From: Phyllobacterium bourgognense
GTDB taxonomy: Bacteria; Pseudomonadota; Alphaproteobacteria; Rhizobiales; Rhizobiaceae
Reading direction: 5' to 3'
Length of the DNA: 64,000 nucleotides
Assembly: GCF_003337575.1 (NCBI RefSeq)
Contig: NZ_QPJM01000007.1
Span: 1-64,000, forward strand
Shown: positions 1-64,000 of the stretch, piece by piece
How positions within the stretch are numbered: position 1 is the first letter of the stretch
Layout: each line of letters begins with the position of its first letter
Translations under genes and position numbers: made by a program
The notes under the pieces: model-generated
The model's database searches: none
What the model saw: only the letters and a program-made list of their open reading frames with translations
Told to the model about the DNA's origin: nothing

Positions 1-308
1 GACGGATCGGGTTTCGCATCCGGCTTTGCTTTCGCCTGATCCTGAAACCGCGCCGCCTGGACGATCTGTAGAGGGTTGAGCGCGGCCGAAAGCACAAGGG
101 CCACAAGGTCGTCGGGATAGAGCGCGATGCGCGCGGTCAGCGTTTGAAGCTCCGCCGCAGTCAGTAGTGCCGGCGCCGGTGCCACCGGTGCGGCCGGCGC
201 CGTTGCGGCAGGCGCAGGCTGCGTTTGCGTCCAAGCCTGTATGCCCGGCCCGCACATCAGTAGCGCTGCCGAAGCGACCACGGCAATCGTTTTTTGGTGC
301 AATGACAT
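1..308 (-). CDS. DUF3300 domain protein, N-terminal part (cut by window edge)
   Basis: The reading frame starts at an ATG at 308 and stays open to base 1, so about 102 residues are visible and the C-terminus lies outside the window. Residues 1-25 look like a signal peptide, followed by an Ala/Pro-rich linker. Then comes the segment LTARIALYPDDLVALVLSAA, which resembles the start of the DUF3300 family (pattern: Ala-Leu-Tyr-Pro-Asp, then 'lEvVqAAR'). DUF3300 proteins are exported proteins of unknown function. It lies 77 bp downstream of a small lipoprotein gene in the same direction. The family call rests on this short segment only. Confidence 0.75.
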   Translation of the reverse strand, partial: MSLHQKTIAVVASAALLMCGPGIQAWTQTQPAPAATAPAAPVAPAPALLTAAELQTLTARIALYPDDLVALVLSAALNPLQIVQAARFQDQAKAKPDAKPDP

Positions 309-385
309 AGCGGCTCTCCTCAAATCCCACGTTCTGACGACGTGCAGCACCCGGCTAATTTCTTGCAGCCGGTTCGTTCAGGACA

Positions 386-718
386 TCAAACCTTTTCCAC
401 AGACAGGACGGCTCCGGCGGAGTCGATCAGGCAAGTCGAACGTTGCCCCTTGGAGTCGAGGATGATCTGATATTTGCCACCATCCACCGCGGCCGAACTC
501 ACGGGAAGAACCGTCGCGCTGTCGCCGCCAAACTTTGTCGCCGAAGCGCTGGCGCAGGCCAGTTGCAAATCGGCTGGTGCCGTCTGCGCCGTGTTTCTCG
601 CCATGTTTTCGGGTGTGGGGCTGTTATCCGACACACATCCTGCCAGCGCCAAAATACCACTCGCAACAATAATGAAGTTGATATTTTTCAAATGTCCTCG
701 ACCTGATTTGCAAAGCAT
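386..718 (-). CDS. Small predicted lipoprotein, unknown function
   Basis: 110 residues from the ATG at 718, which is preceded by an AGGGGG ribosome-binding site. A start further upstream (745) would overlap the preceding gene and lacks such a site. The N-terminus has a basic stretch, a hydrophobic core and a lipobox LALAGC, so the mature protein should be a lipid-anchored envelope protein. The remainder is about 75 residues with two cysteines and no motif I recognise. It follows the L,D-transpeptidase gene by 23 bp and is probably co-transcribed with it. Confidence 0.75.
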   Translation of the reverse strand: MLCKSGRGHLKNINFIIVASGILALAGCVSDNSPTPENMARNTAQTAPADLQLACASASATKFGGDSATVLPVSSAAVDGGKYQIILDSKGQRSTCLIDSAGAVLSVEKV

Positions 719-741
719 CGTTTTCCCCCTGACTTTGCTGC

Positions 742-1431
742 TCAAACACCTTTGTAGAGTGATGCGCCCTGCATCAGCACGATCACTTTCGCTCCGACCT
801 GGATCTGCGAAGCGAGATCGACAATGTCTTCATTGTTCATTCTGATGCAGCCCGACGACACATTGAGCCCGATAGACCAGGGCTCGGGCGTGCCATGGAT
901 GCGGTAGATGGTGTCCTGATCTCCCTCGTAGAGATAAAGCGCGCGTGCCCCGAGCGGATTGTCGGGACCGCCTGGCATTCCCCCTGCAAATTTTACAGCT
1001 TTGGGATCGCGTGCCACCATCTCGGCTGGCGGCGTCCAGGTTGGCCATTCGGCTACGCGGCCGACGCGCACTATACCCGCCCATCCGAAGCCATCACGGC
1101 CAACGCCAATTCCATATCGAACGGCCTGACCGCCGCCTTTGACGAGATAAAGGAAATGCTGGTTGCCATCAATGATGATGGTCCCCGGTTTTTCCGCGGT
1201 CCGGAACGGAACCACCTGCTTGCGGAATGCCTCGGGCACCTGGCCATTCGCCGCGTAATATTTGCGGGCCTTCTTGCTGTCATAGGCGATCCAGGTCCGG
1301 GTCTTCGTATCGTAGATCTGGGTCTTTGGAACCTGGGCCAATCCCGCCGCGATACCGCCAATGATTAATCCTGCTACAGCCAGAAAAGTCGCTGAATACA
1401 TACCGAGAAACGATGCGGAACTTCTTTTCAT
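742..1431 (-). CDS. L,D-transpeptidase (YkuD domain)
   Basis: 229 residues. The ATG at 1431 overlaps the stop of the upstream gene (ATGA). A much longer frame upstream exists but runs antiparallel through that gene's codons and is rejected. Residues 10-33 form a signal peptide or membrane anchor. The YkuD catalytic domain spans about 80-219 and carries the active-site signature His179-Gly-Thr followed by SSGCIRM, with nucleophile Cys195. Such enzymes make 3-3 peptidoglycan cross-links or attach proteins to peptidoglycan in the periplasm; many paralogues occur in Hyphomicrobiales. Its translational coupling to a betaine-type binding protein is unexplained. Confidence 0.9.
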   Translation of the reverse strand: MKRSSASFLGMYSATFLAVAGLIIGGIAAGLAQVPKTQIYDTKTRTWIAYDSKKARKYYAANGQVPEAFRKQVVPFRTAEKPGTIIIDGNQHFLYLVKGGGQAVRYGIGVGRDGFGWAGIVRVGRVAEWPTWTPPAEMVARDPKAVKFAGGMPGGPDNPLGARALYLYEGDQDTIYRIHGTPEPWSIGLNVSSGCIRMNNEDIVDLASQIQVGAKVIVLMQGASLYKGV

Positions 1432-2399
1432 TTCGCCGTCCCCTTCAACCATTTTTCTACCCGGTCGGCGTTCTTTCCGACCCATGCCTTGGCGTAGTCT
1501 GCTGGCGGTTGCCGGTCGACTTCGACCGCATAGCTCATCTCGGTGATTTCGTCGGGCGTGAAATCGATGTTCTCCAGAAACCTGGTGACTTCCGGTTTGC
1601 CCGTGGCCAATGTCTTCGAGTAGGCGATATGAAAGCGCGCGGTATCCCAGGCGACGGGTGCATTCGATTTGGCCAGCCAATCGGGGTCATCCGCTGGCAG
1701 GATTACATGCCACTTGGACGCGTCGTATGCGGGCTCATCAAGTTTGACGATGTCATGCAGCTTGAAGACGACATGGGGGCTGTAGCAGGCAAAAATAATC
1801 GGTGTATCTGTCGCCTCGGCCGCATCGACCGCCGCCATGCCCATTTCCTCCGGCATTTCGAGAAGCCGCATTGTCTTGGCATAACCATAACTGTTGGCCC
1901 GAATACGTTCGATGACTGTGGATGACCAGGCCTCGGCGCCAATCCACATCTCTCCCTGTCCATCCCCGTCCGTGTCAAAGGCTGCAGTCTTTTTTGGATC
2001 GAGGAGATCGGCGACCGCATGGATGCCCGTTTTATCGACTGTCTGCCTGGTCGTGCAAATGCCCTGCCATGCGGGGACGCCGAAATCCGCGAGCTGGACT
2101 TTATTGCCGTATTTCTCCACGAGCGAATTGAGATTCGGCAGCCAGACCTCCGGATGGACATCGACCTCCCCGGAAGCGAGCCCGGCGAAAGCGGTCATCG
2201 TCCCCATCTCCTCGACATCGACGCTCATATGCATATTCGCTTCGAGGGTTGTCTTGATGATGTTTGCGGTAACCTGGCCCGACGGCCAATTCGGCATGGC
2301 GACAACCAGATCGGCTGCAATTGAAGTCGCGGGAAACGTCATCCAGATTGACAGGACCAATCCCGCAAATTGACCGAGCCTCGTTAATCGTTGCCTCAT
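1428..2399 (-). CDS. Glycine betaine/choline-type ABC substrate-binding protein (ProX/OpuAC family)
   Basis: 323 residues from the ATG at 2399, chosen because a GGGAG site lies 9 bp before it; a GTG five codons upstream is possible. A signal peptide ending near TSIAA is followed by an OpuAC-type fold: the start 'ADLVVAMPNWPSGQ', then 'HPEVWLPN', and later 'IIFACYSPHVVFKLHD'. Trp residues in these segments are typical of the aromatic box that binds quaternary amines, but box geometry cannot be checked here. No permease or ATPase gene is adjacent, so it is an orphan receptor or works with components elsewhere. It is divergent from the response regulator gene at 2535. Confidence 0.8.
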   Translation of the reverse strand: MRQRLTRLGQFAGLVLSIWMTFPATSIAADLVVAMPNWPSGQVTANIIKTTLEANMHMSVDVEEMGTMTAFAGLASGEVDVHPEVWLPNLNSLVEKYGNKVQLADFGVPAWQGICTTRQTVDKTGIHAVADLLDPKKTAAFDTDGDGQGEMWIGAEAWSSTVIERIRANSYGYAKTMRLLEMPEEMGMAAVDAAEATDTPIIFACYSPHVVFKLHDIVKLDEPAYDASKWHVILPADDPDWLAKSNAPVAWDTARFHIAYSKTLATGKPEVTRFLENIDFTPDEITEMSYAVEVDRQPPADYAKAWVGKNADRVEKWLKGTAK

Positions 2400-2453
2400 C
2401 TGCCACGCTCCCACATGATATGATCGGCATTAGCAAGCATCGATTGCATTATC

Positions 2454-2496
2454 GTAAGTACGTAACTGTTAATTTTTGCCGGAAAAGCGTTTCCGG
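2454..2496. promoter_or_regulatory. Candidate operator pair in the divergent 2400-2534 intergenic region
   Basis: Two structured elements lie between the divergent binding-protein and response-regulator genes. GTAAGTACGTAAC (2454-2466) recurs exactly, in the opposite orientation, at 7563-7575 inside another inverted repeat. A perfect 7-bp inverted repeat CCGGAAA-AGCG-TTTCCGG occupies 2479-2496, about 40 bp before the regulator's start. Either could be the binding site of the adjacent LuxR-type regulator; this is inference. Confidence 0.4.
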
Positions 2497-2534
2497 TGTA
2501 GAACTTAAGAGTCCATTCGGACGCGTGGGGTGGT

Positions 2535-3167
2535 ATGACAAGGATTCTGATCGCGGATGACCATGAGATCGTCCGGCAAGGCGTGAAAGCGATCCTGTCA
2601 AAGCGGGATCGCTGGGAAATCGTCGGTGAAGCAGCCGACGGCCGGGACGCTGTCGGGCAGGCGCGACTGACCGAACCGGAAATCGCCATTCTCGACTACG
2701 CCCTGCCCTTCATCAATGGTGTGGAAGCGGCACGGCAAATCCGCCTGCACAGTCCAAAGACCGAGGTCCTGATATTTACCCAGCACGACAATGAAGCTCT
2801 GCTGCGCAATATTCTTGAAGCCGGCGTGCGCGGCTACCTGCTGAAATCCGATGCCACGCAATACCTCATCCAGGCGGTGGAAGCATTGGAGCACCGCCAG
2901 CCGTTCTTTACGAAGACGGTGTCCGACATGCTCGTGTCATCCTATCTCGCTAAATCCGATGCTGCGTCGAGCATTCTCACCTCGCGCGAAACGGCAGTGG
3001 TCAAACTGATCGCCGAGGGGCACAGCAACAAGGAGACGGCAGCAGTGCTTGGCCTCAGCGAGAAGACCATCGAAAGCCACCGGGCAGCTGCAATGCGGAA
3101 ACTGGATGCCAAGTCCACCGCCGCGCTTGTTCGATATGCGATACGAAACCGGTTGATCGAGGCTTGA
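2535..3167 (+). CDS. LuxR/NarL-family response regulator
   Basis: 210 residues. The receiver domain (1-120) has the acidic pair DD in ILIADDH, phospho-acceptor Asp54 (ILDYALP), a conserved Thr in IFTQHD and Lys in YLLKSDA. A C-terminal helix-turn-helix (about 145-205) has the LuxR signature 'LTSRETAVVKLIAEGHSNKE...SEKTIESHR'. The ATG at 2535 follows GGGGTGGT. It would bind DNA when phosphorylated. No kinase gene is adjacent; the nearest NarL-type kinase in the window is at 11745-13553. Its stop lies 75 bp before the likely start of the downstream hydrolase gene. Confidence 0.92.
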   Translation: MTRILIADDHEIVRQGVKAILSKRDRWEIVGEAADGRDAVGQARLTEPEIAILDYALPFINGVEAARQIRLHSPKTEVLIFTQHDNEALLRNILEAGVRGYLLKSDATQYLIQAVEALEHRQPFFTKTVSDMLVSSYLAKSDAASSILTSRETAVVKLIAEGHSNKETAAVLGLSEKTIESHRAAAMRKLDAKSTAALVRYAIRNRLIEA

Positions 3168-3241
3168 CGATGGTTTCGCGCGCAATACTCAAGCACTACA
3201 ATTGGTCACCCGCCGCAATTTCCTCGAGCGAAAGCATCGAT

Positions 3242-4528
3242 ATGCATGACACCTCCGGAGCGATTGAGCTTCTGCCGCCACCCAGGTGCAATCGCGTGGC
3301 CGCGTTGCCAGTCCTCGGGCTTTTGCTCACGCTCGCATTGGCCGGTTGCGCCGGGCATGCCAAAGGCGTAATGACGCCAGTGGCTGTGACGGGTGCAACC
3401 GGTGGTTCAACAGTCGACATGCTCGTCGTGACCAGCCGCGTACCCTCGCACGATCCGGCGACGTTGTTTACAGGGGAGCGCAGCCCGACGCCCTATTTAA
3501 CGGATATCACTGTATCCATCCCTTCCGATGCCAAGCGCAAAGCGGGAACAGTCCAGTGGCCGAAAAAGGTACCGCCGAATCCGGAAACGGACTTTGCCGT
3601 GACAAAAGTGCAGCAACTCAATTCCCCCGAAGAGGGACGCGCCTGGTTCCGCCAGCATGTCGTTAACGGGCATGCGATGGTTTTTGTCCATGGTTTCAAC
3701 AACCGCTACGAAGATTCGGTATTCCGCTTCGCCCAAATTGTCCACGATTCCAAGGCGAAGGTAACGCCGATCCTGTTTACCTGGCCCTCGAGGGCACGCG
3801 TCTTCGATTATAATTACGACAAGGAGAGTACCAACTTCTCGCGCACTGCGTTGGAACAGGGACTGCAGACGCTTTCCAAGGACAAGGACGTCAAGGAAAT
3901 CACGGTCATGGCCCACTCGATGGGAACATGGCTTGCCATGGAATCGCTGCGGCAGATGGCGATACGCGACGGCCGGGTGCAGCCCAAGATAAAGAACGTG
4001 ATCCTCGCCTCGCCCGATATCGATGTCGATGTCTTCGCAAGGCAATGGAACGAACTCGGCAAGGACAAGCCGAAAATCACCATCTTCGTGTCGCAGGATG
4101 ACAGGGCCTTGAAGGTGTCGCGCTTGATCTCGGGTGATGTCGATCGTCTTGGTGCGATCAATCCGGCGGCAGAACCTTACAAGACCAAGCTGGAAGCGGC
4201 CGGAATAACCGTCGTTGACCTGACCCAGGTCAAAACCGACGACGGGCTGCGCCACGGCAAATTCGCCGAAAGCCCGGAAATCGTTCAGCTTATTGGACAG
4301 CGGCTCGTGACGGGCCAAACCCTTACCGATTCAGACGTTTCCTTCGCTGACGGCGTGACGGCGGTCGTGGCCGGAAGCGTCGGTACCGTGGGCAAAGTCG
4401 CCGCCACGACCGTGACCGCGCCGCTCACCGTGCTCGAGGGCAACAGGATCGAATATAGACGCCCTAAATCCGACAGGGTGCACGAGACCCTGAACAGCAA
4501 GTCTCCAACGCCCGAGCTGAGCTATTGA
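3242..4528 (+). CDS. Alpha/beta-hydrolase lipoprotein, DUF900 family
   Basis: 428 residues from the ATG at 3242. Starts at 3164 (TTG) or 3170 would add 24-26 residues before the signal sequence and are less likely. A signal peptide ends in lipobox LAGC (Cys36), indicating a lipid-anchored protein. The alpha/beta-hydrolase core shows the oxyanion segment VFVHGFNN (148-154), 'FTWPSRA', and the nucleophile elbow AHSMGT with Ser226, as in the DUF900 family. Substrate unknown. The C-terminal 100 residues are low-complexity Val/Thr-rich sequence. It follows the response regulator in the same direction and may be co-transcribed. Confidence 0.82.
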   Translation: MHDTSGAIELLPPPRCNRVAALPVLGLLLTLALAGCAGHAKGVMTPVAVTGATGGSTVDMLVVTSRVPSHDPATLFTGERSPTPYLTDITVSIPSDAKRKAGTVQWPKKVPPNPETDFAVTKVQQLNSPEEGRAWFRQHVVNGHAMVFVHGFNNRYEDSVFRFAQIVHDSKAKVTPILFTWPSRARVFDYNYDKESTNFSRTALEQGLQTLSKDKDVKEITVMAHSMGTWLAMESLRQMAIRDGRVQPKIKNVILASPDIDVDVFARQWNELGKDKPKITIFVSQDDRALKVSRLISGDVDRLGAINPAAEPYKTKLEAAGITVVDLTQVKTDDGLRHGKFAESPEIVQLIGQRLVTGQTLTDSDVSFADGVTAVVAGSVGTVGKVAATTVTAPLTVLEGNRIEYRRPKSDRVHETLNSKSPTPELSY

Positions 4529-4836
4529 ATTGGGCGAGGCTGTTTGCTCAAGGAAATGACTCCCCTCGCCAAGGCGGTGGAGGGGGCCCGAGCGTGTCCG
4601 TAACTGTCCGACTTCGCGGTGGGTGCAAGGCGAATTCGCCAATCGCCGGCCCCGCCCGGGCGGGCCAACGGGAAGGGAGGCACCCTGTTTGCCCGTAACG
4701 ATGCTGGTCCAAAATAATGCACGGAGCAACGATGTTACTGTAACATCGTTGCAAGAAATCCGGCCTCAACGCATCTTTGTTGCCTGAAGGCATTTCTCGC
4801 GCCGATTCCGGCAAAAATACTGAAACAGGCTACCGC
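4529..4836. other. 308-bp non-coding gap with a long inverted repeat
   Basis: No credible reading frame. The first 190 bp are G+C-rich, with runs such as GGAGGGGGCCC and CCCCGCCCGGGCGGG; no terminator with a U-tract is evident after the hydrolase gene. The only strong structure is the inverted repeat at 4726-4752, described separately. Confidence 0.5.
4726..4752. repeat. Perfect 12-bp inverted repeat with 3-bp centre
   Basis: GCAACGATGTTA-CTG-TAACATCGTTGC. The arms are perfect but not G+C-rich and no T-run follows, so an operator or palindromic element is more likely than a terminator. It lies 84 bp before the start of the small secreted protein gene at 4837. Confidence 0.6.
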
Positions 4837-5121
4837 ATGAAACGCATACTGCCAGCTCTTCTAATCCTGCTCTGCGCCTCGGAGATCGCCGCGCCCGAGC
4901 CGCTGCAATCGCGTATGCTCCAGCGGCAAACGGCTCGCGCCATCCGCAATGCGGGGTTCTGGTGCGACAGGATCACCGACGCCAGGATCGACAAGGCACG
5001 ATCTGCTGGCGGCGCCACGATCGTGCAGGTGACCTGCGATGACAAAACGACGTTCGCGCAATACAGCCTGACCATGAACGCCGACAACAGCAAGGTAACG
5101 AAAATCGAACCTTGGAAGTGA
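4837..5121 (+). CDS. Small secreted protein, unknown function
   Basis: 94 residues from the ATG at 4837; an earlier in-frame start lacks a signal sequence at its N-terminus. Residues 1-20 form a signal peptide (MKRILPALLILLCASE). The mature part has two cysteines (in FWCDRI and VTCDDK) that could form a disulfide and resembles small exported proteins of Hyphomicrobiales of unknown role. It is convergent with the gene ending at 5156, with 34 bp between them. Confidence 0.65.
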   Translation: MKRILPALLILLCASEIAAPEPLQSRMLQRQTARAIRNAGFWCDRITDARIDKARSAGGATIVQVTCDDKTTFAQYSLTMNADNSKVTKIEPWK

Positions 5122-5155
5122 ACGCTCCCGGTTTCGTAGCCAAGAGACGTTACTT

Positions 5156-6901
5156 TTAGTTGGATGCGTCAGCCACCGGAGCAGGCAGGACAAAACCCGC
5201 CTTCGTCAGTCCCGCACCAAGCTGATCGACGATCTCCGGCGAATAGTGGCGGGCCGCCATGTCGGAGCGGAACGATGCGGGGAAGTGCTTGCGCTTGGCG
5301 TTCAGACGTTTCGCTGCTTCGTCTATCTCTGCGGCGTTGTTCATCTGGCCAGCTGCCGCAAGTTCAAGAACATTGGCGATATAGTTTTCCGATCTTCCCA
5401 TCTGTTGAACGCGAAGCAGAGCTTCCGCAAATTCTCCCCGCCGGTAAGCGTCGAGCGCAAGCGTAAGTTCGGCATCGCCAGGCGGGACACCATCGATCAT
5501 CTCCGCTTTGATCGCCATGCCCGCACCCTCCGCCCATCGCCCTGCGGCGAACAGCATCGCTCCGAGCTCGGCCGGAATAAGACTATTGCCGGGATTGAGT
5601 CCCATTGCACGATAACCGGACACGAAAGCCGCTTCCCTCAGGTCATTGCGGAATTGTGCCAGCATTTGGGCATATCCGGCACGGTCGGACATAGGGGCGA
5701 GCGAAACGGCTTTGTCTGCCAGCGTCAGTGCCTGCGCAGTCAATTCGGTCGGCGCTTCAGGCGCGTCCAGCTCAAGATTGACGATTGCGAGTTCGGCGTT
5801 GATGTCCGGATCGTTCGGCGCGTTCAGCAGCGATGCAACGAGACAGGTTTGCACCTCTTGTAGCAGGCTTGTATCGACCTGCTCGAGAGCGACGGCGGAC
5901 CGCAGGACGCAACCATTGCCAAACGTCGGCGACGCCAGTTCACGTGTCAACTCGAGGCTGTTGATCACGCCGCGTGTGCCGGCAAACCGGTTTGCCAAGT
6001 CCGTTATGAGTTCGCGGCGAACATCGATCCCCGGCCTTCTGTCGACGTCGACACGCTCGACTCCGGAGCGCAGGGCTTCTCCCGTCGCGGGATTGACAAC
6101 CTGCCACCAGACCGCGCGGTCGTGGTCGCCAGGGTGATATTTGAGGATGACCTGATACCGGCTATCCACTCGACTTTCGTAACCAAACAGGGACCCTGCT
6201 GCCGATCGGATTCCGCCCGCTTCCGACGGCTTGTCTCCTGCAGCAAGCTTGAGCGTCTGATACTGCGACAGGGCCGTCATCAGGTAGTCGCGGATAAGCC
6301 CGGCCTCTATATCCGTCTTGTCACCGGCCAATTTCATTTCGATGGCAACATTTGGCTTGTCCGAAAAAACAGGACCTGTTCCAGAAAGATACCACAAGAA
6401 ACCGCAAGCGGCGGCTGCAAGTCCTGCAAGAATGAGCCGCCGATTAAAGGTCATGCTCGTCCAGCCGGAATCTGCACTCCCTGTTTCGGACGTATCAAGA
6501 AGTTCAGCCTCGTCGAGAGTTTCAGTCTGGGGTGGGGCCTTGGTAAAAACAGGAATATAGCGTCCGCGCGGCAGCTCGATGCGGACGCTACCTTCTTCGG
6601 CGTGGGCCTCATAATATTGGGCAAGAGAGGCGCGAAGCCGTGTCGCTTCTATGCGGACAATTGGATCCGTGGTGGGATCAAAGCTGCAGGGGCGACCAAA
6701 CACATCGACCGCGATGGTATAGGCCTTCACCGCAGCAGCACGGCCCTCGAACATTTCGCTGGCTACAAATCGCAGGAAATTCCTGTTGCGATCGGTCGAG
6801 TGAAACTGGGGATCGGACAAGAGCCTGTCCAGTTCCTGCTTCGCCTCCTGTTCGGTGACCTCTTCGGCTTCCGTTGCGTCGACCTTTACGTCAACTTCCA
6901 T
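5156..6901 (-). CDS. Single-pass membrane protein with N-terminal regulatory-type domain and TPR-like C-terminus
   Basis: 581 residues from the ATG at 6901, preceded by GGGGGTG; an ATG at 6958 is an alternative. Residues 18-120 match a domain often found at the N-terminus of proteobacterial proteins loosely called 'adenylate cyclase' or 'TPR' proteins (segments 'RFVASEMFEGRA', 'VKAYTIAVDVFGR', 'DPIVRIEATRLR', 'IELPRGRYIPVF'). A single membrane helix lies at 154-173. The C-terminal 400 residues are Ala/Leu-rich helical repeats like TPRs. No cyclase catalytic motif is seen, so a cyclase name would be wrong. A signal-sensing or scaffold role is inference. Confidence 0.75.
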   Translation of the reverse strand: MEVDVKVDATEAEEVTEQEAKQELDRLLSDPQFHSTDRNRNFLRFVASEMFEGRAAAVKAYTIAVDVFGRPCSFDPTTDPIVRIEATRLRASLAQYYEAHAEEGSVRIELPRGRYIPVFTKAPPQTETLDEAELLDTSETGSADSGWTSMTFNRRLILAGLAAAACGFLWYLSGTGPVFSDKPNVAIEMKLAGDKTDIEAGLIRDYLMTALSQYQTLKLAAGDKPSEAGGIRSAAGSLFGYESRVDSRYQVILKYHPGDHDRAVWWQVVNPATGEALRSGVERVDVDRRPGIDVRRELITDLANRFAGTRGVINSLELTRELASPTFGNGCVLRSAVALEQVDTSLLQEVQTCLVASLLNAPNDPDINAELAIVNLELDAPEAPTELTAQALTLADKAVSLAPMSDRAGYAQMLAQFRNDLREAAFVSGYRAMGLNPGNSLIPAELGAMLFAAGRWAEGAGMAIKAEMIDGVPPGDAELTLALDAYRRGEFAEALLRVQQMGRSENYIANVLELAAAGQMNNAAEIDEAAKRLNAKRKHFPASFRSDMAARHYSPEIVDQLGAGLTKAGFVLPAPVADASN

Positions 6902-7052
6902 GGCACACCCCCGTGCTTCAGCCTGGACAGAATTGAACGGAACAGGCGAAGAAGCCATAGGGTGAATACCCCAGGTTGCAGTGGAATTATACTGAGACAC
7001 TGAGATTAGACAGGATTGATCAGGAAACGACGAGCTACGCCAGATTGATTGG

Positions 7053-7355
7053 TCAAGGTGTTTTGCTGCGCGCAGCAATGCAAATATCAATAACTTCGTT
7101 TTCGATATCCGAACACAAGGTCTCATATTCCGCTAATAGTCTATCGTCCGAGGAACCGTTTCGCCGCAAGCGGTCGAGCGTTGCACTCGCTTCGTCGAAC
7201 GCGTCGCAGAGGCTTACCAAAGTAGAATTCCGGGTACTGAGCATCTGCAGCTGCCCGCGCATCGCGGGCAGTTTGAGCATCAATTTCCAGAGCCCCCTTT
7301 GGGATGAAGCCGTTGACATTGCCGATGCTGAACCTCCGCTTCCGTCATAATCCAT
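7053..7355 (-). CDS. Small hypothetical protein
   Basis: 100 residues from the ATG at 7355. The sequence is mostly charged helix (about 35-95, 'LVSLCDAFDEASATLDRLRR'), possibly a coiled coil; two cysteines lie near the C-terminus. No signal peptide, membrane segment or family recognised. The ribosome-binding site is weak, so the start is uncertain and an upstream start at 7433 cannot be excluded. It lies upstream of, and in the same direction as, the membrane-TPR gene. Confidence 0.5.
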   Translation of the reverse strand: MDYDGSGGSASAMSTASSQRGLWKLMLKLPAMRGQLQMLSTRNSTLVSLCDAFDEASATLDRLRRNGSSDDRLLAEYETLCSDIENEVIDICIAARSKTP

Positions 7356-7452
7356 TCGAGCTATATACCGGCTAGAAAACAGACGAACCGGTGGTTGTAC
7401 CAAACCCGCGGTTTCTGCCTGACGATAGTGCACAATTGATGCTCGCCGCGGG

Positions 7453-7572
7453 AGTACGTTACGGTAAAAACCGCGGCGACAGCTCCTAAGGGGCGGAAAA
7501 TATTCTGATCATCTTCAACGTGGCGGTATGGACTCGTCTCTTCTGGCCCCGCCTTTGTTACCGTTACGTACT
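7453..7572. promoter_or_regulatory. Widely spaced inverted repeat in a divergent intergenic region
   Basis: AGTACGTTACGGTAA (7453-7467) and TTACCGTTACGTACT (7558-7572) are inverted copies matching at 14 of 15 positions, 90 bp apart, between the divergent genes at 7355 and 7630. The right copy contains GTTACGTACTTAC (7563-7575), the same 13-mer found upstream of the response regulator at 2535. This would suit a regulator binding two sites, possibly with a DNA loop. No protein is assigned from sequence. Confidence 0.4.
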
Positions 7573-7629
7573 TACAAACGGGCACTCCGGTGGCGAACGT
7601 GTCCGCGAGGAACAAGGCCCAACGCACTT

Positions 7630-8103
7630 ATGGAACATGCGAACTCAAAATCCCCGTCCGATGCGATTTCGGTGGACCTGTCCGCACGGCGTACCGGAAT
7701 GTCGTTCCAGCGGACCCGCATGAGCGCCGACCGCACCTTGATGTCGGTGATCCGCACATCCCTTTCACTGATCGGCTTTGGATTTACAATATTCCAGTTC
7801 TTCGAGAAGCTGCGCGATGCCGGCACACTCACCCATGCCGGGGCACCGCGCAGTTTCGGACTGGCGCTAGTCCTTCTCGGCATATGCATGCTTGTGATCG
7901 GCATCATCTATCACACGCAGTTCATGCTCGAACTTCGACGTACCCGGGAGGAAATGGTGGTGGATGGCATCATTCACGGGGAAAGCCGCTATCCGGTTTC
8001 GTACACGCTTGTGACGGCAGTAATCCTGCTTCTTATCGGTCTCTTCGCTGTCGCAAGCATGGTCTTTGATATCGGCCCATTTCAGGATGGAACGGGCAGC
8101 TGA
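7630..8103 (+). CDS. YidH/DUF202 family membrane protein
   Basis: 157 residues from the ATG at 7630. The DUF202-type signature is visible in 'SADRTLMSVIRTSLSLIGFG' followed by 'QFFEKLRD'. Three membrane helices are predicted near 45-65, 78-95 and 122-145, as usual for the family. Function unknown. It precedes the sulfatase gene by 28 bp and is probably the first gene of that operon, although DUF202 proteins have no known link with sulfatases. Confidence 0.8.
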   Translation: MEHANSKSPSDAISVDLSARRTGMSFQRTRMSADRTLMSVIRTSLSLIGFGFTIFQFFEKLRDAGTLTHAGAPRSFGLALVLLGICMLVIGIIYHTQFMLELRRTREEMVVDGIIHGESRYPVSYTLVTAVILLLIGLFAVASMVFDIGPFQDGTGS

Positions 8104-8131
8104 TTCCTGGCGTAGTCATTCAAGAGGAGTT

Positions 8132-9715
8132 ATGAAGTTGGCTAAGGATAAAAAGAGTGGCAAACCAAAGAAGGGTGGAGGTCAACCCAATATTCTCGTT
8201 ATTTGGGGTGACGATATCGGCATCTCCAATCTGAGCTGCTACAGCCGCGGCTTGATGGGATATCAGACGCCCAATATCGATCGCCTCGCCAAGGAAGGCA
8301 TGATGTTTACCGACAGCTATGGTGAGCAGTCGTGCACGGCCGGAAGGTCTTCCTTCATCACTGGCCAGAGCGCTTACAGGACAGGCTTGTCCAAGGTCGG
8401 CATTCCAGGCGCATCGGCCGGGCTTCAGCCTGAGATCGTGACAATCGCGGACCTGTTGAAAAACCAGGGTTATGCGACAGGTCAATTCGGCAAGAATCAC
8501 CTTGGCGACCTCAACAAGTTTTTGCCCACCGTACACGGTTTCGATGAATTCTTTGGCAATCTGTACCACCTCAATGCCGAGGAAGAGCCTGAAATGTATG
8601 ACTATTTCCCGGAAAAAGACTTTCCGGGCTTTCGGGAAAACATCGGGCCTCGCGGCGTAATTCATTCCTGGGCCCAGGACAAGGACGACCCGACGGAGCA
8701 AAAGCGCTGGGGCAAGGTAGGCAAGCAGAAGATCAAGGACACCGGACCGCTGACCACCAAGCGCATGGAAACCTGCGATGAAGAATTCGTCGATGCCGCC
8801 AAGGATTTCATCAAGCGGCAGAACAGCGCCGGCAAGCCATTCTTTGTCTGGCTCAACACGACGCACATGCATCTGTTTACGCACACGAAAAAATCGAGCC
8901 TCGGACAGGCAGGGCGTTGGCAGTCTCCGTATCATGATACGATGATCGATCACGACAAGAACGTCGGCGATATGCTCGACTATCTCGACGAGCTTGGTAT
9001 CGCCGGAGACACGTTCGTCATGTATTCCACCGATAACGGTCCCCACATGAATTCATGGCCGGATGGAGGCATGACACCATTTCGCAGCGAGAAGAACTCC
9101 AATTGGGAAGGTGCCTTCCGTGTTCCGATGCTTGTGCGTTGGCCAGGGAAGATCAAGGCGGGATCGGTATCGAACGAAATCGTCCAGCACCATGATTGGT
9201 TGCCAACCTTCCTCGCCATGGCAGGCGATCCCAACGTGATGGACAAGCTCAAAAAGGGCTATACCGCCAATGGCAAGCCATTCAAGAACCATATCGACGG
9301 ATATAATCTGCTGCCCTACCTCATCGGTGAAGAAGGTAGCAGCCCGCGCAAGCTCTTCGTCTATTTCAGCGACGACGGCGATGTTCTCGGCATCCGCTAT
9401 GACAATTGGAAAGTCGTGTTCATGGAACAGCGCTGTCAGGGTACGATGCGGATTTGGGCGGAGCCATTTACGCCGCTGCGGCTGCCGAAGCTGTTCAACC
9501 TTAGGACCGATCCCTACGAGCGGGCGGATGTGACATCGAACAGCTACTATGAGTGGCAGTTGTATCACACTTATATTTTGTTTGGCGCCTACACGATTGC
9601 GGACGGGTTCGCAGCAACCTTCAAGGATTTCCCGCCCAGTCAGAAGGCGGCGAGCTTCACCATAGACGACGCGCTCGCGAAGATGGCCGAAGCAAGCAGC
9701 GGCAAATTCAACTAA
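8132..9715 (+). CDS. Cys-type arylsulfatase (alkaline phosphatase superfamily)
   Basis: 527 residues; the ATG at 8132 follows AAGAGGAGT. The sulfatase core begins at QPNILVIWGDDIG with the metal-binding Asp pair. The formylglycine motif is C68-T-A-G-R within GEQSCTAGRSS, and the later metal motif is YSTDNGPH. Cys68 must be oxidised to formylglycine for hydrolysis of sulfate esters. There is no signal peptide; the N-terminus is a short Lys/Gly-rich tail, so the enzyme should act in the cytoplasm. Its activator is encoded two genes downstream and a possible substrate importer lies between them. The sulfate ester hydrolysed is not evident. Confidence 0.93.
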   Translation: MKLAKDKKSGKPKKGGGQPNILVIWGDDIGISNLSCYSRGLMGYQTPNIDRLAKEGMMFTDSYGEQSCTAGRSSFITGQSAYRTGLSKVGIPGASAGLQPEIVTIADLLKNQGYATGQFGKNHLGDLNKFLPTVHGFDEFFGNLYHLNAEEEPEMYDYFPEKDFPGFRENIGPRGVIHSWAQDKDDPTEQKRWGKVGKQKIKDTGPLTTKRMETCDEEFVDAAKDFIKRQNSAGKPFFVWLNTTHMHLFTHTKKSSLGQAGRWQSPYHDTMIDHDKNVGDMLDYLDELGIAGDTFVMYSTDNGPHMNSWPDGGMTPFRSEKNSNWEGAFRVPMLVRWPGKIKAGSVSNEIVQHHDWLPTFLAMAGDPNVMDKLKKGYTANGKPFKNHIDGYNLLPYLIGEEGSSPRKLFVYFSDDGDVLGIRYDNWKVVFMEQRCQGTMRIWAEPFTPLRLPKLFNLRTDPYERADVTSNSYYEWQLYHTYILFGAYTIADGFAATFKDFPPSQKAASFTIDDALAKMAEASSGKFN

Positions 9716-9725
9716 AGATCGTCAA

Positions 9726-9751
9726 GGGCGGCTTTCGCAAGACGGCCGCCC
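9726..9751 (+). other. Intercistronic stem-loop between sulfatase and transporter
   Basis: GGGCGGC (9726-9732) pairs with GCCGCCC (9745-9751) across a 12-nt loop, directly after the sulfatase stop. No U-tract follows, so it is more likely an mRNA-stabilising or attenuating hairpin than a full terminator. Confidence 0.5.
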
Positions 9752-9781
9752 GCCACCCGTCAATCGGCGAGGGAAAGAGAC

Positions 9782-10651
9782 ATGACGTTGGCGCAGATCA
9801 TTGGTTTCGCGATCAATGCGAGTATGTTTCTCATTGTCTTCGCACTTGGATTGCGTGCGACTTTCGATGACATGACGTATCTGTTCCGCAGACCAAGTCT
9901 TTTCGTCCGTTCAATTCTCTCCATGAATATTTTCATGCTCGCGGTTGCGGTGCTGTTGTCGTTGCTGTTCAATCTCCACCCGGCCATCAAGATCGCGCTT
10001 GTTACGCTTGCCATTTCTCCGGTTCCGCCGGTGCTGCCGGGAAAGCAGGAAAAGGCTGGTGGCTCGGCCTCCTATACAATCGGCCTGCTGGTAGCGACGG
10101 CACTGGTTTCGATTGTGCTCGTTCCCCTCGCCATCAGTCTCCTCGGGAGTTCGTTCAACATCGAAATGCACGAACCCGAAAGCGCTATCGCTTCCGTCGT
10201 GCTGATCTCCATCATTATTCCCTTGGTAGCGGGCGTCATCGTCCGCCACTTTGCGCCTGACCTTGCAAACCGCACCGAACGCCTGATCTCCCGGTTTGCA
10301 ACGCTGCTTTTGATCGTCGCAGTCGTACCGGTCCTGTTCATCGCCTGGCACGCCATCTGGGCGTTGATCGGAAACGGAATTGTCATCATGCTCGTGCTGT
10401 TCACGCTTATCGGCGTTGCCCTCGGTCACTTCCTCGGTGGTCCCGATCCGGATGACCGCACGGTCCTCGCACTCGCCACAGGAACACGGCATCCTGGTGT
10501 TGCAATCGCCATAGCAAGCCTGAATTTTCCCGACGAGAAGGCTGTTATGGCGGTCGTGCTTTACCATCTTGCCATCGGTGCTATCGTCTCGATACCTTAT
10601 GTCAGGTGGCGCACTCGCATTCATGCAACGCTCCATCCGGAGATGAAATGA
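9782..10651 (+). CDS. SBF-family (bile acid:sodium symporter-like) transporter
   Basis: 289 residues, almost entirely hydrophobic with about 9-10 helices. Typical family traits are 'ALGLRATFDD' after the first helix, the Pro-rich 'ISPVPPVLPGKQEKAGG' re-entrant segment, and 'ATGTRHPGVAIAIAS' near the C-terminus. The family moves organic anions with Na+ across the inner membrane. It sits between a cytosolic sulfatase and its maturase, and overlaps the latter by 4 bp (ATGA). Import of a sulfated compound, or export of a product, is therefore a reasonable inference. Start ATG 9782 follows GAGGGAAAGAG. Confidence 0.8.
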   Translation: MTLAQIIGFAINASMFLIVFALGLRATFDDMTYLFRRPSLFVRSILSMNIFMLAVAVLLSLLFNLHPAIKIALVTLAISPVPPVLPGKQEKAGGSASYTIGLLVATALVSIVLVPLAISLLGSSFNIEMHEPESAIASVVLISIIIPLVAGVIVRHFAPDLANRTERLISRFATLLLIVAVVPVLFIAWHAIWALIGNGIVIMLVLFTLIGVALGHFLGGPDPDDRTVLALATGTRHPGVAIAIASLNFPDEKAVMAVVLYHLAIGAIVSIPYVRWRTRIHATLHPEMK

Positions 10652-11613
10652 TGCTCGACCAACCGGAACGAACGCAAACCAACACCGCTCCTTTCGACAA
10701 CATGGTGTGGATTCCAGGCGGCGAATTTCGCATGGGTTCGGACAACCACTACCCCGAGGAAGCCCCTGCGCACAGGGTCCGGGTCAATGGTTTCTGGATG
10801 GACAAGTTTACGGTAACCAACCGCGACTTTGTCCGTTTTGTCGAGGCGACCGGTTATATGACGCTGGCTGAAAGACCGGCCAATCCAGAAGACTATCCGG
10901 GGGCTTTGCCGGAAATGCTGGCGCCATCCTCGACGATGTTCAAGAAACCCTCGTCTCCGGTCGACATGAGCAATCATTTCAATTGGTGGGTCTATGTACG
11001 CGGCACCAATTGGCGCAACCCGCGGGGTCCCGCCAGCACAATCAAGAAGCTTGGCGATCATCCCGTCGTTCACGTCGCCTATGAGGATGTCGAAGCCTAT
11101 TGCCGCTGGGCCGGCAAGGAATTGCCGACTGAAGCGGAATGGGAATTCGCCGCCTGCGGCGGGCTGGACGGGGCCGAATATGTCTGGGGAGATGAGTTTA
11201 CCCCGGGCGGAAAGCACATGGCCAATACCTGGCAGGGCAACTTTCCTTATCGGAACACGCTCGACGATGGATACGAGTATACCTCTCCGGTGGGGTCATT
11301 TCCGGCCAACGGCTATGGTCTTTACGATATGGCCGGCAATGTATGGGAATGGACCACCGACTGGTATCGTGAGCACGGCAAGATGACGAGCCCCTGTTGC
11401 ACGGCGGACAATCCGCGTGGCGGGACGCTTGAGGAAAGCTTCGATCCGCGTCAACCCTCTATAAAGGTCGCGCGAAGGGTGACCAAGGGCGGCTCGCACC
11501 TTTGCGCACCAAACTATTGCCGGCGTTACAGACCGGCGGCGCGCATGTCGCAGCCCGTCGATACCTCGATCTCGCATCTCGGCTTCCGCTGCATCGTCCG
11601 GCCCAAGCGATAA
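10648..11613 (+). CDS. Formylglycine-generating enzyme (sulfatase maturation, SUMF1/FGE family)
   Basis: 321 residues. ATG 10648 overlaps the transporter stop; an ATG at 10651 is also possible. The FGE-sulfatase fold is recognisable from 'MVWIPGGEFRMGSD', 'HPVVHVAYEDVEAYCRWAGK', 'LPTEAEWEFAA' and 'AGNVWEWTTDWY'. The C-terminal motif GGSHLCAPNYCRRYRPAAR carries two cysteines (Cys286 and Cys291) in the positions used for copper binding and catalysis by aerobic FGE. It would convert Cys68 of the neighbouring sulfatase to formylglycine. No signal peptide, matching the cytosolic sulfatase. Confidence 0.93.
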   Translation: MMLDQPERTQTNTAPFDNMVWIPGGEFRMGSDNHYPEEAPAHRVRVNGFWMDKFTVTNRDFVRFVEATGYMTLAERPANPEDYPGALPEMLAPSSTMFKKPSSPVDMSNHFNWWVYVRGTNWRNPRGPASTIKKLGDHPVVHVAYEDVEAYCRWAGKELPTEAEWEFAACGGLDGAEYVWGDEFTPGGKHMANTWQGNFPYRNTLDDGYEYTSPVGSFPANGYGLYDMAGNVWEWTTDWYREHGKMTSPCCTADNPRGGTLEESFDPRQPSIKVARRVTKGGSHLCAPNYCRRYRPAARMSQPVDTSISHLGFRCIVRPKR

Positions 11614-11744
11614 GACACGCGATGCGGTCACTCCGGCCTGGGACGATATCGGCCGCATTGCGGCGATCGCAGTAGTCCGTACCTTTCTCAACTTTTTTTA
11701 GAGCGCGATCAACGCGACATCGGCGAACTTCAGCGCATTCCCGG

Positions 11745-13553
11745 CTAACCGCGCACTTTCACCGAAATCGTGGTGCCCTTCTTTCCAGTCGAAATATCAA
11801 ACGTCCCGTCGAGCGGGCGAAGCCGTGCCTCCATGCCGGAAAGACCAACGCCGACATTCCGGCGCTTTCGCCTTTCAATCCCGACACCATCATCCTTGAC
11901 GGTGAGCGACAGGATCGTATCGGGCTCGCTCCCCTGCCGGATCAGCCTGATCGTTGCCTTGGCGGCGTGGGAATGACGATAGATATTGGTCAGCGCTTCT
12001 TGGACAATACGGAAAATGGTGAGTTCGACACCCGGTGGGGGACGTTTTGCCGCCAATACGGGATCGACCCTTAGCTCGATTTCCAATCCGCTTCGTTCCT
12101 CAAAACCCACGACGAGCAACTCAAGAGCATTCGGAAGGCCGGATTCGTCAAGCATCGGGGGATGCAGCAGATAGGATAGTGTCCGAAGCTCCTCATTGCT
12201 TTGCGAAATGAGTTTCGATGTGCGCGCCAGCGCCCGCGAGGTTTCGCCGTCATTATCGGGCAGGAGGGATTTTACGTTCGCCAATTCCATCGCCGCGCCG
12301 ATCAGGTGTTGGCCCGTGGAATCGTGAAGATCCCTGGCAATGGAACGGCGCTCCTCATCCTGTGAAACCAGGAGGCGTTCGCTGACGTCGCGCAGCGACT
12401 CGTTCGAATACATCAGCGCAATCGAACGGCGTCGTGCGAGCCAGGCTGTGGCGAGAAACGCTGCAAGGGCGATGGCCAGAACGGTACCGTAGACACGTAT
12501 CGACTGCCGCCAGCCGGCAAGCAGCGCATTCTCGTCAATGCCGTAGGTTACATAGAACGGGAAGCCTTCGACCTTCCGATAGGCTACCAGACGGTTAACG
12601 CCTTCCGAGGATGAAACGTGGTGAAGCTCACCGGACACTGGATTCCCGGCTGTCGCCTGCTGAAACCATTCAGGTACTATTGCGCCGCCCTCCCAGAACG
12701 GGACATTCACCACGACTTCCCCGTTCCCGCGCAGGAATTGAGCGGCATCCGAGGGAGAAGCCGCTCCATCGAATAGTCTGGTGAAATATTCGATCGGCAT
12801 CGTGATCAGTATCAACCCGTCGAACTTCCCGTCTGGCTGGCGTAGGGCCTTGCTCATAGTCAAGGAAGGTTGCCCGTACACGCGGCCAATCAACGGGTCG
12901 CCTATAAATGTGACGTCCGACGGATGATCCCGATGATGGCGGAAATAATCCCGGTCGTTCACATCGAGCGACCTGTTGCGATAGCCTTCGCTGGTAGAAA
13001 CGAGTTTGCCGTCGCGGTCGACAAGGGCAATAACGCCCGAGTGCTTCAGAAACTGCTTCTGGGTAGCCAGAAATCTGATCAACCGCTCCGAGGAAGCAAT
13101 TTCCGGCCATGACATCGGTTCAACCTCCGACGAAATACCCTGAAGTACCATGTCGTTCGCCTCGAGTATCTTGCTGACATAGGCTTCGAGCAGGGCGGTC
13201 TTCTGGCGCAACTGGATTTTCGATTGCGAGACCATCCGGTCCCGGCTCTCGACAACACCGACGACGAACACCGTTATGATGACGCCAACACTCATGAGCA
13301 ACAAGAGGCCATAAGGCAAAAGCGGAAGTGCAGGGGCGTTCATCGGCACGCTGGGCGACAAGGCTTTTCCGTCCGGAAGCATAAGGCCAAGACGCCGCAG
13401 AAATGCCGGGACGGCAGCGATGCCCCAGCGATCATTGGACCGACGCAGGATTTTCACCGCCTGCTCCCGATGAGGCGCTTCAATATGCGCGGTATGGTTT
13501 TGATTTCCTGTCCGATCATCGTCCCCGAGTGAAAGTTGCTTTTGCCTCACCAT
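11745..13553 (-). CDS. NarL-type sensor histidine kinase with periplasmic Cache-like domain
   Basis: 602 residues from the ATG at 13553. No start has a clear ribosome-binding site; 13382 and 13343 are alternatives and would better suit the first membrane helix at 80-101. A periplasmic region of about 250 residues (102-352) resembles a double Cache sensor ('VALVDRDGKLVSTSEGY', 'DYFRHH'). A second helix lies at 353-373. The HisKA_3 phosphoacceptor is His410 in EERRSIARDLHDSTGQH, and the ATPase has 'VQEALTNIYRHSHA' and 'DDGVGI'. Such kinases pair with LuxR-type regulators, but none is adjacent; the orphan regulator at 2535 is a candidate. Confidence 0.88.
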   Translation of the reverse strand: MVRQKQLSLGDDDRTGNQNHTAHIEAPHREQAVKILRRSNDRWGIAAVPAFLRRLGLMLPDGKALSPSVPMNAPALPLLPYGLLLLMSVGVIITVFVVGVVESRDRMVSQSKIQLRQKTALLEAYVSKILEANDMVLQGISSEVEPMSWPEIASSERLIRFLATQKQFLKHSGVIALVDRDGKLVSTSEGYRNRSLDVNDRDYFRHHRDHPSDVTFIGDPLIGRVYGQPSLTMSKALRQPDGKFDGLILITMPIEYFTRLFDGAASPSDAAQFLRGNGEVVVNVPFWEGGAIVPEWFQQATAGNPVSGELHHVSSSEGVNRLVAYRKVEGFPFYVTYGIDENALLAGWRQSIRVYGTVLAIALAAFLATAWLARRRSIALMYSNESLRDVSERLLVSQDEERRSIARDLHDSTGQHLIGAAMELANVKSLLPDNDGETSRALARTSKLISQSNEELRTLSYLLHPPMLDESGLPNALELLVVGFEERSGLEIELRVDPVLAAKRPPPGVELTIFRIVQEALTNIYRHSHAAKATIRLIRQGSEPDTILSLTVKDDGVGIERRKRRNVGVGLSGMEARLRPLDGTFDISTGKKGTTISVKVRG

Positions 13554-13708
13554 GCTACGCTGTTGTTTTCAAACATCCTATCACAGGTCAGTGCTGGCAG
13601 CTGCGGCAAAAACTGATCCCCATGGTGCTTTGCTTGCAGAGTGAGCTTGGATCTTAATTCTTCTCCCACGCTGTGCCGGCGCAGTCCGCAAAGGAATCAT
13701 CGGTTCAC

Positions 13709-16700
13709 TCAAATGTCCAAGGCCTTTACTTCGGCTTCGGCTGGCCGCTTGCGCGTGGCACGCCACTCTTCAAAGCGCTGCATGACGACGAAGAAAGAAG
13801 GAACGAAGAGGACAGCAAGACAGGTCGAGGCGATCATGCCACTGAAGACCGTGATGCCGATAGACTTGCGGGCACTTGCGCCAGCTCCGGTCGCGAAGAC
13901 CAGTGGTGCCACGCCGAGGATGAAGGCAAACGAGGTCATCAGGATCGGCCGGAAACGAGCCCGTGCCGCGCCCGTTGCAGACTCGATGATCGATTTTCCC
14001 GAAGCACGCAACTCACGCGCCATTTCGACGATGAGAATGGCATTCTTGGCCGAAAGCGCGAGGAGCAGAATGAGTCCGATCTGCACGTAGAGATTGATCG
14101 CGACGTGCAGCCCGAGGAAAATGGAAACAGGACCGATCAAAGACAACGGCGCAGCGAGCAGCACCGATACCGGAGCGATCCAGCTTTCATATTGCCCGGC
14201 GAGCACCAGATAGACCAGCAACAGCGCAAGAGCGAAGACCAGGATCATCTGGTTGCCGACCAGCTTCTCCTGATACGACAGCGCCGTCCATTCGTAGCTC
14301 GTGCCATTCGGCAGAGTGGCGGCCGCGATCTCCTCCATAAGGTTCATCGCCTCGCCCGACGAAAATGTCGCCGCTGGTACGCCGACGATCGAAGCCGAAG
14401 GATAGAGGTTGTATAAGCTGATCAAAGAGGGACCGACGCTCGGTATGATGGTCAACACCGTTCCGAGCGAGATCATGTCGCCATTCTTGTTACGCACAGT
14501 CAGGTTGTTGATGCTGTCCGGCGTCAGGCGGAATTGTGCATCCCCCTGGACATAGATCTGGAACACCCGGCCGAACTTGTTGAACTGAGCGACATAGCTT
14601 GAGCCGAGATAACTTGCGAGGGTATCGAAAACCAGATCGGTCGTCAGCTGGAGTGATTCAACCTTCTCCCGATCGATCTCCACGGTGTATTGCGGCGCAT
14701 TGGCCTGAAAAGGTGCATTGACGCTTTGAATGCCGGACTGGGATTCAGCCGCTTTCACAATCGTATTGGTCAGGCTCTGCAGTTTGGCGAGATCGAAACT
14801 GCCGTCGCGCAGTTCCGTCTGCATGGTGAACCCGCCGGCATTGCCGATACCCTGGATCGGCGGCGGTGGAAGAACAAGTACCCTGCCCTCGCCTACACCT
14901 TTGAGTTTCGCGTTCAGCGTTTTGTAGAGCGAAGCCAGGTCCTCGCCAGGACCGCGCTTGCTCCAGTCATCGAGCATGATGTAGGCAAGGCCCGCATTGG
15001 CGAGCGCCGAATTATTGTCGAGGGCAGAGATGCCGGCAATGGTGATGACCTGAGAAACGCCCGGCGTTTCCTTCGCAGCCTTCCCCAGCTCCTCCAATGA
15101 CTTTTCCGTGCGCCCAAGGGCAGCGCCATCCGGCAGTTGCACAGCTGCCAGAAGATAACCTTGATCCTCGATAGGCAGAAAGCCGGTTGGCGCACGCGAC
15201 ATACCATAACCGGCGGCTGCGATGATGGCGAGGGCGATCACCGCCATGAGGCCGCTGCGCGCTACCATCGAACCGATCACACGGACATAGCCGTTTTCCA
15301 GGCGCTGGTAGACCGCATTGAAGCCGCGGAAAAAGAAATTTCGTTGTTCCGGCGGCACCGGGGGCCGCAACCACATGGCACACTGGGTCGGCTTCAATGT
15401 GGCAGCATTGATGGCGCTTATGAATGCCGTGGCGGCAATCACCAAGGCAAACTGTGAAAATATCTGACCTGTAATGCCGGGCAGAAACGCCGCGGGCAGA
15501 AACACAGCCATGAGAACGAGCGTGATGCCGACGATCGGCCCGAATAGCATATCCATCGCGCTGATGGCCGCGTCATGGCCGGACATGCCGCGCTCCATAT
15601 TGTGTGAGGCGCTTTCGACCACGACGATTGCGTCGTCGACGACGATGCCGATTGCCAGCACGATGGCGAACAGGGTCGAGAGGTTGACGGAAAATCCCAT
15701 GGCAGCCATCGCTGCGAAAGCGCCGATGATGGTCACAGGAACAGTCGTCGCGGGCACCAGCATGGCGCGCCAGTCCTGCAAGAAGACGAGAATGACGATC
15801 AGCACCAGAAGCGCCGCCTCGAACAAGGTCTTGTAAACCTCCCCGATTGCCTGACTGACGAAGGTCGTCGTGTCGAATGGAATGGAATAAGCAACGCCCT
15901 GCGGAAATCCGGCAGCAAGGGTCTTCATTTTGGCGCTTACGCTCTTGGCCACGTCAAGTGCATTGGCACCAGGAGACAGGAAAATCGCGAGGCCTGCGGA
16001 ATCCGACCCATCGAGCCTGAACACCTGACTATAGGTTTGCGCACCGAGCTCAACGCGGCCGATATCCCGCACTCTTGTCATGCCGCCATTGGCGTCGGTC
16101 TTGACGATGACCGCACCAAACGCGTCTGGATCATTGAGGCGGCTCTCGACGTTGATCGTATATTGGAAGGATTGGTTTTCCGGCGCAGGCGGCATGCCCA
16201 CCTGACCGGCAGTCACCTGCTCGCTCTGCTGCTGCAGCGACTGGATGACGTCCTGCGCCGTCAGTCCGCGTGCCTGCATCTTGTCAGGATCGAGCCAGAT
16301 ACGCATCGAATATTGGCCCGCGCCAAATACCGTAACATTGCCAACGCCGGGGATTCGAGCGATTTCATCTTTCAAAGCGATCGTTGCGTAATTGCTGAGG
16401 TAGAGACTGTCGTGGCTGTTGTCCGGCGAGGTCAGCGTGACGATTTCGAGGATCGACGTCGACTTCTTCTGGACATTGACCCCCTGGACCTGCACCGATT
16501 GCGGCAATGAGGCGAGCGCAGCTGAAACGCGGTTCTGGACCAGCACCTGTGCTGCGTCGAGATCGGTGCCGATGGCGAATGTGACCGTAAGCGCATAGCT
16601 GCCGTCAGAGGCCGCGTAAGACTGCATGTAGAGCATGTCCTCGACGCCGTTCACCTGCTGCTCGATCGGCAATGCTACCGTATCGATCAGCGTGCGGGCG

Positions 16701-16861
16701 CTGGCTCCGGGATAGCGGGTCGTGACCTGTACGGTTGGCGGCACGACATTCGGATATTGCGCGACCGGCAGCGAATACAGGGAAACAAAGCCGATGACGA
16801 CCATGAGGATGGCGATCACATTGGCCAGGACGGGCCGTTCTATGAAGAACTTCGAGATCAT
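13709..16861 (-). CDS. RND multidrug efflux pump, AcrB/MexB type (HAE1)
   Basis: 1050 residues, the usual AcrB length. Start 'MISKFFIERPVLANVIAILM', then 'GVEDMLYMQSYA' in the porter domain, helix TM4 with 'VDDAIVVVESA' (the Asp pair of the proton relay in GIVVDDAIVVVE), and the C-terminal 'LSAKNAILIVEMAREL' all match. It would export hydrophobic drugs or metabolites by proton antiport. The ATG overlaps the adaptor stop (ATGA), so the two are one operon. No outer-membrane TolC-type gene or dedicated repressor is next to it. Confidence 0.95.
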   Translation of the reverse strand: MISKFFIERPVLANVIAILMVVIGFVSLYSLPVAQYPNVVPPTVQVTTRYPGASARTLIDTVALPIEQQVNGVEDMLYMQSYAASDGSYALTVTFAIGTDLDAAQVLVQNRVSAALASLPQSVQVQGVNVQKKSTSILEIVTLTSPDNSHDSLYLSNYATIALKDEIARIPGVGNVTVFGAGQYSMRIWLDPDKMQARGLTAQDVIQSLQQQSEQVTAGQVGMPPAPENQSFQYTINVESRLNDPDAFGAVIVKTDANGGMTRVRDIGRVELGAQTYSQVFRLDGSDSAGLAIFLSPGANALDVAKSVSAKMKTLAAGFPQGVAYSIPFDTTTFVSQAIGEVYKTLFEAALLVLIVILVFLQDWRAMLVPATTVPVTIIGAFAAMAAMGFSVNLSTLFAIVLAIGIVVDDAIVVVESASHNMERGMSGHDAAISAMDMLFGPIVGITLVLMAVFLPAAFLPGITGQIFSQFALVIAATAFISAINAATLKPTQCAMWLRPPVPPEQRNFFFRGFNAVYQRLENGYVRVIGSMVARSGLMAVIALAIIAAAGYGMSRAPTGFLPIEDQGYLLAAVQLPDGAALGRTEKSLEELGKAAKETPGVSQVITIAGISALDNNSALANAGLAYIMLDDWSKRGPGEDLASLYKTLNAKLKGVGEGRVLVLPPPPIQGIGNAGGFTMQTELRDGSFDLAKLQSLTNTIVKAAESQSGIQSVNAPFQANAPQYTVEIDREKVESLQLTTDLVFDTLASYLGSSYVAQFNKFGRVFQIYVQGDAQFRLTPDSINNLTVRNKNGDMISLGTVLTIIPSVGPSLISLYNLYPSASIVGVPAATFSSGEAMNLMEEIAAATLPNGTSYEWTALSYQEKLVGNQMILVFALALLLVYLVLAGQYESWIAPVSVLLAAPLSLIGPVSIFLGLHVAINLYVQIGLILLLALSAKNAILIVEMARELRASGKSIIESATGAARARFRPILMTSFAFILGVAPLVFATGAGASARKSIGITVFSGMIASTCLAVLFVPSFFVVMQRFEEWRATRKRPAEAEVKALDI

Positions 16862-18060
16862 TGCGCTGCGCCGTTCGCCGCAACGGCGCTAAGATCCTTC
16901 AACTGCGGCTCTATCTTCTGGCCGGGTATGGCCGACAGCAGGCCAGTGACGACAATCCGATCTTCCGGTTTGATCCCGGTTGTAACGACACGCAATTCAC
17001 CAACCAATTGGCCGATCTCGACCTTCCGCTGTTCAACAACATCATCCTTGCCGGCAACGAGGACATAGCGCCCGCTCTGATCACTGCCAATGGCGCGATC
17101 CGGCACCAGCAGCATCCCTGGCTCTTCGAACAAGGGAACACGGACCCGGACGAAATAGCCGGGCAGCAATTGCCGATCGGCATTGGGAAGGACGGCACGG
17201 ACGGCAAGCATGCCGGTCGACGCCGTGATGGTGGGCGCCACATAGTCGAGCGTCCCCACATGGGGGAAACCGGTTTCGCTTTGCGTACCGACTTCGGCAC
17301 GCACTTTTTTCAAATCCTGCGCGGTCATCCCGCGTTTCACCATATCAGCACGGATGCGCAGCACGTCCTTCTCGCTGACGTTGAAATTGACGTAGATGGG
17401 ATTGAGCTGGACAATCGTCGCAAGCGCCGTGGTGGACGCGATGACGAGTTCGCCTATCGACACCAGCCGCGCAGTAGCGACACCGTCGAACGGCGCTTTC
17501 ACCTGCGTGTAGCTCAAATTGAGCTGGGCCTGCTGGACATTGGATGCCGCCTGTTGCTGAATGGCCAGGTCGGCTTCACGTTGCGCCTCCGCCTTCTGCA
17601 GATCCTGCTGTGTAGCGAAGGTTTTGGCCACTAGCGCTGCCTGACGTTCGTATTCCGCCTGCGATAACTTTACAGACGCGTCGGCCGATGCCTTTGCGGC
17701 ATTCGCCTGGTTTAATGCTAGCTGGTAGGATTCGGGCTCGATGACGAAAAGTACCGTACCGGCTTTTACCGCATCCCCGTCATTGTACTCGATTTCCTCG
17801 ATGAAGCCTTGTACCCGTGCAACCAGCGCAGTCTGGTTAACTGCTGCGGTAGTACCAGTCACCTCAAGATAGGGCGTGACGTTCTGTTTTACCGGGAGCG
17901 CCACATCGACCTTAGGCGGCGGTGGCGGAACGTAAGTGTTCTCTTGATTACAGCCAGCTAATGTCAGCCCGAATAATGTGATGCAGGCAAAGCCTAACCT
18001 CCGGCGAGCGCCGAAAGAGCGTTCAAATTGCCGTGTGTGCAATCCACTTATTCCGGCCAT
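16858..18060 (-). CDS. RND efflux periplasmic adaptor (membrane fusion lipoprotein)
   Basis: 400 residues from the ATG at 18060, preceded by GGGGGAC; a TTG at 18072 is less likely. A signal sequence ends in a lipobox LAGC, so it is lipid-anchored like AcrA. The barrel-sandwich and hairpin domains are seen in 'GTTAAVNQTALVARVQGFI', the Ala/Gln-rich helical hairpin 'LALNQANAAKASADAS' and 'VKAPFDGVATARLVSIGE'. It bridges the inner-membrane pump to an outer-membrane channel. It overlaps the pump gene by 4 bp. Confidence 0.93.
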   Translation of the reverse strand: MAGISGLHTRQFERSFGARRRLGFACITLFGLTLAGCNQENTYVPPPPPKVDVALPVKQNVTPYLEVTGTTAAVNQTALVARVQGFIEEIEYNDGDAVKAGTVLFVIEPESYQLALNQANAAKASADASVKLSQAEYERQAALVAKTFATQQDLQKAEAQREADLAIQQQAASNVQQAQLNLSYTQVKAPFDGVATARLVSIGELVIASTTALATIVQLNPIYVNFNVSEKDVLRIRADMVKRGMTAQDLKKVRAEVGTQSETGFPHVGTLDYVAPTITASTGMLAVRAVLPNADRQLLPGYFVRVRVPLFEEPGMLLVPDRAIGSDQSGRYVLVAGKDDVVEQRKVEIGQLVGELRVVTTGIKPEDRIVVTGLLSAIPGQKIEPQLKDLSAVAANGAAQ

Positions 18061-18158
18061 TATGTCCCCCAATTGGCCTTTGCAGAAAACGCATGATCGA
18101 TGCTACGTTATTCCGTATCTGAGAGATAGCTCTCCATAAAAAATTGTCGGGGGTTGCG

Positions 18159-18374
18159 ATGCGGATGATTTTGACTGTCATTGGAATTGGGATGTTTTGC
18201 AGCTCGGCCATTGCGCAGACTGCTGCCGAACGTGAGGCATGCATGGCGGACTTTCAGAAATACTGCTCCGGCGTTATGCCAGGTGGCGGGCGGGTTATCG
18301 AGTGTCTGGCCAAGCAATTGGACAAGCTCACACCCGAATGTAAAAAAGTCGTCCAGTCACACGCTCCGAAATAG
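18159..18374 (+). CDS. Small secreted Cys-containing protein
   Basis: 71 residues from the ATG at 18159, which follows GTCGGGGGT. Residues 1-20 form a signal peptide (ILTVIGIGMFCSSAIAQ). The mature part resembles short 'cysteine-rich' repeat proteins of alphaproteobacteria: ACMADFQKYCSGVMPGGGR then IECLAKQLDKLTPECKK, with four cysteines in a C-x7-C...C-x11-C array. Such proteins are periplasmic and uncharacterised. Divergent from the efflux adaptor and convergent with the aldolase gene, 16 bp apart. Confidence 0.7.
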   Translation: MRMILTVIGIGMFCSSAIAQTAAEREACMADFQKYCSGVMPGGGRVIECLAKQLDKLTPECKKVVQSHAPK

Positions 18375-18390
18375 CCCGGGCGTTCATTCA

Positions 18391-19320
18391 TCAAATCATG
18401 ATGTCGCCCAGTTCCTGTTTCGCTGTAACACGCAGGCGCTGAGCTTCGTCTTCGCCAATCCAGCGATACGGAAAGCGTAAGCGTGTACTTACCGGGCCCC
18501 AGTTGCCGATCGCGCAAAGCAATTTATCCAGCGCAGCATTTGAGTAGCCGGACTTTTGCCGGAATGGAACGATGTGCTCGTCCATGAATTTGCAGATGCG
18601 CTGTTCGATTTCGACGGCAGCGTCAATATCGGTTTGCATGAGGTCGGTCCAACGCTGCGCGCCGCGTGGACTAAGACAGGCGACGTTGGAAAACGCACCT
18701 GCCGCCACCCCTTCCCTGATGCCCGTCGCGAGGTGATGCCCCGGCACAAAAAGCGAGATGCCAGGCAGATGGTCACGAGCCTCGGCGTACCAGTTTGCAT
18801 CACCATCTGCCAATTTCACGCCGGTCACGCCCGGCGTTTCAGCCAATATCGTACCGAGTTCCTTTGGCGAAAGGACGCGTTTTGCATGGGGTGGGTTGTA
18901 GAGGATAAGTGGAATTCCGTTGGCAATCCCGGATGCCCTGTTGAGGTAGTCGATTGCCTCTTCGTCCGTCAGCGGCCACCAATCGGGCAAGATGACCTGA
19001 ATGGCCGCGGGACCCAGTGTAGCTGCGCGCCGGACACGATTCAGCATGATCGTTGGATCGGGCTGACAGGCACCGACGATGAAGGGCATGCCCGCTTTTC
19101 GACAACGCTCGGCCAGCATCAGCTGAATGCGATCGAACTCTTCCTCAGTCTGGTTGTGGAATTCGCTAGCGGTTCCGTTGGAATAGATACCATCTACCTT
19201 TGCGTCGATCAGGATATCGATTTCAGTACCGAGCTTGCTGAACTCGATGCTGTCGTCCGCTTCGATAGGCAGGAGCAGACTGGCCCAATTGCCGCTGATC
19301 GTGTGTTCGCCTGATTTCAC
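18391..19320 (-). CDS. DapA-family aldolase/dehydratase (first of two)
   Basis: 309 residues; ATG 19320 follows AGGAG. Class I aldolase barrel of the dihydrodipicolinate synthase/N-acetylneuraminate lyase family: catalytic Tyr141 in LILYNPP and Schiff-base Lys169 in GVKLADGD. The usual TTGE loop is replaced by GTASEF, which argues against true lysine-biosynthetic DapA and for a lyase or dehydratase on a 2-oxo acid. Last gene of the operon that starts with the FadR-type regulator at 26457. The paralogue at 21314 is in the same operon but only distantly similar. Confidence 0.85.
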   Translation of the reverse strand: MKSGEHTISGNWASLLLPIEADDSIEFSKLGTEIDILIDAKVDGIYSNGTASEFHNQTEEEFDRIQLMLAERCRKAGMPFIVGACQPDPTIMLNRVRRAATLGPAAIQVILPDWWPLTDEEAIDYLNRASGIANGIPLILYNPPHAKRVLSPKELGTILAETPGVTGVKLADGDANWYAEARDHLPGISLFVPGHHLATGIREGVAAGAFSNVACLSPRGAQRWTDLMQTDIDAAVEIEQRICKFMDEHIVPFRQKSGYSNAALDKLLCAIGNWGPVSTRLRFPYRWIGEDEAQRLRVTAKQELGDIMI

Positions 19321-19329
19321 ATTGCGCTC

Positions 19330-20286
19330 CTAGTTCAAATCATCACGGATACAGGCCTTGAATTGGCCAGGCGAAACTTCGCGCAATTCCGGTATCGTAT
19401 GGGCGCAGGCCTCCAGCGCCACCGGGCAACGTGTCCGGAAGACACAGCCGCTCGGCGGATTGGCCGGGCTTGGAATATCACCCTTCAGGATTTGCCGGTT
19501 GCGCGGCGCATCCGGATCCGGCGATGGGATCGCGGAAAGCAAAGCACGCGTATAGGGGTGTTGCGGCCGCGCATAAAGATCGGCGCTTGAGGCAATCTCC
19601 ATGATCCGGCCAAGATAGAGTACGATGACCCGGTCGCAGATATATTCGACCACCGCCAGATCGTGTGAGATGAAAAGCATGGTCAAGCCGAGCCGTTGCT
19701 GCAGATCGCGCAGGAGATTGATGACCTGCGCCTGGATCGACACATCCAGCGCAGAAACAGGCTCGTCCGCGACAATGAATTCCGGTGCGAGCGTCAGCGC
19801 GCGGGCGATACCAATGCGCTGGCGCTGCCCGCCGGAAAACTCATGTGCATAGCGGTTGACGGCTTCGGCGGGAAGATCGACCTGCACGAGGGCGTTTCGT
19901 GCGCGGTCCATGCGCTCCTTGCGGGTGCCAATACCCTGGATCTTCAGGCCTTCTGTCAAAATCTCGCCAATGGTCATGCGCGGCGACAGGCTGGCAAAGG
20001 GATCCTGAAATATATACTGCATGCGGGGTCGCGTCCGCCGCATCTGAGCGGCCGAAAGTGTGGTCAGTTCTGTGCCATCGAATTCTACGCTACCCGAAGA
20101 AGGTTCGACCAGACGCAGGACCGAACGGCCGATCGTTGTCTTGCCGCTACCGGATTCACCGACCAGTCCAACCACTTCCCCCTTGGCGATATCGAAGGAA
20201 ATGCCTTCCAGAATATTGAGTTTCGTGCCGCGGGAAACGTAGTGTTTGGCCAGATCGCGGACGGTGAGGAATGGCGCAGCGCTCAT
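19330..20286 (-). CDS. Oligopeptide-type ABC transporter ATPase (OppF-like)
   Basis: 318 residues from ATG 20286, which overlaps the stop of the preceding ATPase gene (ATGA). Walker A is GESGSGKT (43-50), the signature is [13 protein letters not shown], and the Walker B region includes '[11 protein letters not shown]'. A C-terminal oligopeptide-family extension has Cys pairs ([16 protein letters not shown]), which mark the Opp/Dpp subfamily. It would power uptake with its OppD-like partner and the permeases at 22250-24086. Confidence 0.92.
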
Positions 20287-21305
20287 CGGCCCACCTCCTG
20301 CCACCGTATGCAGCGACTGCGATGCATCGCATTGACCGCGGCGAGCGCGGGCACCGCTGCCCGGCAGGCATCGATTGCATAGCTGCAGCGCGGCGAAAAT
20401 GCGCATCCGTCCGGCATGTCAGCAAGACTGGGGACAATGCCCGGAATAGCCGCCAATTTCTGCCCGGCCTGCTTCATGCGTGTTGCTTCACCAAGCCGGG
20501 GCATCGACGCCAGAAGTCCGAGCGTATAGGGATGGCGCGGGTTGCGAAACACCTCACCGACAGGCCCCTCCTCCACGATACGCCCGGCATACATGACCGC
20601 GACGCGATGGGCGATCTCTGCCACCACACCGAGGTTGTGGGTGACGAAAAGCATGCCCATGCCGCGTTCGCGCTGCAGCTTGATCAAAAGATCGAGTATT
20701 TGCGCTTGGATGGTCACGTCGAGCGCCGTCGTTGGTTCGTCGGCAATCAGCAGCGTCGGATCGCAGGCAAGCGCCATGGCGATCGTCGCGCGCTGTCGCA
20801 TGCCGCCCGAAAGCTCGTGCGGATACTGTCCCGCCCGGCGCTTGGCATCGGGGATGCCCACTTGATCGAGAAGTCCGACCGCCGAATTCATTGCTGATTT
20901 CCGGTCGGCGTCGCGATGAATGCGGATCGGCTCAGCGATCTGATCACCAACCGTAAACACCGGGTTGAGACTGGACATTGGCTCCTGGAACACCATGCCG
21001 ATGTCGTCGCCGCGGATTCTCCGCATCTGTTTTTCATCCAGCGTGACGAGATCGCGGATAGCGCCATCCTTGCTTTTGAAGTGGATACTTCCGGCGGCAA
21101 TCGCACCGACATTGCGGGTCAACAGGCCCATGACCGACAGGCTGGTCACGGATTTGCCGGAACCGGATTCGCCGACAAGCGCAACGGTTTCGCCGGCAGC
21201 GACCGATAGGTCGATACCATCGACTGCAGTGATCTCGCCGCCGCGGGTGCGGAAGATTGTCCGCAGCCCGCGAATGTCGAGAATGGGATCGACGCGCTCG
21301 TCCAT
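20283..21305 (-). CDS. Oligopeptide-type ABC transporter ATPase (OppD-like)
   Basis: 340 residues. Walker A GESGSGKS, signature [15 protein letters not shown], Walker B with '[11 protein letters not shown]', then the C-terminal Opp extension with cysteines ([16 protein letters not shown]). It forms the ATPase heterodimer with the OppF-like protein encoded immediately downstream with a 4-bp overlap. Upstream, only 8 bp separate it from the second DapA-family gene. Confidence 0.92.
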
Positions 21306-21313
21306 ATCCGGTC

Positions 21314-22231
21314 TCAGCCGAGCAGTCCGGTAGAGAGCAGAATCGCGTCAATCCGAGCGGATTCTGCAGCATCGAGTGCTTGCCTCGGTCTCGGCATGAC
21401 GTTCGTATCGATGATGCCAAGGCTGCGCATGGCGGTCTTAAAACCGCCCACGCCGGACGCTCCACCGCTGACGCGGCTTTGCGCGATCCAGACGATTTCG
21501 AACAGGCGGCAGAGCCGTTCCTGCTCCTTGCGCGCTGCCGCCCAATCGCCGCGCTGCGCAGCATCCCACAGACGGACGTAGCCGTGCGGATCCACATTGG
21601 CGAGTCCCGGGACCACACCATGCGCGCCCATCGACAGTGCATTGTCGACGACGATTTCGGAACCGGTCATCAGGAAGATATCCCTGTGCTCGGCGAGATC
21701 CAGCAAGGCGTACCGGAAATTGCCATCATCGCCACTTGAATCCTTGAGGCCGATAATGGTGCCTTCCTTGGCCAGCGTCGTCACTGTCGATCGAGCCAGC
21801 TTGGCGTGAACGCAGACAGGGATGTCATAAGCGACAAGCGGAATGTCGACGGCATCCTTGATATAGCGAAAATGGTCAATGATTTCGGGCTGGCTGGTGA
21901 CGGTGTAGTATGGTGCTGTCACGACGACGGCGGCTGCACCTGCCGCCTTGGCAACCTTCGCATGGCCAATGACATTGTCGGTCGTTGCATCGAGAACGCC
22001 GGCAATGACCGGCACGCGGCCATTGACGACTTTGACCGAGTGTTCGAGAATTTCCCGCCTGGTCTTTTCATTGTGGAACACGACTTCACTGGTCGATCCG
22101 AGCACGAACACGCCGTGGCAGCCTGCGCCGAGCAGATGTTCGAGCACGCGCGTGTATGATGGGTAGTCTACAGTGAAATCCGGATTGAGAGGTGTTACGA
22201 CGGGAGGAACAACCCCATGAAATTTGGTCAT
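21314..22231 (-). CDS. DapA-family aldolase/dehydratase (second of two)
   Basis: 305 residues. Catalytic Tyr135 (LVAYDIP) and Schiff-base Lys163 ([10 protein letters not shown]) are present, with GSTSE in place of the TTGE loop. Closer to the general 'dihydrodipicolinate synthase family' of sugar-acid or hydroxy-amino-acid catabolism than to biosynthetic DapA. It lies inside the ABC operon between the permease and ATPase genes, so it probably acts on an imported compound or its derivative. Which 2-oxo acid is cleaved is not evident. Confidence 0.85.
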
Positions 22232-22249
22232 TTTCGCTTTCTTTCTTTG

Positions 22250-23125
22250 TCAGTTCAGTTCGGCGCGAGGATCGAAGGCATCCCTTAGACCGTCGCCAAT
22301 AAAGTTGATTGCAAGGACGGCAAGAACCAGCGCCCCACCAGGGAACAGCCATTGCCAGGGGAATTGTTCGAGAACGGCCGTCGAGCGCGCTGCGTTGAGC
22401 ATGTTGCCCCAGCTTGCGGCGGGCGGCGCAATACCGAGTCCGAGGAAGGACAGCCCGGCCTCAAGAAGGATTGCATTGGCAATCTGCAGCGTCGCATAGA
22501 CGACAAGGATATCGATGGAGTTCGGCAGGCCATGCCGGAACAGCAGATGCCCGAGCCCTGCTCCCATGCCGCGCGATGCCAGGACAAAGTCCCGCTCCCG
22601 TAGTTCAAGCAGCCTCGAGCGGATCATGCGCGACAGGAGTGGCCATGACAGCAGCGAGATGACGAGCACCGTCGGCCCGATGCCCGTACCGGCAATCGAC
22701 GCCAGCACCAGCAGGAAGATGACGGGCGGCAGGGTCATCACCAGATCGACGAAACGCATGGTGACAGCATCAGCCCAGCGACCGGCAAGTGCCGATATCG
22801 CACCGACGAGAAAGCCGATGATCGCCGAGATGATGGTCGAGGCTACCGCGACCAGCAGGGAAATGCGGCCACCCTCCAGAACACGCACAAAAACATCGCG
22901 GCCAACACCATCGGTTCCGAACCAATGGGTAGCCGTCGGTCCGCTGTTCATGGCAAGCAGATCGATATCGTTCGGCTTGAATGTCCACCACAAAGGATAG
23001 GACAGGATCATCGCGAGCATCGGCAGAATGATGCAAACACCGAACAGCGCCGCCTTGTTGTGGCCGAAGCGGTGGAATGCACGCGCCATCGGACCGGGAC
23101 TGTGTGATGGGGTACGTGCAAGCAT
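22250..23125 (-). CDS. Oligopeptide-type ABC permease (OppC/DppC-like)
   Basis: 291 residues from the ATG at 23125, one base after the upstream permease's stop. Earlier start codons fall inside that gene. The N-terminal segment '[20 protein letters not shown]', the '[18 protein letters not shown]' loop typical of DppC, and the EAA-type loop '[20 protein letters not shown]' are clear. About six membrane helices. Forms the membrane channel with the OppB-like protein. Confidence 0.92.
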
Positions 23126-23126
23126 C

Positions 23127-24086
23127 TCAACCCACCTTGATGCGCGGATCGATGACCGCATAGGTGATATCGGTCAAAAGGTTGACGACGATCACGCAGG
23201 CCCCGATGATCAGTGTTGCGCCCATGATGATCGGATAGTCGCGCGTCTCGACAGCATTCACCAGCAACAGGCCCATGCCTGGCCAATTGAACACGCTCTC
23301 GATGAAAATCGCGCCGCCGATCGCGAGACCGATGGTCGAGCCGATGACCGTCACCACGGGCAGCAAGGCGTTGCGCAGCGCGTGCTTGGCGATGACCCAG
23401 AATTCCTTGACGCCCTTCGCCCGCGCCGTACGCACATAATCCTGATTGAGTACTTCAAGCAGTGACGAGCGCATGTAGCGCATGATCAACGCGGCTTGGG
23501 CGATTGAAAGGAGCGCCGCGGGCAAGATCAGATGATGGAGCAGATCTCCTATGGAAAATTCCGCACCCGGCGTCAGCATGCCGCCTGACGGAGCCCATCC
23601 CAGGCGAACGGCGAATACATAGAGGCCGATCAGCGCGCTCAGAAATGCCGGGCTCGAAATGCCGACAAGTGCAAAGACCGAGAATGAGAGGTCCACCGGC
23701 GAGTTCCGCCGCGTCGCGCTGATAACACCAGTGGCGATCCCCGCGATAATCGCGATGACCAATGCCGATCCCATCAACAGGACTGTGGGACCGATGCGCG
23801 ACAACACCAGATCCAGCACCGGCTGATCCTGGCGCTTGATCGAGAAGCCGAGATTCCCGGTGATGGCCTGTTGCAGCCATGCCAGATATTGAACCGGCAA
23901 GGGTCTGTCGAGCCCAAGCTGGCTGCGCAGTTCGGCAAGCTGCTCTGGTGACATCGGTATGTTCGGATCGATATATGCATCGATCGGATCGCCGGGGGTG
24001 AGACGCAACAGCAAGAAAATAAGCACGCTCAAAGCAAGGAGCATACCTACTCCTATCAGCAGACGTCGAAGGCTGTATTGAAGCAT
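23127..24086 (-). CDS. Oligopeptide-type ABC permease (OppB/DppB-like)
   Basis: 319 residues. Starts '[20 protein letters not shown]' and carries '[13 protein letters not shown]', '[16 protein letters not shown]' and the cytoplasmic loop '[20 protein letters not shown]', all standard for DppB/OppB. Six membrane helices. Separated from the binding-protein gene by a hairpin-containing 62-bp gap and from the second permease by one base. Confidence 0.93.
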
Positions 24087-24103
24087 TTTCGTTCCGTTTT
24101 GCC

Positions 24104-24123
24104 GGGGTGGCCAGCGCCACCCC
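24104..24123 (-). other. Intercistronic hairpin after the binding-protein gene
   Basis: GGGGTGGC-CAGC-GCCACCCC, an 8-bp perfect stem with a 4-nt loop, between the binding-protein stop (24149) and the permease start (24086). No U-tract. Likely protects the upstream mRNA or reduces read-through so that receptor exceeds permease. Confidence 0.65.
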
Positions 24124-24148
24124 TCGAACCACGATCAGGCGCGAGCGA

Positions 24149-25729
24149 TTATTCGCCGAGTGACCATTTTTCCGGATGAGCCTGATAGGGGCCACCACCC
24201 GGTGCCGGCGTCCAGATGAAATCCTTGACCTTTGACGACACGACGCCATAGCGGTTCGCCACCCACAGAGTTGCCCATGGCAGGTCGGAATTCATGACCT
24301 TGCAGACATCCTGATAGTGGCCGTCACGTTTGGCGGCATCGGGCTCTGCGAGAGCGGCATCCAGCGCCTTGTTGAGTTCCGGCATACGTGCACGCACCAC
24401 ATTGGGACCTGCTGGCGGGATCTGCTTTTCATTAAGACCAACATTGATGCTGCCCGCGTCAGGTCCGTTCTGCAGGCCCGCATAGACCAGCTGGAACTGC
24501 GCGACGTCCGGCTTCGGGTTCAGGACGATGCTGTTGTACGTCGGCGTATCGACGGCGCGCGGCACGACATTGATCCCTACCTGCGAAAGCATGGCTTGCA
24601 CGGCGGCGAGCACGTTGGTCGCGAGAGGTGTAGTGTAGTAGGTCAGAAGGGTAATCGGCTTGTCGCCATTGATCTGCGACCATCCAGCTTCATCCAGAAG
24701 TTGCTTAGCCTTTTCCGGATCGTAGGCGTAAGGGTCAATACCCTGGGGGACCAGCTGGTCCGCGACATAGGCGCAATTTGCCGGCTTGGCAGCACCCGCA
24801 TAGAGGCTCTTGATGATGGCGTCGCGGTTGATCGCATACATCACCGCCTTGCGGACCCGCGGATCTTTCCAGATCGGTGACTCATGATTGAAGCCGAGGT
24901 AGTTGACGACGAAGCTGTCACCTTCGATGACCTTGAAAGCTTCATCGCCCTTGAATGTCGACACATCATTGGAGTCGACATAGGTAAACTGGATCTCGCC
25001 GGCGCGAAGGGCAGCGATCGCGGCTGCCGGATTGGCGAAGTATCGGTTGATCACCCGCTCGAGTGCGGGTTTGCCGCCGCGATAGTCGGTATTGGCGGCA
25101 AGTTCCACATATTGATCGGTGACGTATTTGGTGAACTTGAAAGGTCCGGTGCCGATTGGCGAGGTAGACCACCAAGCGTTTTTGGCGAGTTGATCTGCCG
25201 GTATCGATGACAATGCATGTTCGGGCAGCATCATCACCTTGGTCATTGTGTCGAGAGTGCTTGCACTTGGGGCACCCAGCTTGACGATCAGGGTATGATT
25301 GTCCGGAGCTTCGACGGACGAGACTGCTTTCAATCTTGCGGCAAGCACCGATCCCGATTTAGCATCCATGGCCAGACCCATGGTAAACTTCGCGTCCTTG
25401 GAGGTGAAAGGCTTTCCGTCATGCCATTTGGCATCCGCAAGCTTGAAAGTATATGTCATTTGATCCGGACTGACTTCGTAGCTATCCGCCAGCACGCCGA
25501 CAACTTTCTGGAGTTTCTCGTCATAGGTGACGAGCGGCTCAAAATAGACACTGAGCCACGTAAATCCGGCTGTGGCCGCAAGCGGGTTGAAATTTCCCTG
25601 AAATCCTCCCGGGCCGACATCGAATCCGCCAGACAGCGTTGCAGCCTGTGTGGCAGGTGGCACTAATGTTACGCCTCCGATCAGCGCGGCAGACAGTGCC
25701 AGTGCTGAAGCCATCATTCGTAGTTTCAT
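24149..25729 (-). CDS. Oligopeptide-type ABC substrate-binding protein (SBP_bac_5 family)
   Basis: 526 residues. A Sec signal peptide ends near ATQAAT. Family 5 binding-protein traits: 'WLSVYFEPLVTYDEK', 'TFKLADAKWHDGKPFTSKDA', 'GTGPFKFTKYVTDQYVELAA' and 'DPRVRKAVMYAINRDAII'. It captures the substrate in the periplasm for the permeases downstream. The ATG overlaps the stop of the FadR-type regulator gene by 4 bp, with a GGGAGGATACC site inside that gene, so both are on one transcript. Ligand unknown; a non-peptide is plausible given the linked aldolases. Confidence 0.92.
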   Translation of the reverse strand: MKLRMMASALALSAALIGGVTLVPPATQAATLSGGFDVGPGGFQGNFNPLAATAGFTWLSVYFEPLVTYDEKLQKVVGVLADSYEVSPDQMTYTFKLADAKWHDGKPFTSKDAKFTMGLAMDAKSGSVLAARLKAVSSVEAPDNHTLIVKLGAPSASTLDTMTKVMMLPEHALSSIPADQLAKNAWWSTSPIGTGPFKFTKYVTDQYVELAANTDYRGGKPALERVINRYFANPAAAIAALRAGEIQFTYVDSNDVSTFKGDEAFKVIEGDSFVVNYLGFNHESPIWKDPRVRKAVMYAINRDAIIKSLYAGAAKPANCAYVADQLVPQGIDPYAYDPEKAKQLLDEAGWSQINGDKPITLLTYYTTPLATNVLAAVQAMLSQVGINVVPRAVDTPTYNSIVLNPKPDVAQFQLVYAGLQNGPDAGSINVGLNEKQIPPAGPNVVRARMPELNKALDAALAEPDAAKRDGHYQDVCKVMNSDLPWATLWVANRYGVVSSKVKDFIWTPAPGGGPYQAHPEKWSLGE

Positions 25730-26457
25730 GGTATCCTCCCATTGAATGTATTGGTCTTGTTATGTGCAATCACTCGAGCGATCCCCTCGTAGTGACTGTC
25801 GAGGCGGTTGCGGGCGTCTTCGAGATTTCTTGCCTCGACTGCGTCAACGATCGCCTCATGATCACGCCATGTCGCCATCGGATCCGTGTTTTCCAGGTTG
25901 ACGAAATCGGACGCCTTGTAGAACGCGAGCCAGAAGACCTCGATGAGCCGCACCAGCGTCTCATTTTCCTGACAACGGAAAAGCAGCCGATGGAAAAGCC
26001 TGTCTTCGTCGACAAATGCTTCATTCCGCTCGGCATGAACGCGCATGCGGGCGACGACCTGCCGTAGCTCCTGGATATCTTCGTCGGTGATTTTCTGCAG
26101 CGTTTTGGCGATCAATCCGACTTCAAGAGTCCTGCGAATCTCCAGCACTTCCTCGATCTGGCGCAGCGCCCCACCCAAGCCATAGGCGAGGTTGTCAAGC
26201 AGCGGCTCGAAGGAGAATGCCTTGACGAAGACGCCGACGCCACGCCGCGACTCCAGAACACCAACCGACTCCAATGCCTTGATGCCTTCACGTAGCGAGT
26301 TCCGGCTGACGCCGAGCTGGCTGGCCAGTTCGCCTTCGGGGGGCATCGGCGCCCCTGCTTCCAGGCCATTTTCGTTGATGTAAGCCCGCAAGCTTTCTTG
26401 CACGGACACATGCAGCAAAGGCGCGCGGTGCAGAGGCTTGAGGGATTTGAACGCCAT
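25726..26457 (-). CDS. GntR-family transcriptional regulator, FadR subfamily (first)
   Basis: 243 residues. The winged HTH (about 15-80) has the GntR signature 'GAPMPPEGELASQLGVSRNSLREGIKALE', followed by an all-helical FCD ligand-binding domain with His residues that usually bind metal ('DEDRLFHRLLF', 'WRDHEAIVDAV'). First gene of the minus-strand transporter/aldolase operon, hence autoregulated if the CTGTCAACAG sites at 26518 and 26592 are its operators. It would also control the divergent ABC importer. The effector is probably an acidic metabolite. Confidence 0.9.
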   Translation of the reverse strand: MAFKSLKPLHRAPLLHVSVQESLRAYINENGLEAGAPMPPEGELASQLGVSRNSLREGIKALESVGVLESRRGVGVFVKAFSFEPLLDNLAYGLGGALRQIEEVLEIRRTLEVGLIAKTLQKITDEDIQELRQVVARMRVHAERNEAFVDEDRLFHRLLFRCQENETLVRLIEVFWLAFYKASDFVNLENTDPMATWRDHEAIVDAVEARNLEDARNRLDSHYEGIARVIAHNKTNTFNGRIP

Positions 26458-26495
26458 TATGCGGATTCCAATCTCAGTGGTGGTACGGTTTAGAC

Positions 26496-26527
26496 TAGAT
26501 AGCCACTTGTAGGATATCTGTCAACAG
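26496..26527 (-). promoter_or_regulatory. Promoter with operator at -35 for the regulator/transporter operon
   Basis: Read on the minus strand, TTGACA (26524-26519) is followed after 17 bp by TATCTA (26501-26496). The -35 box is embedded in CTGTCAACAG (26518-26527, plus-strand sequence), which recurs inverted at 26592-26601. The start codon is at 26457. A repressor bound here would cover the -35 region. Confidence 0.65.
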
Positions 26528-26554
26528 GACAAGATTTATGGACTACTTTCGAGA

Positions 26555-26584
26555 TTTTCACAACTCAATGTGAAGATGTGAAAA
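26555..26584. promoter_or_regulatory. Nested inverted repeats between divergent promoters
   Basis: TTCACA-ACTCAA-TGTGAA (26557-26574) is a perfect 6-6-6 inverted repeat. TTTTCACA (26555-26562) can also pair with TGTGAAAA (26577-26584). It lies midway between the two CTGTCAACAG sites, so it may bind a second regulator such as a CRP/FNR- or LacI-type protein. The protein is not identified. Confidence 0.45.
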
Positions 26585-26591
26585 TAGTAAT

Positions 26592-26623
26592 CTGTTGACA
26601 GTCTTCAATTTGCTCCGTACGTT
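26592..26623 (+). promoter_or_regulatory. Promoter with operator at -35 for the divergent ABC importer
   Basis: TTGACA (26595-26600) with a 17-bp spacer to TACGTT (26618-26623). The -35 box sits inside CTGTTGACAG (26592-26601), the inverted copy of the site at 26518. Centre-to-centre distance is 74 bp, about seven helical turns, so two dimers would lie on the same DNA face. Confidence 0.6.
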
Positions 26624-26685
26624 TCGATGAAGCCAATATCAGCGAAAAACCGCCTGTCGGTTTGCGTGAACACTCGGGAGGTGGA

Positions 26686-27753
26686 ATGGCATTCCTGGAA
26701 TTAGACGGCCTGACCAAGAGTTATGGTACGCTTACGGTTGTCAAAGGCGTCAATCTATCCGTCGACAAAGGCAAACTCGTCTGCCTTCTTGGGCCCTCGG
26801 GCTGCGGCAAGACCACAACGCTAAGGCTTATCGCGGGCTTCGTTCCCGCCAATGCTGGTGAGATACGCGTCGGCGGAAAGACCATATCTTCAGCACACTC
26901 GACCGTTCCGCCCGAGGGGCGCAACATGTCGATGATCTTCCAGAGCTACGCGCTGTGGCCGCACATGACGGTCTTCGAGAATGTGGCTTACGGCCTGAAG
27001 CTGCGGCGTCTTCCACAATCGGAAGTGACCAAGAGCGTCCGAACGATCCTGTCGGCCACACAACTCCTTCCGCTGGAAAATCGCTATCCGGGCGAACTCT
27101 CTGGCGGTCAGCAGCAGCGGGTATCGCTGGCGCGGGCACTGGTCATCAAGCCCGAAATCCTTCTGCTGGACGAGCCGCTTTCAAACCTCGACGCCAATCT
27201 GCGCGAGGAGATGCGCTTTGAGATCCGCCGGCTTCACGACGAATTTCGCTACACGACGGTCTATGTGACGCATGATCAGGCGGAAGCCATGACCACCGCC
27301 GACATGATCGTCGTCATGAATGACGGCCGTATCGAGCAAGCGGGTTCGCCGGAAGATATCTACGAACGTCCGGAGACTGAATTTGTCGCCCGCTTCATTG
27401 GCGGCACAAATATTCTCAGCGGCACCCGCGGCGATAAAGATAGCGTTGTTGGCGAAGGCGGGCTTGTGCTCCGATGCGGCAGCGGCAGCACCGCGGCTTC
27501 CGGAAAAACGGCAGTTTCAGTTCGGCATCATGACATCGAACTGTCATCGGCCAAGCCCAAGAGTGCCGACACGAATGTAACGGTCGGCACAGTTACGCGG
27601 CAAATCTATCTCGGTTCGCACCGGGACTATCTCGTTTCAATCGCTGGTGGAGAAACGGTGCGTACAGTCGCGCCAGTCAACGTTGCGATCCCGGTTGGCC
27701 AAGAAGTATGGCTGCATTTCCCACCAGAGAAATGCCGGGCGCTCGCACAATAA
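26686..27753 (+). CDS. ABC transporter ATPase of the Fe3+/polyamine/phosphonate class (FbpC/PotA-like)
   Basis: 355 residues from the ATG at 26686, preceded by CGGGAGGTGGA. Walker A GPSGCGKT (36-43), signature LSGGQQQRVSLARAL, Walker B 'ILLLDEPLSNLDANLR', and the switch His in YVTHDQAEAM. A C-terminal TOBE-like regulatory domain (about 280-350) contains 'ISVRHHDIEL'-type sequence. Energises the importer encoded by the next two genes. First gene of a plus-strand operon, divergent from the FadR-type regulator. Confidence 0.92.
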   Translation: MAFLELDGLTKSYGTLTVVKGVNLSVDKGKLVCLLGPSGCGKTTTLRLIAGFVPANAGEIRVGGKTISSAHSTVPPEGRNMSMIFQSYALWPHMTVFENVAYGLKLRRLPQSEVTKSVRTILSATQLLPLENRYPGELSGGQQQRVSLARALVIKPEILLLDEPLSNLDANLREEMRFEIRRLHDEFRYTTVYVTHDQAEAMTTADMIVVMNDGRIEQAGSPEDIYERPETEFVARFIGGTNILSGTRGDKDSVVGEGGLVLRCGSGSTAASGKTAVSVRHHDIELSSAKPKSADTNVTVGTVTRQIYLGSHRDYLVSIAGGETVRTVAPVNVAIPVGQEVWLHFPPEKCRALAQ

Positions 27754-27767
27754 GGGAGGAACTATGC

Positions 27768-28814
27768 ATGTGGAAGAAAGCTCTATCTGCCGCACTCTTG
27801 GCTACGGGACTGGCAGCCTCACCCGCCGCCTGGGCTGAAGCACCGGCACCCTATCAGATTACCCCGGAACTCGTGGCAGCCGCCAAGGCTGAGGGCAAGG
27901 TGGTGTTCTATACCGCTACCGACGTCGCGGTCGCCGAAAAGCTCGCCGAACACTTCAAATCCAAGTACCCGGGCATAGCAGTACAGGTAGAGCGCGCCGG
28001 ATCCGAACGCGTCTTCCAGCGCATCGGCCAGGAATACTCGACCGGCATCTATAATGCAGACGTGATCGAGACTTCCGATGCAGTGCATTTCGAATATTTC
28101 AAGCGGCAGGGCTGGCTTGAACCCATGGTGCCGCAGGAAGTGGCCGACAAATGGCCCGCCGACGAGCGTGACCCCGACGGTAACTTCGCCGCCTACCGCG
28201 CACATCTGTCCGTCATCGCCTACCGTACGGACCTGATGAAGGATGCCGATGCCCCGAAGACGTGGGAAGATCTGCTTGATCCCCGTTTCAAGGACAAGAT
28301 GGTCAAAGCGCACCCGGGTTATAGCGGCACGGTGATGACTTCGACATTCGTGCTGAGCCAGCTTCTTGGCTGGGACTATTTCGAAAAGCTCGGCAAGCAA
28401 AACATCATGCAGGTGCAATCTTCGACCGAGCCTCCGAAGAAGCTCGCTCAAGGCGAACGCGCGCTCGAAGTTGATGGCAATGAATACAACGTCTTTCGTC
28501 TCATCGACGAGGGAAAACCCATCAAGATCGTCTACCCGGACGAAGGTACACCGCTTGCCGTCGGTAATGCAGCGGTCCTGAAACAGGCCCCCAACCCGAA
28601 TGCCGCCAAGTTGTTTTACGCATTCCTCTTTTCGCTCGATGCGCAGCAGCTCAACAGTGATTTCGGCGGGCTGAGATCATTCCACCCGGACGTCAAGGAA
28701 AAGGCGGATCGCACGCCTTTGTCGAAGATCAAGATCCTGCATTCGGATCCTGAGAAGCTCGAGCCCGAGATTCCCACGATCAAAGCCAACTATGAAAAGT
28801 ATTTCGGGACGTAA
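27768..28814 (+). CDS. ABC substrate-binding protein, Fe3+/organic ligand family (FbpA-like fold)
   Basis: 348 residues; ATG 27768 with AGGGAGGA seven bases upstream. A signal peptide ends at AAWAEAP. The extracellular family-1 fold is recognisable from 'GKVVFYTATDVAVAEKLAEHF', 'VQVERAGSERVFQRIGQEY' and 'YPDEGTPLAVGNAAVLK'. The adjacent Tyr pair that binds iron in FbpA is not visible in the expected C-terminal half, so an organic anion or phosphonate is a better guess than ferric iron. Encoded between its ATPase and permease. Confidence 0.88.
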   Translation: MWKKALSAALLATGLAASPAAWAEAPAPYQITPELVAAAKAEGKVVFYTATDVAVAEKLAEHFKSKYPGIAVQVERAGSERVFQRIGQEYSTGIYNADVIETSDAVHFEYFKRQGWLEPMVPQEVADKWPADERDPDGNFAAYRAHLSVIAYRTDLMKDADAPKTWEDLLDPRFKDKMVKAHPGYSGTVMTSTFVLSQLLGWDYFEKLGKQNIMQVQSSTEPPKKLAQGERALEVDGNEYNVFRLIDEGKPIKIVYPDEGTPLAVGNAAVLKQAPNPNAAKLFYAFLFSLDAQQLNSDFGGLRSFHPDVKEKADRTPLSKIKILHSDPEKLEPEIPTIKANYEKYFGT

Positions 28815-28820
28815 TTGATC

Positions 28821-30554
28821 ATGACCAGTGACATTCAGGTTCAAGCTTTGCCGGTTCAGGGTCGGCGCCGCAGCATCGATATTTCATGGCCGACCTTCGC
28901 TCTGTTGACGCTTGTCCTGAGTGTCCTGGTTCTCCTGCCATTATTCTGGCTCGTCTACTATAGCTTTCGCAGCGATACCGGCGCGGGCGCCACCTTCGCC
29001 AATTACATTGCCCTCGTCGCCGACCCGACCCTTCTTCGCGCTTATGGCCTTGCGATCGGAATGGCCCTGGCCGTCGGCGTCCTTGCCTGCCTTATCGCAA
29101 CGCCGATGGCATGGCTCGTTGCGCGCACGGACTTACCCGGCAGACGGACAATCCGCATGCTGGTAACAGCGTCGTTCGTCACGCCACCTTTCCTTGGTGC
29201 CATCGCCTACGAGATATTGGCTGCGCCAAACAGCGGCATTGTCAATATCATGTACAGGAGTGTCTTCGGGCTCGAAGCATCCGAATATCTGGTGAACATC
29301 TATACGTTCAGCGGCTTGGTCTTTGCCATCGCATGCTTCACCTTCCCCTATGTTTTTACGCTTGTGGCGAACGCACTCGACAAGGTTCCATCCGATCTTG
29401 AGGATGCTTCTTCAATTCTCGGCGGCAAGTCGATGACCACGTTGCGGAAGGTGACGATTCCGCTGGTACTTCCGGCAATGCTGGCGGGAACGTTGATTGC
29501 CATTCTGCAAGCCCTGACAATGTTTGGCTCTCCGGCGATCCTCGCATTGCCTGCAGGCTTTCATGTGATCACCACGAAAATCTGGAGCCTTTTTCAGTTT
29601 CCGCCACGTCTCGGCCTCGCGGCTGCCGCTGCGCTGCCTTTGCTGATTATCACCGTCATTCTACTGCGCGCGCAGAAATCCATCCTCGGACGCAAGGGCT
29701 ACACGGTTCTCGGCGGCAAGAGCGGCACGCCAAGGATCACCGAACTCGGCCCATGGAAATGGCCGGCCATCGCCTTCGTTTTCTGTGTGCTCAGCCTGAC
29801 GATCATCTTGCCGTATCTGGCTATTATCAAGACGGCATTCACCGGCACTGTCGGCGACCCGATCAATCTCAGCACGCTGACTTTGAGCCATTGGCGGTTC
29901 GTGCTTTTTGAATTCTCGGCGACACAGCTTGCCCTTCGCAATACGTTCCTCCTTGGATTTCTGACAGCGACCGCCGTCACAGCCATCGCGCTGATCGTAT
30001 CTTATCTAGTGATCCGCCGCTCGGTTCCGGGTTCTGGTTTTCTCGGCGTTCTTGCCACGGCTCCAGTTGCGATCCCGGGCATCGTCCTCGGCGTTGGCCT
30101 GTTCCTCAGCTATGCCAATCCGACATTCCAACTTTATGGAACGATCTGGATCCTCCTCATCGCTTTCATGACAATTGAGCTCCCGGCGGGTTATCAACAG
30201 ATGTCCTCGGCCTTCTCCGGCGTCCATCCGGAACTGGAGGAAGCCGGCCGCATCGTGGGCGCTTCACGCTTGAGAACGCTCTGGGACATCACAGCGCCAT
30301 TGCTGCGGACAAGTGTCGTCGCGGCCTGGTGCTTCGTTTTCGTCGGCACGATCCGCGAACTCTCCGCAACAATCCTGCTGACGACCGCAAACACCAAGCT
30401 TGTCTCGGTCATCATCTACGATCTTAACGAGAGCGGCGATCTCGGGGCGATCTGTGTTCTCGGCATCATTCTCCTTGCCGCGTCCTTTGCCGTGGTGTTT
30501 ATCGCCAACCGGGTTCCGGTCCTTGGTGGTTCGCAAATGAATACGCGAGGCTAG
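28821..30554 (+). CDS. ABC permease, fused two-module type (FbpB/ThiP-like)
   Basis: 577 residues from ATG 28821; a TTG at 28815 directly after the preceding stop is possible. About twelve membrane helices in two homologous halves, each with an EAA-type loop: 'VPSDLEDASSILGGKSMTTL' and, in the second half, 'HPELEEAGRIVGASRLRTLW'. This duplicated permease is typical of iron/thiamine-type importers and needs no second permease gene. Last gene of the three-gene importer operon. Confidence 0.92.
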   Translation: MTSDIQVQALPVQGRRRSIDISWPTFALLTLVLSVLVLLPLFWLVYYSFRSDTGAGATFANYIALVADPTLLRAYGLAIGMALAVGVLACLIATPMAWLVARTDLPGRRTIRMLVTASFVTPPFLGAIAYEILAAPNSGIVNIMYRSVFGLEASEYLVNIYTFSGLVFAIACFTFPYVFTLVANALDKVPSDLEDASSILGGKSMTTLRKVTIPLVLPAMLAGTLIAILQALTMFGSPAILALPAGFHVITTKIWSLFQFPPRLGLAAAAALPLLIITVILLRAQKSILGRKGYTVLGGKSGTPRITELGPWKWPAIAFVFCVLSLTIILPYLAIIKTAFTGTVGDPINLSTLTLSHWRFVLFEFSATQLALRNTFLLGFLTATAVTAIALIVSYLVIRRSVPGSGFLGVLATAPVAIPGIVLGVGLFLSYANPTFQLYGTIWILLIAFMTIELPAGYQQMSSAFSGVHPELEEAGRIVGASRLRTLWDITAPLLRTSVVAAWCFVFVGTIRELSATILLTTANTKLVSVIIYDLNESGDLGAICVLGIILLAASFAVVFIANRVPVLGGSQMNTRG

Positions 30555-30556
30555 CG

Positions 30557-30574
30557 CCCTGCCAGTAGGCAGGG
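30557..30574 (+). terminator. Hairpin after the ABC importer operon
   Basis: CCCTGCC-AGTA-GGCAGGG, a 7-bp stem with a 4-nt loop, extendable to GCG/CGC with a one-base bulge, three bases after the permease stop. There is no U-tract, so termination may be partial and could let the next regulator be co-expressed. Confidence 0.45.
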
Positions 30575-30624
30575 TCGCCAATCGCGGGAATTGCTGCTAA
30601 ACGAGGGCTGGAGGAGTAATCCAC

Positions 30625-30655
30625 AAGGTTCTTGCTCCGCTCATACTGGAACCTT
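30625..30655. promoter_or_regulatory. Inverted repeat upstream of the second GntR regulator
   Basis: AAGGTTC (30625-30631) and GAACCTT (30649-30655) are perfect 7-bp inverted arms 17 bp apart, ending 15 bp before the start codon at 30671. It could be an operator or a leader hairpin. No clear ribosome-binding site is seen for this gene. Confidence 0.35.
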
Positions 30656-30670
30656 CACAATGGCTTGCGC

Positions 30671-31426
30671 ATGTCAGAGATAACGAACGCCCCGCAGAAT
30701 TTATCCGCGATCGATTTCCTTCGCACCCGTTCGCTCGCCAATGTTGTACAGGCCGAGATCGAGCGGATGATCATCGATGGCGAGCTCAAGCCCAATGAGC
30801 GGGTGAACGAAAACGGCCTTTCCCAGCGCCTCGGCGTGAGCCGCGGACCAATCCGCGAGGCCTGCAGCGCGTTGGCGGCCATGGGACTTATCGAGATCAT
30901 CCCCAACCGCGGCTTCTTTATCCGGGCGCTTACCAATGACGAAGCCCAGGATCTTTCGGAAGCCCGGGCCGGCGTCTTCGGATGCATGGCGATGATGCTG
31001 GCCGAGCGGATCACGGATGCCGAGATCGCAATTCTTCGAGCGCTGTTGCAGCGCATGGATGAAATCGTCGAGCTAGGTGACGTGCACATCTACTACCCCG
31101 TCAATCTCGAGTTTCATAAGCAGATCACGCATATGGCAGGGAACAACCGCCTCGAACTCATCTATCAGAGCTTTGTGCGCGAGTTGCATATCCAGCGGTA
31201 CCGCGCCCTTTCCAGCCACGATGTGCTCCACATCTCCAACGAAGAACATCGTGCCATTGTCGATGCGCTCGAAGCGCGCGACCCTGTCCGTAGTCTCATC
31301 GCTGCGCGCACCCATATCCTCAATGGCATCGTACGTACGCGTCAGGCTGGCCAGCCAGGACCGGTTGATCAGCTCGAAAAACAATCGCGCAAATCCGTCG
31401 ACGAGAAATCCAGCGACGAAGCCTGA
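30671..31426 (+). CDS. GntR-family transcriptional regulator with FCD domain (second)
   Basis: 251 residues from ATG 30671; an upstream TTG at 30632 is less likely. Winged HTH with 'LKPNERVNENGLSQRLGVSR' and 'GPIREACSALAAMGLIE' (about 25-90), then a helical FCD domain with 'LEFHKQITHMAGN' and 'EEHRAIVDALEARD', which supply the usual metal-binding His residues. Placed directly upstream of the first MmgE/PrpD operon. It is the best candidate to bind the AAATTGT-CA-ACAATTT-type repeats at 31465, 36222 and 47443. Confidence 0.9.
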   Translation: MSEITNAPQNLSAIDFLRTRSLANVVQAEIERMIIDGELKPNERVNENGLSQRLGVSRGPIREACSALAAMGLIEIIPNRGFFIRALTNDEAQDLSEARAGVFGCMAMMLAERITDAEIAILRALLQRMDEIVELGDVHIYYPVNLEFHKQITHMAGNNRLELIYQSFVRELHIQRYRALSSHDVLHISNEEHRAIVDALEARDPVRSLIAARTHILNGIVRTRQAGQPGPVDQLEKQSRKSVDEKSSDEA

Positions 31427-31464
31427 AGCCTGAGTACGATCCTTCGACGTTTTTGCAAACACAA

Positions 31465-31478
31465 AACTGTTGACAATT
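31465..31478. promoter_or_regulatory. Candidate GntR operator before the first MmgE/PrpD operon
   Basis: AACTGT-TG-ACAATT, 68 bp before the start at 31546. It differs from the sites at 36222 and 47463 by one arm base and contains TTGACA (31470-31475), a possible -35 box. Confidence 0.55.
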
Positions 31479-31545
31479 AACAATCCTCCCAGCACAGTCA
31501 ATTTGAGAAGTTACTCAAGACAGACGTGACATAAGAGGATTTGGG

Positions 31546-32961
31546 ATGAATCAGAACAAGGCAGTCGATATCGAGTTGACGAAATATGTGGCCGAATTCG
31601 TGGTCGAAACAACATTTGCTGATCTTTCAGCGGAAGTTATCGAACTAGGCAAGAAATCAATACTCGACGGCTTCGGTCTTGCACTATCCGGTTCGGTTGC
31701 CAAAAGCGGCGAACTGGTTCGCCAGCATCTTGGCGATCTGGGTCTTGCCGATGGTGCCGCGACCGTCATCGGCGGCGGCCGCAAGGTAGCGCCTCGGTTT
31801 GCCGCATTTGCCAACGGCGTCGGCATCCACGCGGATGACTATGATGACACGCAATTGGCCGTTGCCAAGGACCGCGTCTATGGCCTGCTCACACATCCGA
31901 CGGCACCTGCCTTGCCAGCTGCCTTTGCGATCGGCGAACTTGTCAGGTCTTCCGGCAAGGACTTCATGCTGGCATATCACCTCGGCGTCGAGGTAGAGTG
32001 CAAGATCGCCGAAGCAATCGCGCCACGTCATTACCAGACAGGCTTTCACGCGACTGCTACGTGTGGAACTTTCGCCGCCGCCGCAGCAAGCGCCAGACTG
32101 ATGGGCTTCGACGTCGCGACCACACAGCGTGCCCTATCGATTGCGGGCAGCCAGTCTGCAGGCTTGCGCGAGAATTTCGGCACGATGACAAAGCCATTTC
32201 ACGCAGGGCGATCGTCGGAAAGCGGCGTTGCGGCGGCACAGTTTGCTTCCTATGGCTGGACCGCCACGCCTCGGATACTCGAGGCACCGCGCGGGTTCTT
32301 TGCCGCAGCGGGCGGCGGCTACGACCAGAGTGCCATCTTCGACAAGCTGGGCGCGCCTTGGACTTTCGCCAATCCTGGCATCTCCATCAAACCGCATCCG
32401 TCGGGCTCCCTCACCCATCCCGGAATGACCGAAATGTTGCGATTGATCAAAGAGCATGGCATTCGCGCCGAGGACGTGAAGCATGTGCGCGTCGGCACCA
32501 ACTCCAATATGCCGAATGCGTTGATCCATCATCGTCCCAAGGATGAATTGCAAGCCAAATTCTCCATGGAATTCTGCATGGCGATCCTGCTGCTCGAAGG
32601 CCGTGCGGGCCTCAATGAGTTCACAGACGCCGCAGTCGAACGCGAGGACGTCAAGGCGATGATCGAGAAGGTGGATTTCGTTATAGACGACGAGGCCGAA
32701 GCAGCGGGCTATCATCTCATGACAACGCTGATCGATATCGAACTCAAGGATGGCCGCAAGATTTCCGGACGCGCCGATTTTGGCAAGGGCAGCCCGGCAT
32801 TCCCCATGAGCTATGACGAGGTAGCAGGCAAGTTCCGTGAAAACGCCGAGTTCGCAGGGATGTCCCGCAGCAAGGCGGATGAGATCGTCGAATTGGTGCG
32901 CGGGCTGGAAAACCTTGGCACTCTGGACGATTTGTCAGCACGTCTTATCTCCATCGCCTGA
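31546..32961 (+). CDS. MmgE/PrpD family protein (first of three)
   Basis: 471 residues; ATG after AGAGGATTTGGG. Family traits: 'HADDYDDTQ' near 98, the segment 'TGFHATATCGTFAAAAA', 'GTMTKPFHAGRSSESGVAAA' with its conserved Lys and His, and 'ISIKPHPSGSLTHPG'. Members include 2-methylcitrate dehydratase, cis-aconitate decarboxylase and iminodisuccinate epimerase, so the reaction cannot be read from the family alone. It heads a three-gene operon with an AbrB-type membrane protein and a dehydrogenase. More similar to the third paralogue (45948) than to the second (41531) by its motif wording. Confidence 0.88.
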   Translation: MNQNKAVDIELTKYVAEFVVETTFADLSAEVIELGKKSILDGFGLALSGSVAKSGELVRQHLGDLGLADGAATVIGGGRKVAPRFAAFANGVGIHADDYDDTQLAVAKDRVYGLLTHPTAPALPAAFAIGELVRSSGKDFMLAYHLGVEVECKIAEAIAPRHYQTGFHATATCGTFAAAAASARLMGFDVATTQRALSIAGSQSAGLRENFGTMTKPFHAGRSSESGVAAAQFASYGWTATPRILEAPRGFFAAAGGGYDQSAIFDKLGAPWTFANPGISIKPHPSGSLTHPGMTEMLRLIKEHGIRAEDVKHVRVGTNSNMPNALIHHRPKDELQAKFSMEFCMAILLLEGRAGLNEFTDAAVEREDVKAMIEKVDFVIDDEAEAAGYHLMTTLIDIELKDGRKISGRADFGKGSPAFPMSYDEVAGKFRENAEFAGMSRSKADEIVELVRGLENLGTLDDLSARLISIA

Positions 32962-32972
32962 CGAAAATCACC

Positions 32973-34067
32973 ATGCCAGACTCGGGAACATGGGGTGGCG
33001 GTCCGCGTGTCTTCAACCGCCCCCTCGCGAGGATGGGTCTGGCATTGCTGATCGGCATTGCGGGGGCGGTGGCTGCTAGAAGCATCTCGATGCCACTCCC
33101 CTATCTGCTGGGCCCGCTTCTGGCGTGCGGCAGCGCCTCCATCATGGGCGCACCACTTGCTGCATTGCCTTATGGCCGGGAGCTCGGGCAGGTGGCAGTC
33201 GGCCTGGCTATCGGCTTGCGCTTTGTTCCGGTCGTGGTGATTGCAATCGTAAAACTGTTGCCGCTCATGCTGCTAGCAACGGTTTTGACGATTATCGCCA
33301 CAATGGTTGCCGCGTTGTTATTGCAAAAGCTTGCGGGAACGGATCGCAAGACCGCCTTTTTTGCAACGGCCGCTGCGGGTCTTGCGGAAATGGCCGTCGT
33401 CGCCCACCAGAAAAAAGCGGACAGTGATACGGTTGCTGTGGTCCATCTGATCCGCGTTACTTCGATCGTGACGATCGTTCCATTCCTGGTAACGATATTT
33501 GGCGAGGATGGCGGTATTCATCTCACGCCGGTACCGTTTCGCGGCGAAGCAATTCCGCTTGTCGCCCTGTTCGTCGTGGGAGCTGCCGCTGCATTTCTGG
33601 TGCGACGGTTCAAGCTGCCCAATAGCTGGCTGCTGGTTCCCGCGGCTATTGGCGCGATCGTCTCAGGCTTTGGCTTTGGCCCTTTTGCGGTTCCGTCGAT
33701 TGTCCTGACGATAGCGCAGGTCGTCATCGGTGTCTGGCTCGGCTGCCGCTTCAGGCGATCGCTGCTCGGCAGGCTATGGCGGGTAACGTCTTCGGCTCTC
33801 GTGACCACAGCGTTCCTGCTCGCTGTTGCCATGGGAATAGCTTTGGCGCTCTCGGCGGCGACGGGCCTTTCGTTTGTCACAAGCTTGCTAGCGGTAGCGC
33901 CAGCGGGGGTCACCGAAATGGCTCTCACCGCTGCGGGGATGCATCTCGACGCCACGACCGTGACCGCCTTCCAGATCACACGGATTGCTGTGGTGATGAC
34001 GACGATCCTCTTCACGTTTCGGATATTTGAAACCTTTTCGCGTCGCCTCGACGCATCCTCTGATTGA
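32973..34067 (+). CDS. AbrB family membrane protein
   Basis: 364 residues, about ten membrane helices in two similar halves, the pattern of the AbrB duplication family (repeated 'PLAALPYGRELGQVAVGLAI' and 'IGVWLGCRFRRSLLGRLWRV'; 'ATAAAGLAEMAVVA' and 'AVAPAGVTEMALTA'). The family is of uncertain function; transport or regulation of ammonia/organic compounds has been proposed. Follows the MmgE/PrpD gene by 11 bp and precedes a dehydrogenase by 12 bp, which suggests import or export of a pathway acid. Confidence 0.82.
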   Translation: MPDSGTWGGGPRVFNRPLARMGLALLIGIAGAVAARSISMPLPYLLGPLLACGSASIMGAPLAALPYGRELGQVAVGLAIGLRFVPVVVIAIVKLLPLMLLATVLTIIATMVAALLLQKLAGTDRKTAFFATAAAGLAEMAVVAHQKKADSDTVAVVHLIRVTSIVTIVPFLVTIFGEDGGIHLTPVPFRGEAIPLVALFVVGAAAAFLVRRFKLPNSWLLVPAAIGAIVSGFGFGPFAVPSIVLTIAQVVIGVWLGCRFRRSLLGRLWRVTSSALVTTAFLLAVAMGIALALSAATGLSFVTSLLAVAPAGVTEMALTAAGMHLDATTVTAFQITRIAVVMTTILFTFRIFETFSRRLDASSD

Positions 34068-34079
34068 AAGGATTGTTCC

Positions 34080-35150
34080 ATGACAAGCCATCTCGTGATC
34101 GGCATTCTAAACGGCGATGACATCGGCCATGAAATCGTGCCGGCAGCCGTCGAGGTAACGCGCGCAGCGGCCGCCAAGACGGGTCTGCAAATCGATTGGC
34201 GGCCAATGCCGATCGGTCGGTCGGCGCTTGACACGCACGGCTCGACTTTTCCTGAAGGCACGATGGAAACGCTTTCGAAGATGGATGGCTTCATTCTCGG
34301 TCCAATCGGACATCAGGCCTATCCAAAGGTTCCCGGTGCGATCAATCCGCATCCGATCATGCGCAAGGGCTTCAACCTATTCGCCAATGTCCGTCCCACA
34401 AAGTCCTTTCCTGGGCTTGGCGCAGTTCACGAGGGCATCGATCTCGTCATCGTGCGCGAGAACAATGAGGGGTTCCAGCCCGACCGCAACGTCGTGGCCG
34501 GCTCTGGTGAATTCCGGCCGACGGAAGATGTGACGATCTCGGTTCGCGTCATTACGCGCGTCGGCTCATCGCGTGTGGCACGGGCGGCATTCGAAATCGC
34601 GCAGCAACGCAAAAAACGCCTGACGCTTGTCCACAAGAATACCGTGTTCAAGCTGGGATGCGGCATGTTCGTCGAAGAGTGCCACCGGGTCGCCAAGGAA
34701 TTTCCCGAGGTGACCGTCGACGAGGTGATCGTTGACACCATGGCCATGCGTCTCATCCGGGATCCGCAGAGTTTTGACGTTATCGTTACCACCAACATGT
34801 TCGGCGATATATTGACAGACGAAGCAGCGGGGCTCGTCGGTGGTCTCGGTATGGCGCCTGGCCTGTGCATCGGCGAGGGCAACCTGGCGATGGCGCAGGC
34901 CACGCACGGCTCGGCTCCCGATATCGCCGGCAAGGGCATAGCCAACCCATTCGCGATGATCGAGTCCGCACGGATGATGATCGAGTGGCTCGGCCATAAC
35001 CGCAAGATAGCTCAAGCCGTGGAGGCAGCGTCCATCATGGAGAAAGCAATCGCAACGGCACTCGGCAACCCCGCCACGCGTACCCGCGATATCAAGGGGA
35101 CCGCCGACACTGCCGGAATGACAAGGGGAATTATTGCGGCGATTGGTTAG
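34080..35150 (+). CDS. Isocitrate/isopropylmalate dehydrogenase family protein (first of three)
   Basis: 356 residues. NAD(P)-dependent beta-decarboxylating dehydrogenase fold: 'GILNGDDIGHEIVP', 'FANVRPTKSFPGL', 'IVRENNEGFQPDR', catalytic Lys in LVHKNTVFK, metal-binding 'NMFGDILTDEA', and 'HGSAPDIAGKGIANP'. In most homologues the RENTEG loop is followed by the catalytic Tyr; here it reads NNEGFQ, so that Tyr seems absent. This suggests altered chemistry or substrate. Last gene of its operon; a strong terminator follows. Confidence 0.85.
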   Translation: MTSHLVIGILNGDDIGHEIVPAAVEVTRAAAAKTGLQIDWRPMPIGRSALDTHGSTFPEGTMETLSKMDGFILGPIGHQAYPKVPGAINPHPIMRKGFNLFANVRPTKSFPGLGAVHEGIDLVIVRENNEGFQPDRNVVAGSGEFRPTEDVTISVRVITRVGSSRVARAAFEIAQQRKKRLTLVHKNTVFKLGCGMFVEECHRVAKEFPEVTVDEVIVDTMAMRLIRDPQSFDVIVTTNMFGDILTDEAAGLVGGLGMAPGLCIGEGNLAMAQATHGSAPDIAGKGIANPFAMIESARMMIEWLGHNRKIAQAVEAASIMEKAIATALGNPATRTRDIKGTADTAGMTRGIIAAIG

Positions 35151-35160
35151 TCCGTGGATT

Positions 35161-35192
35161 TTGCCCTCGGTCGTTTATGTGTCCGAGGGCAA
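35161..35192 (+). terminator. Rho-independent terminator
   Basis: TTGCCCTCGG (35161-35170) pairs perfectly with CCGAGGGCAA (35183-35192), then TCATTTTATC follows. It ends the PrpD/AbrB/dehydrogenase operon, 10 bp after the stop at 35150, and separates it from the convergent dehalogenase gene. Confidence 0.8.
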
Positions 35193-35200
35193 TCATTTTA

Positions 35201-36151
35201 TCAGGTTTGCGCCGTCGGCTCCTGGCCGTTAAAGAATTTCCAGAACGCGTCATAGACAAGATCGGGACGTTGTTCAGCCGGATAGTGGCCGGTTGGCATT
35301 GCCCAGCCCCGCATATCGGGCGCCCAAGGCCGCCATGCTTCGAGTGGAGCGAAATGACGTCCACAGTGGCTATTGGAACCCCACAGAACCAGCACCGGAC
35401 AGTCGATCTTGCGATTGCCGAAGTCTGCCGTATCCATGGCGAGATCAACGCTGACGGTTGCCCGGTAGTCTTCGCACACCGCATGGATCTGCTCAGGTGT
35501 GGTACAGCGCTTGTATTCAGCCATCGCTTCCGGGCTGAATATTTCAAGGCCGACGCCTTTCTTATTGAGTTTGTAGTCGATGTAGTAGTCAAGGTCAGCT
35601 GTCAGCAGCTTTTCAGGGAATGGCGCCTTCTGCGCCATGAAAAACCAATGATAGGCTTCGAGCCCCCAGCCGAGAGTGACATTGGTAAGTGCGTGATATG
35701 TCGGCACGATATCGAGAGAAGCCAGCCGCTCAACGCGATCGGGAAAATCAAGTGCCATACGGAATGCAGCACGAGCACCGCGATCATGTCCGGCAACTTG
35801 AAACCTCTCGAAGCCAAAGTGCGACATGACTTCTGCGTTGTCCTGCGCCATGGCACGGAATGAATAGGCCGAATGATCGTCCTTTCCATCAGGCTTCGAA
35901 CTGTCGCCATAGCCGCGCAGGTCGGGGGCAACAACAGTAAAACTTTTGGCGAGCGCGGGCGCGATCCTATGCCAGCTGACATGGGTCAGCGGATTGCCGT
36001 GCAACAGCAGAAGCGGCGGCCCCTCACCGCCGATCGCTACATTGATCTCGGCGCCCGCAGTTCGTATCCGCTCATAGCGGAAACCGTGCATCAGCTTTCC
36101 CTTTTCTTCAAAGAACGGGGGCGTCTTGGACATCGACTCTGTCAGCGACAT
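35201..36151 (-). CDS. Haloacetate (fluoroacetate) dehalogenase-like alpha/beta hydrolase
   Basis: 316 residues; ATG 36151 with AAGGAG upstream. The oxyanion segment LLHGNP is followed by nucleophile Asp123 in AGHDRGAR, with Arg124 and Arg127 as carboxylate binders, Asp147 in LDIVPTY, halide-pocket His168-Trp169, CEDYRA (Tyr229), and the general base His289 in TGHYP. Spacing of Asp123 to Asp147 and to His168-Trp169 equals that known for Rhodopseudomonas fluoroacetate dehalogenase (110, 134, 155-156). It should hydrolyse a 2-halo-carboxylate to the hydroxy acid. Divergent from the second dehydrogenase operon across a GntR-type operator. Confidence 0.85.
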   Translation of the reverse strand: MSLTESMSKTPPFFEEKGKLMHGFRYERIRTAGAEINVAIGGEGPPLLLLHGNPLTHVSWHRIAPALAKSFTVVAPDLRGYGDSSKPDGKDDHSAYSFRAMAQDNAEVMSHFGFERFQVAGHDRGARAAFRMALDFPDRVERLASLDIVPTYHALTNVTLGWGLEAYHWFFMAQKAPFPEKLLTADLDYYIDYKLNKKGVGLEIFSPEAMAEYKRCTTPEQIHAVCEDYRATVSVDLAMDTADFGNRKIDCPVLVLWGSNSHCGRHFAPLEAWRPWAPDMRGWAMPTGHYPAEQRPDLVYDAFWKFFNGQEPTAQT

Positions 36152-36221
36152 CGCATTTCTCCTTCTCGCTTGCTATTAATCCTGCAGGATAACCTGGAGA
36201 TCACGTCATGCCCATTTCTGT

Positions 36222-36249
36222 AAATTGTCAACAATTTATAATTGACAAT
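36222..36249. promoter_or_regulatory. Candidate GntR operator and half-site between divergent operons
   Basis: AAATTGT-CA-ACAATTT (36222-36237) is a perfect 7-bp inverted repeat. A half-site AATTGACAAT follows at 36240-36249. It sits between the dehalogenase (start 36151, minus) and dehydrogenase (start 36318, plus) genes, so one regulator could control both. TTGACA occurs in it on each strand, but I see no good -10 at 17 bp. Confidence 0.65.
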
Positions 36250-36317
36250 CACGAAAAAAATCGTCATCCGAGTATATGGAAACGGAATTGCCAAATGCGC
36301 CGCCAAGGAGTCAATCA

Positions 36318-37394
36318 ATGAAGACACACAAGATTGCAGCCATTCCGGGCGACGGTATTGGCAAGGAGGTTGTTGCTGCCGGGCTCCGTGTTCTCGATGC
36401 CTGCGCAACCCGCGATGGCACTTTTACTGTCGATGTCGCGAATTTCCCTTGGGGATCGGATTTCTACAAGGCTAATGGCGTCCTGATGCCCGAGGGCGGC
36501 ATCGATGAATTGAAAGCCTTCGACGCCATCTATTTCGGTGCGGTGGGTGCGCCAGACGTTCCTGATCACTTGACGCTATGGGGCCTGCGCCTCGCCATCT
36601 GCCAGCCTTTCGACCAATACGCCAATGTTCGTCCGACCCGTATTCTGCCGGGAATCGAAAGCCCCTTGCGCGGTGTTACTGCCGAGGATCTCGATTGGGT
36701 AATCGTCCGCGAGAATTCCGAGGGGGAATATGCCGGCCAGGGTGGCCGCTCGCACCGGGGCCTGCCGGAAGAGGTGGCGACGGAAGTCTCGATCTTCACG
36801 CGCGCCGGCGTAACCCGCATCATGCGCTTTGCTTTTCAATTGGCGCAATCGCGACCGCGCAAGCTCCTGACCGTCGTCACCAAATCGAACGCCCAGCGCC
36901 ATGGCATGGTATTGTGGGATGAGATCGCCCGCGAGGTTGCGATCGATTTTCCCGATGTTACCTGGGATAAGATGCTGGTCGACGCAATGACCGTGCGCAT
37001 GACGCTCAATCCGCGATCGCTCGATACGATCGTCGCCACCAATCTTCATGCCGATATCCTTTCTGATCTGGCGGCAGCACTTGCCGGATCTATCGGTATT
37101 GCACCAACCGCAAACCTCAATCCCGAGGGGCGCTTTCCTTCGATGTTCGAACCCATCCACGGCTCGGCTTTCGACATCACGGGCAAGGGCATCGCCAACC
37201 CGGTTGGGACATTCTGGTCGGCGGTAATGATGCTGGAACACCTCGGGGAACCTGCTGCCGCGGCGCGGCTCATGCGCGCCATCGAACGGGTCACTGCTGA
37301 CCCGGCACTGCACACACCGGACCTTCGCGGCAATGCAACGACGGACATGGTTACCGACGCGGTCTGTGCGGCAATTCTCGGCGACAATGAATAG
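36318..37394 (+). CDS. Isocitrate/isopropylmalate dehydrogenase family protein, tartrate-dehydrogenase-like (second)
   Basis: 358 residues from ATG 36318 with AAGGAG nine bases upstream. Motifs: 'IAAIPGDGIGKEVV', 'QPFDQYANVRPTRILPG', 'IVRENSEGEYAGQGG', Lys in VVTKSNAQRHG, 'NLHADILSDLAAAL', 'HGSAFDITGKGIANP'. The RENxEGEY loop keeps the catalytic Tyr and resembles tartrate/D-malate dehydrogenases more than IMDH or IDH. It would oxidise and possibly decarboxylate a 2-hydroxy diacid. First of three tightly spaced genes, 12 bp before the third paralogue. Confidence 0.85.
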   Translation: MKTHKIAAIPGDGIGKEVVAAGLRVLDACATRDGTFTVDVANFPWGSDFYKANGVLMPEGGIDELKAFDAIYFGAVGAPDVPDHLTLWGLRLAICQPFDQYANVRPTRILPGIESPLRGVTAEDLDWVIVRENSEGEYAGQGGRSHRGLPEEVATEVSIFTRAGVTRIMRFAFQLAQSRPRKLLTVVTKSNAQRHGMVLWDEIAREVAIDFPDVTWDKMLVDAMTVRMTLNPRSLDTIVATNLHADILSDLAAALAGSIGIAPTANLNPEGRFPSMFEPIHGSAFDITGKGIANPVGTFWSAVMMLEHLGEPAAAARLMRAIERVTADPALHTPDLRGNATTDMVTDAVCAAILGDNE

Positions 37395-37406
37395 GAAGGA
37401 AACAAG

Positions 37407-38510
37407 ATGCCAGCCAACAGTCTCAAGATTGCGGTGATTGCCGGCGACGGCATCGGAAAAGAGGTAGTCCCGGAAGGATTGCGCGTCCTCAAAACGGCCG
37501 CGGAAAAATTTGACCTCGATTTGACGTTCGACACGTTCGACTTTGCTTCGTGCGACTATTACGCGAAGCACGGCCGCATGATGCCCGAAGATTGGAAAGC
37601 GCAGATTGGCGGCCATGACGCTATCTTCTTCGGCGCCGTTGGCTGGCCTGAAACCGTTCCGGATCATATCTCGCTATGGGGTTCGCTCCTGCAGTTTCGG
37701 CGCGAGTTCGATCAATATGTGAACCTGCGTCCCGTACGCCTTATGCCAGGTGTGCCGTCACCTTTGGCAGATCGCAAGCCGGGCGATATCGATTTCTTTG
37801 TCGTTCGGGAAAACACCGAGGGCGAATATTCTTCGATCGGCGGCAAGATGTACCCCGGGACCGAGCGGGAGATCGTCGTTCAGGAGACGGTGATGAGCCG
37901 CATCGGCGTCGATCGGATTCTCCGTTTCGCCTTCGATCTTGCCCAAAGCCGCGGCAAGAAACACCTGACGTCGGCGACCAAATCCAACGGCATTTCGATC
38001 ACCATGCCCTATTGGGACGAGCGGGTGGAAGAGATGGCAAAGTCCTACGCCGACGTGCGCTGGGACAAATATCACATCGATATTCTTTGCGCGCACTTCG
38101 TGCTCAACCCTGACCGCTTCGATGTCGTCGTGGCATCCAACCTTTTCGGCGATATCCTCTCGGACCTTGGCCCTGCCTGCACGGGAACTATCGGCATCGC
38201 GCCTTCCGGCAACATTAACCCTGAGCGCAATTTTCCATCGCTGTTCGAGCCGGTTCATGGTTCGGCACCCGATATTGCCGGCAAGGGCATCGCCAACCCG
38301 ATCGGCCAGATCTGGGCGGGCGCCATGATGCTGGAGCATCTCGGCCACCCGCAGGCGGCGGCAGCTATCTTGGACGCAATCGAAGCGGTGCTCGCCGATC
38401 CCTCTTCGCGGACCGGCGATCTCGGCGGCACCGCCAACACGATCACGTGTGGCAGGGCGGTGGCGGAGGCGCTTTCCTCATCCAATTCCAACGCGTCGAG
38501 GGCGTCATGA
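37407..38510 (+). CDS. Tartrate dehydrogenase/D-malate dehydrogenase family protein (third)
   Basis: 367 residues, ATG after AGGAAACAAG. It has 'IAGDGIGKEVVPEGLRVL', 'REFDQYVNLRPVRLMPGV', 'RENTEGEYSSIGGK', 'LTSATKSNGISITMPYWDER' and 'HGSAPDIAGKGIANPIG'. The RENTEGEYSS and SATKSNG wording matches TtuC/DmlA-type enzymes (NAD-dependent, Mn2+/K+) acting on tartrate, D-malate or related acids. It is clearly a paralogue, not a duplicate, of the preceding gene. Its last four bases overlap the PdxA-like gene (ATGA). Confidence 0.88.
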   Translation: MPANSLKIAVIAGDGIGKEVVPEGLRVLKTAAEKFDLDLTFDTFDFASCDYYAKHGRMMPEDWKAQIGGHDAIFFGAVGWPETVPDHISLWGSLLQFRREFDQYVNLRPVRLMPGVPSPLADRKPGDIDFFVVRENTEGEYSSIGGKMYPGTEREIVVQETVMSRIGVDRILRFAFDLAQSRGKKHLTSATKSNGISITMPYWDERVEEMAKSYADVRWDKYHIDILCAHFVLNPDRFDVVVASNLFGDILSDLGPACTGTIGIAPSGNINPERNFPSLFEPVHGSAPDIAGKGIANPIGQIWAGAMMLEHLGHPQAAAAILDAIEAVLADPSSRTGDLGGTANTITCGRAVAEALSSSNSNASRAS

Positions 38511-39529
38511 GTACAGAACTGCCGATCATTGCCCTGACACCCGGCGACTGCACCGGAATTGGTCCGGAGCAAACCGCGCGAATTCTACACGACCGGCGGA
38601 TGTTGAGCACCGCCCGCGTCGTCGTTGTTGGCGATGCACGGGTCATCGATCTCGGGATGCGCCAGGCAGGCGTATCGTTTTCCTATAAGCGTTATACGTC
38701 GCCTGCCGCGGTTGACTGGTCCAATGATGCTGTGCCGGTCATCGACCTCGCCAATACGGATCCCGCACTTTATGCACCCGGGGTGGGCAGCGCGGAATCC
38801 GGTCGCGTAACTGGTGAGACATTGTCACGGGCAATCGATTTCGCCAAGGCCGGTGAAGTCGACGCGGTTTCCTTCGCACCGCTCAACAAGCGCGCCATGT
38901 ATGATGGCGGATGGAAATTTCCCGACGAGCACAAGATGTTCGCGCATCTGCTCGGCCACAAGGGCTATTTCAGCGAGATGAACGTGCTCGACAATCAGTG
39001 GATGTCGCGCGTCACATCGCATGTTTCACTCAGACAGGCAGTCGAGCAGATCAACCGACCGGCGATCGAAGACGCAATCGTGTTGGCGACGACGATGATG
39101 AAGAAAGCAGGGATTGAGTCTCCACGGCTTGCCGTTGCCGCGCTCAATCCGCACGGCGGCGAAGGCGGTTTGTTCGGAACCGAGGAAATCGAAATCATTC
39201 GCCCGGCTGTTCAAGCGATGGCCGCTAATGGCATCAACTGCGAGGGTCCCTTTCCGTCCGATACAGTCTATCTCAAGGCTTTTGCCGGAGACTATGACGG
39301 CGTTCTTTCCATGTATCATGACCAGGGCCAGATCGCGACGAAGATGCGCGGATTCAATCGGGGTGTGACGGTGACCGCGGGTCTCGATACCGTCTTCACA
39401 ACCCCGGCACACGGGACGGCATTTGATATCGTCGGCAAAGGCGTGGCTGATACCGGCGCGTTTGAAAACGCCATCAACCTGGCAAGCAGGCTGGTCCAGT
39501 TCAAACGGCTCAACGCGCTACAGGCTTGA
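38507..39529 (+). CDS. PdxA-family 4-hydroxythreonine-4-phosphate dehydrogenase homologue
   Basis: 340 residues from ATG 38507 (ATGA overlap with the preceding gene). 'IALTPGDCTGIGPEQ' at the N-terminus, 'FAPLNKRAMYDGG', 'LNPHGGEGGLFGTEE', metal site 'MYHDQGQI', and 'HGTAFDIVGKGVAD'. The PdxA2-type subfamily is used in catabolism of four-carbon sugar acids rather than vitamin B6 synthesis; no DUF1537 kinase partner is nearby. PdxA shares its fold with the IDH/IMDH family, making this the fourth such dehydrogenase in 5.5 kb. It overlaps the convergent ChrA gene by 12 bp. Confidence 0.85.
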   Translation: MSTELPIIALTPGDCTGIGPEQTARILHDRRMLSTARVVVVGDARVIDLGMRQAGVSFSYKRYTSPAAVDWSNDAVPVIDLANTDPALYAPGVGSAESGRVTGETLSRAIDFAKAGEVDAVSFAPLNKRAMYDGGWKFPDEHKMFAHLLGHKGYFSEMNVLDNQWMSRVTSHVSLRQAVEQINRPAIEDAIVLATTMMKKAGIESPRLAVAALNPHGGEGGLFGTEEIEIIRPAVQAMAANGINCEGPFPSDTVYLKAFAGDYDGVLSMYHDQGQIATKMRGFNRGVTVTAGLDTVFTTPAHGTAFDIVGKGVADTGAFENAINLASRLVQFKRLNALQA

Positions 39530-40072
39530 AATCCAGGTACCCAATGTCGATGCCAACATAGCGGCAAGGCCGCCAAGTGCCAGTACGCCCAAGACCGGGA
39601 ACCTTGGCGCAAAGTATAGGATCACGCCTGAAAGGCCAGCTATTACAAAGGCTGTGACCCCTCCATCGGCGAGCCGGAACAATGACAACACGCCGGCAAT
39701 GATCAAGCCAATACCGACCGGCGCCAAACCCTCCCGCATGGCGCGATGCCATTTCTTGTCGCGATGATGGTTTGTCAACTTGAAGACGGAATAGCATAGC
39801 AGCGATGATGGAACGAAGAGGGCGAGCGTCGCCACGAAAGCGCCGAGCCAGCCAGCGACCTTCCAGCCAATCACGGTAGCAAGCATCATTCCAGGCCCGG
39901 GAGCGGCGCGCGAAACTGCGAACAGGTCGAGAAACTCGCGAGAATTCACCCAGGCATGAACAGTGACTGTTTCATGTTGAATACCCGCCACAATCGCTGC
40001 GCCGCCCCCGATCGAGGTGAGCGAAAAAGGGATGAAGACCAGGGCGATTGCAACGAGGGTATCGAAACGCAC
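39518..40072 (-). CDS. Chromate transporter ChrA-family, C-terminal-type half (short CHR)
   Basis: 184 residues from a GTG at 40072, chosen because GGAGAATCTAAG precedes it and the upstream gene stops at 40074. About six helices; 'FIPFSLTSIGGGAAIVAGIQ' and 'FAVSRAAPGPGMMLATVIGW' are ChrA-family motifs. With the next gene it makes a split ChrA, a known arrangement in which two short proteins form the pump. Exports chromate, or a sulfate-like anion. Confidence 0.85.
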   Translation of the reverse strand: MRFDTLVAIALVFIPFSLTSIGGGAAIVAGIQHETVTVHAWVNSREFLDLFAVSRAAPGPGMMLATVIGWKVAGWLGAFVATLALFVPSSLLCYSVFKLTNHHRDKKWHRAMREGLAPVGIGLIIAGVLSLFRLADGGVTAFVIAGLSGVILYFAPRFPVLGVLALGGLAAMLASTLGTWISSL

Positions 40073-40073
40073 C

Positions 40074-40634
40074 TTAGATTCTCCGCCAGGCCAGAGCGAC
40101 GCTGATCGGGGCGATGACGCAAGCAACCGGAATGAGGGGAAAGCGGAAAATCCCGACAAGTATCGCCGTCACCGCAATGGTAATGATGGATGGAGGGAAT
40201 CGCATCGCCCTGCGAACGCCATGAACACACATGATGATCAGGAGGCCCATTGCAGCAAAGGCCACACCGTCCGAAATCACGGGCAACAAGGGATAGCCGG
40301 CAAGCGCATCGAACAACTGGCAAAGACCGACGACCGCAAAGAACGGGCCGACAAGAAAGCCAAGAACGCAGGCCAATGCGCCTACAGGCCCGCGCAATTG
40401 TTCACCCATGCAGATGACCAGATTGACCACATTCGCACCAGGCAGCATTTGCGAAATCGCCAGACTGCTCGAGAAATCCTCTTCGTCGATCCAGCGCTTG
40501 CTTAGGACGAACTCCCTGTAGAGCCAGCCGCTGAGGCCTCCACCGAAACTCAAGACTCCGATCTTGAAGCAAAGGAAGAAGAGAGAACGAAGGCGTGGTG
40601 TTTCTGGCGGAGAGGCAGGGACTGGAGAAATCAA
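40074..40634 (-). CDS. Chromate transporter ChrA-family, N-terminal-type half (short CHR)
   Basis: 186 residues. Motifs 'FKIGVLSFGGGLSGWLYREF' and 'LAISQMLPGANVVNLVICMG' identify a ChrA half-transporter with about five or six helices. The downstream half begins one base past its stop, and translation is probably coupled. The pair lies 135 bp downstream of the SDR gene in the same direction and may be read with that operon. Confidence 0.87.
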   Translation of the reverse strand: MISPVPASPPETPRLRSLFFLCFKIGVLSFGGGLSGWLYREFVLSKRWIDEEDFSSSLAISQMLPGANVVNLVICMGEQLRGPVGALACVLGFLVGPFFAVVGLCQLFDALAGYPLLPVISDGVAFAAMGLLIIMCVHGVRRAMRFPPSIITIAVTAILVGIFRFPLIPVACVIAPISVALAWRRI

Positions 40635-40769
40635 GGGCTGTGTCCGTTGCTTGGCTGAACGACTCTAACTTGATACGCGCTGATCTCGTCTTGGGTCGCC
40701 TGATGGCGTTAGTCAACCGGCAATTTCACGTGTTCAGCACATATTGTCGTGACCACTCCGCACCGCGCT

Positions 40770-41534
40770 TCAGGGCAGGAAAGCCCCACCGTTCACATGC
40801 ATCGTTTGTCCCGTTATGAAGCGCCCTGCCGGGCCGGCAAGATAGAGCACCGCATCCGCAACTTCGTCCGGCGTTCCGCGCCGGCCGACCAGTGTACGCG
40901 TCGTATTATGGTGCGCCGGCTCGCCTCCGGATGAGGTATGGGCGCGATTGGTATCGATCATTCCGGGCGAGACCAGATTCACAGTGACACCCCGCGGCCC
41001 AAGCTCATGCGCCAAGGCCTTGGTGAACCCATCAAGCCCAGCCTTGGCCGAAATGACATGGGCGCGGTTCATCGCCCCGGTATAGGCGGTAAGACCACCG
41101 ATATTGACGATTGCTCCCCCCTCACCTGCGATCAGATGGGGGATTGCAGCGCGGCTCATCAGAAACGCTCCATCCAGCGTCACACCCATGACTTCGCGCC
41201 AATCGGCGAAGGACAGTTTTTCAACCGGGGCCTCCCGCCGGATGGCTGCATTGTTGACGAGAAGGTCAAGACGACCGAGAACGTCGACAGTCTGAGCGAC
41301 AAGCCGCGCCGCGTCGGCCTCTTGCGCGACGTCGCCGAGAAGCACCGTGGCCCGGCTGCCGTGTGCTTCTACTTCGCGCGCCACGGATTCAGCCGCCGCC
41401 TGATCCGACCTTGCGATGATGGCGATCGAAGCACCGGCCTCGGCCAGCGCAAGCGCGATAGCGCGGCCGATATTGCGCGATGCACCCGTTACCAGCGCGA
41501 CGCGTCCTTTGAGTTCACGATTGTCCTCGCTCAT
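40770..41534 (-). CDS. Short-chain dehydrogenase/reductase with altered active site
   Basis: 254 residues; ATG overlaps the preceding stop (ATGA). The Rossmann start 'VALVTGASRNIGRAIALAL' and 'LLVNNAA' are typical. The usual catalytic Ser is replaced in 'IVNIGGLTAYTG', and the YxxxK Tyr is missing: the region reads 'RAHVISAKAG', so only the Lys is kept. Either it uses other residues or it is not a classic oxidoreductase. Last gene of the TctABC/PrpD operon. Confidence 0.85.
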   Translation of the reverse strand: MSEDNRELKGRVALVTGASRNIGRAIALALAEAGASIAIIARSDQAAAESVAREVEAHGSRATVLLGDVAQEADAARLVAQTVDVLGRLDLLVNNAAIRREAPVEKLSFADWREVMGVTLDGAFLMSRAAIPHLIAGEGGAIVNIGGLTAYTGAMNRAHVISAKAGLDGFTKALAHELGPRGVTVNLVSPGMIDTNRAHTSSGGEPAHHNTTRTLVGRRGTPDEVADAVLYLAGPAGRFITGQTMHVNGGAFLP

Positions 41535-42901
41535 GCCCGTGCCGCCCTCAAATTGACTTTTCTGCCCTCTGCTATCTCATTGAGTGAACTGCGCAATGCT
41601 GCGATCCTGCCGCTGTCAAAGCCGCCGAAACGCAGATTGGCCTCGAACTTGGCAGCCAGTTCAGCATCCGGCAATGGTTCATGTGCGCCGCCGCGCATGT
41701 AGGGCTGTTTGAATTCGTGCACGGTTCCGTCCTTCAGGGTTGCCTTGAGGTGGCCGGTGAAGTTTTTGGGATAAGGATCGTTCGGATCGATCTCATAGGA
41801 GATCTTCGCTGCGAGCGCTCGCACTTCGGGGTCCTTGACGCGTTCATTGGTAAACTGCCCGAGACCCGCCTCACCGTCGAGGAAACCGACTGCCATACAG
41901 AAAGGAGTGGAGAATTTTCCGGCATAGCCATTGGGTGGCCGATGCTTTTCAGCGAGTGGTTCCCACAGGCGATGAACGGTGCCCTCGCCTACCTTGCAAG
42001 TGATGGAAACGATGTCCGCCGGTAGCACGCCTGTGGCTGCCAGCTTCCTCACGCAGTCGATAAAGGGTTGGGTCATGGTCCCGCACGCGTAAGGCTTGAA
42101 CGCCAGTGTCTCGAGGATCCACTTTTTGCCTAGTCCATCAAGCAGGGGTACGAAATCTGGCGTCTTCGACGGAGCAAAGGCCTTGTAGAACCCATGCGAA
42201 CCATCGAAGACCGTGATAGGTCCGGTGAACCCTCCTTCTGCAAGAAGGGCAGCGCGCAACCCGGCTTGTGCCGCAGCTCCGGCATGCAGGCGCTTGGTCG
42301 AACTGCCATCGGCGAGATATTCGATGATGCCGGAGGCGAGACTGCCGGAAATGCCGAGTGCTCTGCCGATCGTCGCGGCGTCGAGACCAAGCGCCGCACC
42401 AACGGCGGCTGCAGCTGCTGGAGCCCCGAATATTGCAGTCGGGTGGAAGCCGGCCTTGTGGGTCGCCTGTGGTGCAACAAGGCTCATCCGGCACATCAAT
42501 TCGGAACCAACCGCAATGCCGCGCATCACTGCCTTGCCATCGAGGCCGCGTTTTTCGGCGATCGCCAAGACAGCCGAGACGATCACCGCCCCGGCGTGGA
42601 TGGGTCCGCCCTCAAAAGTGTCGTCATAGTCCTCCCCGTGGGCGGCTGTGCCATTGACGAGCGCGGCATCGTAGAGCCCGAGGCCGCGATCATGACCATA
42701 GGGCGTGCACGACCCTTCATCCACTGCACTGGCGAGCGCGGCCTGCACATAGTCCGTGTGTCTTGCAGCAATGGAAAGGCCGATAATATCGAATATCAGG
42801 CGGCGGCAGACATCGGCGACCGCAGATGGCGGCGCCGCCTCCTCGGCAAAGGCGGCTAGTTTGACCGCCACTGGTGTCGATGTCGGAACGGAATGGTTCA
42901 T
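41531..42901 (-). CDS. MmgE/PrpD family protein (second of three)
   Basis: 456 residues; ATG overlaps the TctA stop. It contains 'HGEDYDDTFEGGPIHAGAVI', 'GFHPTAIFGAPAAAAAVGAA', 'STKRLHAGAAAQAGLRAALL' and 'FKPYACGTMTQPFID'. The Asp pair and the Lys/His motif of the family are present; the wording differs from the other two paralogues, so it likely catalyses a different step. Sandwiched between a tricarboxylate transporter and an SDR, consistent with action on an imported di- or tricarboxylate. Confidence 0.88.
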   Translation of the reverse strand: MNHSVPTSTPVAVKLAAFAEEAAPPSAVADVCRRLIFDIIGLSIAARHTDYVQAALASAVDEGSCTPYGHDRGLGLYDAALVNGTAAHGEDYDDTFEGGPIHAGAVIVSAVLAIAEKRGLDGKAVMRGIAVGSELMCRMSLVAPQATHKAGFHPTAIFGAPAAAAAVGAALGLDAATIGRALGISGSLASGIIEYLADGSSTKRLHAGAAAQAGLRAALLAEGGFTGPITVFDGSHGFYKAFAPSKTPDFVPLLDGLGKKWILETLAFKPYACGTMTQPFIDCVRKLAATGVLPADIVSITCKVGEGTVHRLWEPLAEKHRPPNGYAGKFSTPFCMAVGFLDGEAGLGQFTNERVKDPEVRALAAKISYEIDPNDPYPKNFTGHLKATLKDGTVHEFKQPYMRGGAHEPLPDAELAAKFEANLRFGGFDSGRIAALRSSLNEIAEGRKVNLRAARA

Positions 42902-44394
42902 GAATGCGCTTCCTCGATTTTGGTCTTGCGGGCGTCGCGGAATTCGCGGCTAAGCGAAAAGACGACGAAGATGAGAGCGATCGACAGCAGGCAAACGGCA
43001 ATCGGATCCTGAAGGAATATCATGTGTTCGCCGCCTGACAGGACGAGCGAACGGCGATAGCTCGATTCCACCATGTGGCCGAGCACGACACCAAGGATCA
43101 TCGGCAGCACGGGGAAACCGGCGATCCTCATGAGATAGCCAACCAGGCCGAGTGCAAGTGCAATGCCGAGATCGAACAGACTGTTATTCAGGGTGAAGAT
43201 GCCTGACAGGATCAACGCAAAGATAAATCCGGCGCGGTAAGCCCGTGGTCTGTTAACAAGCCAGATGCAGGCGGGCAGGATGATCATACCAACACCGATC
43301 TGTGCAATGATAGCGATGAACGAGCCGACGTAGATACTGTCGATGACCTGCGCGCTCTGCTCGAAGAGGCGGGGGCCAGGGATGAGCCCGTGCATCAGCA
43401 AGCCGCCAAGCAGCACGGCTGTAGAATTGGAGCTTGGGATGCCGAAGCTGAGCAGCGGGATCAGCGCGGTACTTGCAACCGTGTTGTTGGCCGCCTCTGG
43501 CGCTGCGACTCCTTCCTCGGATCCTTTGCCAAAGGATTGCGGCGTCTTCGACCAGCGCTTGGCTTCGTTGTAAGACATGAAAGCTGCGATGGACCCGCCG
43601 CCACCTGGTGTCAGGCCCTCGAACAGACCAAGAATACAGCCGATAGTTTGCGAGCGCTTGAGCTTGTTCATCATTGACCAGCTCGGTAGCTTGATCCTGA
43701 TCGTCTCATTCAGTTGCAGGACGGTCGACGAGCCGGATTGGCTCATGAGCTCGGTAAGCGCGAACAGGCCAACCATGACAAGTACGGGTTCAATACCACC
43801 AAGAAGATCGGGAATATCGAAGGTGAAGCGTGTAACGCCGGAGATCGGATCCGTGCCCACAGTCGCGATCATCAATCCGACAGTCGCGGCCGCAAGGCCC
43901 TTGATCAATGACCCTCCGCTCATGGAGGCGATCACGCTAAGGCCGAGGATGCCGAGACCGAAATAGGATGGCGGCGTGAAAGCCAGCGCCAGCCAGGATA
44001 GGGGCTCGGTCAGCAAAATCAGCATCGCTAGTCCAAAGAGACTTCCAACGACGCCCGACATCAGCGAGATGCCTAGTGCCTCGCCTGCACGCCCCTGCCG
44101 GTTCATCTCATAGCCATCGATAACGGTGGCAGCGGAAGAGTTGGTTCCAGGCGTTCTTATGAGAATCGCCGGGATCGAGCCACCATACTCAGCCCCGATA
44201 TAGACGCATGCCAACAGCGCAATCGCTTGAGCGGGGTCCATCGTGTAGGTGAAAGGAAGAACGAGCGCCATGGTGATGGACGCGGATATGCCCGGCAAAG
44301 CGCCACCAAGGATGCCCCAGGTAAGCCCGCCAATGGCAACGAAGAAGAGTGGCGTCTCAGTCAGGAGGTGGATGATGTCCCAGAGTGTGGTCAT
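42898..44394 (-). CDS. tctA: Tripartite tricarboxylate transporter large membrane subunit
   Basis: 498 residues, about eleven helices. 'GILGGALPGISASITMALVL' and 'LLACVYIGAEYGGSIPAILI' are the TctA signature segments, and 'GLTPGGGGSIAAFMSYNEAK' is the second conserved repeat. Transports di- or tricarboxylates with its binding protein. ATG shares one base with the TctB stop (TGATG); stop overlaps the PrpD start. Confidence 0.93.
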   Translation of the reverse strand: MTTLWDIIHLLTETPLFFVAIGGLTWGILGGALPGISASITMALVLPFTYTMDPAQAIALLACVYIGAEYGGSIPAILIRTPGTNSSAATVIDGYEMNRQGRAGEALGISLMSGVVGSLFGLAMLILLTEPLSWLALAFTPPSYFGLGILGLSVIASMSGGSLIKGLAAATVGLMIATVGTDPISGVTRFTFDIPDLLGGIEPVLVMVGLFALTELMSQSGSSTVLQLNETIRIKLPSWSMMNKLKRSQTIGCILGLFEGLTPGGGGSIAAFMSYNEAKRWSKTPQSFGKGSEEGVAAPEAANNTVASTALIPLLSFGIPSSNSTAVLLGGLLMHGLIPGPRLFEQSAQVIDSIYVGSFIAIIAQIGVGMIILPACIWLVNRPRAYRAGFIFALILSGIFTLNNSLFDLGIALALGLVGYLMRIAGFPVLPMILGVVLGHMVESSYRRSLVLSGGEHMIFLQDPIAVCLLSIALIFVVFSLSREFRDARKTKIEEAHS

Positions 44395-44870
44395 CAGAAC
44401 ATTCCCTGGAAAAGCGTGCCTACCGGCTGATGGACGCCGAGCAGTTTGACAAAAATCGCCCAGTAGAACACCGCACCGCCAACCGCCGCTGCCACCACCA
44501 CCCAGTGGCGGGGAGCGCCCTCATACAACGCAACGGCACCAATCAGGAGAGCGGTACCGGCGACATAGCCGATAAACGGAAGGACAAAAACGTAAACCGC
44601 ACCCAGAAGGAGAAAGCCGATCGCGCGCGGCAAGCCGGCGTCACCCTCGTCGGCGTCTGCTGCCGCGGTCGCTGTTCGAGCTCGTCTGAGGAGCATCGCA
44701 CGTCCGATTAAAAGTACAGCAAGAATGGCAAGGATGACGGACAGCACACGCGGCAACCCCGTGGCACCCACTTCATCGGACAAGGTGCTGTCGGCGATTT
44801 GACTGGACCAGGCATAATACGTTCCGGAGACGGCAAGAAGGACAACGCCGCTGATAAGATCTTTGTACAT
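44394..44870 (-). CDS. tctB: Tripartite tricarboxylate transporter small membrane subunit
   Basis: 158 residues from ATG 44870, preceded by GAGGG seven bases upstream; ATG 44891 seven codons earlier is possible. Four membrane helices with a polar Ala/Asp-rich loop in the middle, as usual for TctB. Linked to tctA by a TGATG overlap. Confidence 0.88.
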   Translation of the reverse strand: MYKDLISGVVLLAVSGTYYAWSSQIADSTLSDEVGATGLPRVLSVILAILAVLLIGRAMLLRRARTATAAADADEGDAGLPRAIGFLLLGAVYVFVLPFIGYVAGTALLIGAVALYEGAPRHWVVVAAAVGGAVFYWAIFVKLLGVHQPVGTLFQGMF

Positions 44871-44892
44871 AGGGTGGCCCTCATACGACATA

Positions 44893-44916
44893 GGGGACGG
44901 CTGAAGGCCGATCCCC
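44893..44916 (-). other. Intercistronic hairpin between tctC and tctB
   Basis: GGGGACGGC (44893-44901) pairs with GCCG-A-TCCCC (44907-44916) with one bulged base and a 5-nt loop. It lies between the binding-protein stop (44925) and the membrane-subunit start. No U-tract; comparable to the hairpins at 24104 and 50726. Confidence 0.6.
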
Positions 44917-44924
44917 TCGCGTTA

Positions 44925-45893
44925 TTATTTGATGGCGCCTGTCGACTTCAGAAAAGCTCCCGTTGTCGATCCGAAATTATCGATGAAAGCCGGATAGTCC
45001 TTGTGCCCGATGAACTGAGGCACGAGCACTTCAGCAGTATACGCCTTCTTGTAGTCCGGATCCTCGAGCAGCTTCTTCACCGCTTCATCCCAAATTGCGG
45101 TTGTGGATTCCGGAATACCCTTGGGCCCCGCGAGGCCACGGAACTTGACCAGACTGACGTCAAAACCCGATTCTTTCACAGTTGGCACATCCGGCTTCTC
45201 GGTAATGCGTTCAGGATTGAATGTGGCAAGCAAAGTGATCTTGCCGGCATCGAGCTGCGAGCGCAATTCCTGGATTTCGCCAATGCCGATATCGAGCGTG
45301 CCATTGAGAACATTTAGCATCATATCGCCACCGCCCTCGTGGGTGACAATTGCAGGCGTGACGCCTGCTGCCTTCTTCAGTTGCTCGGCTGCCTGACGTT
45401 CCAGCGATGCGGGATTGGCCGCGCCCCAACGCCCGCGTTCCTTCTTTGCATGGTCGATGACGTCTTTCAGTGACTTGAAAGGCCCATCAGTCCGCGTATA
45501 GATCACCTCGCTATCGGCGAAAATGTTCACCAGTGGATCCATGTCCTTATATGTATTTTGCGGTTTGCTCATCAGCGACGTGTAGATGTAGGTCGGTGTG
45601 GTCGCATAAAAGACACTTCCGTCGGCTGGCGCTGTCGCAACGCGTGCCATGGCCTTTGCGCCACTGCCGCCCTGGACATTTTCCACGATAAACGTAGCGC
45701 CAATATACTTGCCCAGGTACTTCGTCATTTCGCGCAGGAAGACGTCACTACCGCCGCCAGGGCTGGAATGGGTCACCAGCGTCACAACTTTATTGGGATA
45801 AGGCAGCGGATCGGCCTTAGCCGCTGCGCTGGATAAGATAGCGGCAGTGGCAAGGCCGAGCGCCGTCCTCCCGATCAATTTCATGAAATGCAT
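44925..45893 (-). CDS. tctC: Tripartite tricarboxylate transporter substrate-binding protein
   Basis: 322 residues, ATG after GGGAGAGAGACA. The signal peptide is followed by the Bug/TctC signature 'YPNKVVTLVTHSSPGGGSDV' and later 'GGGDMMLNVLNGTLDIGIGE'. It captures a carboxylated compound in the periplasm for TctAB. Bug proteins bind diverse carboxylates, so the ligand is not fixed. 54 bp downstream of the third PrpD gene. Confidence 0.92.
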   Translation of the reverse strand: MHFMKLIGRTALGLATAAILSSAAAKADPLPYPNKVVTLVTHSSPGGGSDVFLREMTKYLGKYIGATFIVENVQGGSGAKAMARVATAPADGSVFYATTPTYIYTSLMSKPQNTYKDMDPLVNIFADSEVIYTRTDGPFKSLKDVIDHAKKERGRWGAANPASLERQAAEQLKKAAGVTPAIVTHEGGGDMMLNVLNGTLDIGIGEIQELRSQLDAGKITLLATFNPERITEKPDVPTVKESGFDVSLVKFRGLAGPKGIPESTTAIWDEAVKKLLEDPDYKKAYTAEVLVPQFIGHKDYPAFIDNFGSTTGAFLKSTGAIK

Positions 45894-45947
45894 TGTCTCT
45901 CTCCCTTCAAGTACCGCTTCTTCAGAACGGTTTTCTACTTTCTCAGA

Positions 45948-47369
45948 TCATTTTGCCGCGAGTTCCCGTTCACCGCTGATCAGTCCAACAAGTCGTTTAA
46001 CATCCGCGCCTTTATCAATGCTGCGCACAAGCGCCAAAAGCTCACTCTGGCTGCCACTATCAATGACGCCCTGCGCGCACATGCGAAACTTGTCCTGAAG
46101 TCCAGCGTCGCTGATCGGATTGGAAGGCCCGCCGCGGTAGCGCTCATCGGCCCATTGTATCAACGTACGCCCGTCCTTGGTGATCACCTCGATACGCGAA
46201 CGGATCTTGTCATAACCGAGCGCATCGATCTCAAGATCGTTGATGACATCCGTACGAGCTTGCAGGTCCTGCATGGCGTCTCCGGCTACAAACGCGTCTT
46301 CGAATTCATGGTGACTGGCGCGGCGGCACAGTACAATCATGGCTAGCAGGGCGGGCATCGAAAATTTAGCCTGGAGATGATTTTGCGCTATCGGATAGCG
46401 AATAGGCTCGATGATATTTTTGCCTGCAAAGAAGCGGATGCGTTCGACCTCTTGTGGTTTCAGATCGTGATCCAGGACCAGCTTCAGCATCGCGTCCATT
46501 GATTGATGGGTGAGAATACCCGACGGGTATGGCTTGATGCTGACGCCGGGCTCGATAATGGTCAAAGGAGCACCGAAACCGGCCACGGTTTTGTCCTCAT
46601 CAAAGCCCTCGCCCATGACGGAAAAGAAGCCCCAGGGGCCGTCGAGTGCAGCCGGATCCGCTTCGAAACCAGCGGCAGCGAGACGTGCTGCAGTGACACC
46701 GTTTTCGCACGCACGTCCGACATGAAGCGGCTTGGTCATGGTGCCAAAATTGACACGGATACCGGCGGCAAAACTTGCCGCCAATCCGAGTGCGTGGGCG
46801 AGCTTGTCTCCGGTCAATCCTAGAAGCTTGGCAGCGGCAACTGCCGCGCCAAAGGTGCCAACCGTACCGCTCGTATGATGTCCGCGGCGATAGTGACGCG
46901 GCTTCATCCATTCGGCAATCTTGCACTCGACTTCGAATCCGAGCTGGAAGGCGAGCATGAGGTCCCGACCATCCAAATTGCGTTTTTCGCTGGCAATGAT
47001 CAGCGCAGCAGTAAGGGGTGGAACGGAGGGGTGGGTCAGCAGACCATAGATATGAGCCGGATCATGGGAGACCTGTGTATCGTCCCAATCGTGAGCATGC
47101 CCGGCAGTCCCCCAAACGCGAGCGGCCAGTGATGCGGGCACCCTCGCCGATCCGTTGCCCGGCAAAGGCGCATCTTCTCGACCTCCCTGAGCAAGGGCGT
47201 CTTCGATAAGAATGCGCACCGACGCTTCGCGACTGCCGGCGAGATAGAGGCCAACGGTGTCAACCATGCAGCGGCGGCCGACGACAAGCGCTTCTTCCGG
47301 CAGGTCCTCATAGGTCGTGCGTTCGATAAAACGTATGGCCTGTGCCGTGATGTCGGAAGATAAATTCAC
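45948..47369 (-). CDS. MmgE/PrpD family protein (third of three)
   Basis: 473 residues from a GTG at 47369, which has CAGGAG nine bases upstream. A TTG start nine codons earlier (47396) lacks such a site. It contains 'HAHDWDDTQVSHDPAHIYGL', 'GHHTSGTVGTFGAAVAAAKL', 'GTMTKPLHVGRACENGVTAA' and 'VSIKPYPSGILTHQSM'. Similar to the first paralogue in these segments. First gene of the minus operon PrpD-TctC-TctB-TctA-PrpD-SDR; its promoter region carries two operator copies. Confidence 0.87.
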   Translation of the reverse strand: MNLSSDITAQAIRFIERTTYEDLPEEALVVGRRCMVDTVGLYLAGSREASVRILIEDALAQGGREDAPLPGNGSARVPASLAARVWGTAGHAHDWDDTQVSHDPAHIYGLLTHPSVPPLTAALIIASEKRNLDGRDLMLAFQLGFEVECKIAEWMKPRHYRRGHHTSGTVGTFGAAVAAAKLLGLTGDKLAHALGLAASFAAGIRVNFGTMTKPLHVGRACENGVTAARLAAAGFEADPAALDGPWGFFSVMGEGFDEDKTVAGFGAPLTIIEPGVSIKPYPSGILTHQSMDAMLKLVLDHDLKPQEVERIRFFAGKNIIEPIRYPIAQNHLQAKFSMPALLAMIVLCRRASHHEFEDAFVAGDAMQDLQARTDVINDLEIDALGYDKIRSRIEVITKDGRTLIQWADERYRGGPSNPISDAGLQDKFRMCAQGVIDSGSQSELLALVRSIDKGADVKRLVGLISGERELAAK

Positions 47370-47423
47370 GCGTCTTGTCTCCTGATGAATATGCAAAGTT
47401 CGGCCGGATATTGGGCCGTCAGA

Positions 47424-47478
47424 AAACTAGGATGTAGAATGTAAATTGTCAACAATCATTGTAAATTGTCGACAATTA
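47424..47478 (-). promoter_or_regulatory. Promoter with tandem GntR-type operators
   Basis: The minus strand reads TTGACA (47452-47447), a 17-bp spacer and TAGTTT (47429-47424). The -35 box is inside GTAAATTGTCAACAAT (47441-47456). A second copy, GTAAATTGTCGACAATTA, starts exactly 20 bp further at 47461 and contains the perfect palindrome AATTGTCGACAATT (47464-47477). Two sites about two helical turns apart suggest cooperative binding. Confidence 0.7.
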
Positions 47479-47506
47479 AGAGGTTTCGGCATTGGTCTGG
47501 CTAGGG

Positions 47507-48829
47507 TCAGGGGTGGGGTGGGAGTGCGGCGTGGTCCCGCTTCGCGGTGAGCCAATCCCTGACGCGGTAATACCGTAGCGTCAGTTGCGGTCCAAAATTC
47601 ATGTAGAACGGCGCAGCCGTCAGCGGCTCAAGCCTGAGCGCCAAATCCCTGTCAGGCACGCCAAGGGCCCACTCCGACAAAATGCCGCCTAGCATGCTCC
47701 CCGTCGGCACGCCGCGCCCGGACAGTCCGGTCAGCGCGACGACACCCGGAGCCAGATCGTAGAGGCGCGGAACCGTACGGTATTGCATGTCAAGTTCGCC
47801 AAACCAGAAATAGTCCCAGCGGATGTCTTGGTCGATTTGCGGATGAAGCCATTTGAGCCGGTCAGCCATCACCTTTTTGGTGTATGCCAAATCCCGGCCC
47901 CGTCGGCCCATCGGGAACATCGACGCAACGATGCGGCCTTCGGCATTGTATTTATAGACAAAGATGTCGCCGCGCCCGTCGTGGATGGTAGTGTTCTGCG
48001 GTAATACGGCGTGGCGTGTGTCTTCCCTCAGTGGCTCTGTCGCCGCCACGAACACCCGCTGAATCTTGAATGTCTTGTCCAGGCCGGGCCAGCCACCGAC
48101 CGTATAGGCGCCGGTACCAAAGATGACCTTGTCTGCGATGACGCGGCCTTCGGACGTTTTAACCGCCCATCCCCCACCCTCGCGCTCAACCTTTGCCACA
48201 GCCGAATGTGTATAAATCGCACCGCCCTCAGAGATCACGGCGCGTGCCAATCCGCGCGCATATCCAAGCGCATTGAGGTGTCCGGCTTCGGAATGAAACC
48301 AACCGCCATGGAATCGCGGGCTGCCGGTGACGGCCTCGACCTCACGTTTGTCGAGCACGCGGGTCTTCGCACCCACTGCGTTATAGTCCCGCGCCTTTTC
48401 TTCGATGGTTTTCATGGCACTCGGCGTATGCGCCGCCATGACATATCCGTTCTGCTGCCATTCACAGTCAATCTCATAACGCGAGATCATCTCCGCGACA
48501 CGATCGTTCGCGCGGGTCTGACGCTGTATGAGCCGCTCCGCCCAAGGCTCGCCCAGCATCTTGCGAAGTTCCGGCAAACTATAATGCGTGAACGTCGGGG
48601 TACAGTGTCCCGCATTCCGGCCAGAGCCGCCAAATCCGATCTCCTGTGCCTCAAGGAGCACGACCTTCACGCCCGAACGCGCGAGTTCCAACGCGGTCGT
48701 CAAGCCAGTGTATCCCCCGCCAACGATGCAGACATCAGCCTTGGCCGTGCCTTCCAACGTTGATGTTTCAGGCGCAGGTGCCGCCGTTGCATACCAAAGC
48801 GTCGCTTCAAAGGGAGAGAATTCCGGCAC
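47507..48829 (-). CDS. FAD-dependent oxidoreductase, DAO/PuuB type
   Basis: 440 residues from a GTG at 48829 with GAGGGCGG upstream. FAD-binding 'VCIVGGGYTGLTTALELARS', then 'GFGGSGRNAGHCTPTF', the segment after the flavin site typical of gamma-glutamylputrescine oxidase-like proteins, and the C-terminal 'GLSGRGVPTGSMLGGILSEW'. It would oxidise an amine or N-substituted amino acid, producing H2O2 or passing electrons elsewhere. Last gene of the dipeptide-type transporter operon. Confidence 0.87.
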   Translation of the reverse strand: MPEFSPFEATLWYATAAPAPETSTLEGTAKADVCIVGGGYTGLTTALELARSGVKVVLLEAQEIGFGGSGRNAGHCTPTFTHYSLPELRKMLGEPWAERLIQRQTRANDRVAEMISRYEIDCEWQQNGYVMAAHTPSAMKTIEEKARDYNAVGAKTRVLDKREVEAVTGSPRFHGGWFHSEAGHLNALGYARGLARAVISEGGAIYTHSAVAKVEREGGGWAVKTSEGRVIADKVIFGTGAYTVGGWPGLDKTFKIQRVFVAATEPLREDTRHAVLPQNTTIHDGRGDIFVYKYNAEGRIVASMFPMGRRGRDLAYTKKVMADRLKWLHPQIDQDIRWDYFWFGELDMQYRTVPRLYDLAPGVVALTGLSGRGVPTGSMLGGILSEWALGVPDRDLALRLEPLTAAPFYMNFGPQLTLRYYRVRDWLTAKRDHAALPPHP

Positions 48830-48842
48830 TATCCGCCCTCCC

Positions 48843-49730
48843 CTAACTCAAGTCGCTACGGGCGTCGAGCGCGTCGCGCAGGCCATCGCCGATGAAATTG
48901 AAACTGGTGACCGCCAGCGTGATCGCCACTCCCGGGATGATGGCCAGCCAGGGAGCGGACTGCAGATATTGCTGCGCTCCATTAAGCATATTGCCCCAGC
49001 TCGGAAGCGGCGGCTGAATGCCATAGCCGAGGAAACTCACATATGCTTCCAGGAGTATGGCTCTGGCCACGGTCAGCGTAGCGGCGACGATGATCGGTCC
49101 CATCGCGTTCGGCAGCAACTCGCGAAACATGATCCACCGGTTGCTGAGGCCAAGCATCCGTGCGGCCATGATGAAGTCGCGCTCACGCAGCGAGCGCACT
49201 TCCGCCTCGACGATGCGTGCGACTTCCATCCAGCTGGTGATCGCGATGATCACGGTGATCATGATCGGACTGGGCTTGATGAAGGCAGCCAGCGCCAGAA
49301 GCAGGAAGATGCTGGGAAAGGACAGGACTGCATCAACGAACCGCATCAGGACGGTGCCGATCCGCCCACCGTAGTATCCTGCGACGACACCGATCGTTGC
49401 GCCAATCATCGTGCTCAGGATCATTGCGGCAAAACCGACAAGCATCGAGATCCTGCCCGCCATCAGAAGGCGCGCGGCAATGTCACGACCCAGCGGGTCT
49501 GTGCCGAAAAAATGATAGCCGGTAAACGGCGGAGAAAAACGCGCGCGAAGATCGATATAAAGATCATTGTATGGAAGAAGATATGGTCCGATGACACAGG
49601 CCAACGTCAGCAGGATCACCATCACGACACCAAGTGCCGCAAGCCGGTGTCGAACAAACCGCCGGAAGGTCCGGCTGTTCCACCAGCCGGATTTTATGGG
49701 GCGATTGATGGGCGTGGAGGAAACAGACAT
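48843..49730 (-). CDS. Dipeptide-type ABC permease (DppC-like)
   Basis: 295 residues. 'FRRFVRHRLAALGVVMVILL' at the N-terminus, 'GYHFFGTDPLGRDIAARLLM' and the EAA loop 'VEAEVRSLRERDFIMAARML' are characteristic. Six helices. Works with the DppB-like protein encoded just upstream and with the fused ATPase at 55287. Confidence 0.92.
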   Translation of the reverse strand: MSVSSTPINRPIKSGWWNSRTFRRFVRHRLAALGVVMVILLTLACVIGPYLLPYNDLYIDLRARFSPPFTGYHFFGTDPLGRDIAARLLMAGRISMLVGFAAMILSTMIGATIGVVAGYYGGRIGTVLMRFVDAVLSFPSIFLLLALAAFIKPSPIMITVIIAITSWMEVARIVEAEVRSLRERDFIMAARMLGLSNRWIMFRELLPNAMGPIIVAATLTVARAILLEAYVSFLGYGIQPPLPSWGNMLNGAQQYLQSAPWLAIIPGVAITLAVTSFNFIGDGLRDALDARSDLS

Positions 49731-49740
49731 CGCGATCTCC

Positions 49741-50691
49741 CTATGTCAGCCGAATGCGCGGATCGACGAATGCTGTGAGCAAATCTGCCGCGAGGTTGCT
49801 CAGAAGAACGAGGATCGCCGAGAACATCAGCAGCCCCATCACCACCGGGTAATCCTGGTAGCCGAGGCTATCGAGGAAAAGGCGTCCCATCCCCGGCCAG
49901 GTAAACACCGTCTCGGTGACGAGCGCCCCACCAAGAAGCGTTGGCACCTGTAGTCCCGCGAGGGTTATCATCGGCAATAGAGCATTGCCGACGACGTGCT
50001 TCATCAATACGCGCCGCGGCGTCATGCCTTTGGCGCGTGCCGTACGGACGAAATCCTGATTGATCACATCGAGCGTCGCGGTACGCATGTAGCGGCTCCA
50101 GACTGCGACATCGACCAACGCCAGGACCATGGCTGGCATAATGAGATGGATGGCATAGTCCAGGAACGTACCATTGCCGATCGTGTACATGTTGCCCGCC
50201 GGCAGCCAGCCGAGCTTCAATGAGAAAATGTAGATCGCGACGAGACCGAACCAGAACGTCGGGATGGACAACGCCACCATCGCGCCAACTGTCGCCGCGT
50301 AATCAAAAATGGAGTAGCGCTTCGTCGCTCCCTTGATGCCGACCCAGGTCCCGATGGTGACCGAAATCACCGTTGCGGTGCCCATCAGCAATAGAGTGGC
50401 ACCGAAATGCCCGCTAATAACATCGAGTACTGGGCGGCTGTCTCTGAACGACCTGCCCCAGTCGCCGCGTAACAGGCGCCAGAACCAGTCCGCATACTGC
50501 ACGATCAGTGGCCGATCGAGGCCCATTTGAGCGGAAATACGGTCAAGGGCTGCCTGGGTCATGCCGGGCGTCAGCGCAAATTGCGACAAGGGACCGCCCG
50601 GTGCGAGATTCAGTACCGCGAAGCCGATCATGGATACCAGTACGAGCAGCACAAGGCTTTGCCCGAGCCTGTTCAATATGTAGCGCGTCAT
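49741..50691 (-). CDS. Dipeptide-type ABC permease (DppB-like)
   Basis: 316 residues, starting 'MTRYILNRLGQSLVLLVLVS'. It shows 'NLAPGGPLSQFA', 'GDWGRSFRDSRPVLDVISGH' and the loop '[20 protein letters not shown]' typical of DppB. Six helices. Ten bases separate it from the second permease; a hairpin separates it from the binding-protein gene. Confidence 0.93.
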   Translation of the reverse strand: MTRYILNRLGQSLVLLVLVSMIGFAVLNLAPGGPLSQFALTPGMTQAALDRISAQMGLDRPLIVQYADWFWRLLRGDWGRSFRDSRPVLDVISGHFGATLLLMGTATVISVTIGTWVGIKGATKRYSIFDYAATVGAMVALSIPTFWFGLVAIYIFSLKLGWLPAGNMYTIGNGTFLDYAIHLIMPAMVLALVDVAVWSRYMRTATLDVINQDFVRTARAKGMTPRRVLMKHVVGNALLPMITLAGLQVPTLLGGALVTETVFTWPGMGRLFLDSLGYQDYPVVMGLLMFSAILVLLSNLAADLLTAFVDPRIRLT

Positions 50692-50725
50692 TGTATCGAT
50701 CTCCGATAACGGTTCGAAGGCAGGT

Positions 50726-50754
50726 CAGGGCCAGGGATCGCCGCCCTGGCCCTG
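50726..50754 (-). other. Strong intercistronic hairpin after the binding-protein gene
   Basis: CAGGGCCAGGG (50726-50736) pairs perfectly with CCCTGGCCCTG (50744-50754), 7-nt loop, seven bases after the binding-protein stop. There is no U-tract. An 11-bp G+C-rich stem here should stabilise the 3' end of the upstream message or cut downstream transcription. Confidence 0.75.
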
Positions 50755-50760
50755 CGGATC

Positions 50761-52437
50761 TTATGCCTGCTCCCAGTACCAGGACCCGACGTTCCAGGAG
50801 TCGATGCGATTGTTGACGTTTGGCGTGAAACCGGTCATCCCTTTCTTGCGGCCTCGGACTGTGGCGTACTGGAAGATCGGCAAAAGAGGCAGATCATTGC
50901 GAATGATCTCCTGGATCTTGAGGTAGGCCTTCTTGCGTTCTTCTGGAACGAAGACGCGCCCACCTTCACCAAGCAGCTTGTCGACTTCCGGACTGGAATA
51001 TTGCGAGGTGTTCTGGCCTGCTCCACCCTTGGCGTTGATGGATGTCGAAAGGAAATAATCCGACGAATCTGGATCTGCTCCGGTAAGGAAATTAATACCG
51101 ACGACCACGGAATCGAATTTCGACTGCATCCAGTATTCACCCCACATGACCGCAGGCGGCAGATTTGAGATTGTCATCTCGACCCCGATATCCTTGAAGG
51201 ACTGCTGCATGAACTGCTGGACTTGTTCGCGGATATGGTTGCCAGCCGTCGTCGAATTGGTGAACGAGAGACGCACGCCATCCTTGGCACGAATACCGTC
51301 TTCCCCCGGCTTCCAGCCAGCATCGTCAAGTATCTTCTTGGCTTTCTCAATATCAAATTCATGCTTGGGCAGGTCCGGGTTGAAGTAGACGGACTGCTGC
51401 GGCATGTAGGTCTCGGTTGGAGCCGGCAAGCCATAATAAAGCGCATCGATGATGGTGGTCTTGTCCAGCGCGTAATAAAGCGCCTGACGCACGGCAGGAT
51501 CCTTGAACTGCGGCTTCTCCATATTGAACGTGACTGACTCCACCGTGGCGCCTGGAACGACCTGAACCTCCTTGCCTTCCAGCGCAATCGCCTCGTCGTA
51601 GTGATCCGGCGTGATCCATTGCAGGCCGGTCACATCGATATCGCCCGTCTTGAACTGAGTGTAGAGGACGGTGAGGTCCGGGATGTATTTGTATATGACC
51701 CGTTCGAGATAAGGACCGTCGCCATAATAATCGGTGTTGGCCGCAAGCTCGATGTGATCGCCTGCGACGCGTTCGACCCACTTGAATGGTCCTGTACCAA
51801 CAGGTGCGTTGTTAAACGGTGCGGTGTTCCTGTCCTTTTCCGGCTCCAGGATGTGTTTCGGCACGATAAACGTCGCCGCTAGGATGGAAGCATAAGGCGC
51901 GTAAGGCTTTTCCATACGCCAAGTGATTTCCGTCGGCGATACAACCTTGATGTCACGCACCTGGTCGTGGCCGGCGCGCCGCGCGCTACGGAAATCCTTG
52001 TCGACGACGAGATCGAGCGTGAATTTTACGTCGTCGGCGGTGAAGGGCTTGCCGTCATGCCATTTCACGCCGTCGCGAAGTTTCACCTTCCAGTTGAGGC
52101 CATCGGCGGAGATACCGCCATTTTCGACTGTCGGGACTTCAACCGCCAGGGCGGGCGTAAACTTCCCTTCCGGGTCGACGTTGAATAGCGGATCGAAGAC
52201 GCTGAAATGGATACCCTCATCGACCTCGATATGCAGCATATGCGGATTGAATACTGTAGGTTCCTGCGAGAAGCCGATAATCACCTGTCCCTTGGGCGCT
52301 GAGGGCGGAGCGGCATAGGCTCTATCTCTTCCAAGAATCCCCGGCATGACCAGGCCAGTTGCACCAACCATGCCCATCATGGCGAGTGCCTGACGCCGGT
52401 TGGGGTGGAGAATTGCATTTCGATGCTTATCAGACAT
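50761..52437 (-). CDS. Dipeptide-type ABC substrate-binding protein (SBP_bac_5 family), probably Tat-exported
   Basis: 558 residues. The N-terminus has 'NRRQALAMMGMVGATGLVMP', an RR-x-x-hydrophobic pattern like a Tat signal, then a cleavage region before GRDRAYAAP. Family-5 traits: 'SVFDPLFNVDPEG', 'NWKVKLRDGVKWHDGKPFTA', 'GTGPFKWVERVAGDHIELAA' and 'DPAVRQALYYALDKTTII'. It binds the ligand for the permeases downstream. The same operon encodes two amine/amino-acid oxidases, so an N-substituted amino acid, opine or peptide is a reasonable guess for the ligand. Confidence 0.9.
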   Translation of the reverse strand: MSDKHRNAILHPNRRQALAMMGMVGATGLVMPGILGRDRAYAAPPSAPKGQVIIGFSQEPTVFNPHMLHIEVDEGIHFSVFDPLFNVDPEGKFTPALAVEVPTVENGGISADGLNWKVKLRDGVKWHDGKPFTADDVKFTLDLVVDKDFRSARRAGHDQVRDIKVVSPTEITWRMEKPYAPYASILAATFIVPKHILEPEKDRNTAPFNNAPVGTGPFKWVERVAGDHIELAANTDYYGDGPYLERVIYKYIPDLTVLYTQFKTGDIDVTGLQWITPDHYDEAIALEGKEVQVVPGATVESVTFNMEKPQFKDPAVRQALYYALDKTTIIDALYYGLPAPTETYMPQQSVYFNPDLPKHEFDIEKAKKILDDAGWKPGEDGIRAKDGVRLSFTNSTTAGNHIREQVQQFMQQSFKDIGVEMTISNLPPAVMWGEYWMQSKFDSVVVGINFLTGADPDSSDYFLSTSINAKGGAGQNTSQYSSPEVDKLLGEGGRVFVPEERKKAYLKIQEIIRNDLPLLPIFQYATVRGRKKGMTGFTPNVNNRIDSWNVGSWYWEQA

Positions 52438-52517
52438 TGTCGTTTCCCTTCTTTATTGGTTTGTGTTCAATGTTCCTGTTTGCATTCTATCTGCCAGTCG
52501 GCAGAGCATTCTCATTA

Positions 52518-52541
52518 CGGCGTGGCTCCTCAACCACGCCG
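52518..52541 (-). other. Hairpin between FAD oxidase and binding-protein genes
   Basis: CGGCGTGG-CTCCTCAA-CCACGCCG, a perfect 8-bp stem with an 8-nt loop, four bases after the oxidase stop. No T-run follows on the minus strand. With the hairpin at 50726 it brackets the binding-protein message. Confidence 0.6.
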
Positions 52542-52544
52542 ATC

Positions 52545-53876
52545 TCAGAAACCGCTGAGTGGCCGCACCTTCGATCCATCGCTGAAGCGGGAAAAACGAA
52601 AATCTGTGGGATCGACGACCGGCGTGCGGCCGGTCACGATATCGGCCATCAGTCGACCTGCCGCCGGACCAATGCCAAAACCATGGCCGGAAAACCCGGT
52701 GGCGATGTGAAAGCCCGGCATCTCATCCACTGCGGAAATCACAGGAATTGCATCCGGCGTAACGTCGATATAGCCCGCCCAGCGTTGCGCGATCTCCGCC
52801 TTGTTGAAGACTGGAAAGGCCGCCTTCAGATTGTTGAACGCCTTGTTGGACATATCCAATGAAGGCTTCGGATCCAGCACGCGATTGTATTCAAAAGGGC
52901 TGGCCTCATCCATCTTCCAGCGCGTCGGGAGCCGGGCTTCGTCGAAGAAACGCCCACCGAAGCGAAACGACAGCGATCCCCATTCCATCTTCAGCGCCGG
53001 AAGGAATTTGAATGCATACCGAAAAGATTTCGGCACGATATCGACGATGTTTTCGTGTCCGGAGGCAATCGTATAACCGCCATCCTGGCGTTTCCGTATG
53101 GCAAAATCCTTGGACCAAAGCGCGGATTCCGGCCCGCCTTCGAGCGGTTTCGTGCGCATGACGGTATTCATCACCTTCAGTTGCGGCAGGTCGATCCCGT
53201 AAAGCCCGCAGAAGAGATTGGACCAGGCGCCGCCGGCCAGTACGACAGCGTCGCAGGCGATGCGTCCACGCTCGGTGACAACCCCCGAAACCCTGCCGCC
53301 GGACGTCTCGATGCCTCGCACGGCACACTCTGTAAGGATTGCCGCGCCTTTTTCGCGCGCGGCTTCAGCGACTGCGGGTGCGGCCTTTTGCGGTTCGGCA
53401 CGGCCATCGGCGGGCGTATAAAGAGCGCCCTTGAGTTTCATGCTACCGCCCGGCAAAAGATCTTCGAGTTCCTTGCCGCTCACCATTCGGCTCGGCAGCT
53501 GATAGCCCTCGATATTGTGGCCCCAACGTTCATGCTCGTCATAGGACTTGTCATCGGGGCAGGCGAATATGATGCCGGCGCGTTTGTAGCCTGTATCACG
53601 GCCCAGCCTTTTGTCGAGGCCTGACCAGATGCGCAGCGCCTCCGCCATCAGTGGTACTTCGCGCGGGTCACGGCGGGAGATGCGCACCCAGCCCCAGTTG
53701 CGGCTAGACTGTTCCTGACCGATGCCTCCTTTTTCGCACAGAGCAACCTTGTGTCCGCGCTCGGCAAGTTCCAGCGCCGTGGACGTTCCGATAATGCCGC
53801 CGCCGATAACAACCACATCGACTTTTTCAGGCAGATTTTCATCGCCGTGCACACGCACGACATAGGGACCGGGCAT
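52545..53876 (-). CDS. FAD-dependent oxidoreductase, DAO/D-amino-acid dehydrogenase type
   Basis: 443 residues, ATG immediately after the SDR stop, with AGAGGAA upstream. 'VVVIGGGIIGTSTALELAER' binds FAD; 'SSRNWGWVR' after it and 'GYIDVTPDAIPVISAVDEMP' near the C-terminus, followed by 'ATGFSGHGFGIGPAAGRLMA', are typical of DAO-family amino-acid or N-methyl-amino-acid oxidases. Only distantly similar to the other FAD oxidase at 47507, so the operon has two different flavoenzymes. Confidence 0.88.
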   Translation of the reverse strand: MPGPYVVRVHGDENLPEKVDVVVIGGGIIGTSTALELAERGHKVALCEKGGIGQEQSSRNWGWVRISRRDPREVPLMAEALRIWSGLDKRLGRDTGYKRAGIIFACPDDKSYDEHERWGHNIEGYQLPSRMVSGKELEDLLPGGSMKLKGALYTPADGRAEPQKAAPAVAEAAREKGAAILTECAVRGIETSGGRVSGVVTERGRIACDAVVLAGGAWSNLFCGLYGIDLPQLKVMNTVMRTKPLEGGPESALWSKDFAIRKRQDGGYTIASGHENIVDIVPKSFRYAFKFLPALKMEWGSLSFRFGGRFFDEARLPTRWKMDEASPFEYNRVLDPKPSLDMSNKAFNNLKAAFPVFNKAEIAQRWAGYIDVTPDAIPVISAVDEMPGFHIATGFSGHGFGIGPAAGRLMADIVTGRTPVVDPTDFRFSRFSDGSKVRPLSGF

Positions 53877-54575
53877 TTAATAGGATTCCTCTAACTGGCA
53901 GTTGATGGTGAATTCGGCGACGCTCGCCTCATTTGGAAGATCGAGAAGCATTGCCGTGATCCGGGCGATGTCGCCGGGATCGGTCAGCAGATTGTCAGCA
54001 CGGTTGGTCAGAGCGCGCGCCATGTCCGTTGCGACAAATCCGGGACAAAGAGCGGTTGCACGTATACCGAGGTCCCAACCCGTATGGCGAATGCCATGAG
54101 CCAGGGCCACCGCGGCAAACTTGGAGATTGAATAGAGGCTGGCGGTCGAAGATTTCACACGCTTGCCGGATAGCGAGCCAAGGATGATAACGCGGCCTCG
54201 TCCGCTTTTTCCAAGCGCGTCCCAAGCCGCGACCGCGAGCCGGCGCGGCGCCTTGACATTGATCGCCAGCATGGCATCGAGATCAGCATCATCGGCCTCA
54301 ATCACGTTTTTCGGGATCATGATGCCGGCATTGGCGATGATCGCGTCGATACGGCCGAACCTCGCTAATGCTTGCTCGGTCCATGCGGCTTCTGCCGATG
54401 GATCGCTTGCATCGTAGGCTACAACCTGGACACGATGCGGATCGGCCCATTCGGGCAATTGCGGGCTGCGCATGCCGAGCGACAACCGCCATCCTGCAGC
54501 ACCAAGAAAGCGCGCAATCGCCTCACCTATTCCTCTGTTTGCCCCCGATATCAGGACGACACGTTCTTCTGTCAT
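53877..54575 (-). CDS. Short-chain dehydrogenase/reductase
   Basis: 232 residues. 'VLISGANRGIGEAIARFLGA' binds the cofactor, 'IIANAGIM' follows, catalytic Ser is in IILGSLSGKR and the YxxxK motif is intact (YSISK). An NAD(P)-dependent oxidoreductase acting in the same pathway as the flanking oxidase. It begins one base after the MarR stop and is followed directly by the FAD oxidase start, so translation is coupled. Confidence 0.88.
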   Translation of the reverse strand: MTEERVVLISGANRGIGEAIARFLGAAGWRLSLGMRSPQLPEWADPHRVQVVAYDASDPSAEAAWTEQALARFGRIDAIIANAGIMIPKNVIEADDADLDAMLAINVKAPRRLAVAAWDALGKSGRGRVIILGSLSGKRVKSSTASLYSISKFAAVALAHGIRHTGWDLGIRATALCPGFVATDMARALTNRADNLLTDPGDIARITAMLLDLPNEASVAEFTINCQLEESY

Positions 54576-54576
54576 A

Positions 54577-55071
54577 TCAATCCCGTTCTCCAGTCATGCC
54601 GACCATCTTCCGGTATGCCCGGCGCAAGATATCCATTACCTGCGCCTGCTCTTCTTCCGCAATGAACGAGAAGAAATCCTTCGACTGCTTCGTGACAATT
54701 GGCCGGATCATGGCCGCAAGCTCCGCACCTTTTGGAGTGACGTAGAGCTCCTGTGCACGCCGTTCACTGGCAGAGGTTTGCCGCCTGAGAAGATCATGTT
54801 CAATCATCTGCTCTATGAGGCGACCCATCGCCGAGCGATCTTTCATGATGATCTGCGCGATAACCGACGGGCGGATTCCAGGGTGACTGTCCACAAGAAG
54901 CAGCGTTGTAATCTTGCCGGTCCCACGCGCCACCTCGCATCCATCGAGACGAGCATCAAGATCGCGGGAAACCGCAATGTTCATGGTGCGGATGTAGAAG
55001 CTCAACGTGTCTTCGAGCACGTCGAGATCGACATGTTCAATCGTGGTCGGCTTCGACGTCACCTTCGGCAT
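54577..55071 (-). CDS. MarR-family transcriptional regulator
   Basis: 164 residues. Winged HTH: 'GKITTLLLVDSHPGIRPSVI', recognition helix 'DRSAMGRLIEQMIEHDLLRR', wing 'SERRAQELYVTPKGAEL'. First gene of the operon SDR-oxidase-ABC-oxidase and likely controls it, binding near its own promoter (inverted repeat AAATAGT-N11-ACTATTT at 55169-55193). The inducer is probably the imported substrate. Confidence 0.88.
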   Translation of the reverse strand: MPKVTSKPTTIEHVDLDVLEDTLSFYIRTMNIAVSRDLDARLDGCEVARGTGKITTLLLVDSHPGIRPSVIAQIIMKDRSAMGRLIEQMIEHDLLRRQTSASERRAQELYVTPKGAELAAMIRPIVTKQSKDFFSFIAEEEQAQVMDILRRAYRKMVGMTGERD

Positions 55072-55168
55072 TCGGGCAAATTCCTTCCGCTCCCGACACG
55101 ATGCATTGCATCCGGGATTTCCAAGGCTTTGAATTTGTTATGCAGCTTTCTATTTTGCATGCTTCGGC

Positions 55169-55193
55169 AAATAGTGGACAAATGCAACTATTT
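55169..55193. promoter_or_regulatory. Inverted repeat upstream of the MarR gene
   Basis: AAATAGT-N11-ACTATTT, about 100 bp before the MarR start at 55071, in an A+T-rich 215-bp gap. The arm spacing suits a MarR dimer. No convincing -35/-10 pair was found around it. Confidence 0.45.
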
Positions 55194-55234
55194 TTTTATA
55201 TTCGGTTGCAGGAATACCGAACAAACAAAGAAAT

Positions 55235-55260
55235 TGCCCGTTTGACGAGCCAAACGGGCA
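55235..55260 (-). terminator. Rho-independent terminator of the fused ATPase gene
   Basis: TGCCCGTTTG (55235-55244) and CAAACGGGCA (55251-55260) form a 10-bp stem with a 6-nt loop. On the minus strand a T-rich tail (ATTTCTTTGTTTGTT) follows. It lies 26 bp after the ATPase stop and isolates that gene from the MarR operon. Confidence 0.75.
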
Positions 55261-55286
55261 TCAAAAAAGCACTCCAAGCCCAAAAA

Positions 55287-56936
55287 TCAGGCAGCGGGTT
55301 CCCACTGGCTGCCTGGAATTGCCGAGACCAGCCGTTGAGTATACGCGTGCGCCGGACTGCGGAAGATTTGCGAGGGCGGTCCGAATTCTACGATCTCGCC
55401 GCGATACATGACTGCGATGTCATCGCAGATCTGGCTGGCTACACGCAAATCATGGGTGATGAAGATCATCGCCACGTGGAGGAGTTTTTGAATTTTCGTC
55501 AGCAGTTCCAGAATTTGCGCCTGAATGGAAACATCGAGAGCCGATACTGCCTCATCTGCGACCAGAAGCACTGGATCGAACATCAGGGCGCGGGCGATGC
55601 CGATGCGTTGTCTCTGCCCGCCTGAAAACTCATGCGGGTAGCGATCGTAAGCGCCTTCATCCAGGCCAACCAGGTCAAGGAGCCGCACCGCCTTCGCTCT
55701 TGCATCTGCGGCGCCAACACCGTGCGCCATTGGTCCGACGACCAGTATTTGTCCGATGGTGTGGCGGGGATTGAGCGACGCAAAAGGATCCTGGAATATC
55801 ATCTGGATATAGGGGCGCATCGACCGGAATTCCTTGGCGTCGAGCGGTGCGATGTCCAGACCGTTGAACAGTATCTTGCCGCCATCGGCATCCATCAGCT
55901 TGAGCAGCACCCGCCCAAGAGAGGACTTTCCAGAACCGGACTCTCCGACGACGCCGAGCGTGCGGCCCTTGCGGATCGAAAAACTTACGTCATTAACCGC
56001 ATGCACCGTGCGGCCCTTCGTAAAGAAGCTCCCGCCGCTCGTATAGATTTTGTTGAGCTTTTGCACGTCGAGCACGACCGGGGTTTCTGTATTGCTCGCT
56101 CTGTCCTTGTCGCGCATTCGCGGCACAGCTGCTGTAAGGCGCTGCGTATAGGGATGCGATGGTTGGTTGAGCACGTCGTCGGCTTTGCCCTGCTCGACTA
56201 TCTTGCCCTTTTCCATGACGACGACGCGATCGGCAATCTCTGCCACGACACCGAAGTCGTGCGTGATGAACATGACGCTCATGTGCTTGTCGCGCTGAAT
56301 CTTGCGGATCAATTCCAGAATCTGCGCCTGCGTTGTTACATCAAGTGCCGTCGTCGGTTCATCGGCAATCAATACATCAGGACCAAGAGCCAGGGCCATC
56401 GCGATCATCACACGCTGTCGCTGTCCGCCGGACAGCCGAAAAGGATATTGGTGCTGCATCAGCAACGGATCTGGCAGACCTACCTCATCGAGCAGATCCA
56501 GAACCGCTTTTGCCCGCGTTTCGGGAGTGCCGACATTGTGTACTTCCATGACCTCGGCGATCTGCGCGCCGACCGTCATCAAGGGATTGAGCGCAGAGAG
56601 AGGATCCTGGAAGATGATCGAAACAGCACGCCCGCGCAGTCCGCGCACATATTCGTCCTTGGCCTCGAGGATATTGACGCCTTTGAAGCGGATCGCGCCC
56701 TTGCTGGCTCGAATGGACGATGGCAGCAGGCCCATGATTGCGTTTGCGGTGACGGACTTTCCCGATCCAGACTCGCCGATGATGCAGAGAATTTCGCCAG
56801 GTCGCAGTTCAAAAGAAATATCTTCCACTGCGTAGCGCCGCTCCATGCCCAGCGGCAGATCCACCGTCAGATTTTCAACGGAGAGAATTGCATCTCCATT
56901 GACGACTGTGCTTCCTTTTTCAACTGCGCTTGTCAT
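55287..56936 (-). CDS. Fused dipeptide-type ABC ATPase (DppD-DppF fusion)
   Basis: 549 residues with two complete ATPase modules: first with [23 protein letters not shown] and '[11 protein letters not shown]'; second (from about 290) with [23 protein letters not shown] and 'ADEAVSALDVS'. The linker contains the truncated Opp-type extension. It replaces the two separate ATPases of the other Opp-type operon and should serve the permeases at 48843-50691. It has its own terminator and is transcribed separately from them. Confidence 0.92.
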   Translation of the reverse strand: MTSAVEKGSTVVNGDAILSVENLTVDLPLGMERRYAVEDISFELRPGEILCIIGESGSGKSVTANAIMGLLPSSIRASKGAIRFKGVNILEAKDEYVRGLRGRAVSIIFQDPLSALNPLMTVGAQIAEVMEVHNVGTPETRAKAVLDLLDEVGLPDPLLMQHQYPFRLSGGQRQRVMIAMALALGPDVLIADEPTTALDVTTQAQILELIRKIQRDKHMSVMFITHDFGVVAEIADRVVVMEKGKIVEQGKADDVLNQPSHPYTQRLTAAVPRMRDKDRASNTETPVVLDVQKLNKIYTSGGSFFTKGRTVHAVNDVSFSIRKGRTLGVVGESGSGKSSLGRVLLKLMDADGGKILFNGLDIAPLDAKEFRSMRPYIQMIFQDPFASLNPRHTIGQILVVGPMAHGVGAADARAKAVRLLDLVGLDEGAYDRYPHEFSGGQRQRIGIARALMFDPVLLVADEAVSALDVSIQAQILELLTKIQKLLHVAMIFITHDLRVASQICDDIAVMYRGEIVEFGPPSQIFRSPAHAYTQRLVSAIPGSQWEPAA

Positions 56937-57209
56937 AACACCAGCGATCCTTCCGGCTTTGAGACATCAATTCAGTCATCTTTCCATTCGATGTCTGCAA
57001 TGACAAGCAAGCAATTTTAATGCCAGCTCAACATGAGACGCTTGCCTGAAGCGACAAATCGCGAAGATCCTATTATTGGTGGATACATCTTTTTACTGGC
57101 TATAACATTGAAGCTAGAGCCTATAATTGTCTCCAATGATGAACACTTCGAGCCGTATTCCTGCGAAGACATTAACTGTATTTTTCTGCTTTTCATGTTA
57201 GCTTCGGGC

Positions 57210-59738
57210 ATGACAGACGTTCGGAATATGCGCCTGCACTCAAGACCTTCCCTGACGCCCGCCGATGCCGAGGCCAACCGGTGGAGCTTCGCGCTCGAAT
57301 CCGCCGGGCTCGGCGTTTGGGATTCCAATCTTACCACCGGACAGTGCTATTATTCAGCTACATGGAAGAAAATGCTGGGCTATCGTGAAGACGAGCTCGG
57401 CGATAGCAGCGATCTTTGGCTGACACTCATACATCCTGATGACAAACAGCGTGCCATCGAAAGCGGTGAACGGCATATTTCCGGCGAAACATCGCAGATT
57501 GAGACCGAGTTCAGACTGCGCCACAAGGATGGTCACTGGGTGTGGGTTCTCGACCGGGGACGTGTTGTCGAATGGGACAAAAATGGCCGCCCATCGAGGA
57601 TGATCGGCGTCCAGACGGACATTACCGATCAGAAGAATGCCGAACTGGAACTGACCCTGCTGAACGAGCGCATTCAACTCGCACTCGACGCCGGCCAGGT
57701 TGGATTATGGCATTTCAACAGCGAGACCGAGATCGTATTGTGGGATCGCCGCATGCGCGAGATTTTCGGTATAGGCCCAGGGCCCGATGAAGTACCCCGC
57801 GCCACGTGGCACAATCTTTTGCATCCGGACGACGCAGCCAGGGCTGAGCGTGAGATAGAATCCACGTTTGAGACCGGCGAGCCCATGAAGACGAGCTACC
57901 GGATCATCAAGCCTGATGGGGAAGTCCGCCATGTGTTCGCCCTGGCGCGACGCGTCCGTTACGAAACGATGCCCGACATGTTGATGGGTAGCATCTGGGA
58001 CATAACGGAAGAGGTCCTGAACGCGGAGGCGCTCGCCCGGGAAAAGGACCTCTATCGCATTACACTTCAGTCCATTGGTGATGCGGTTCTTACTACTGAT
58101 GTTGACAACAATATTACGTTTGCCAATCCAGCGGCGGAACGATTGCTGCTGCTTGATGCCCAGGACCTCATCGGTTCACGACTGGAGGATGTGCTCAATC
58201 TCATCGATGAAGGAACCGGCACGACCCTTGTCTCTACGACCAGCCGTGCGATGCAGATCGGCCAGACCGTAGAGAGCGCTGAAAACGTTCTCTTTGTCCG
58301 CGCGGATGGAGGGCGGCGTTCTCTGAGGGACATCGCCTCCCCGCTTTTCGATCTGACAGGCGCGATAACCGGATCTGTGTTGGTGATCCAGGATGTCACG
58401 AGCGCTCGAAACCTTCAAAAAGAGCTTTCCCACGCGGCAACCCATGATGCCTTGACGGGGCTTTTGAACAGGACGGCATTCGAATCGGCGGTGTCGTCGT
58501 TGATCGAGAAAAGCGGCGATGAGGCTCCATATGCACTGCTTTACATAGACCTCGACCGCTTCAAGATGGTCAATGACACGCTTGGTCATGCGGCCGGCGA
58601 TGCTTTGCTTAAAATGGCAACCTCGAGCATGAACAATTCCTTACCCGACTCCGCCATCATTGGGCGGCTCGGAGGCGATGAATTTGCAGTTCTCCTTCCG
58701 ACCAGCAAATTTGAGGAGGCAGAAGAAGCCGCCGAGCGCTTGATAGGCGAGATCAGAACAATTCGGCTGCCTTGGGACGGGAAAATCCAGAACATTGGCG
58801 CCAGCATTGGCATAGCCGCACTCGATGAACCGGGCGTCACCCTCGCCGAGGCGATAGCCCGTGCTGATGCTGCTTGCTACGCGGCCAAGGCCGAAGGCCG
58901 CAATCGCAGTGCCATCTACAATATCAATACTGGCGCGGCCCGACAGAATCTTGCAAGTATTCAGGCCGCCTCTGGAATTCTGGAAGCGTTATCGGAAGGA
59001 CGACTCCAAGTCTACGGCCAGGAGATCAGAGCAATCTCAAATACAGACGATCACAGCATCTGTATCGAGATACTGTCGAGGATGACCGGAGCAAACGGGG
59101 AAATTATCGCGCCCGCCGAGTTTATCCCCGCCGCGGAACGCTTCGGCCTCATGGGAATAGTTGATCGCTGGATTATCCAGCACACGCTCGAGACCTATGG
59201 GCCAAAATTGATGCAGATGAAGAACGTGTCGCTCGCAATTAATCTGTCTGCAAATACAATAAGCGATCCCACACTCTGGCCATTTCTACAGTCAACGATT
59301 GAAAAAACCAAAGTTTCTCCGTCTCGCCTGATATTCGAGATTACAGAAACGACTGCGGTGAATAATTACGAGGCAGCAGAACACTTCGTTACAGAAGCTC
59401 GCGCAGCCGGTTGCCGTATAAGTCTCGACGATTTTGGCACCGGCCTCAGTTCATTCGGATACCTACACCGTTTCAAGGTGGATAGCATCAAGATAGACGG
59501 GGCATTTATCGAGAAATTGTCGAAAAGTCGGCTTGATCAAGCCGTCGTTGCTTCCATTGGCGGTATCGCGCGCGAACTTGGTGTCGATGTTATTGCTGAA
59601 CATATCGAGGATCTGCAGGCGGTCGACATCCTTAAATCGCTTGGCATCGGCTATGGTCAAGGCTTTCTGTTTCATCGACCACAACCGCTTCAAGCCCTGT
59701 TACAGAGTTTGGAAAAAGTGGAAGCTCGCCAGTCCTAG
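57210..59738 (+). CDS. Multi-PAS diguanylate cyclase/phosphodiesterase (PAS-PAS-PAS-GGDEF-EAL)
   Basis: 842 residues from ATG 57210; frames extending to 57033 look non-coding. PAS domains near 30-140, 155-265 and 283-398 ('LGVWDSN', 'HPDD', 'VGLWHFN'). GGDEF 405-575 with intact GRLGGDEF (488-492). Its RxxD inhibitory site is absent (the aligned positions are Pro and Ala). EAL domain 595-830 with the first motif changed to E620-I-L, but NLS, FEITET, LDDFGTG and KIDGAFI retained. Probably bifunctional in c-di-GMP turnover and soluble. No neighbouring partner. Confidence 0.92.
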   Translation: MTDVRNMRLHSRPSLTPADAEANRWSFALESAGLGVWDSNLTTGQCYYSATWKKMLGYREDELGDSSDLWLTLIHPDDKQRAIESGERHISGETSQIETEFRLRHKDGHWVWVLDRGRVVEWDKNGRPSRMIGVQTDITDQKNAELELTLLNERIQLALDAGQVGLWHFNSETEIVLWDRRMREIFGIGPGPDEVPRATWHNLLHPDDAARAEREIESTFETGEPMKTSYRIIKPDGEVRHVFALARRVRYETMPDMLMGSIWDITEEVLNAEALAREKDLYRITLQSIGDAVLTTDVDNNITFANPAAERLLLLDAQDLIGSRLEDVLNLIDEGTGTTLVSTTSRAMQIGQTVESAENVLFVRADGGRRSLRDIASPLFDLTGAITGSVLVIQDVTSARNLQKELSHAATHDALTGLLNRTAFESAVSSLIEKSGDEAPYALLYIDLDRFKMVNDTLGHAAGDALLKMATSSMNNSLPDSAIIGRLGGDEFAVLLPTSKFEEAEEAAERLIGEIRTIRLPWDGKIQNIGASIGIAALDEPGVTLAEAIARADAACYAAKAEGRNRSAIYNINTGAARQNLASIQAASGILEALSEGRLQVYGQEIRAISNTDDHSICIEILSRMTGANGEIIAPAEFIPAAERFGLMGIVDRWIIQHTLETYGPKLMQMKNVSLAINLSANTISDPTLWPFLQSTIEKTKVSPSRLIFEITETTAVNNYEAAEHFVTEARAAGCRISLDDFGTGLSSFGYLHRFKVDSIKIDGAFIEKLSKSRLDQAVVASIGGIARELGVDVIAEHIEDLQAVDILKSLGIGYGQGFLFHRPQPLQALLQSLEKVEARQS

Positions 59739-59930
59739 CGCCGAAAGACAACCAGCCACACATAATTTGCAATCTGCAGTAGATAAAACCCTGCCTGAAT
59801 CGACGATTCTTGCATAGGAATCCAAGGTTCTTGTACCAGATCGGTCGCTTTTCATCCAAAACCCTCCGGCAATGACAATTTAGCTTTCCTGTTTTTTCTG
59901 CTACGCGGATACACGGAGAGGAAATCGGCA

Positions 59931-61580
59931 ATGGGTTACGATGCGGATGCGATCATCATTGGCGCGGGTCTCGCCGGGCTCGTCGCGGCAACCGAACTCA
60001 CCGATGCCGGCAAGAAGGTGATTGTCCTCGATCAGGAACCGGAGCAGACACTCGGGGGCCAGGCGTGGCGATCCTTCGGCGGATTGTTCTTCGTCAACTC
60101 CCCCGAGCAGCGCCGTCTGCGCATCAAGGATTCGCGTGAACTCGCATTGCAGGACTGGATGGGCTCGGCGGGTTTCGACCGGCCCGAAGATCATTGGCCG
60201 CGCAAGTGGGCGGAAGCCTATATCGATTTTGCGTCAGGCGAGAAACGCGCATGGCTGCACGCTCAGGGCATGCGCTGGTTTCCTGTCGTCGGCTGGGCCG
60301 AACGCGGCGGATCGCTCGCCACGGGACATGGCAATTCCGTTCCGCGTTTTCATATCACGTGGGGCACAGGTCTCGGCGTGGTCGAGCCGTTTATACGCCG
60401 GGCTCGCGAAGCCGAGCAAAAAGGTCTCCTCACTTTTCGCTTCCGGCACCGCGTAACGGCGCTGGTCAAAAGCGCCGGAATCATCGACGGGGTCGATGGC
60501 GAAATCCTCCAGCCAAGCAAGGTCAGGCGCAGTGAACCGAGTTCCCGTATTGCCACCGGATCGTTCTCCCTGAAGGCGCAGGCGATCATTGTCTGCAGCG
60601 GCGGCATCGGCGGCAATCACGATCTGGTGCGCAAGAACTGGCCGGCGCGGCTCGGAACGCCGAAACATCTCATCAGCGGCGTGCCGGACCATGTCGACGG
60701 GCTGATGCTGGGCGTCGCGGAGAAAGCCGGAGCCCGTCTCATCAACGAAGACCGCATGTGGCACTATGTCGAGGGCGTCAACAATTGGGATCCGATCTGG
60801 TCCAAGCATGCCATCCGCATTCTGCCCGGCCCGTCGCCGCTATGGTTTGACGCTCGCGGCGACCGCCTCCCCGCGCCATGCCTGCCCGGTTTCGATACGC
60901 TGTCCACGCTCAGCCATATCATGAAGAGCGGCTATGATTATTCCTGGTTCGTGCTGAACCAGACGATCGCCAAGAAAGAGATAACGCTTTCCGGCTCGGA
61001 ACAGAATCCGGACTTCACTTCGAAGAGCTGGAGGCAGGTGCTGAAGCGCGCGCTAGGCGGTGTCCCCGCTCCGGTGCAGGCTTTCCTCGACAATGGCGAG
61101 GATTTCATCGTCGAAAAGGACCTCTCCGGACTCGTCCGCCGCATGAACGCGCTGACTGGCGACAATCTGATCCATGAAGACAAGTTGCAGGCGCAGATCA
61201 TGGCCCGTGACCGCGAAGTCGACAATCCATATACCAAAGATGCGCAAATCACGGCGATCCGCGGCACCCGCAACTATATCGGTGATCGCCTCGTTCGTGT
61301 GGTGCCGCCGCACAGGATACTCGATCCGAGACATGGGCCGCTGATCGCAGTGCGCCTGAGCATCCTCACACGCAAATCGCTCGGCGGCATCGAGACGGAT
61401 TTAAGCGCGCGTGTTTTGAAGGCTGGCGGCGAACCGCTGGCCGGGGTCTATGCAGCCGGCGAGGCAGCCGGCTTCGGTGGCGGCGGCATGCATGGCTATA
61501 ATTCGCTCGAGGGAACCTTCCTCGGCGGCTCTATTTTCTCAGGCCGGACAGCTGGCAGGGCAGCGGCGAAGGCCACATAA
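59931..61580 (+). CDS. FAD-binding dehydrogenase, 3-ketosteroid-dehydrogenase-like family
   Basis: 549 residues; ATG with GAGAGGAAATCGGC upstream. FAD site 'IIIGAGLAGLVAATELTDAG' plus the second flavin segment 'GLNIGG'-like 'CSGGIGGNHDLV', and C-terminal 'GEAAGFGGGGMHGYNSLEGT'. This is the KstD/fumarate-reductase-like flavoprotein family often annotated as FAD-binding dehydrogenase in Hyphomicrobiales. No steroid genes surround it, so the substrate is unknown. Followed by a MarR-GNAT gene 95 bp downstream. Confidence 0.85.
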   Translation: MGYDADAIIIGAGLAGLVAATELTDAGKKVIVLDQEPEQTLGGQAWRSFGGLFFVNSPEQRRLRIKDSRELALQDWMGSAGFDRPEDHWPRKWAEAYIDFASGEKRAWLHAQGMRWFPVVGWAERGGSLATGHGNSVPRFHITWGTGLGVVEPFIRRAREAEQKGLLTFRFRHRVTALVKSAGIIDGVDGEILQPSKVRRSEPSSRIATGSFSLKAQAIIVCSGGIGGNHDLVRKNWPARLGTPKHLISGVPDHVDGLMLGVAEKAGARLINEDRMWHYVEGVNNWDPIWSKHAIRILPGPSPLWFDARGDRLPAPCLPGFDTLSTLSHIMKSGYDYSWFVLNQTIAKKEITLSGSEQNPDFTSKSWRQVLKRALGGVPAPVQAFLDNGEDFIVEKDLSGLVRRMNALTGDNLIHEDKLQAQIMARDREVDNPYTKDAQITAIRGTRNYIGDRLVRVVPPHRILDPRHGPLIAVRLSILTRKSLGGIETDLSARVLKAGGEPLAGVYAAGEAAGFGGGGMHGYNSLEGTFLGGSIFSGRTAGRAAAKAT

Positions 61581-61644
61581 TCCTCTTTCCCATTCGTCGT
61601 CGTCATCGCATTTCCATCTTGCGATCCCAAGTGAAATGCATATG

Positions 61645-61663
61645 ATGTTGTCACTGACAACAT
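61645..61663. promoter_or_regulatory. Palindromic operator upstream of MarR-GNAT
   Basis: ATGTTGTCA-C-TGACAACAT, a perfect 9-bp inverted repeat with one central base, ending 12 bp before the start codon. Size and position suit autorepression by the MarR domain encoded next to it. Confidence 0.7.
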
Positions 61664-61675
61664 AGAGCGGATAAC

Positions 61676-62596
61676 ATGAACGCAGTTGACGAATTTCGCA
61701 GTTTCAATCGCTTTTTTACAAGGGAAATCGGACTGCTCGACAAGCACCTGCTTGCCAGCGACTACACTTTGGCAGAGGGCCGCGTATTATATGAACTTGC
61801 CAACAATGGCGAACAGACGGCCGCCGATATCGGTCGCAGTCTGCACATGGACAAGGCCCATCTCAGCCGCATCGTCTCACGCTTCGAAAAGCGCAAGCTC
61901 GTGCGCGTTCGTGCCAGCTCAACACATGGACGGCAGCGTCTCATAACGCTGACTCCGGCGGGCCAAGAGGTCTTTTCCGGCCTTAACCGGCGCTCGCAGC
62001 TTCAGATGGAGCAAATCCTTGCACCGTTGGATGACGGTGCCCGCAGGCAACTGGTATCGTCCATGCGTCAGATCAGAAACCTTATCGATGCCGAAAACCA
62101 TGTGCCGGACGAGGTGACATATCGCGGCCCCCAGCCCGGCGATCTTGGCTGGGTCATCCACCGGCAGGCGGTGCTTTATTATCAGGAATATGGCCTGGAT
62201 TGGACCTATGAAGCGCTGGTCGCTGAAATCCTGTCGAAATTCGTCACCAATTTCAATCCGGAACGCGAAGCCGCGTGGATTGCCGAATATGCCGGTTCGA
62301 TCGCCGGGTCCATATTCCTCGTCCGATCCGAGGATCCTGAAGTCGCGAAGCTGCGCCTTCTCTATGTCGAACCGAGCGCGCGTGGCCTTGGCATCGGTCG
62401 AACGCTCGTTGCAACCTGTGTCGAGCGCGCGAGGGAACTTGGCTACCGGCAGATCAAACTATGGACAAACGACGTCCTCGTCTCGGCGCGCCGCATATAC
62501 GAGGCAGCCGGATTTCGCCTGGTCGATGAGGAAAAGCATCATTCCTTCGGCCAGGATCTGGTGGGGCAGACATGGGTGCTCGATCTTCAGGCATAG
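61676..62596 (+). CDS. MarR-GNAT fusion protein
   Basis: 306 residues. N-terminal MarR winged HTH (about 25-140: 'ADIGRSLHMDKAHLSRIVSR', wing 'STHGRQRLITLTPAGQ'), then a GNAT acetyltransferase domain (150-305) with the acetyl-CoA loop RGLGIGRT and 'AARRIYEAAGF'-like C-terminal motif. This fusion is common in alphaproteobacteria. It may couple an acetylation activity to gene control. A palindrome lies directly upstream. Acceptor substrate not known. Confidence 0.9.
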   Translation: MNAVDEFRSFNRFFTREIGLLDKHLLASDYTLAEGRVLYELANNGEQTAADIGRSLHMDKAHLSRIVSRFEKRKLVRVRASSTHGRQRLITLTPAGQEVFSGLNRRSQLQMEQILAPLDDGARRQLVSSMRQIRNLIDAENHVPDEVTYRGPQPGDLGWVIHRQAVLYYQEYGLDWTYEALVAEILSKFVTNFNPEREAAWIAEYAGSIAGSIFLVRSEDPEVAKLRLLYVEPSARGLGIGRTLVATCVERARELGYRQIKLWTNDVLVSARRIYEAAGFRLVDEEKHHSFGQDLVGQTWVLDLQA

Positions 62597-62612
62597 CCCC
62601 CCTTGGGGAGGT

Positions 62613-62888
62613 TTACGCAGAGGCCTGAAATGTCTCCTGATAGCGCAGCCATCTGGACTGCAGCACAAACCAGAGCTCAGGCATGATACCAAGCGTTCTG
62701 TCGATGCGTGTCGCAATGTCGAGTGTAATCGGATGCTGGCCGGCAATGATGGCGTCGATGATTGCCACGGGCATCTCGACGCGCCGCGCAAAATCTTCGG
62801 TCGAAAGACCGTTACATTCGATGCACTGACGCAAATGCTCGCCAGGATGGATCGCCCAGTGCGGCGTCCAGCGATTTGCTGTGTTCAT
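62613..62888 (-). CDS. HigA-type XRE antitoxin, no adjacent toxin
   Basis: 91 residues. HTH_3 fold with 'HPGEHLRQCIECNGLSTEDF' and 'VAIIDAIIAGQHPITLDIA', as in HigA antitoxins. HigB is normally encoded just upstream on the same strand, but only 119 bp separate this gene from the next one (63007) and no HigB-like frame is present. It is convergent with MarR-GNAT, 16 bp apart. Either a solitary regulator or a relic. Confidence 0.75.
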   Translation of the reverse strand: MNTANRWTPHWAIHPGEHLRQCIECNGLSTEDFARRVEMPVAIIDAIIAGQHPITLDIATRIDRTLGIMPELWFVLQSRWLRYQETFQASA

Positions 62889-63007
62889 GTGCTTTACCGA
62901 TCAGGTTGATTCGCGTACCCGAAAGATAATCGGCGGCCATGTCAGACGGATGAAAAATTCATGGCGCAAAAGCGGCGGCAGCTTTCAGCAAGTCACATTG
63001 TGGTTAG

Positions 63008-63505
63008 TTATGTTGACTTGCCGATTTCATCGACGTGATGCTGGATGCTCATGCGATCGAGCGATTTGAGCGGAAGGTTGATGAAAATTTTCAACCGGCG
63101 ATCCAGTTCCAGCATCGTACGGGAAAACGCCTGCTTGCGCTCCCATGGTTCACCTGTTGCAAAGACAGGATCGGACGACTCCCAATGGGCCGTGACCGGG
63201 ACGCCCGGCCATTCGGGCATGGGCTCTCCTGCGGCGTCATCATTCAATGTAAAAACGAAATCGAGGTCACGCGCACCTTCAAGACCGAACTCGCGATAGT
63301 GCTTGGGATGCAGGTCATCCACCGGAAAGCCGGTCTGCTCAAGCAATTCCTTTGTTTCCGGATCGATCGCCTTCGCAGGCTCCGTGCCGGCGCTATAGGC
63401 GACGAAGTGGGACTTGCCGATACGATTGAGGATCGCCTCGGCCATCATGCTCCTTGCAGAGTTGCGACGCGAGAGAAACAGGACGTGGAAGACTTTATCG
63501 TTCAC
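63008..63505 (-). CDS. ArsC/low-molecular-weight phosphatase homologue lacking the catalytic Cys
   Basis: 165 residues from a GTG at 63505 with AAGGAGATCC eight bases upstream; longer frames have no such site. It begins NDKVFHVLFLSRRNSARSM. In arsenate reductases and LMW protein phosphatases this loop is C-x5-R (CTGNSAR), but here Ser (TCG codon) replaces the Cys. The rest, including 'VFTLNDDAAGEPMPEWPG' with the general acid region (D-x-A), is conserved. Probably inactive or repurposed. No arsenic genes nearby. Confidence 0.8.
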   Translation of the reverse strand: MNDKVFHVLFLSRRNSARSMMAEAILNRIGKSHFVAYSAGTEPAKAIDPETKELLEQTGFPVDDLHPKHYREFGLEGARDLDFVFTLNDDAAGEPMPEWPGVPVTAHWESSDPVFATGEPWERKQAFSRTMLELDRRLKIFINLPLKSLDRMSIQHHVDEIGKST

Positions 63506-63700
63506 GGCGGGATCTCCTTGTTCTGACCAGAGGCAGAGATATTCCAATACAATATGATTCAAAAATGTGACACCAGCTCGACGAAAGGCGTTAAACATTG
63601 TGCCAAAGCTTGGCCTGAGCTGGTTAAATGGCCGGATTCGTGTATGATTCGCCAAGTTGTCAAAGCGTACCTGCGTCATGGTGAATCATGGGGGAACAGG

Positions 63701-64000
63701 ATGCCCGACAGACATGAATTTCATAGAGTGGAAATTTGCGGCCGTATCTTCACAGGATCCATTTCTGCTGAGGGTCCGTGTCTGAAAATGCTTGAGAACC
63801 GCACCTATGGTCGCGGTGTTCCCCTGGGCGCTGCACTCTCGATCTCCAAGGGTACCGGCAGATCCTATTATGCGATCTGCAAATACAATGAACCGCATAT
63901 TCTCCTGCCGCTTTTTTCCGATGAAGACGTCGAAATTGTCGCCCGGGAATTCGGTATCCCGATTTCGGGAAGGATCCGCCCGCGGTCATTCACGGAAAGT
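63701..64000 (+). CDS. Unknown protein, N-terminal 100 residues (cut by window edge)
   Basis: Open to the end of the window from an ATG at 63701 preceded by GGGGGAACAGG. Sequence begins MPDRHEFHRVEICGRIFTG and contains 'FSDEDVEIVAREFGIPISGR'. No family recognised; acidic, soluble-looking, with three cysteines. The C-terminus is outside. Start could be slightly earlier but no better ribosome-binding site is present. Confidence 0.55.
   Translation, partial: MPDRHEFHRVEICGRIFTGSISAEGPCLKMLENRTYGRGVPLGAALSISKGTGRSYYAICKYNEPHILLPLFSDEDVEIVAREFGIPISGRIRPRSFTES

Follow-up and report, generated by a model that had tools for sequence, protein, structure and literature searches.

Positions 31465 to 47478 of a 64,000-nucleotide stretch of DNA (the window, in what follows) from Phyllobacterium bourgognense, a bacterium of soil and roots, carry a concentration of organic-acid genes, which raises the question of whether they form one catabolic system and, if so, which acids it would degrade. 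Pfam searches identified three MmgE/PrpD proteins in this region, each with both the MmgE_PrpD_N and C domains, three Iso_dh dehydrogenases and one PdxA homologue; a fluoroacetate-dehalogenase-like hydrolase, an SDR, an AbrB protein and TctA, TctB and TctC are also encoded here. A sequence-only reading had listed these genes, and Pfam and PDB matches confirmed each of them in place. Absent from that list were a ChrA/ChrB pair (39518–40634, minus strand), a GntR/FCD regulator (30674–31426, plus strand) and an ABC importer (26662–30554, plus strand). Genome-wide, MmgE/PrpD occurs at four places, Iso_dh at six and PdxA at three, of which three, three and one respectively lie in the cluster; with so few places elsewhere, the gene density of the cluster is not a matter of chance.

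The cluster is marked by an operator, AATTGTCRACAATT, which at one mismatch or fewer occurs at only five places in the 5.6-Mb genome, four of them in the cluster; the fifth (C1:329570) sits within an ORF. Pattern searches of window and genome placed the four copies before PrpD1 (AATTGTCAACAGTT, 31465–31478, minus strand), between the hydrolase and TtuC1 (AATTGTCAACAATT, 36223–36236, plus strand) and, as a pair on the plus strand, before PrpD3 (AATTGTCAACAATC, 47444–47457, and the perfect palindrome AATTGTCGACAATT, 47464–47477). Specificity is lost at two mismatches or fewer; at three or fewer, counting both strands, the window holds 18 matches where shuffling predicts 3.72 (sd 2.05). The earlier proposal of three transcription units, each preceded by the same kind of inverted repeat, is therefore right about the repeats, but since the site at 36223 sits between divergent genes, four transcripts are likelier than three.

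This operator is also kept in relatives: 56 sites were found in 32 of 88 related loci, 54 of them adjoining ORF starts, while two control patterns gave no match in the same 88 loci. Additional loci contributed six further distinct sites (eight are listed, with that of L114 repeating L097's and that of L113 being L069's). The GntR/FCD regulator, which has both Pfam domains and corresponds to an FCD protein in the annotation of a near-identical Phyllobacterium record (L001), is the likely operator-binding factor. Gene lengths in L001 gave the likely starts of gntR (30674), TtuC1 (36318) and PrpD3 (47369). The three ORFs of the ABC importer encode an ATPase, a solute-binding protein and a fused permease of ferric/aminophosphonate-like type, with the best NCBIfam matches below cut-off. 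In the window no strong operator was found upstream of this importer; the operator adjoins abcC in L022, L078, L079 and L097, and the importer adjoins the gntR orthologue in L001, L002, L058, L079, L097, L108 and L109.

Conservation of the gene set was then considered. The near-identical L001 copy is located on a plasmid; in Neorhizobium the set recurs with most parts at 72–89% identity (56–66% for AbrB, TctB and the CHR pair), and in Pacificitalea it recurs in rearranged form. A sample independent of PrpD2 was obtained by searching 297 genomes of the order with PrpD1, orthologues of which were present in seven, including the window's own; the other six represent six families. Within approximately 10 kb of PrpD1 in these six genomes lay TtuC (6/6), PdxA, the hydrolase and the NPHP dehydrogenase (each 5/6) and AbrB (4/6), and the sixth genome has its hydrolase in an adjoining stretch (L116). 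The homologues thus do occur together elsewhere, and the earlier reading escapes the first of its own grounds for rejection. Given an operator nearly confined to the cluster and kept in relatives, and neighbours that recur in six other families, the cluster is, on these sequence grounds, a conserved regulon whose units share one operator, kept at matching positions in relatives.

The earlier interpretation is nevertheless supported only in part: one co-regulated, conserved module stands, a single pathway less securely so. A PrpD2 orthologue (E <= 1e-100) is missing from two of the six other PrpD1 genomes; many loci consist of GntR-PrpD3-TctCBA-PrpD2-SDR alone, or of PrpD2-SDR with a different importer; and the hydrolase/TtuC/PdxA unit is sometimes found apart from PrpD2. 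Because these sub-units are separable, what was read as one pathway may comprise several that answer to the same regulator. The statement that no described pathway has this combination of genes held among the open-licence papers searched, in which we found none with this gene set.

MmgE/PrpD homologues are present in 19.2% of species in the dereplicated GTDB and are mostly uncharacterised, according to an excerpt of PMC12290011. All three proteins of the cluster, PrpD1 (31546–32961, plus strand), PrpD2 (41531–42901, minus strand) and PrpD3 (45948–47369, minus strand), have iminodisuccinate epimerase (2hp0/2hp3) as their best PDB match, PrpD1 matching 2hp3 with an E value of 6.4e-55. The seven epimerase residues listed in the same paper (H85, D88, H99, Y145, H150, K198 and K266) are all present in PrpD1 (22/22 distinct orthologues) and in PrpD3 (34/34), and the His/Tyr pair lends support to the suggested handling of stereoisomers. 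PrpD2 departs from iminodisuccinate epimerase in that His replaces the second base, Tyr145, in 87 of 87 distinct orthologues. In the tree PrpD1 and PrpD3 are sister clades (support 100/100) and PrpD2 is distant, so that the three are neither one clade nor wholly unrelated, but one conserved operator is common to all units; the second ground for rejection, unrelated and separately regulated clades, thus applies only in part. PrpD1 and PrpD3 do not fall in the 2hp0 clade: they form their own (100/100), with 2hp0 elsewhere on a long branch. Nor does PrpD1 qualify as a 2-methylcitrate dehydratase PrpD, its scores being 36.1, 23.4 and 20 bits against NCBIfam equivalog cut-offs of 950, 575 and 458.

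A close described parallel is the methylsuccinate/itaconate cluster (PMC12290011, PMC9875883), where an MmgE/PrpD protein that epimerises a 2-substituted succinate likewise lies in a catabolic setting and has the catalytic His/Tyr/Lys set of PrpD1 and PrpD3. That system also employs a CoA transferase, a hydratase, a lyase and an acyl-CoA dehydrogenase; by Pfam the proteins encoded here include none of these, and the cluster does not qualify as one of methylsuccinate isomerase type. The probable P. xenovorans MmgE/PrpD member of that system (L119), presumptively identified by an upstream CoA-transferase match, lies outside the PrpD1–4 clades.

TtuC1 (36318–37394) and TtuC2 (37407–38510), both on the plus strand, score 559.2 and 574.7 bits against the TIGR02089 cut-off of 470.4 and are thus of the tartrate/D-malate dehydrogenase type; TtuC2 has 3flk as its best PDB match (E 1.3e-168). 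In contrast to the known tartrate dehydrogenase/decarboxylase, the enzyme is here present in two copies, adjoined by a PdxA homologue, the hydrolase and the PrpDs. The third dehydrogenase (34080–35150, plus strand; PF00180) carries an invariant NPHPI loop, each residue being kept in 27 of 27 distinct orthologues; it falls short of the isocitrate, isopropylmalate and homoisocitrate dehydrogenase models, with all 17 NCBIfam scores below cut-off (best 294.3 versus 409.8). The PdxA homologue (38507–39529, plus strand; start predicted from L001) was rejected as a PdxA or D-threonate-4-phosphate dehydrogenase equivalog, its best scores of 272.3, 261.4 and 246.6 comparing with cut-offs of 470, 290.35 and 583 and the remaining four also falling short; the genome's better PdxA match is located at C3:89345. 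A beta-decarboxylating-type enzyme is present in only 25 of 80 PrpD2 loci, within the stretch examined for each. A malic enzyme homologue, also of beta-decarboxylating type, adjoins PrpD2 in L067 (Pfam-checked) and L081, and the SDR in L062.

The SDR (40770–41534, minus strand) passes NCBIfam NF009466 and shares the fold and nucleotide-binding motif of classical SDRs such as FabG, but was rejected as a Ser-Tyr-Lys enzyme: in 71 of 71 distinct orthologues the catalytic Ser is Gly (in a Gly-Gly) and the Tyr is Val, with the Lys kept throughout. An Arg-x-His precedes the lost Tyr position. It partners PrpD2 in 75 of 80 loci, in 60 of which it lies directly downstream on the same strand.

The alpha/beta hydrolase (35201–36151, minus strand) has Alr0039, fluoroacetate dehalogenases and a probable epoxide hydrolase as its closest PDB matches, and orthologues (E <= 1e-110) in 5 of 385 genomes of the class. 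All 21 distinct orthologues retain ten dehalogenase residues, which comprise the nucleophile and triad, the halide pocket His/Trp/Tyr, an Arg pair and a Lys. Nine of the ten are named in an excerpt of PMC5485738, and the tenth we take to be the nucleophile Asp; the residues were mapped by motif and spacing, with Asp-Asp 24, Asp-His 45 and Asp-Lys 71 fitting and the last Tyr and His lying 3–4 residues nearer than in RPA1163. Here the enzyme is set among C4-acid genes, as it is in nearly all loci examined, the exception being L111, with an IDH-like neighbour only.

For transport, TctA (42898–44394), TctB (44394–44891) and TctC (44925–45893), all on the minus strand, exceed the Pfam cut-offs for PF01970, PF07331 and PF03401, and so supply the large and small membrane subunits and solute receptor of a tripartite tricarboxylate transporter. 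An AbrB-type membrane protein (32973–34067, plus strand; PF05145, TIGR03082) follows PrpD1. The short CHR anion transporters, ChrB-like (39518–40072; Pfam Chromate_transp, start predicted) and ChrA-like (40074–40634), are both annotated as chromate transporters in L001. Family knowledge makes import of di- or tricarboxylates by the cluster plausible.

Taken together, we lean towards a GntR/FCD-controlled catabolic regulon that converts C4–C6 di- and tricarboxylates substituted at C2/C3, in several stereoisomers, to central 2-oxo acids. Judged from its genes, the cluster reads as acting on stereoisomeric substituted succinates and malates, with beta-decarboxylation as the last step. The acid would enter through TctABC and probably the ABC importer; PrpD1 and PrpD3, with their observed His/Tyr pair, would remove and return the C-alpha proton and so interconvert epimers; and PrpD2, with His for Tyr, would perform a related proton abstraction, most likely an elimination or addition of dehydratase or lyase type. 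Its product may pass to the SDR, where a 2-hydroxy/2-oxo group would be oxidised or reduced by His and Arg in a lactate-dehydrogenase-like manner. Were the substituent a leaving group, the hydrolase could displace it at the alpha carbon, yielding a malate-type acid, the released anion being exported by the CHR transporters. TtuC1, TtuC2, the NPHP dehydrogenase and the PdxA homologue would, by family chemistry, oxidise and beta-decarboxylate the malate- and tartrate-type products, and the regulator would repress the units when substrate is lacking. Counting against this reading are the separable sub-units, the scarcity of PrpD1 and hydrolase orthologues in the genomes searched, the minority of PrpD2 loci with a beta-decarboxylating-type enzyme and the unspecific operator at two mismatches or fewer.

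Within such a regulon the nature of the substituent can be read in three ways. It is quite conceivable, if short of probable, that there is no leaving group, the substrates being natural stereoisomeric hydroxy or alkyl acids (D-malate, tartrates, alkylmalates, isocitrate isomers) and the hydrolase having an epoxide, for instance epoxysuccinate, as its substrate. The TIGR02089 scores of both TtuC proteins, the four beta-decarboxylating-type dehydrogenases, which suit several malate-type acids, the epoxide hydrolase match and a mandelate-racemase-type protein adjoining the hydrolase in L098 agree with this; the complete dehalogenase residue set and the recurrence of rhodanese or anion transporters beside the hydrolase do not.

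We consider it rather unlikely that the substituent is sulfur, as in thio- or sulfo-succinates or malates, with C–S cleavage by the hydrolase or PrpD2 and the sulfite leaving the cell through the CHR pair or TauE or being captured by rhodanese. Neighbours in relatives point this way: of 23 hydrolase loci, 13 have the CHR pair, seven rhodanese, one TauE and two none, without overlap, and TauE and CHR exclude each other in PrpD2 loci (10 and 21 of 88 listed; 9 and 21 of 86 without two overlapping pairs), all such counts being inflated by shared ancestry. TauE and CHR families transport other anions as well. The rhodanese near the hydrolase has the same CAGRTR loop in 10 of 10 cases. In the seven neighbourhoods examined, from 67 plasmid records with a rhodanese homologue, a thiol dioxygenase lies nearby in L139, L142 and L143, cystathionine lyase in L139 and L142, TauE in L142, and a CHR pair and sulfate exporter in L140, but L141 and L144 have none of these sulfur genes beside rhodanese. 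Rhodanese and TauE flank a relative of the cluster SDR in L136 (Shinella). Mercaptosuccinate dioxygenase clusters, in an excerpt of PMC5373536, likewise include rhodanese, a likeness by family only. The window, however, has no match to rhodanese or TauE, the ORFs scanned in it include no thiol dioxygenase, and a tally of Pfam families over 99 neighbour proteins showed no run of sulfonate enzymes in the first 25 of 128 families. A specific, hitherto undescribed route from thio-, sulfo- or sulfinosuccinate or -malate, in which a sulfur oxyanion is lost either by displacement on the hydrolase or by elimination on PrpD2, PrpD1 and PrpD3 open all stereoisomers and a new Ser/Tyr-less SDR subfamily uses an LDH-like His/Arg site, is put forward as doubtful.

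Slightly less likely again, in our view, are halogenated C4 acids, from which the hydrolase would strip halide with inversion (2-halosuccinate, halo-malate), the PrpD epimerases giving the right stereoisomer and TtuC converting D-malate or tartrate to pyruvate or glycerate. The earlier suggestion of a halogenated substrate keeps its basis in the full dehalogenase residue set, and the hydrolase is divergent from TtuC over one operator, with a ClC-type chloride channel near PrpD1 in L101; but that channel is a single instance, the epoxide hydrolase match speaks against dehalogenation, natural halosuccinates are rare, and the rhodanese, TauE and CHR neighbours point at least equally to a sulfur anion. 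Chance assembly of unrelated genes by plasmid shuffling, to which the separable sub-units and the plasmid-borne copy could be ascribed, is highly improbable and already contradicted by the near-restricted operator, its conservation in relatives with no control matches and the fact that most of the genes reappear in six other families.

The finding matters because one sharp operator ties together PrpD1, PrpD2 and PrpD3 (and PrpD4 in relatives), the NPHP dehydrogenase and the non-canonical SDR. With several uncharacterised enzymes under this one operator, a single inducer screen could assign many of them at once; and, if the substituent does prove to be sulfur, the regulon would represent a new route releasing sulfur from small acids.

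The organic-acid genes at 31465–47478 of the window begin with a plus-strand unit of PrpD1, an AbrB-type membrane protein and an isocitrate/isopropylmalate-type (IDH-like) dehydrogenase (34080–35150). In the middle lies a divergent pair, with a fluoroacetate-dehalogenase-like hydrolase (35201–36151, minus strand) set against TtuC1-TtuC2-PdxA on the plus strand; the rest consists of minus-strand genes, PrpD3-TctC-TctB-TctA-PrpD2-SDR and then the ChrA/ChrB pair of short anion transporters (CHR pair). The genes immediately before this stretch encode an ABC importer and, next to the cluster, a GntR/FCD regulator. Past the module, at 47507–53876, are genes for two FAD oxidases of DAO type, for a pair of dipeptide-type permeases and for a solute-binding protein; among the loci compared these genes occur only in the Phyllobacterium copies, a second GntR gene takes their place in other relatives, and they were excluded from the module. 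Elsewhere in the window, an ABC importer of the oligopeptide type is encoded at 19330–26457 together with a DapA-family protein and a GntR/FCD regulator of its own.

The operator AATTGTCAACAATT and its variants are located at 31465, 36223, 47444 and 47464. Allowing at most one mismatch, the operator occurs at five places in the 5.6-Mb genome, namely these four and a fifth that falls within an ORF; at two mismatches it is unspecific, one strand giving 35 matches and the other 37, compared with 8 on each when the pattern is reversed. Analysis of 88 related loci (1.74 Mb) gave 56 operator sites spread over 32 loci, counts that are not independent because many loci share descent, and 0 sites for reversed and core-swapped control patterns across the same DNA. 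By home-made gene calls, 54 of the 56 sites lie at −60 to 350 bases from an ORF start, the adjacent ORFs being mostly PrpD3, PrpD1, TtuC, IDH-like, regulator or ABC genes. Loci beyond the 88 added six distinct sites (eight counted, two being repeats of the same DNA) and again none for the controls. The operator is clearly conserved at matching positions in related loci. The tandem sites at 47444–47477 could form a hairpin in single-stranded DNA, to which we attach no meaning.

The gene set itself recurs. A Phyllobacterium zundukense plasmid carries a nearly identical copy, with PrpD proteins of 95–98.5% identity, which marks the two hosts as closely related; Neorhizobium NCHU2750 has the entire set with a single TtuC; and the 28 kb covered in Rhizobium BG4 hold two GntR genes, IDH-like, the CHR pair, SDR, PrpD2, TctABC and PrpD3. 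Pacificitalea combines five MmgE/PrpD genes with SDR, TctCBA, IDH-like, AbrB, PdxA and TtuC; this five-gene cluster is on Pacificitalea manganoxidans plasmid pDY25-A (L004, 7786–26001), and two of the five proteins sit on very long branches. Neighbours of PrpD2 were counted in the best 80 named loci of 505 relatives found by an alignment search: SDR was present in 75 (three of the five loci lacking it being short stretches of 3.3–11.2 kb) and stood immediately downstream of PrpD2 on the same strand in 60; the other counts are TctA (54), PrpD3 (28), PrpD4, a further paralogue carried by relatives (18), IDH-like (18), PrpD1 (13) and the hydrolase (12). These presence counts, like those near PrpD1 below, rest on tblastn and are firmer than presence counts from the home-made gene caller, such as those for the neighbours of the hydrolase, which are lower bounds because the caller overlooked some genes (e.g. 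the hydrolase of locus L102).

To escape selection by PrpD2, PrpD1 was used as the query on 297 genomes of the order. Orthologues with 72–79% identity were found in six genomes besides that of the window, belonging to six different families (two of these genomes being the sources of L069 and L076). The stretches examined near PrpD1 held TtuC in 6/6, PdxA, the hydrolase and IDH-like in 5/6 each, and AbrB in 4/6; in the sixth genome the hydrolase was found in the adjoining stretch. Four of the six also have a PrpD2 orthologue, in three cases on the same contig and within ~12 kb. Homologues of most members of the set thus do occur together elsewhere, near PrpD1 in six other families; their never doing so would have spoken against the single pathway of the sequence-only reading. 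PrpD1 and the hydrolase are nevertheless rare (7/297 genomes of the order and 5/385 genomes of the class, respectively), which counts against conservation of the set. A chance assembly of genes was rejected on the operator data together with the recurrence in other families.

The nearest solved structure to the MmgE/PrpD proteins of the cluster is iminodisuccinate epimerase, which has His99 and Tyr145 as bases and His85, Asp88, His150, Lys198 and Lys266 as ligands (PMC12290011, PMC7347537). All seven residues are kept in 22/22 distinct PrpD1 and 34/34 distinct PrpD3 orthologues. In PrpD2 the Tyr is replaced by His in 87/87 distinct orthologues, with the catalytic His kept in 86/87 and the other epimerase residues retained. 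Residue counts were made on distinct sequences given overlapping loci (L113/L069, L099/L076, L114/L097 and L116/L101), and conservation was the same with the overlaps left in (sets of 23, 34, 89, 22, 73 and 29). A tree of 75 rows placed PrpD1 and PrpD3 as sister clades (100/100), with one P. xenovorans protein joining PrpD1, PrpD2 as a distant clade and PrpD4, which in relatives frequently adjoins the IDH-like gene, as another separate clade; as several long-branch rows make false joins possible, only these groupings were used. Two Pacificitalea rows labelled PrpD2 by weak similarity group outside the PrpD2 clade, and none of the reference enzymes in the tree falls inside any of the four clades. 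The three genes of the cluster are therefore not one recent expansion. Unrelated, separately regulated PrpD clades would speak against the single pathway of the sequence-only reading; PrpD2 is indeed distant, but PrpD1 and PrpD3 are close kin and all three genes stand under one operator. The classical 2-methylcitrate cycle was rejected, PrpD1 scoring far under the PrpD cut-offs and PrpD1–4 forming clades apart from E. coli PrpD.

TtuC1 and TtuC2 exceed the cut-off for tartrate dehydrogenase; the IDH-like dehydrogenase and the PdxA homologue fall below every cut-off. In the former an NPHPI motif is invariant (27/27 for every residue), at the position with which enzymes of this superfamily recognise their substrate. 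A threonate-4-phosphate route via the PdxA homologue was also discarded, its score being under the cut-off.

For the hydrolase, the dehalogenase places, mapped by motif and spacing and including the nucleophile Asp, are kept in 21/21 distinct orthologues. The residues compared, as named for fluoroacetate dehalogenase, are Arg111, Arg114, His155, Trp156, Tyr219, His109, Asp134, Lys181 and His280 (PMC5485738). The hydrolase is accompanied by the CHR pair in 13 of its 23 loci (11 of these being copies from Phyllobacterium, Rhizobium and Neorhizobium that are close to one another), by a rhodanese in seven, by TauE in one and by none of these in two; no two occur together. TauE and CHR are likewise mutually exclusive in PrpD2 loci (10 and 21 of 88; 9 and 21 of 86 without overlaps). 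The rhodanese, a protein of 427–617 aa whose single intact CAGRTR loop is kept in 10/10, adjoins the hydrolase or is close to it in L026, L059, L098, L099, L100, L102, L110 and L116, and five of these loci (L026, L098, L099, L100 and L116) have a second TctABC carrier. Rhodanese homologues were found in 67 plasmid records, and the seven neighbourhoods examined showed a thiol dioxygenase in L139, L142 and L143, the CHR pair with a sulfate exporter in L140, TauE in L142 and L136, and none of these four in L141 and L144. On the Marinobacter plasmid of L141 (5905–12802) the rhodanese is near MmgE/PrpD, CaiB/BaiF CoA transferase, CoA ester lyase and acyl-CoA dehydrogenase genes, a cluster of methylsuccinate type that includes a sulfur gene.

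Published mercaptosuccinate clusters contain a rhodanese (PMC5373536). Taken with the CHR, rhodanese and TauE neighbours, this means that a sulfur anion is no less likely than a halide to be the leaving group, and the halogenated substrate suggested earlier is unproven. Of these accompanying genes the whole window has the CHR pair only, with no match to rhodanese or TauE. A sulfonate-enzyme signature was looked for in the wider neighbourhood by way of its unlabelled ORFs (235, grouped into 176 clusters; 148 listed, 99 scanned with Pfam) and set aside, the first 25 of 128 families showing scattered matches.

The conserved gene set under one common operator is real, and our preferred interpretation is that of a regulon serving the catabolism of substituted C4 acids, either di- or tricarboxylic. 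In keeping with the initial impression that no such pathway had been described, none with this gene combination was found in the open-licence literature, where MmgE together with tartrate dehydrogenase gave nothing and MmgE, PrpD and tripartite tricarboxylate led to papers on other gene sets; as only open-licence papers were covered, this is weak evidence of novelty.

Classical SDRs rely on a catalytic Ser-Tyr-Lys. The SDR of the cluster (40770–41534, minus strand) scores as FabG (230.1 bits, cut-off 222), and its active-site stretch reads IVNIGG...RAHVISAK versus IVN-SS...Y-x-x-x-K in the ordinary SDR of locus L015, in a gapless alignment. Gly-Gly stands in place of Ser, and Val in place of Tyr, in 71/71 distinct orthologues, with Lys kept in 71/71; Arg157 (71/71), His159 (70/71) and Arg99 (71/71) are also conserved. 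No second SDR of this kind (at least 44% identity) was seen in 1.52 Mb of PrpD2 loci. The residue pattern of the SDR is retained in a Shinella relative and mostly so in an archaeal Haloarcula relative, which is near LeuC/LeuD-type genes. The Shinella relative sits between rhodanese and TauE in an operon-like run (L136, 238–7519) that also includes an FAD oxidoreductase, an LLM flavin oxidoreductase and a solute-binding protein. A second SDR type (SDR_c), next to PrpD4 in relatives, apparently lacks Ser and Tyr too (one sequence, L101 1384–2178). Lactate dehydrogenase works with His and Arg, and by analogy we infer that the SDR of the cluster would use these residues; this non-canonical SDR merits separate study.
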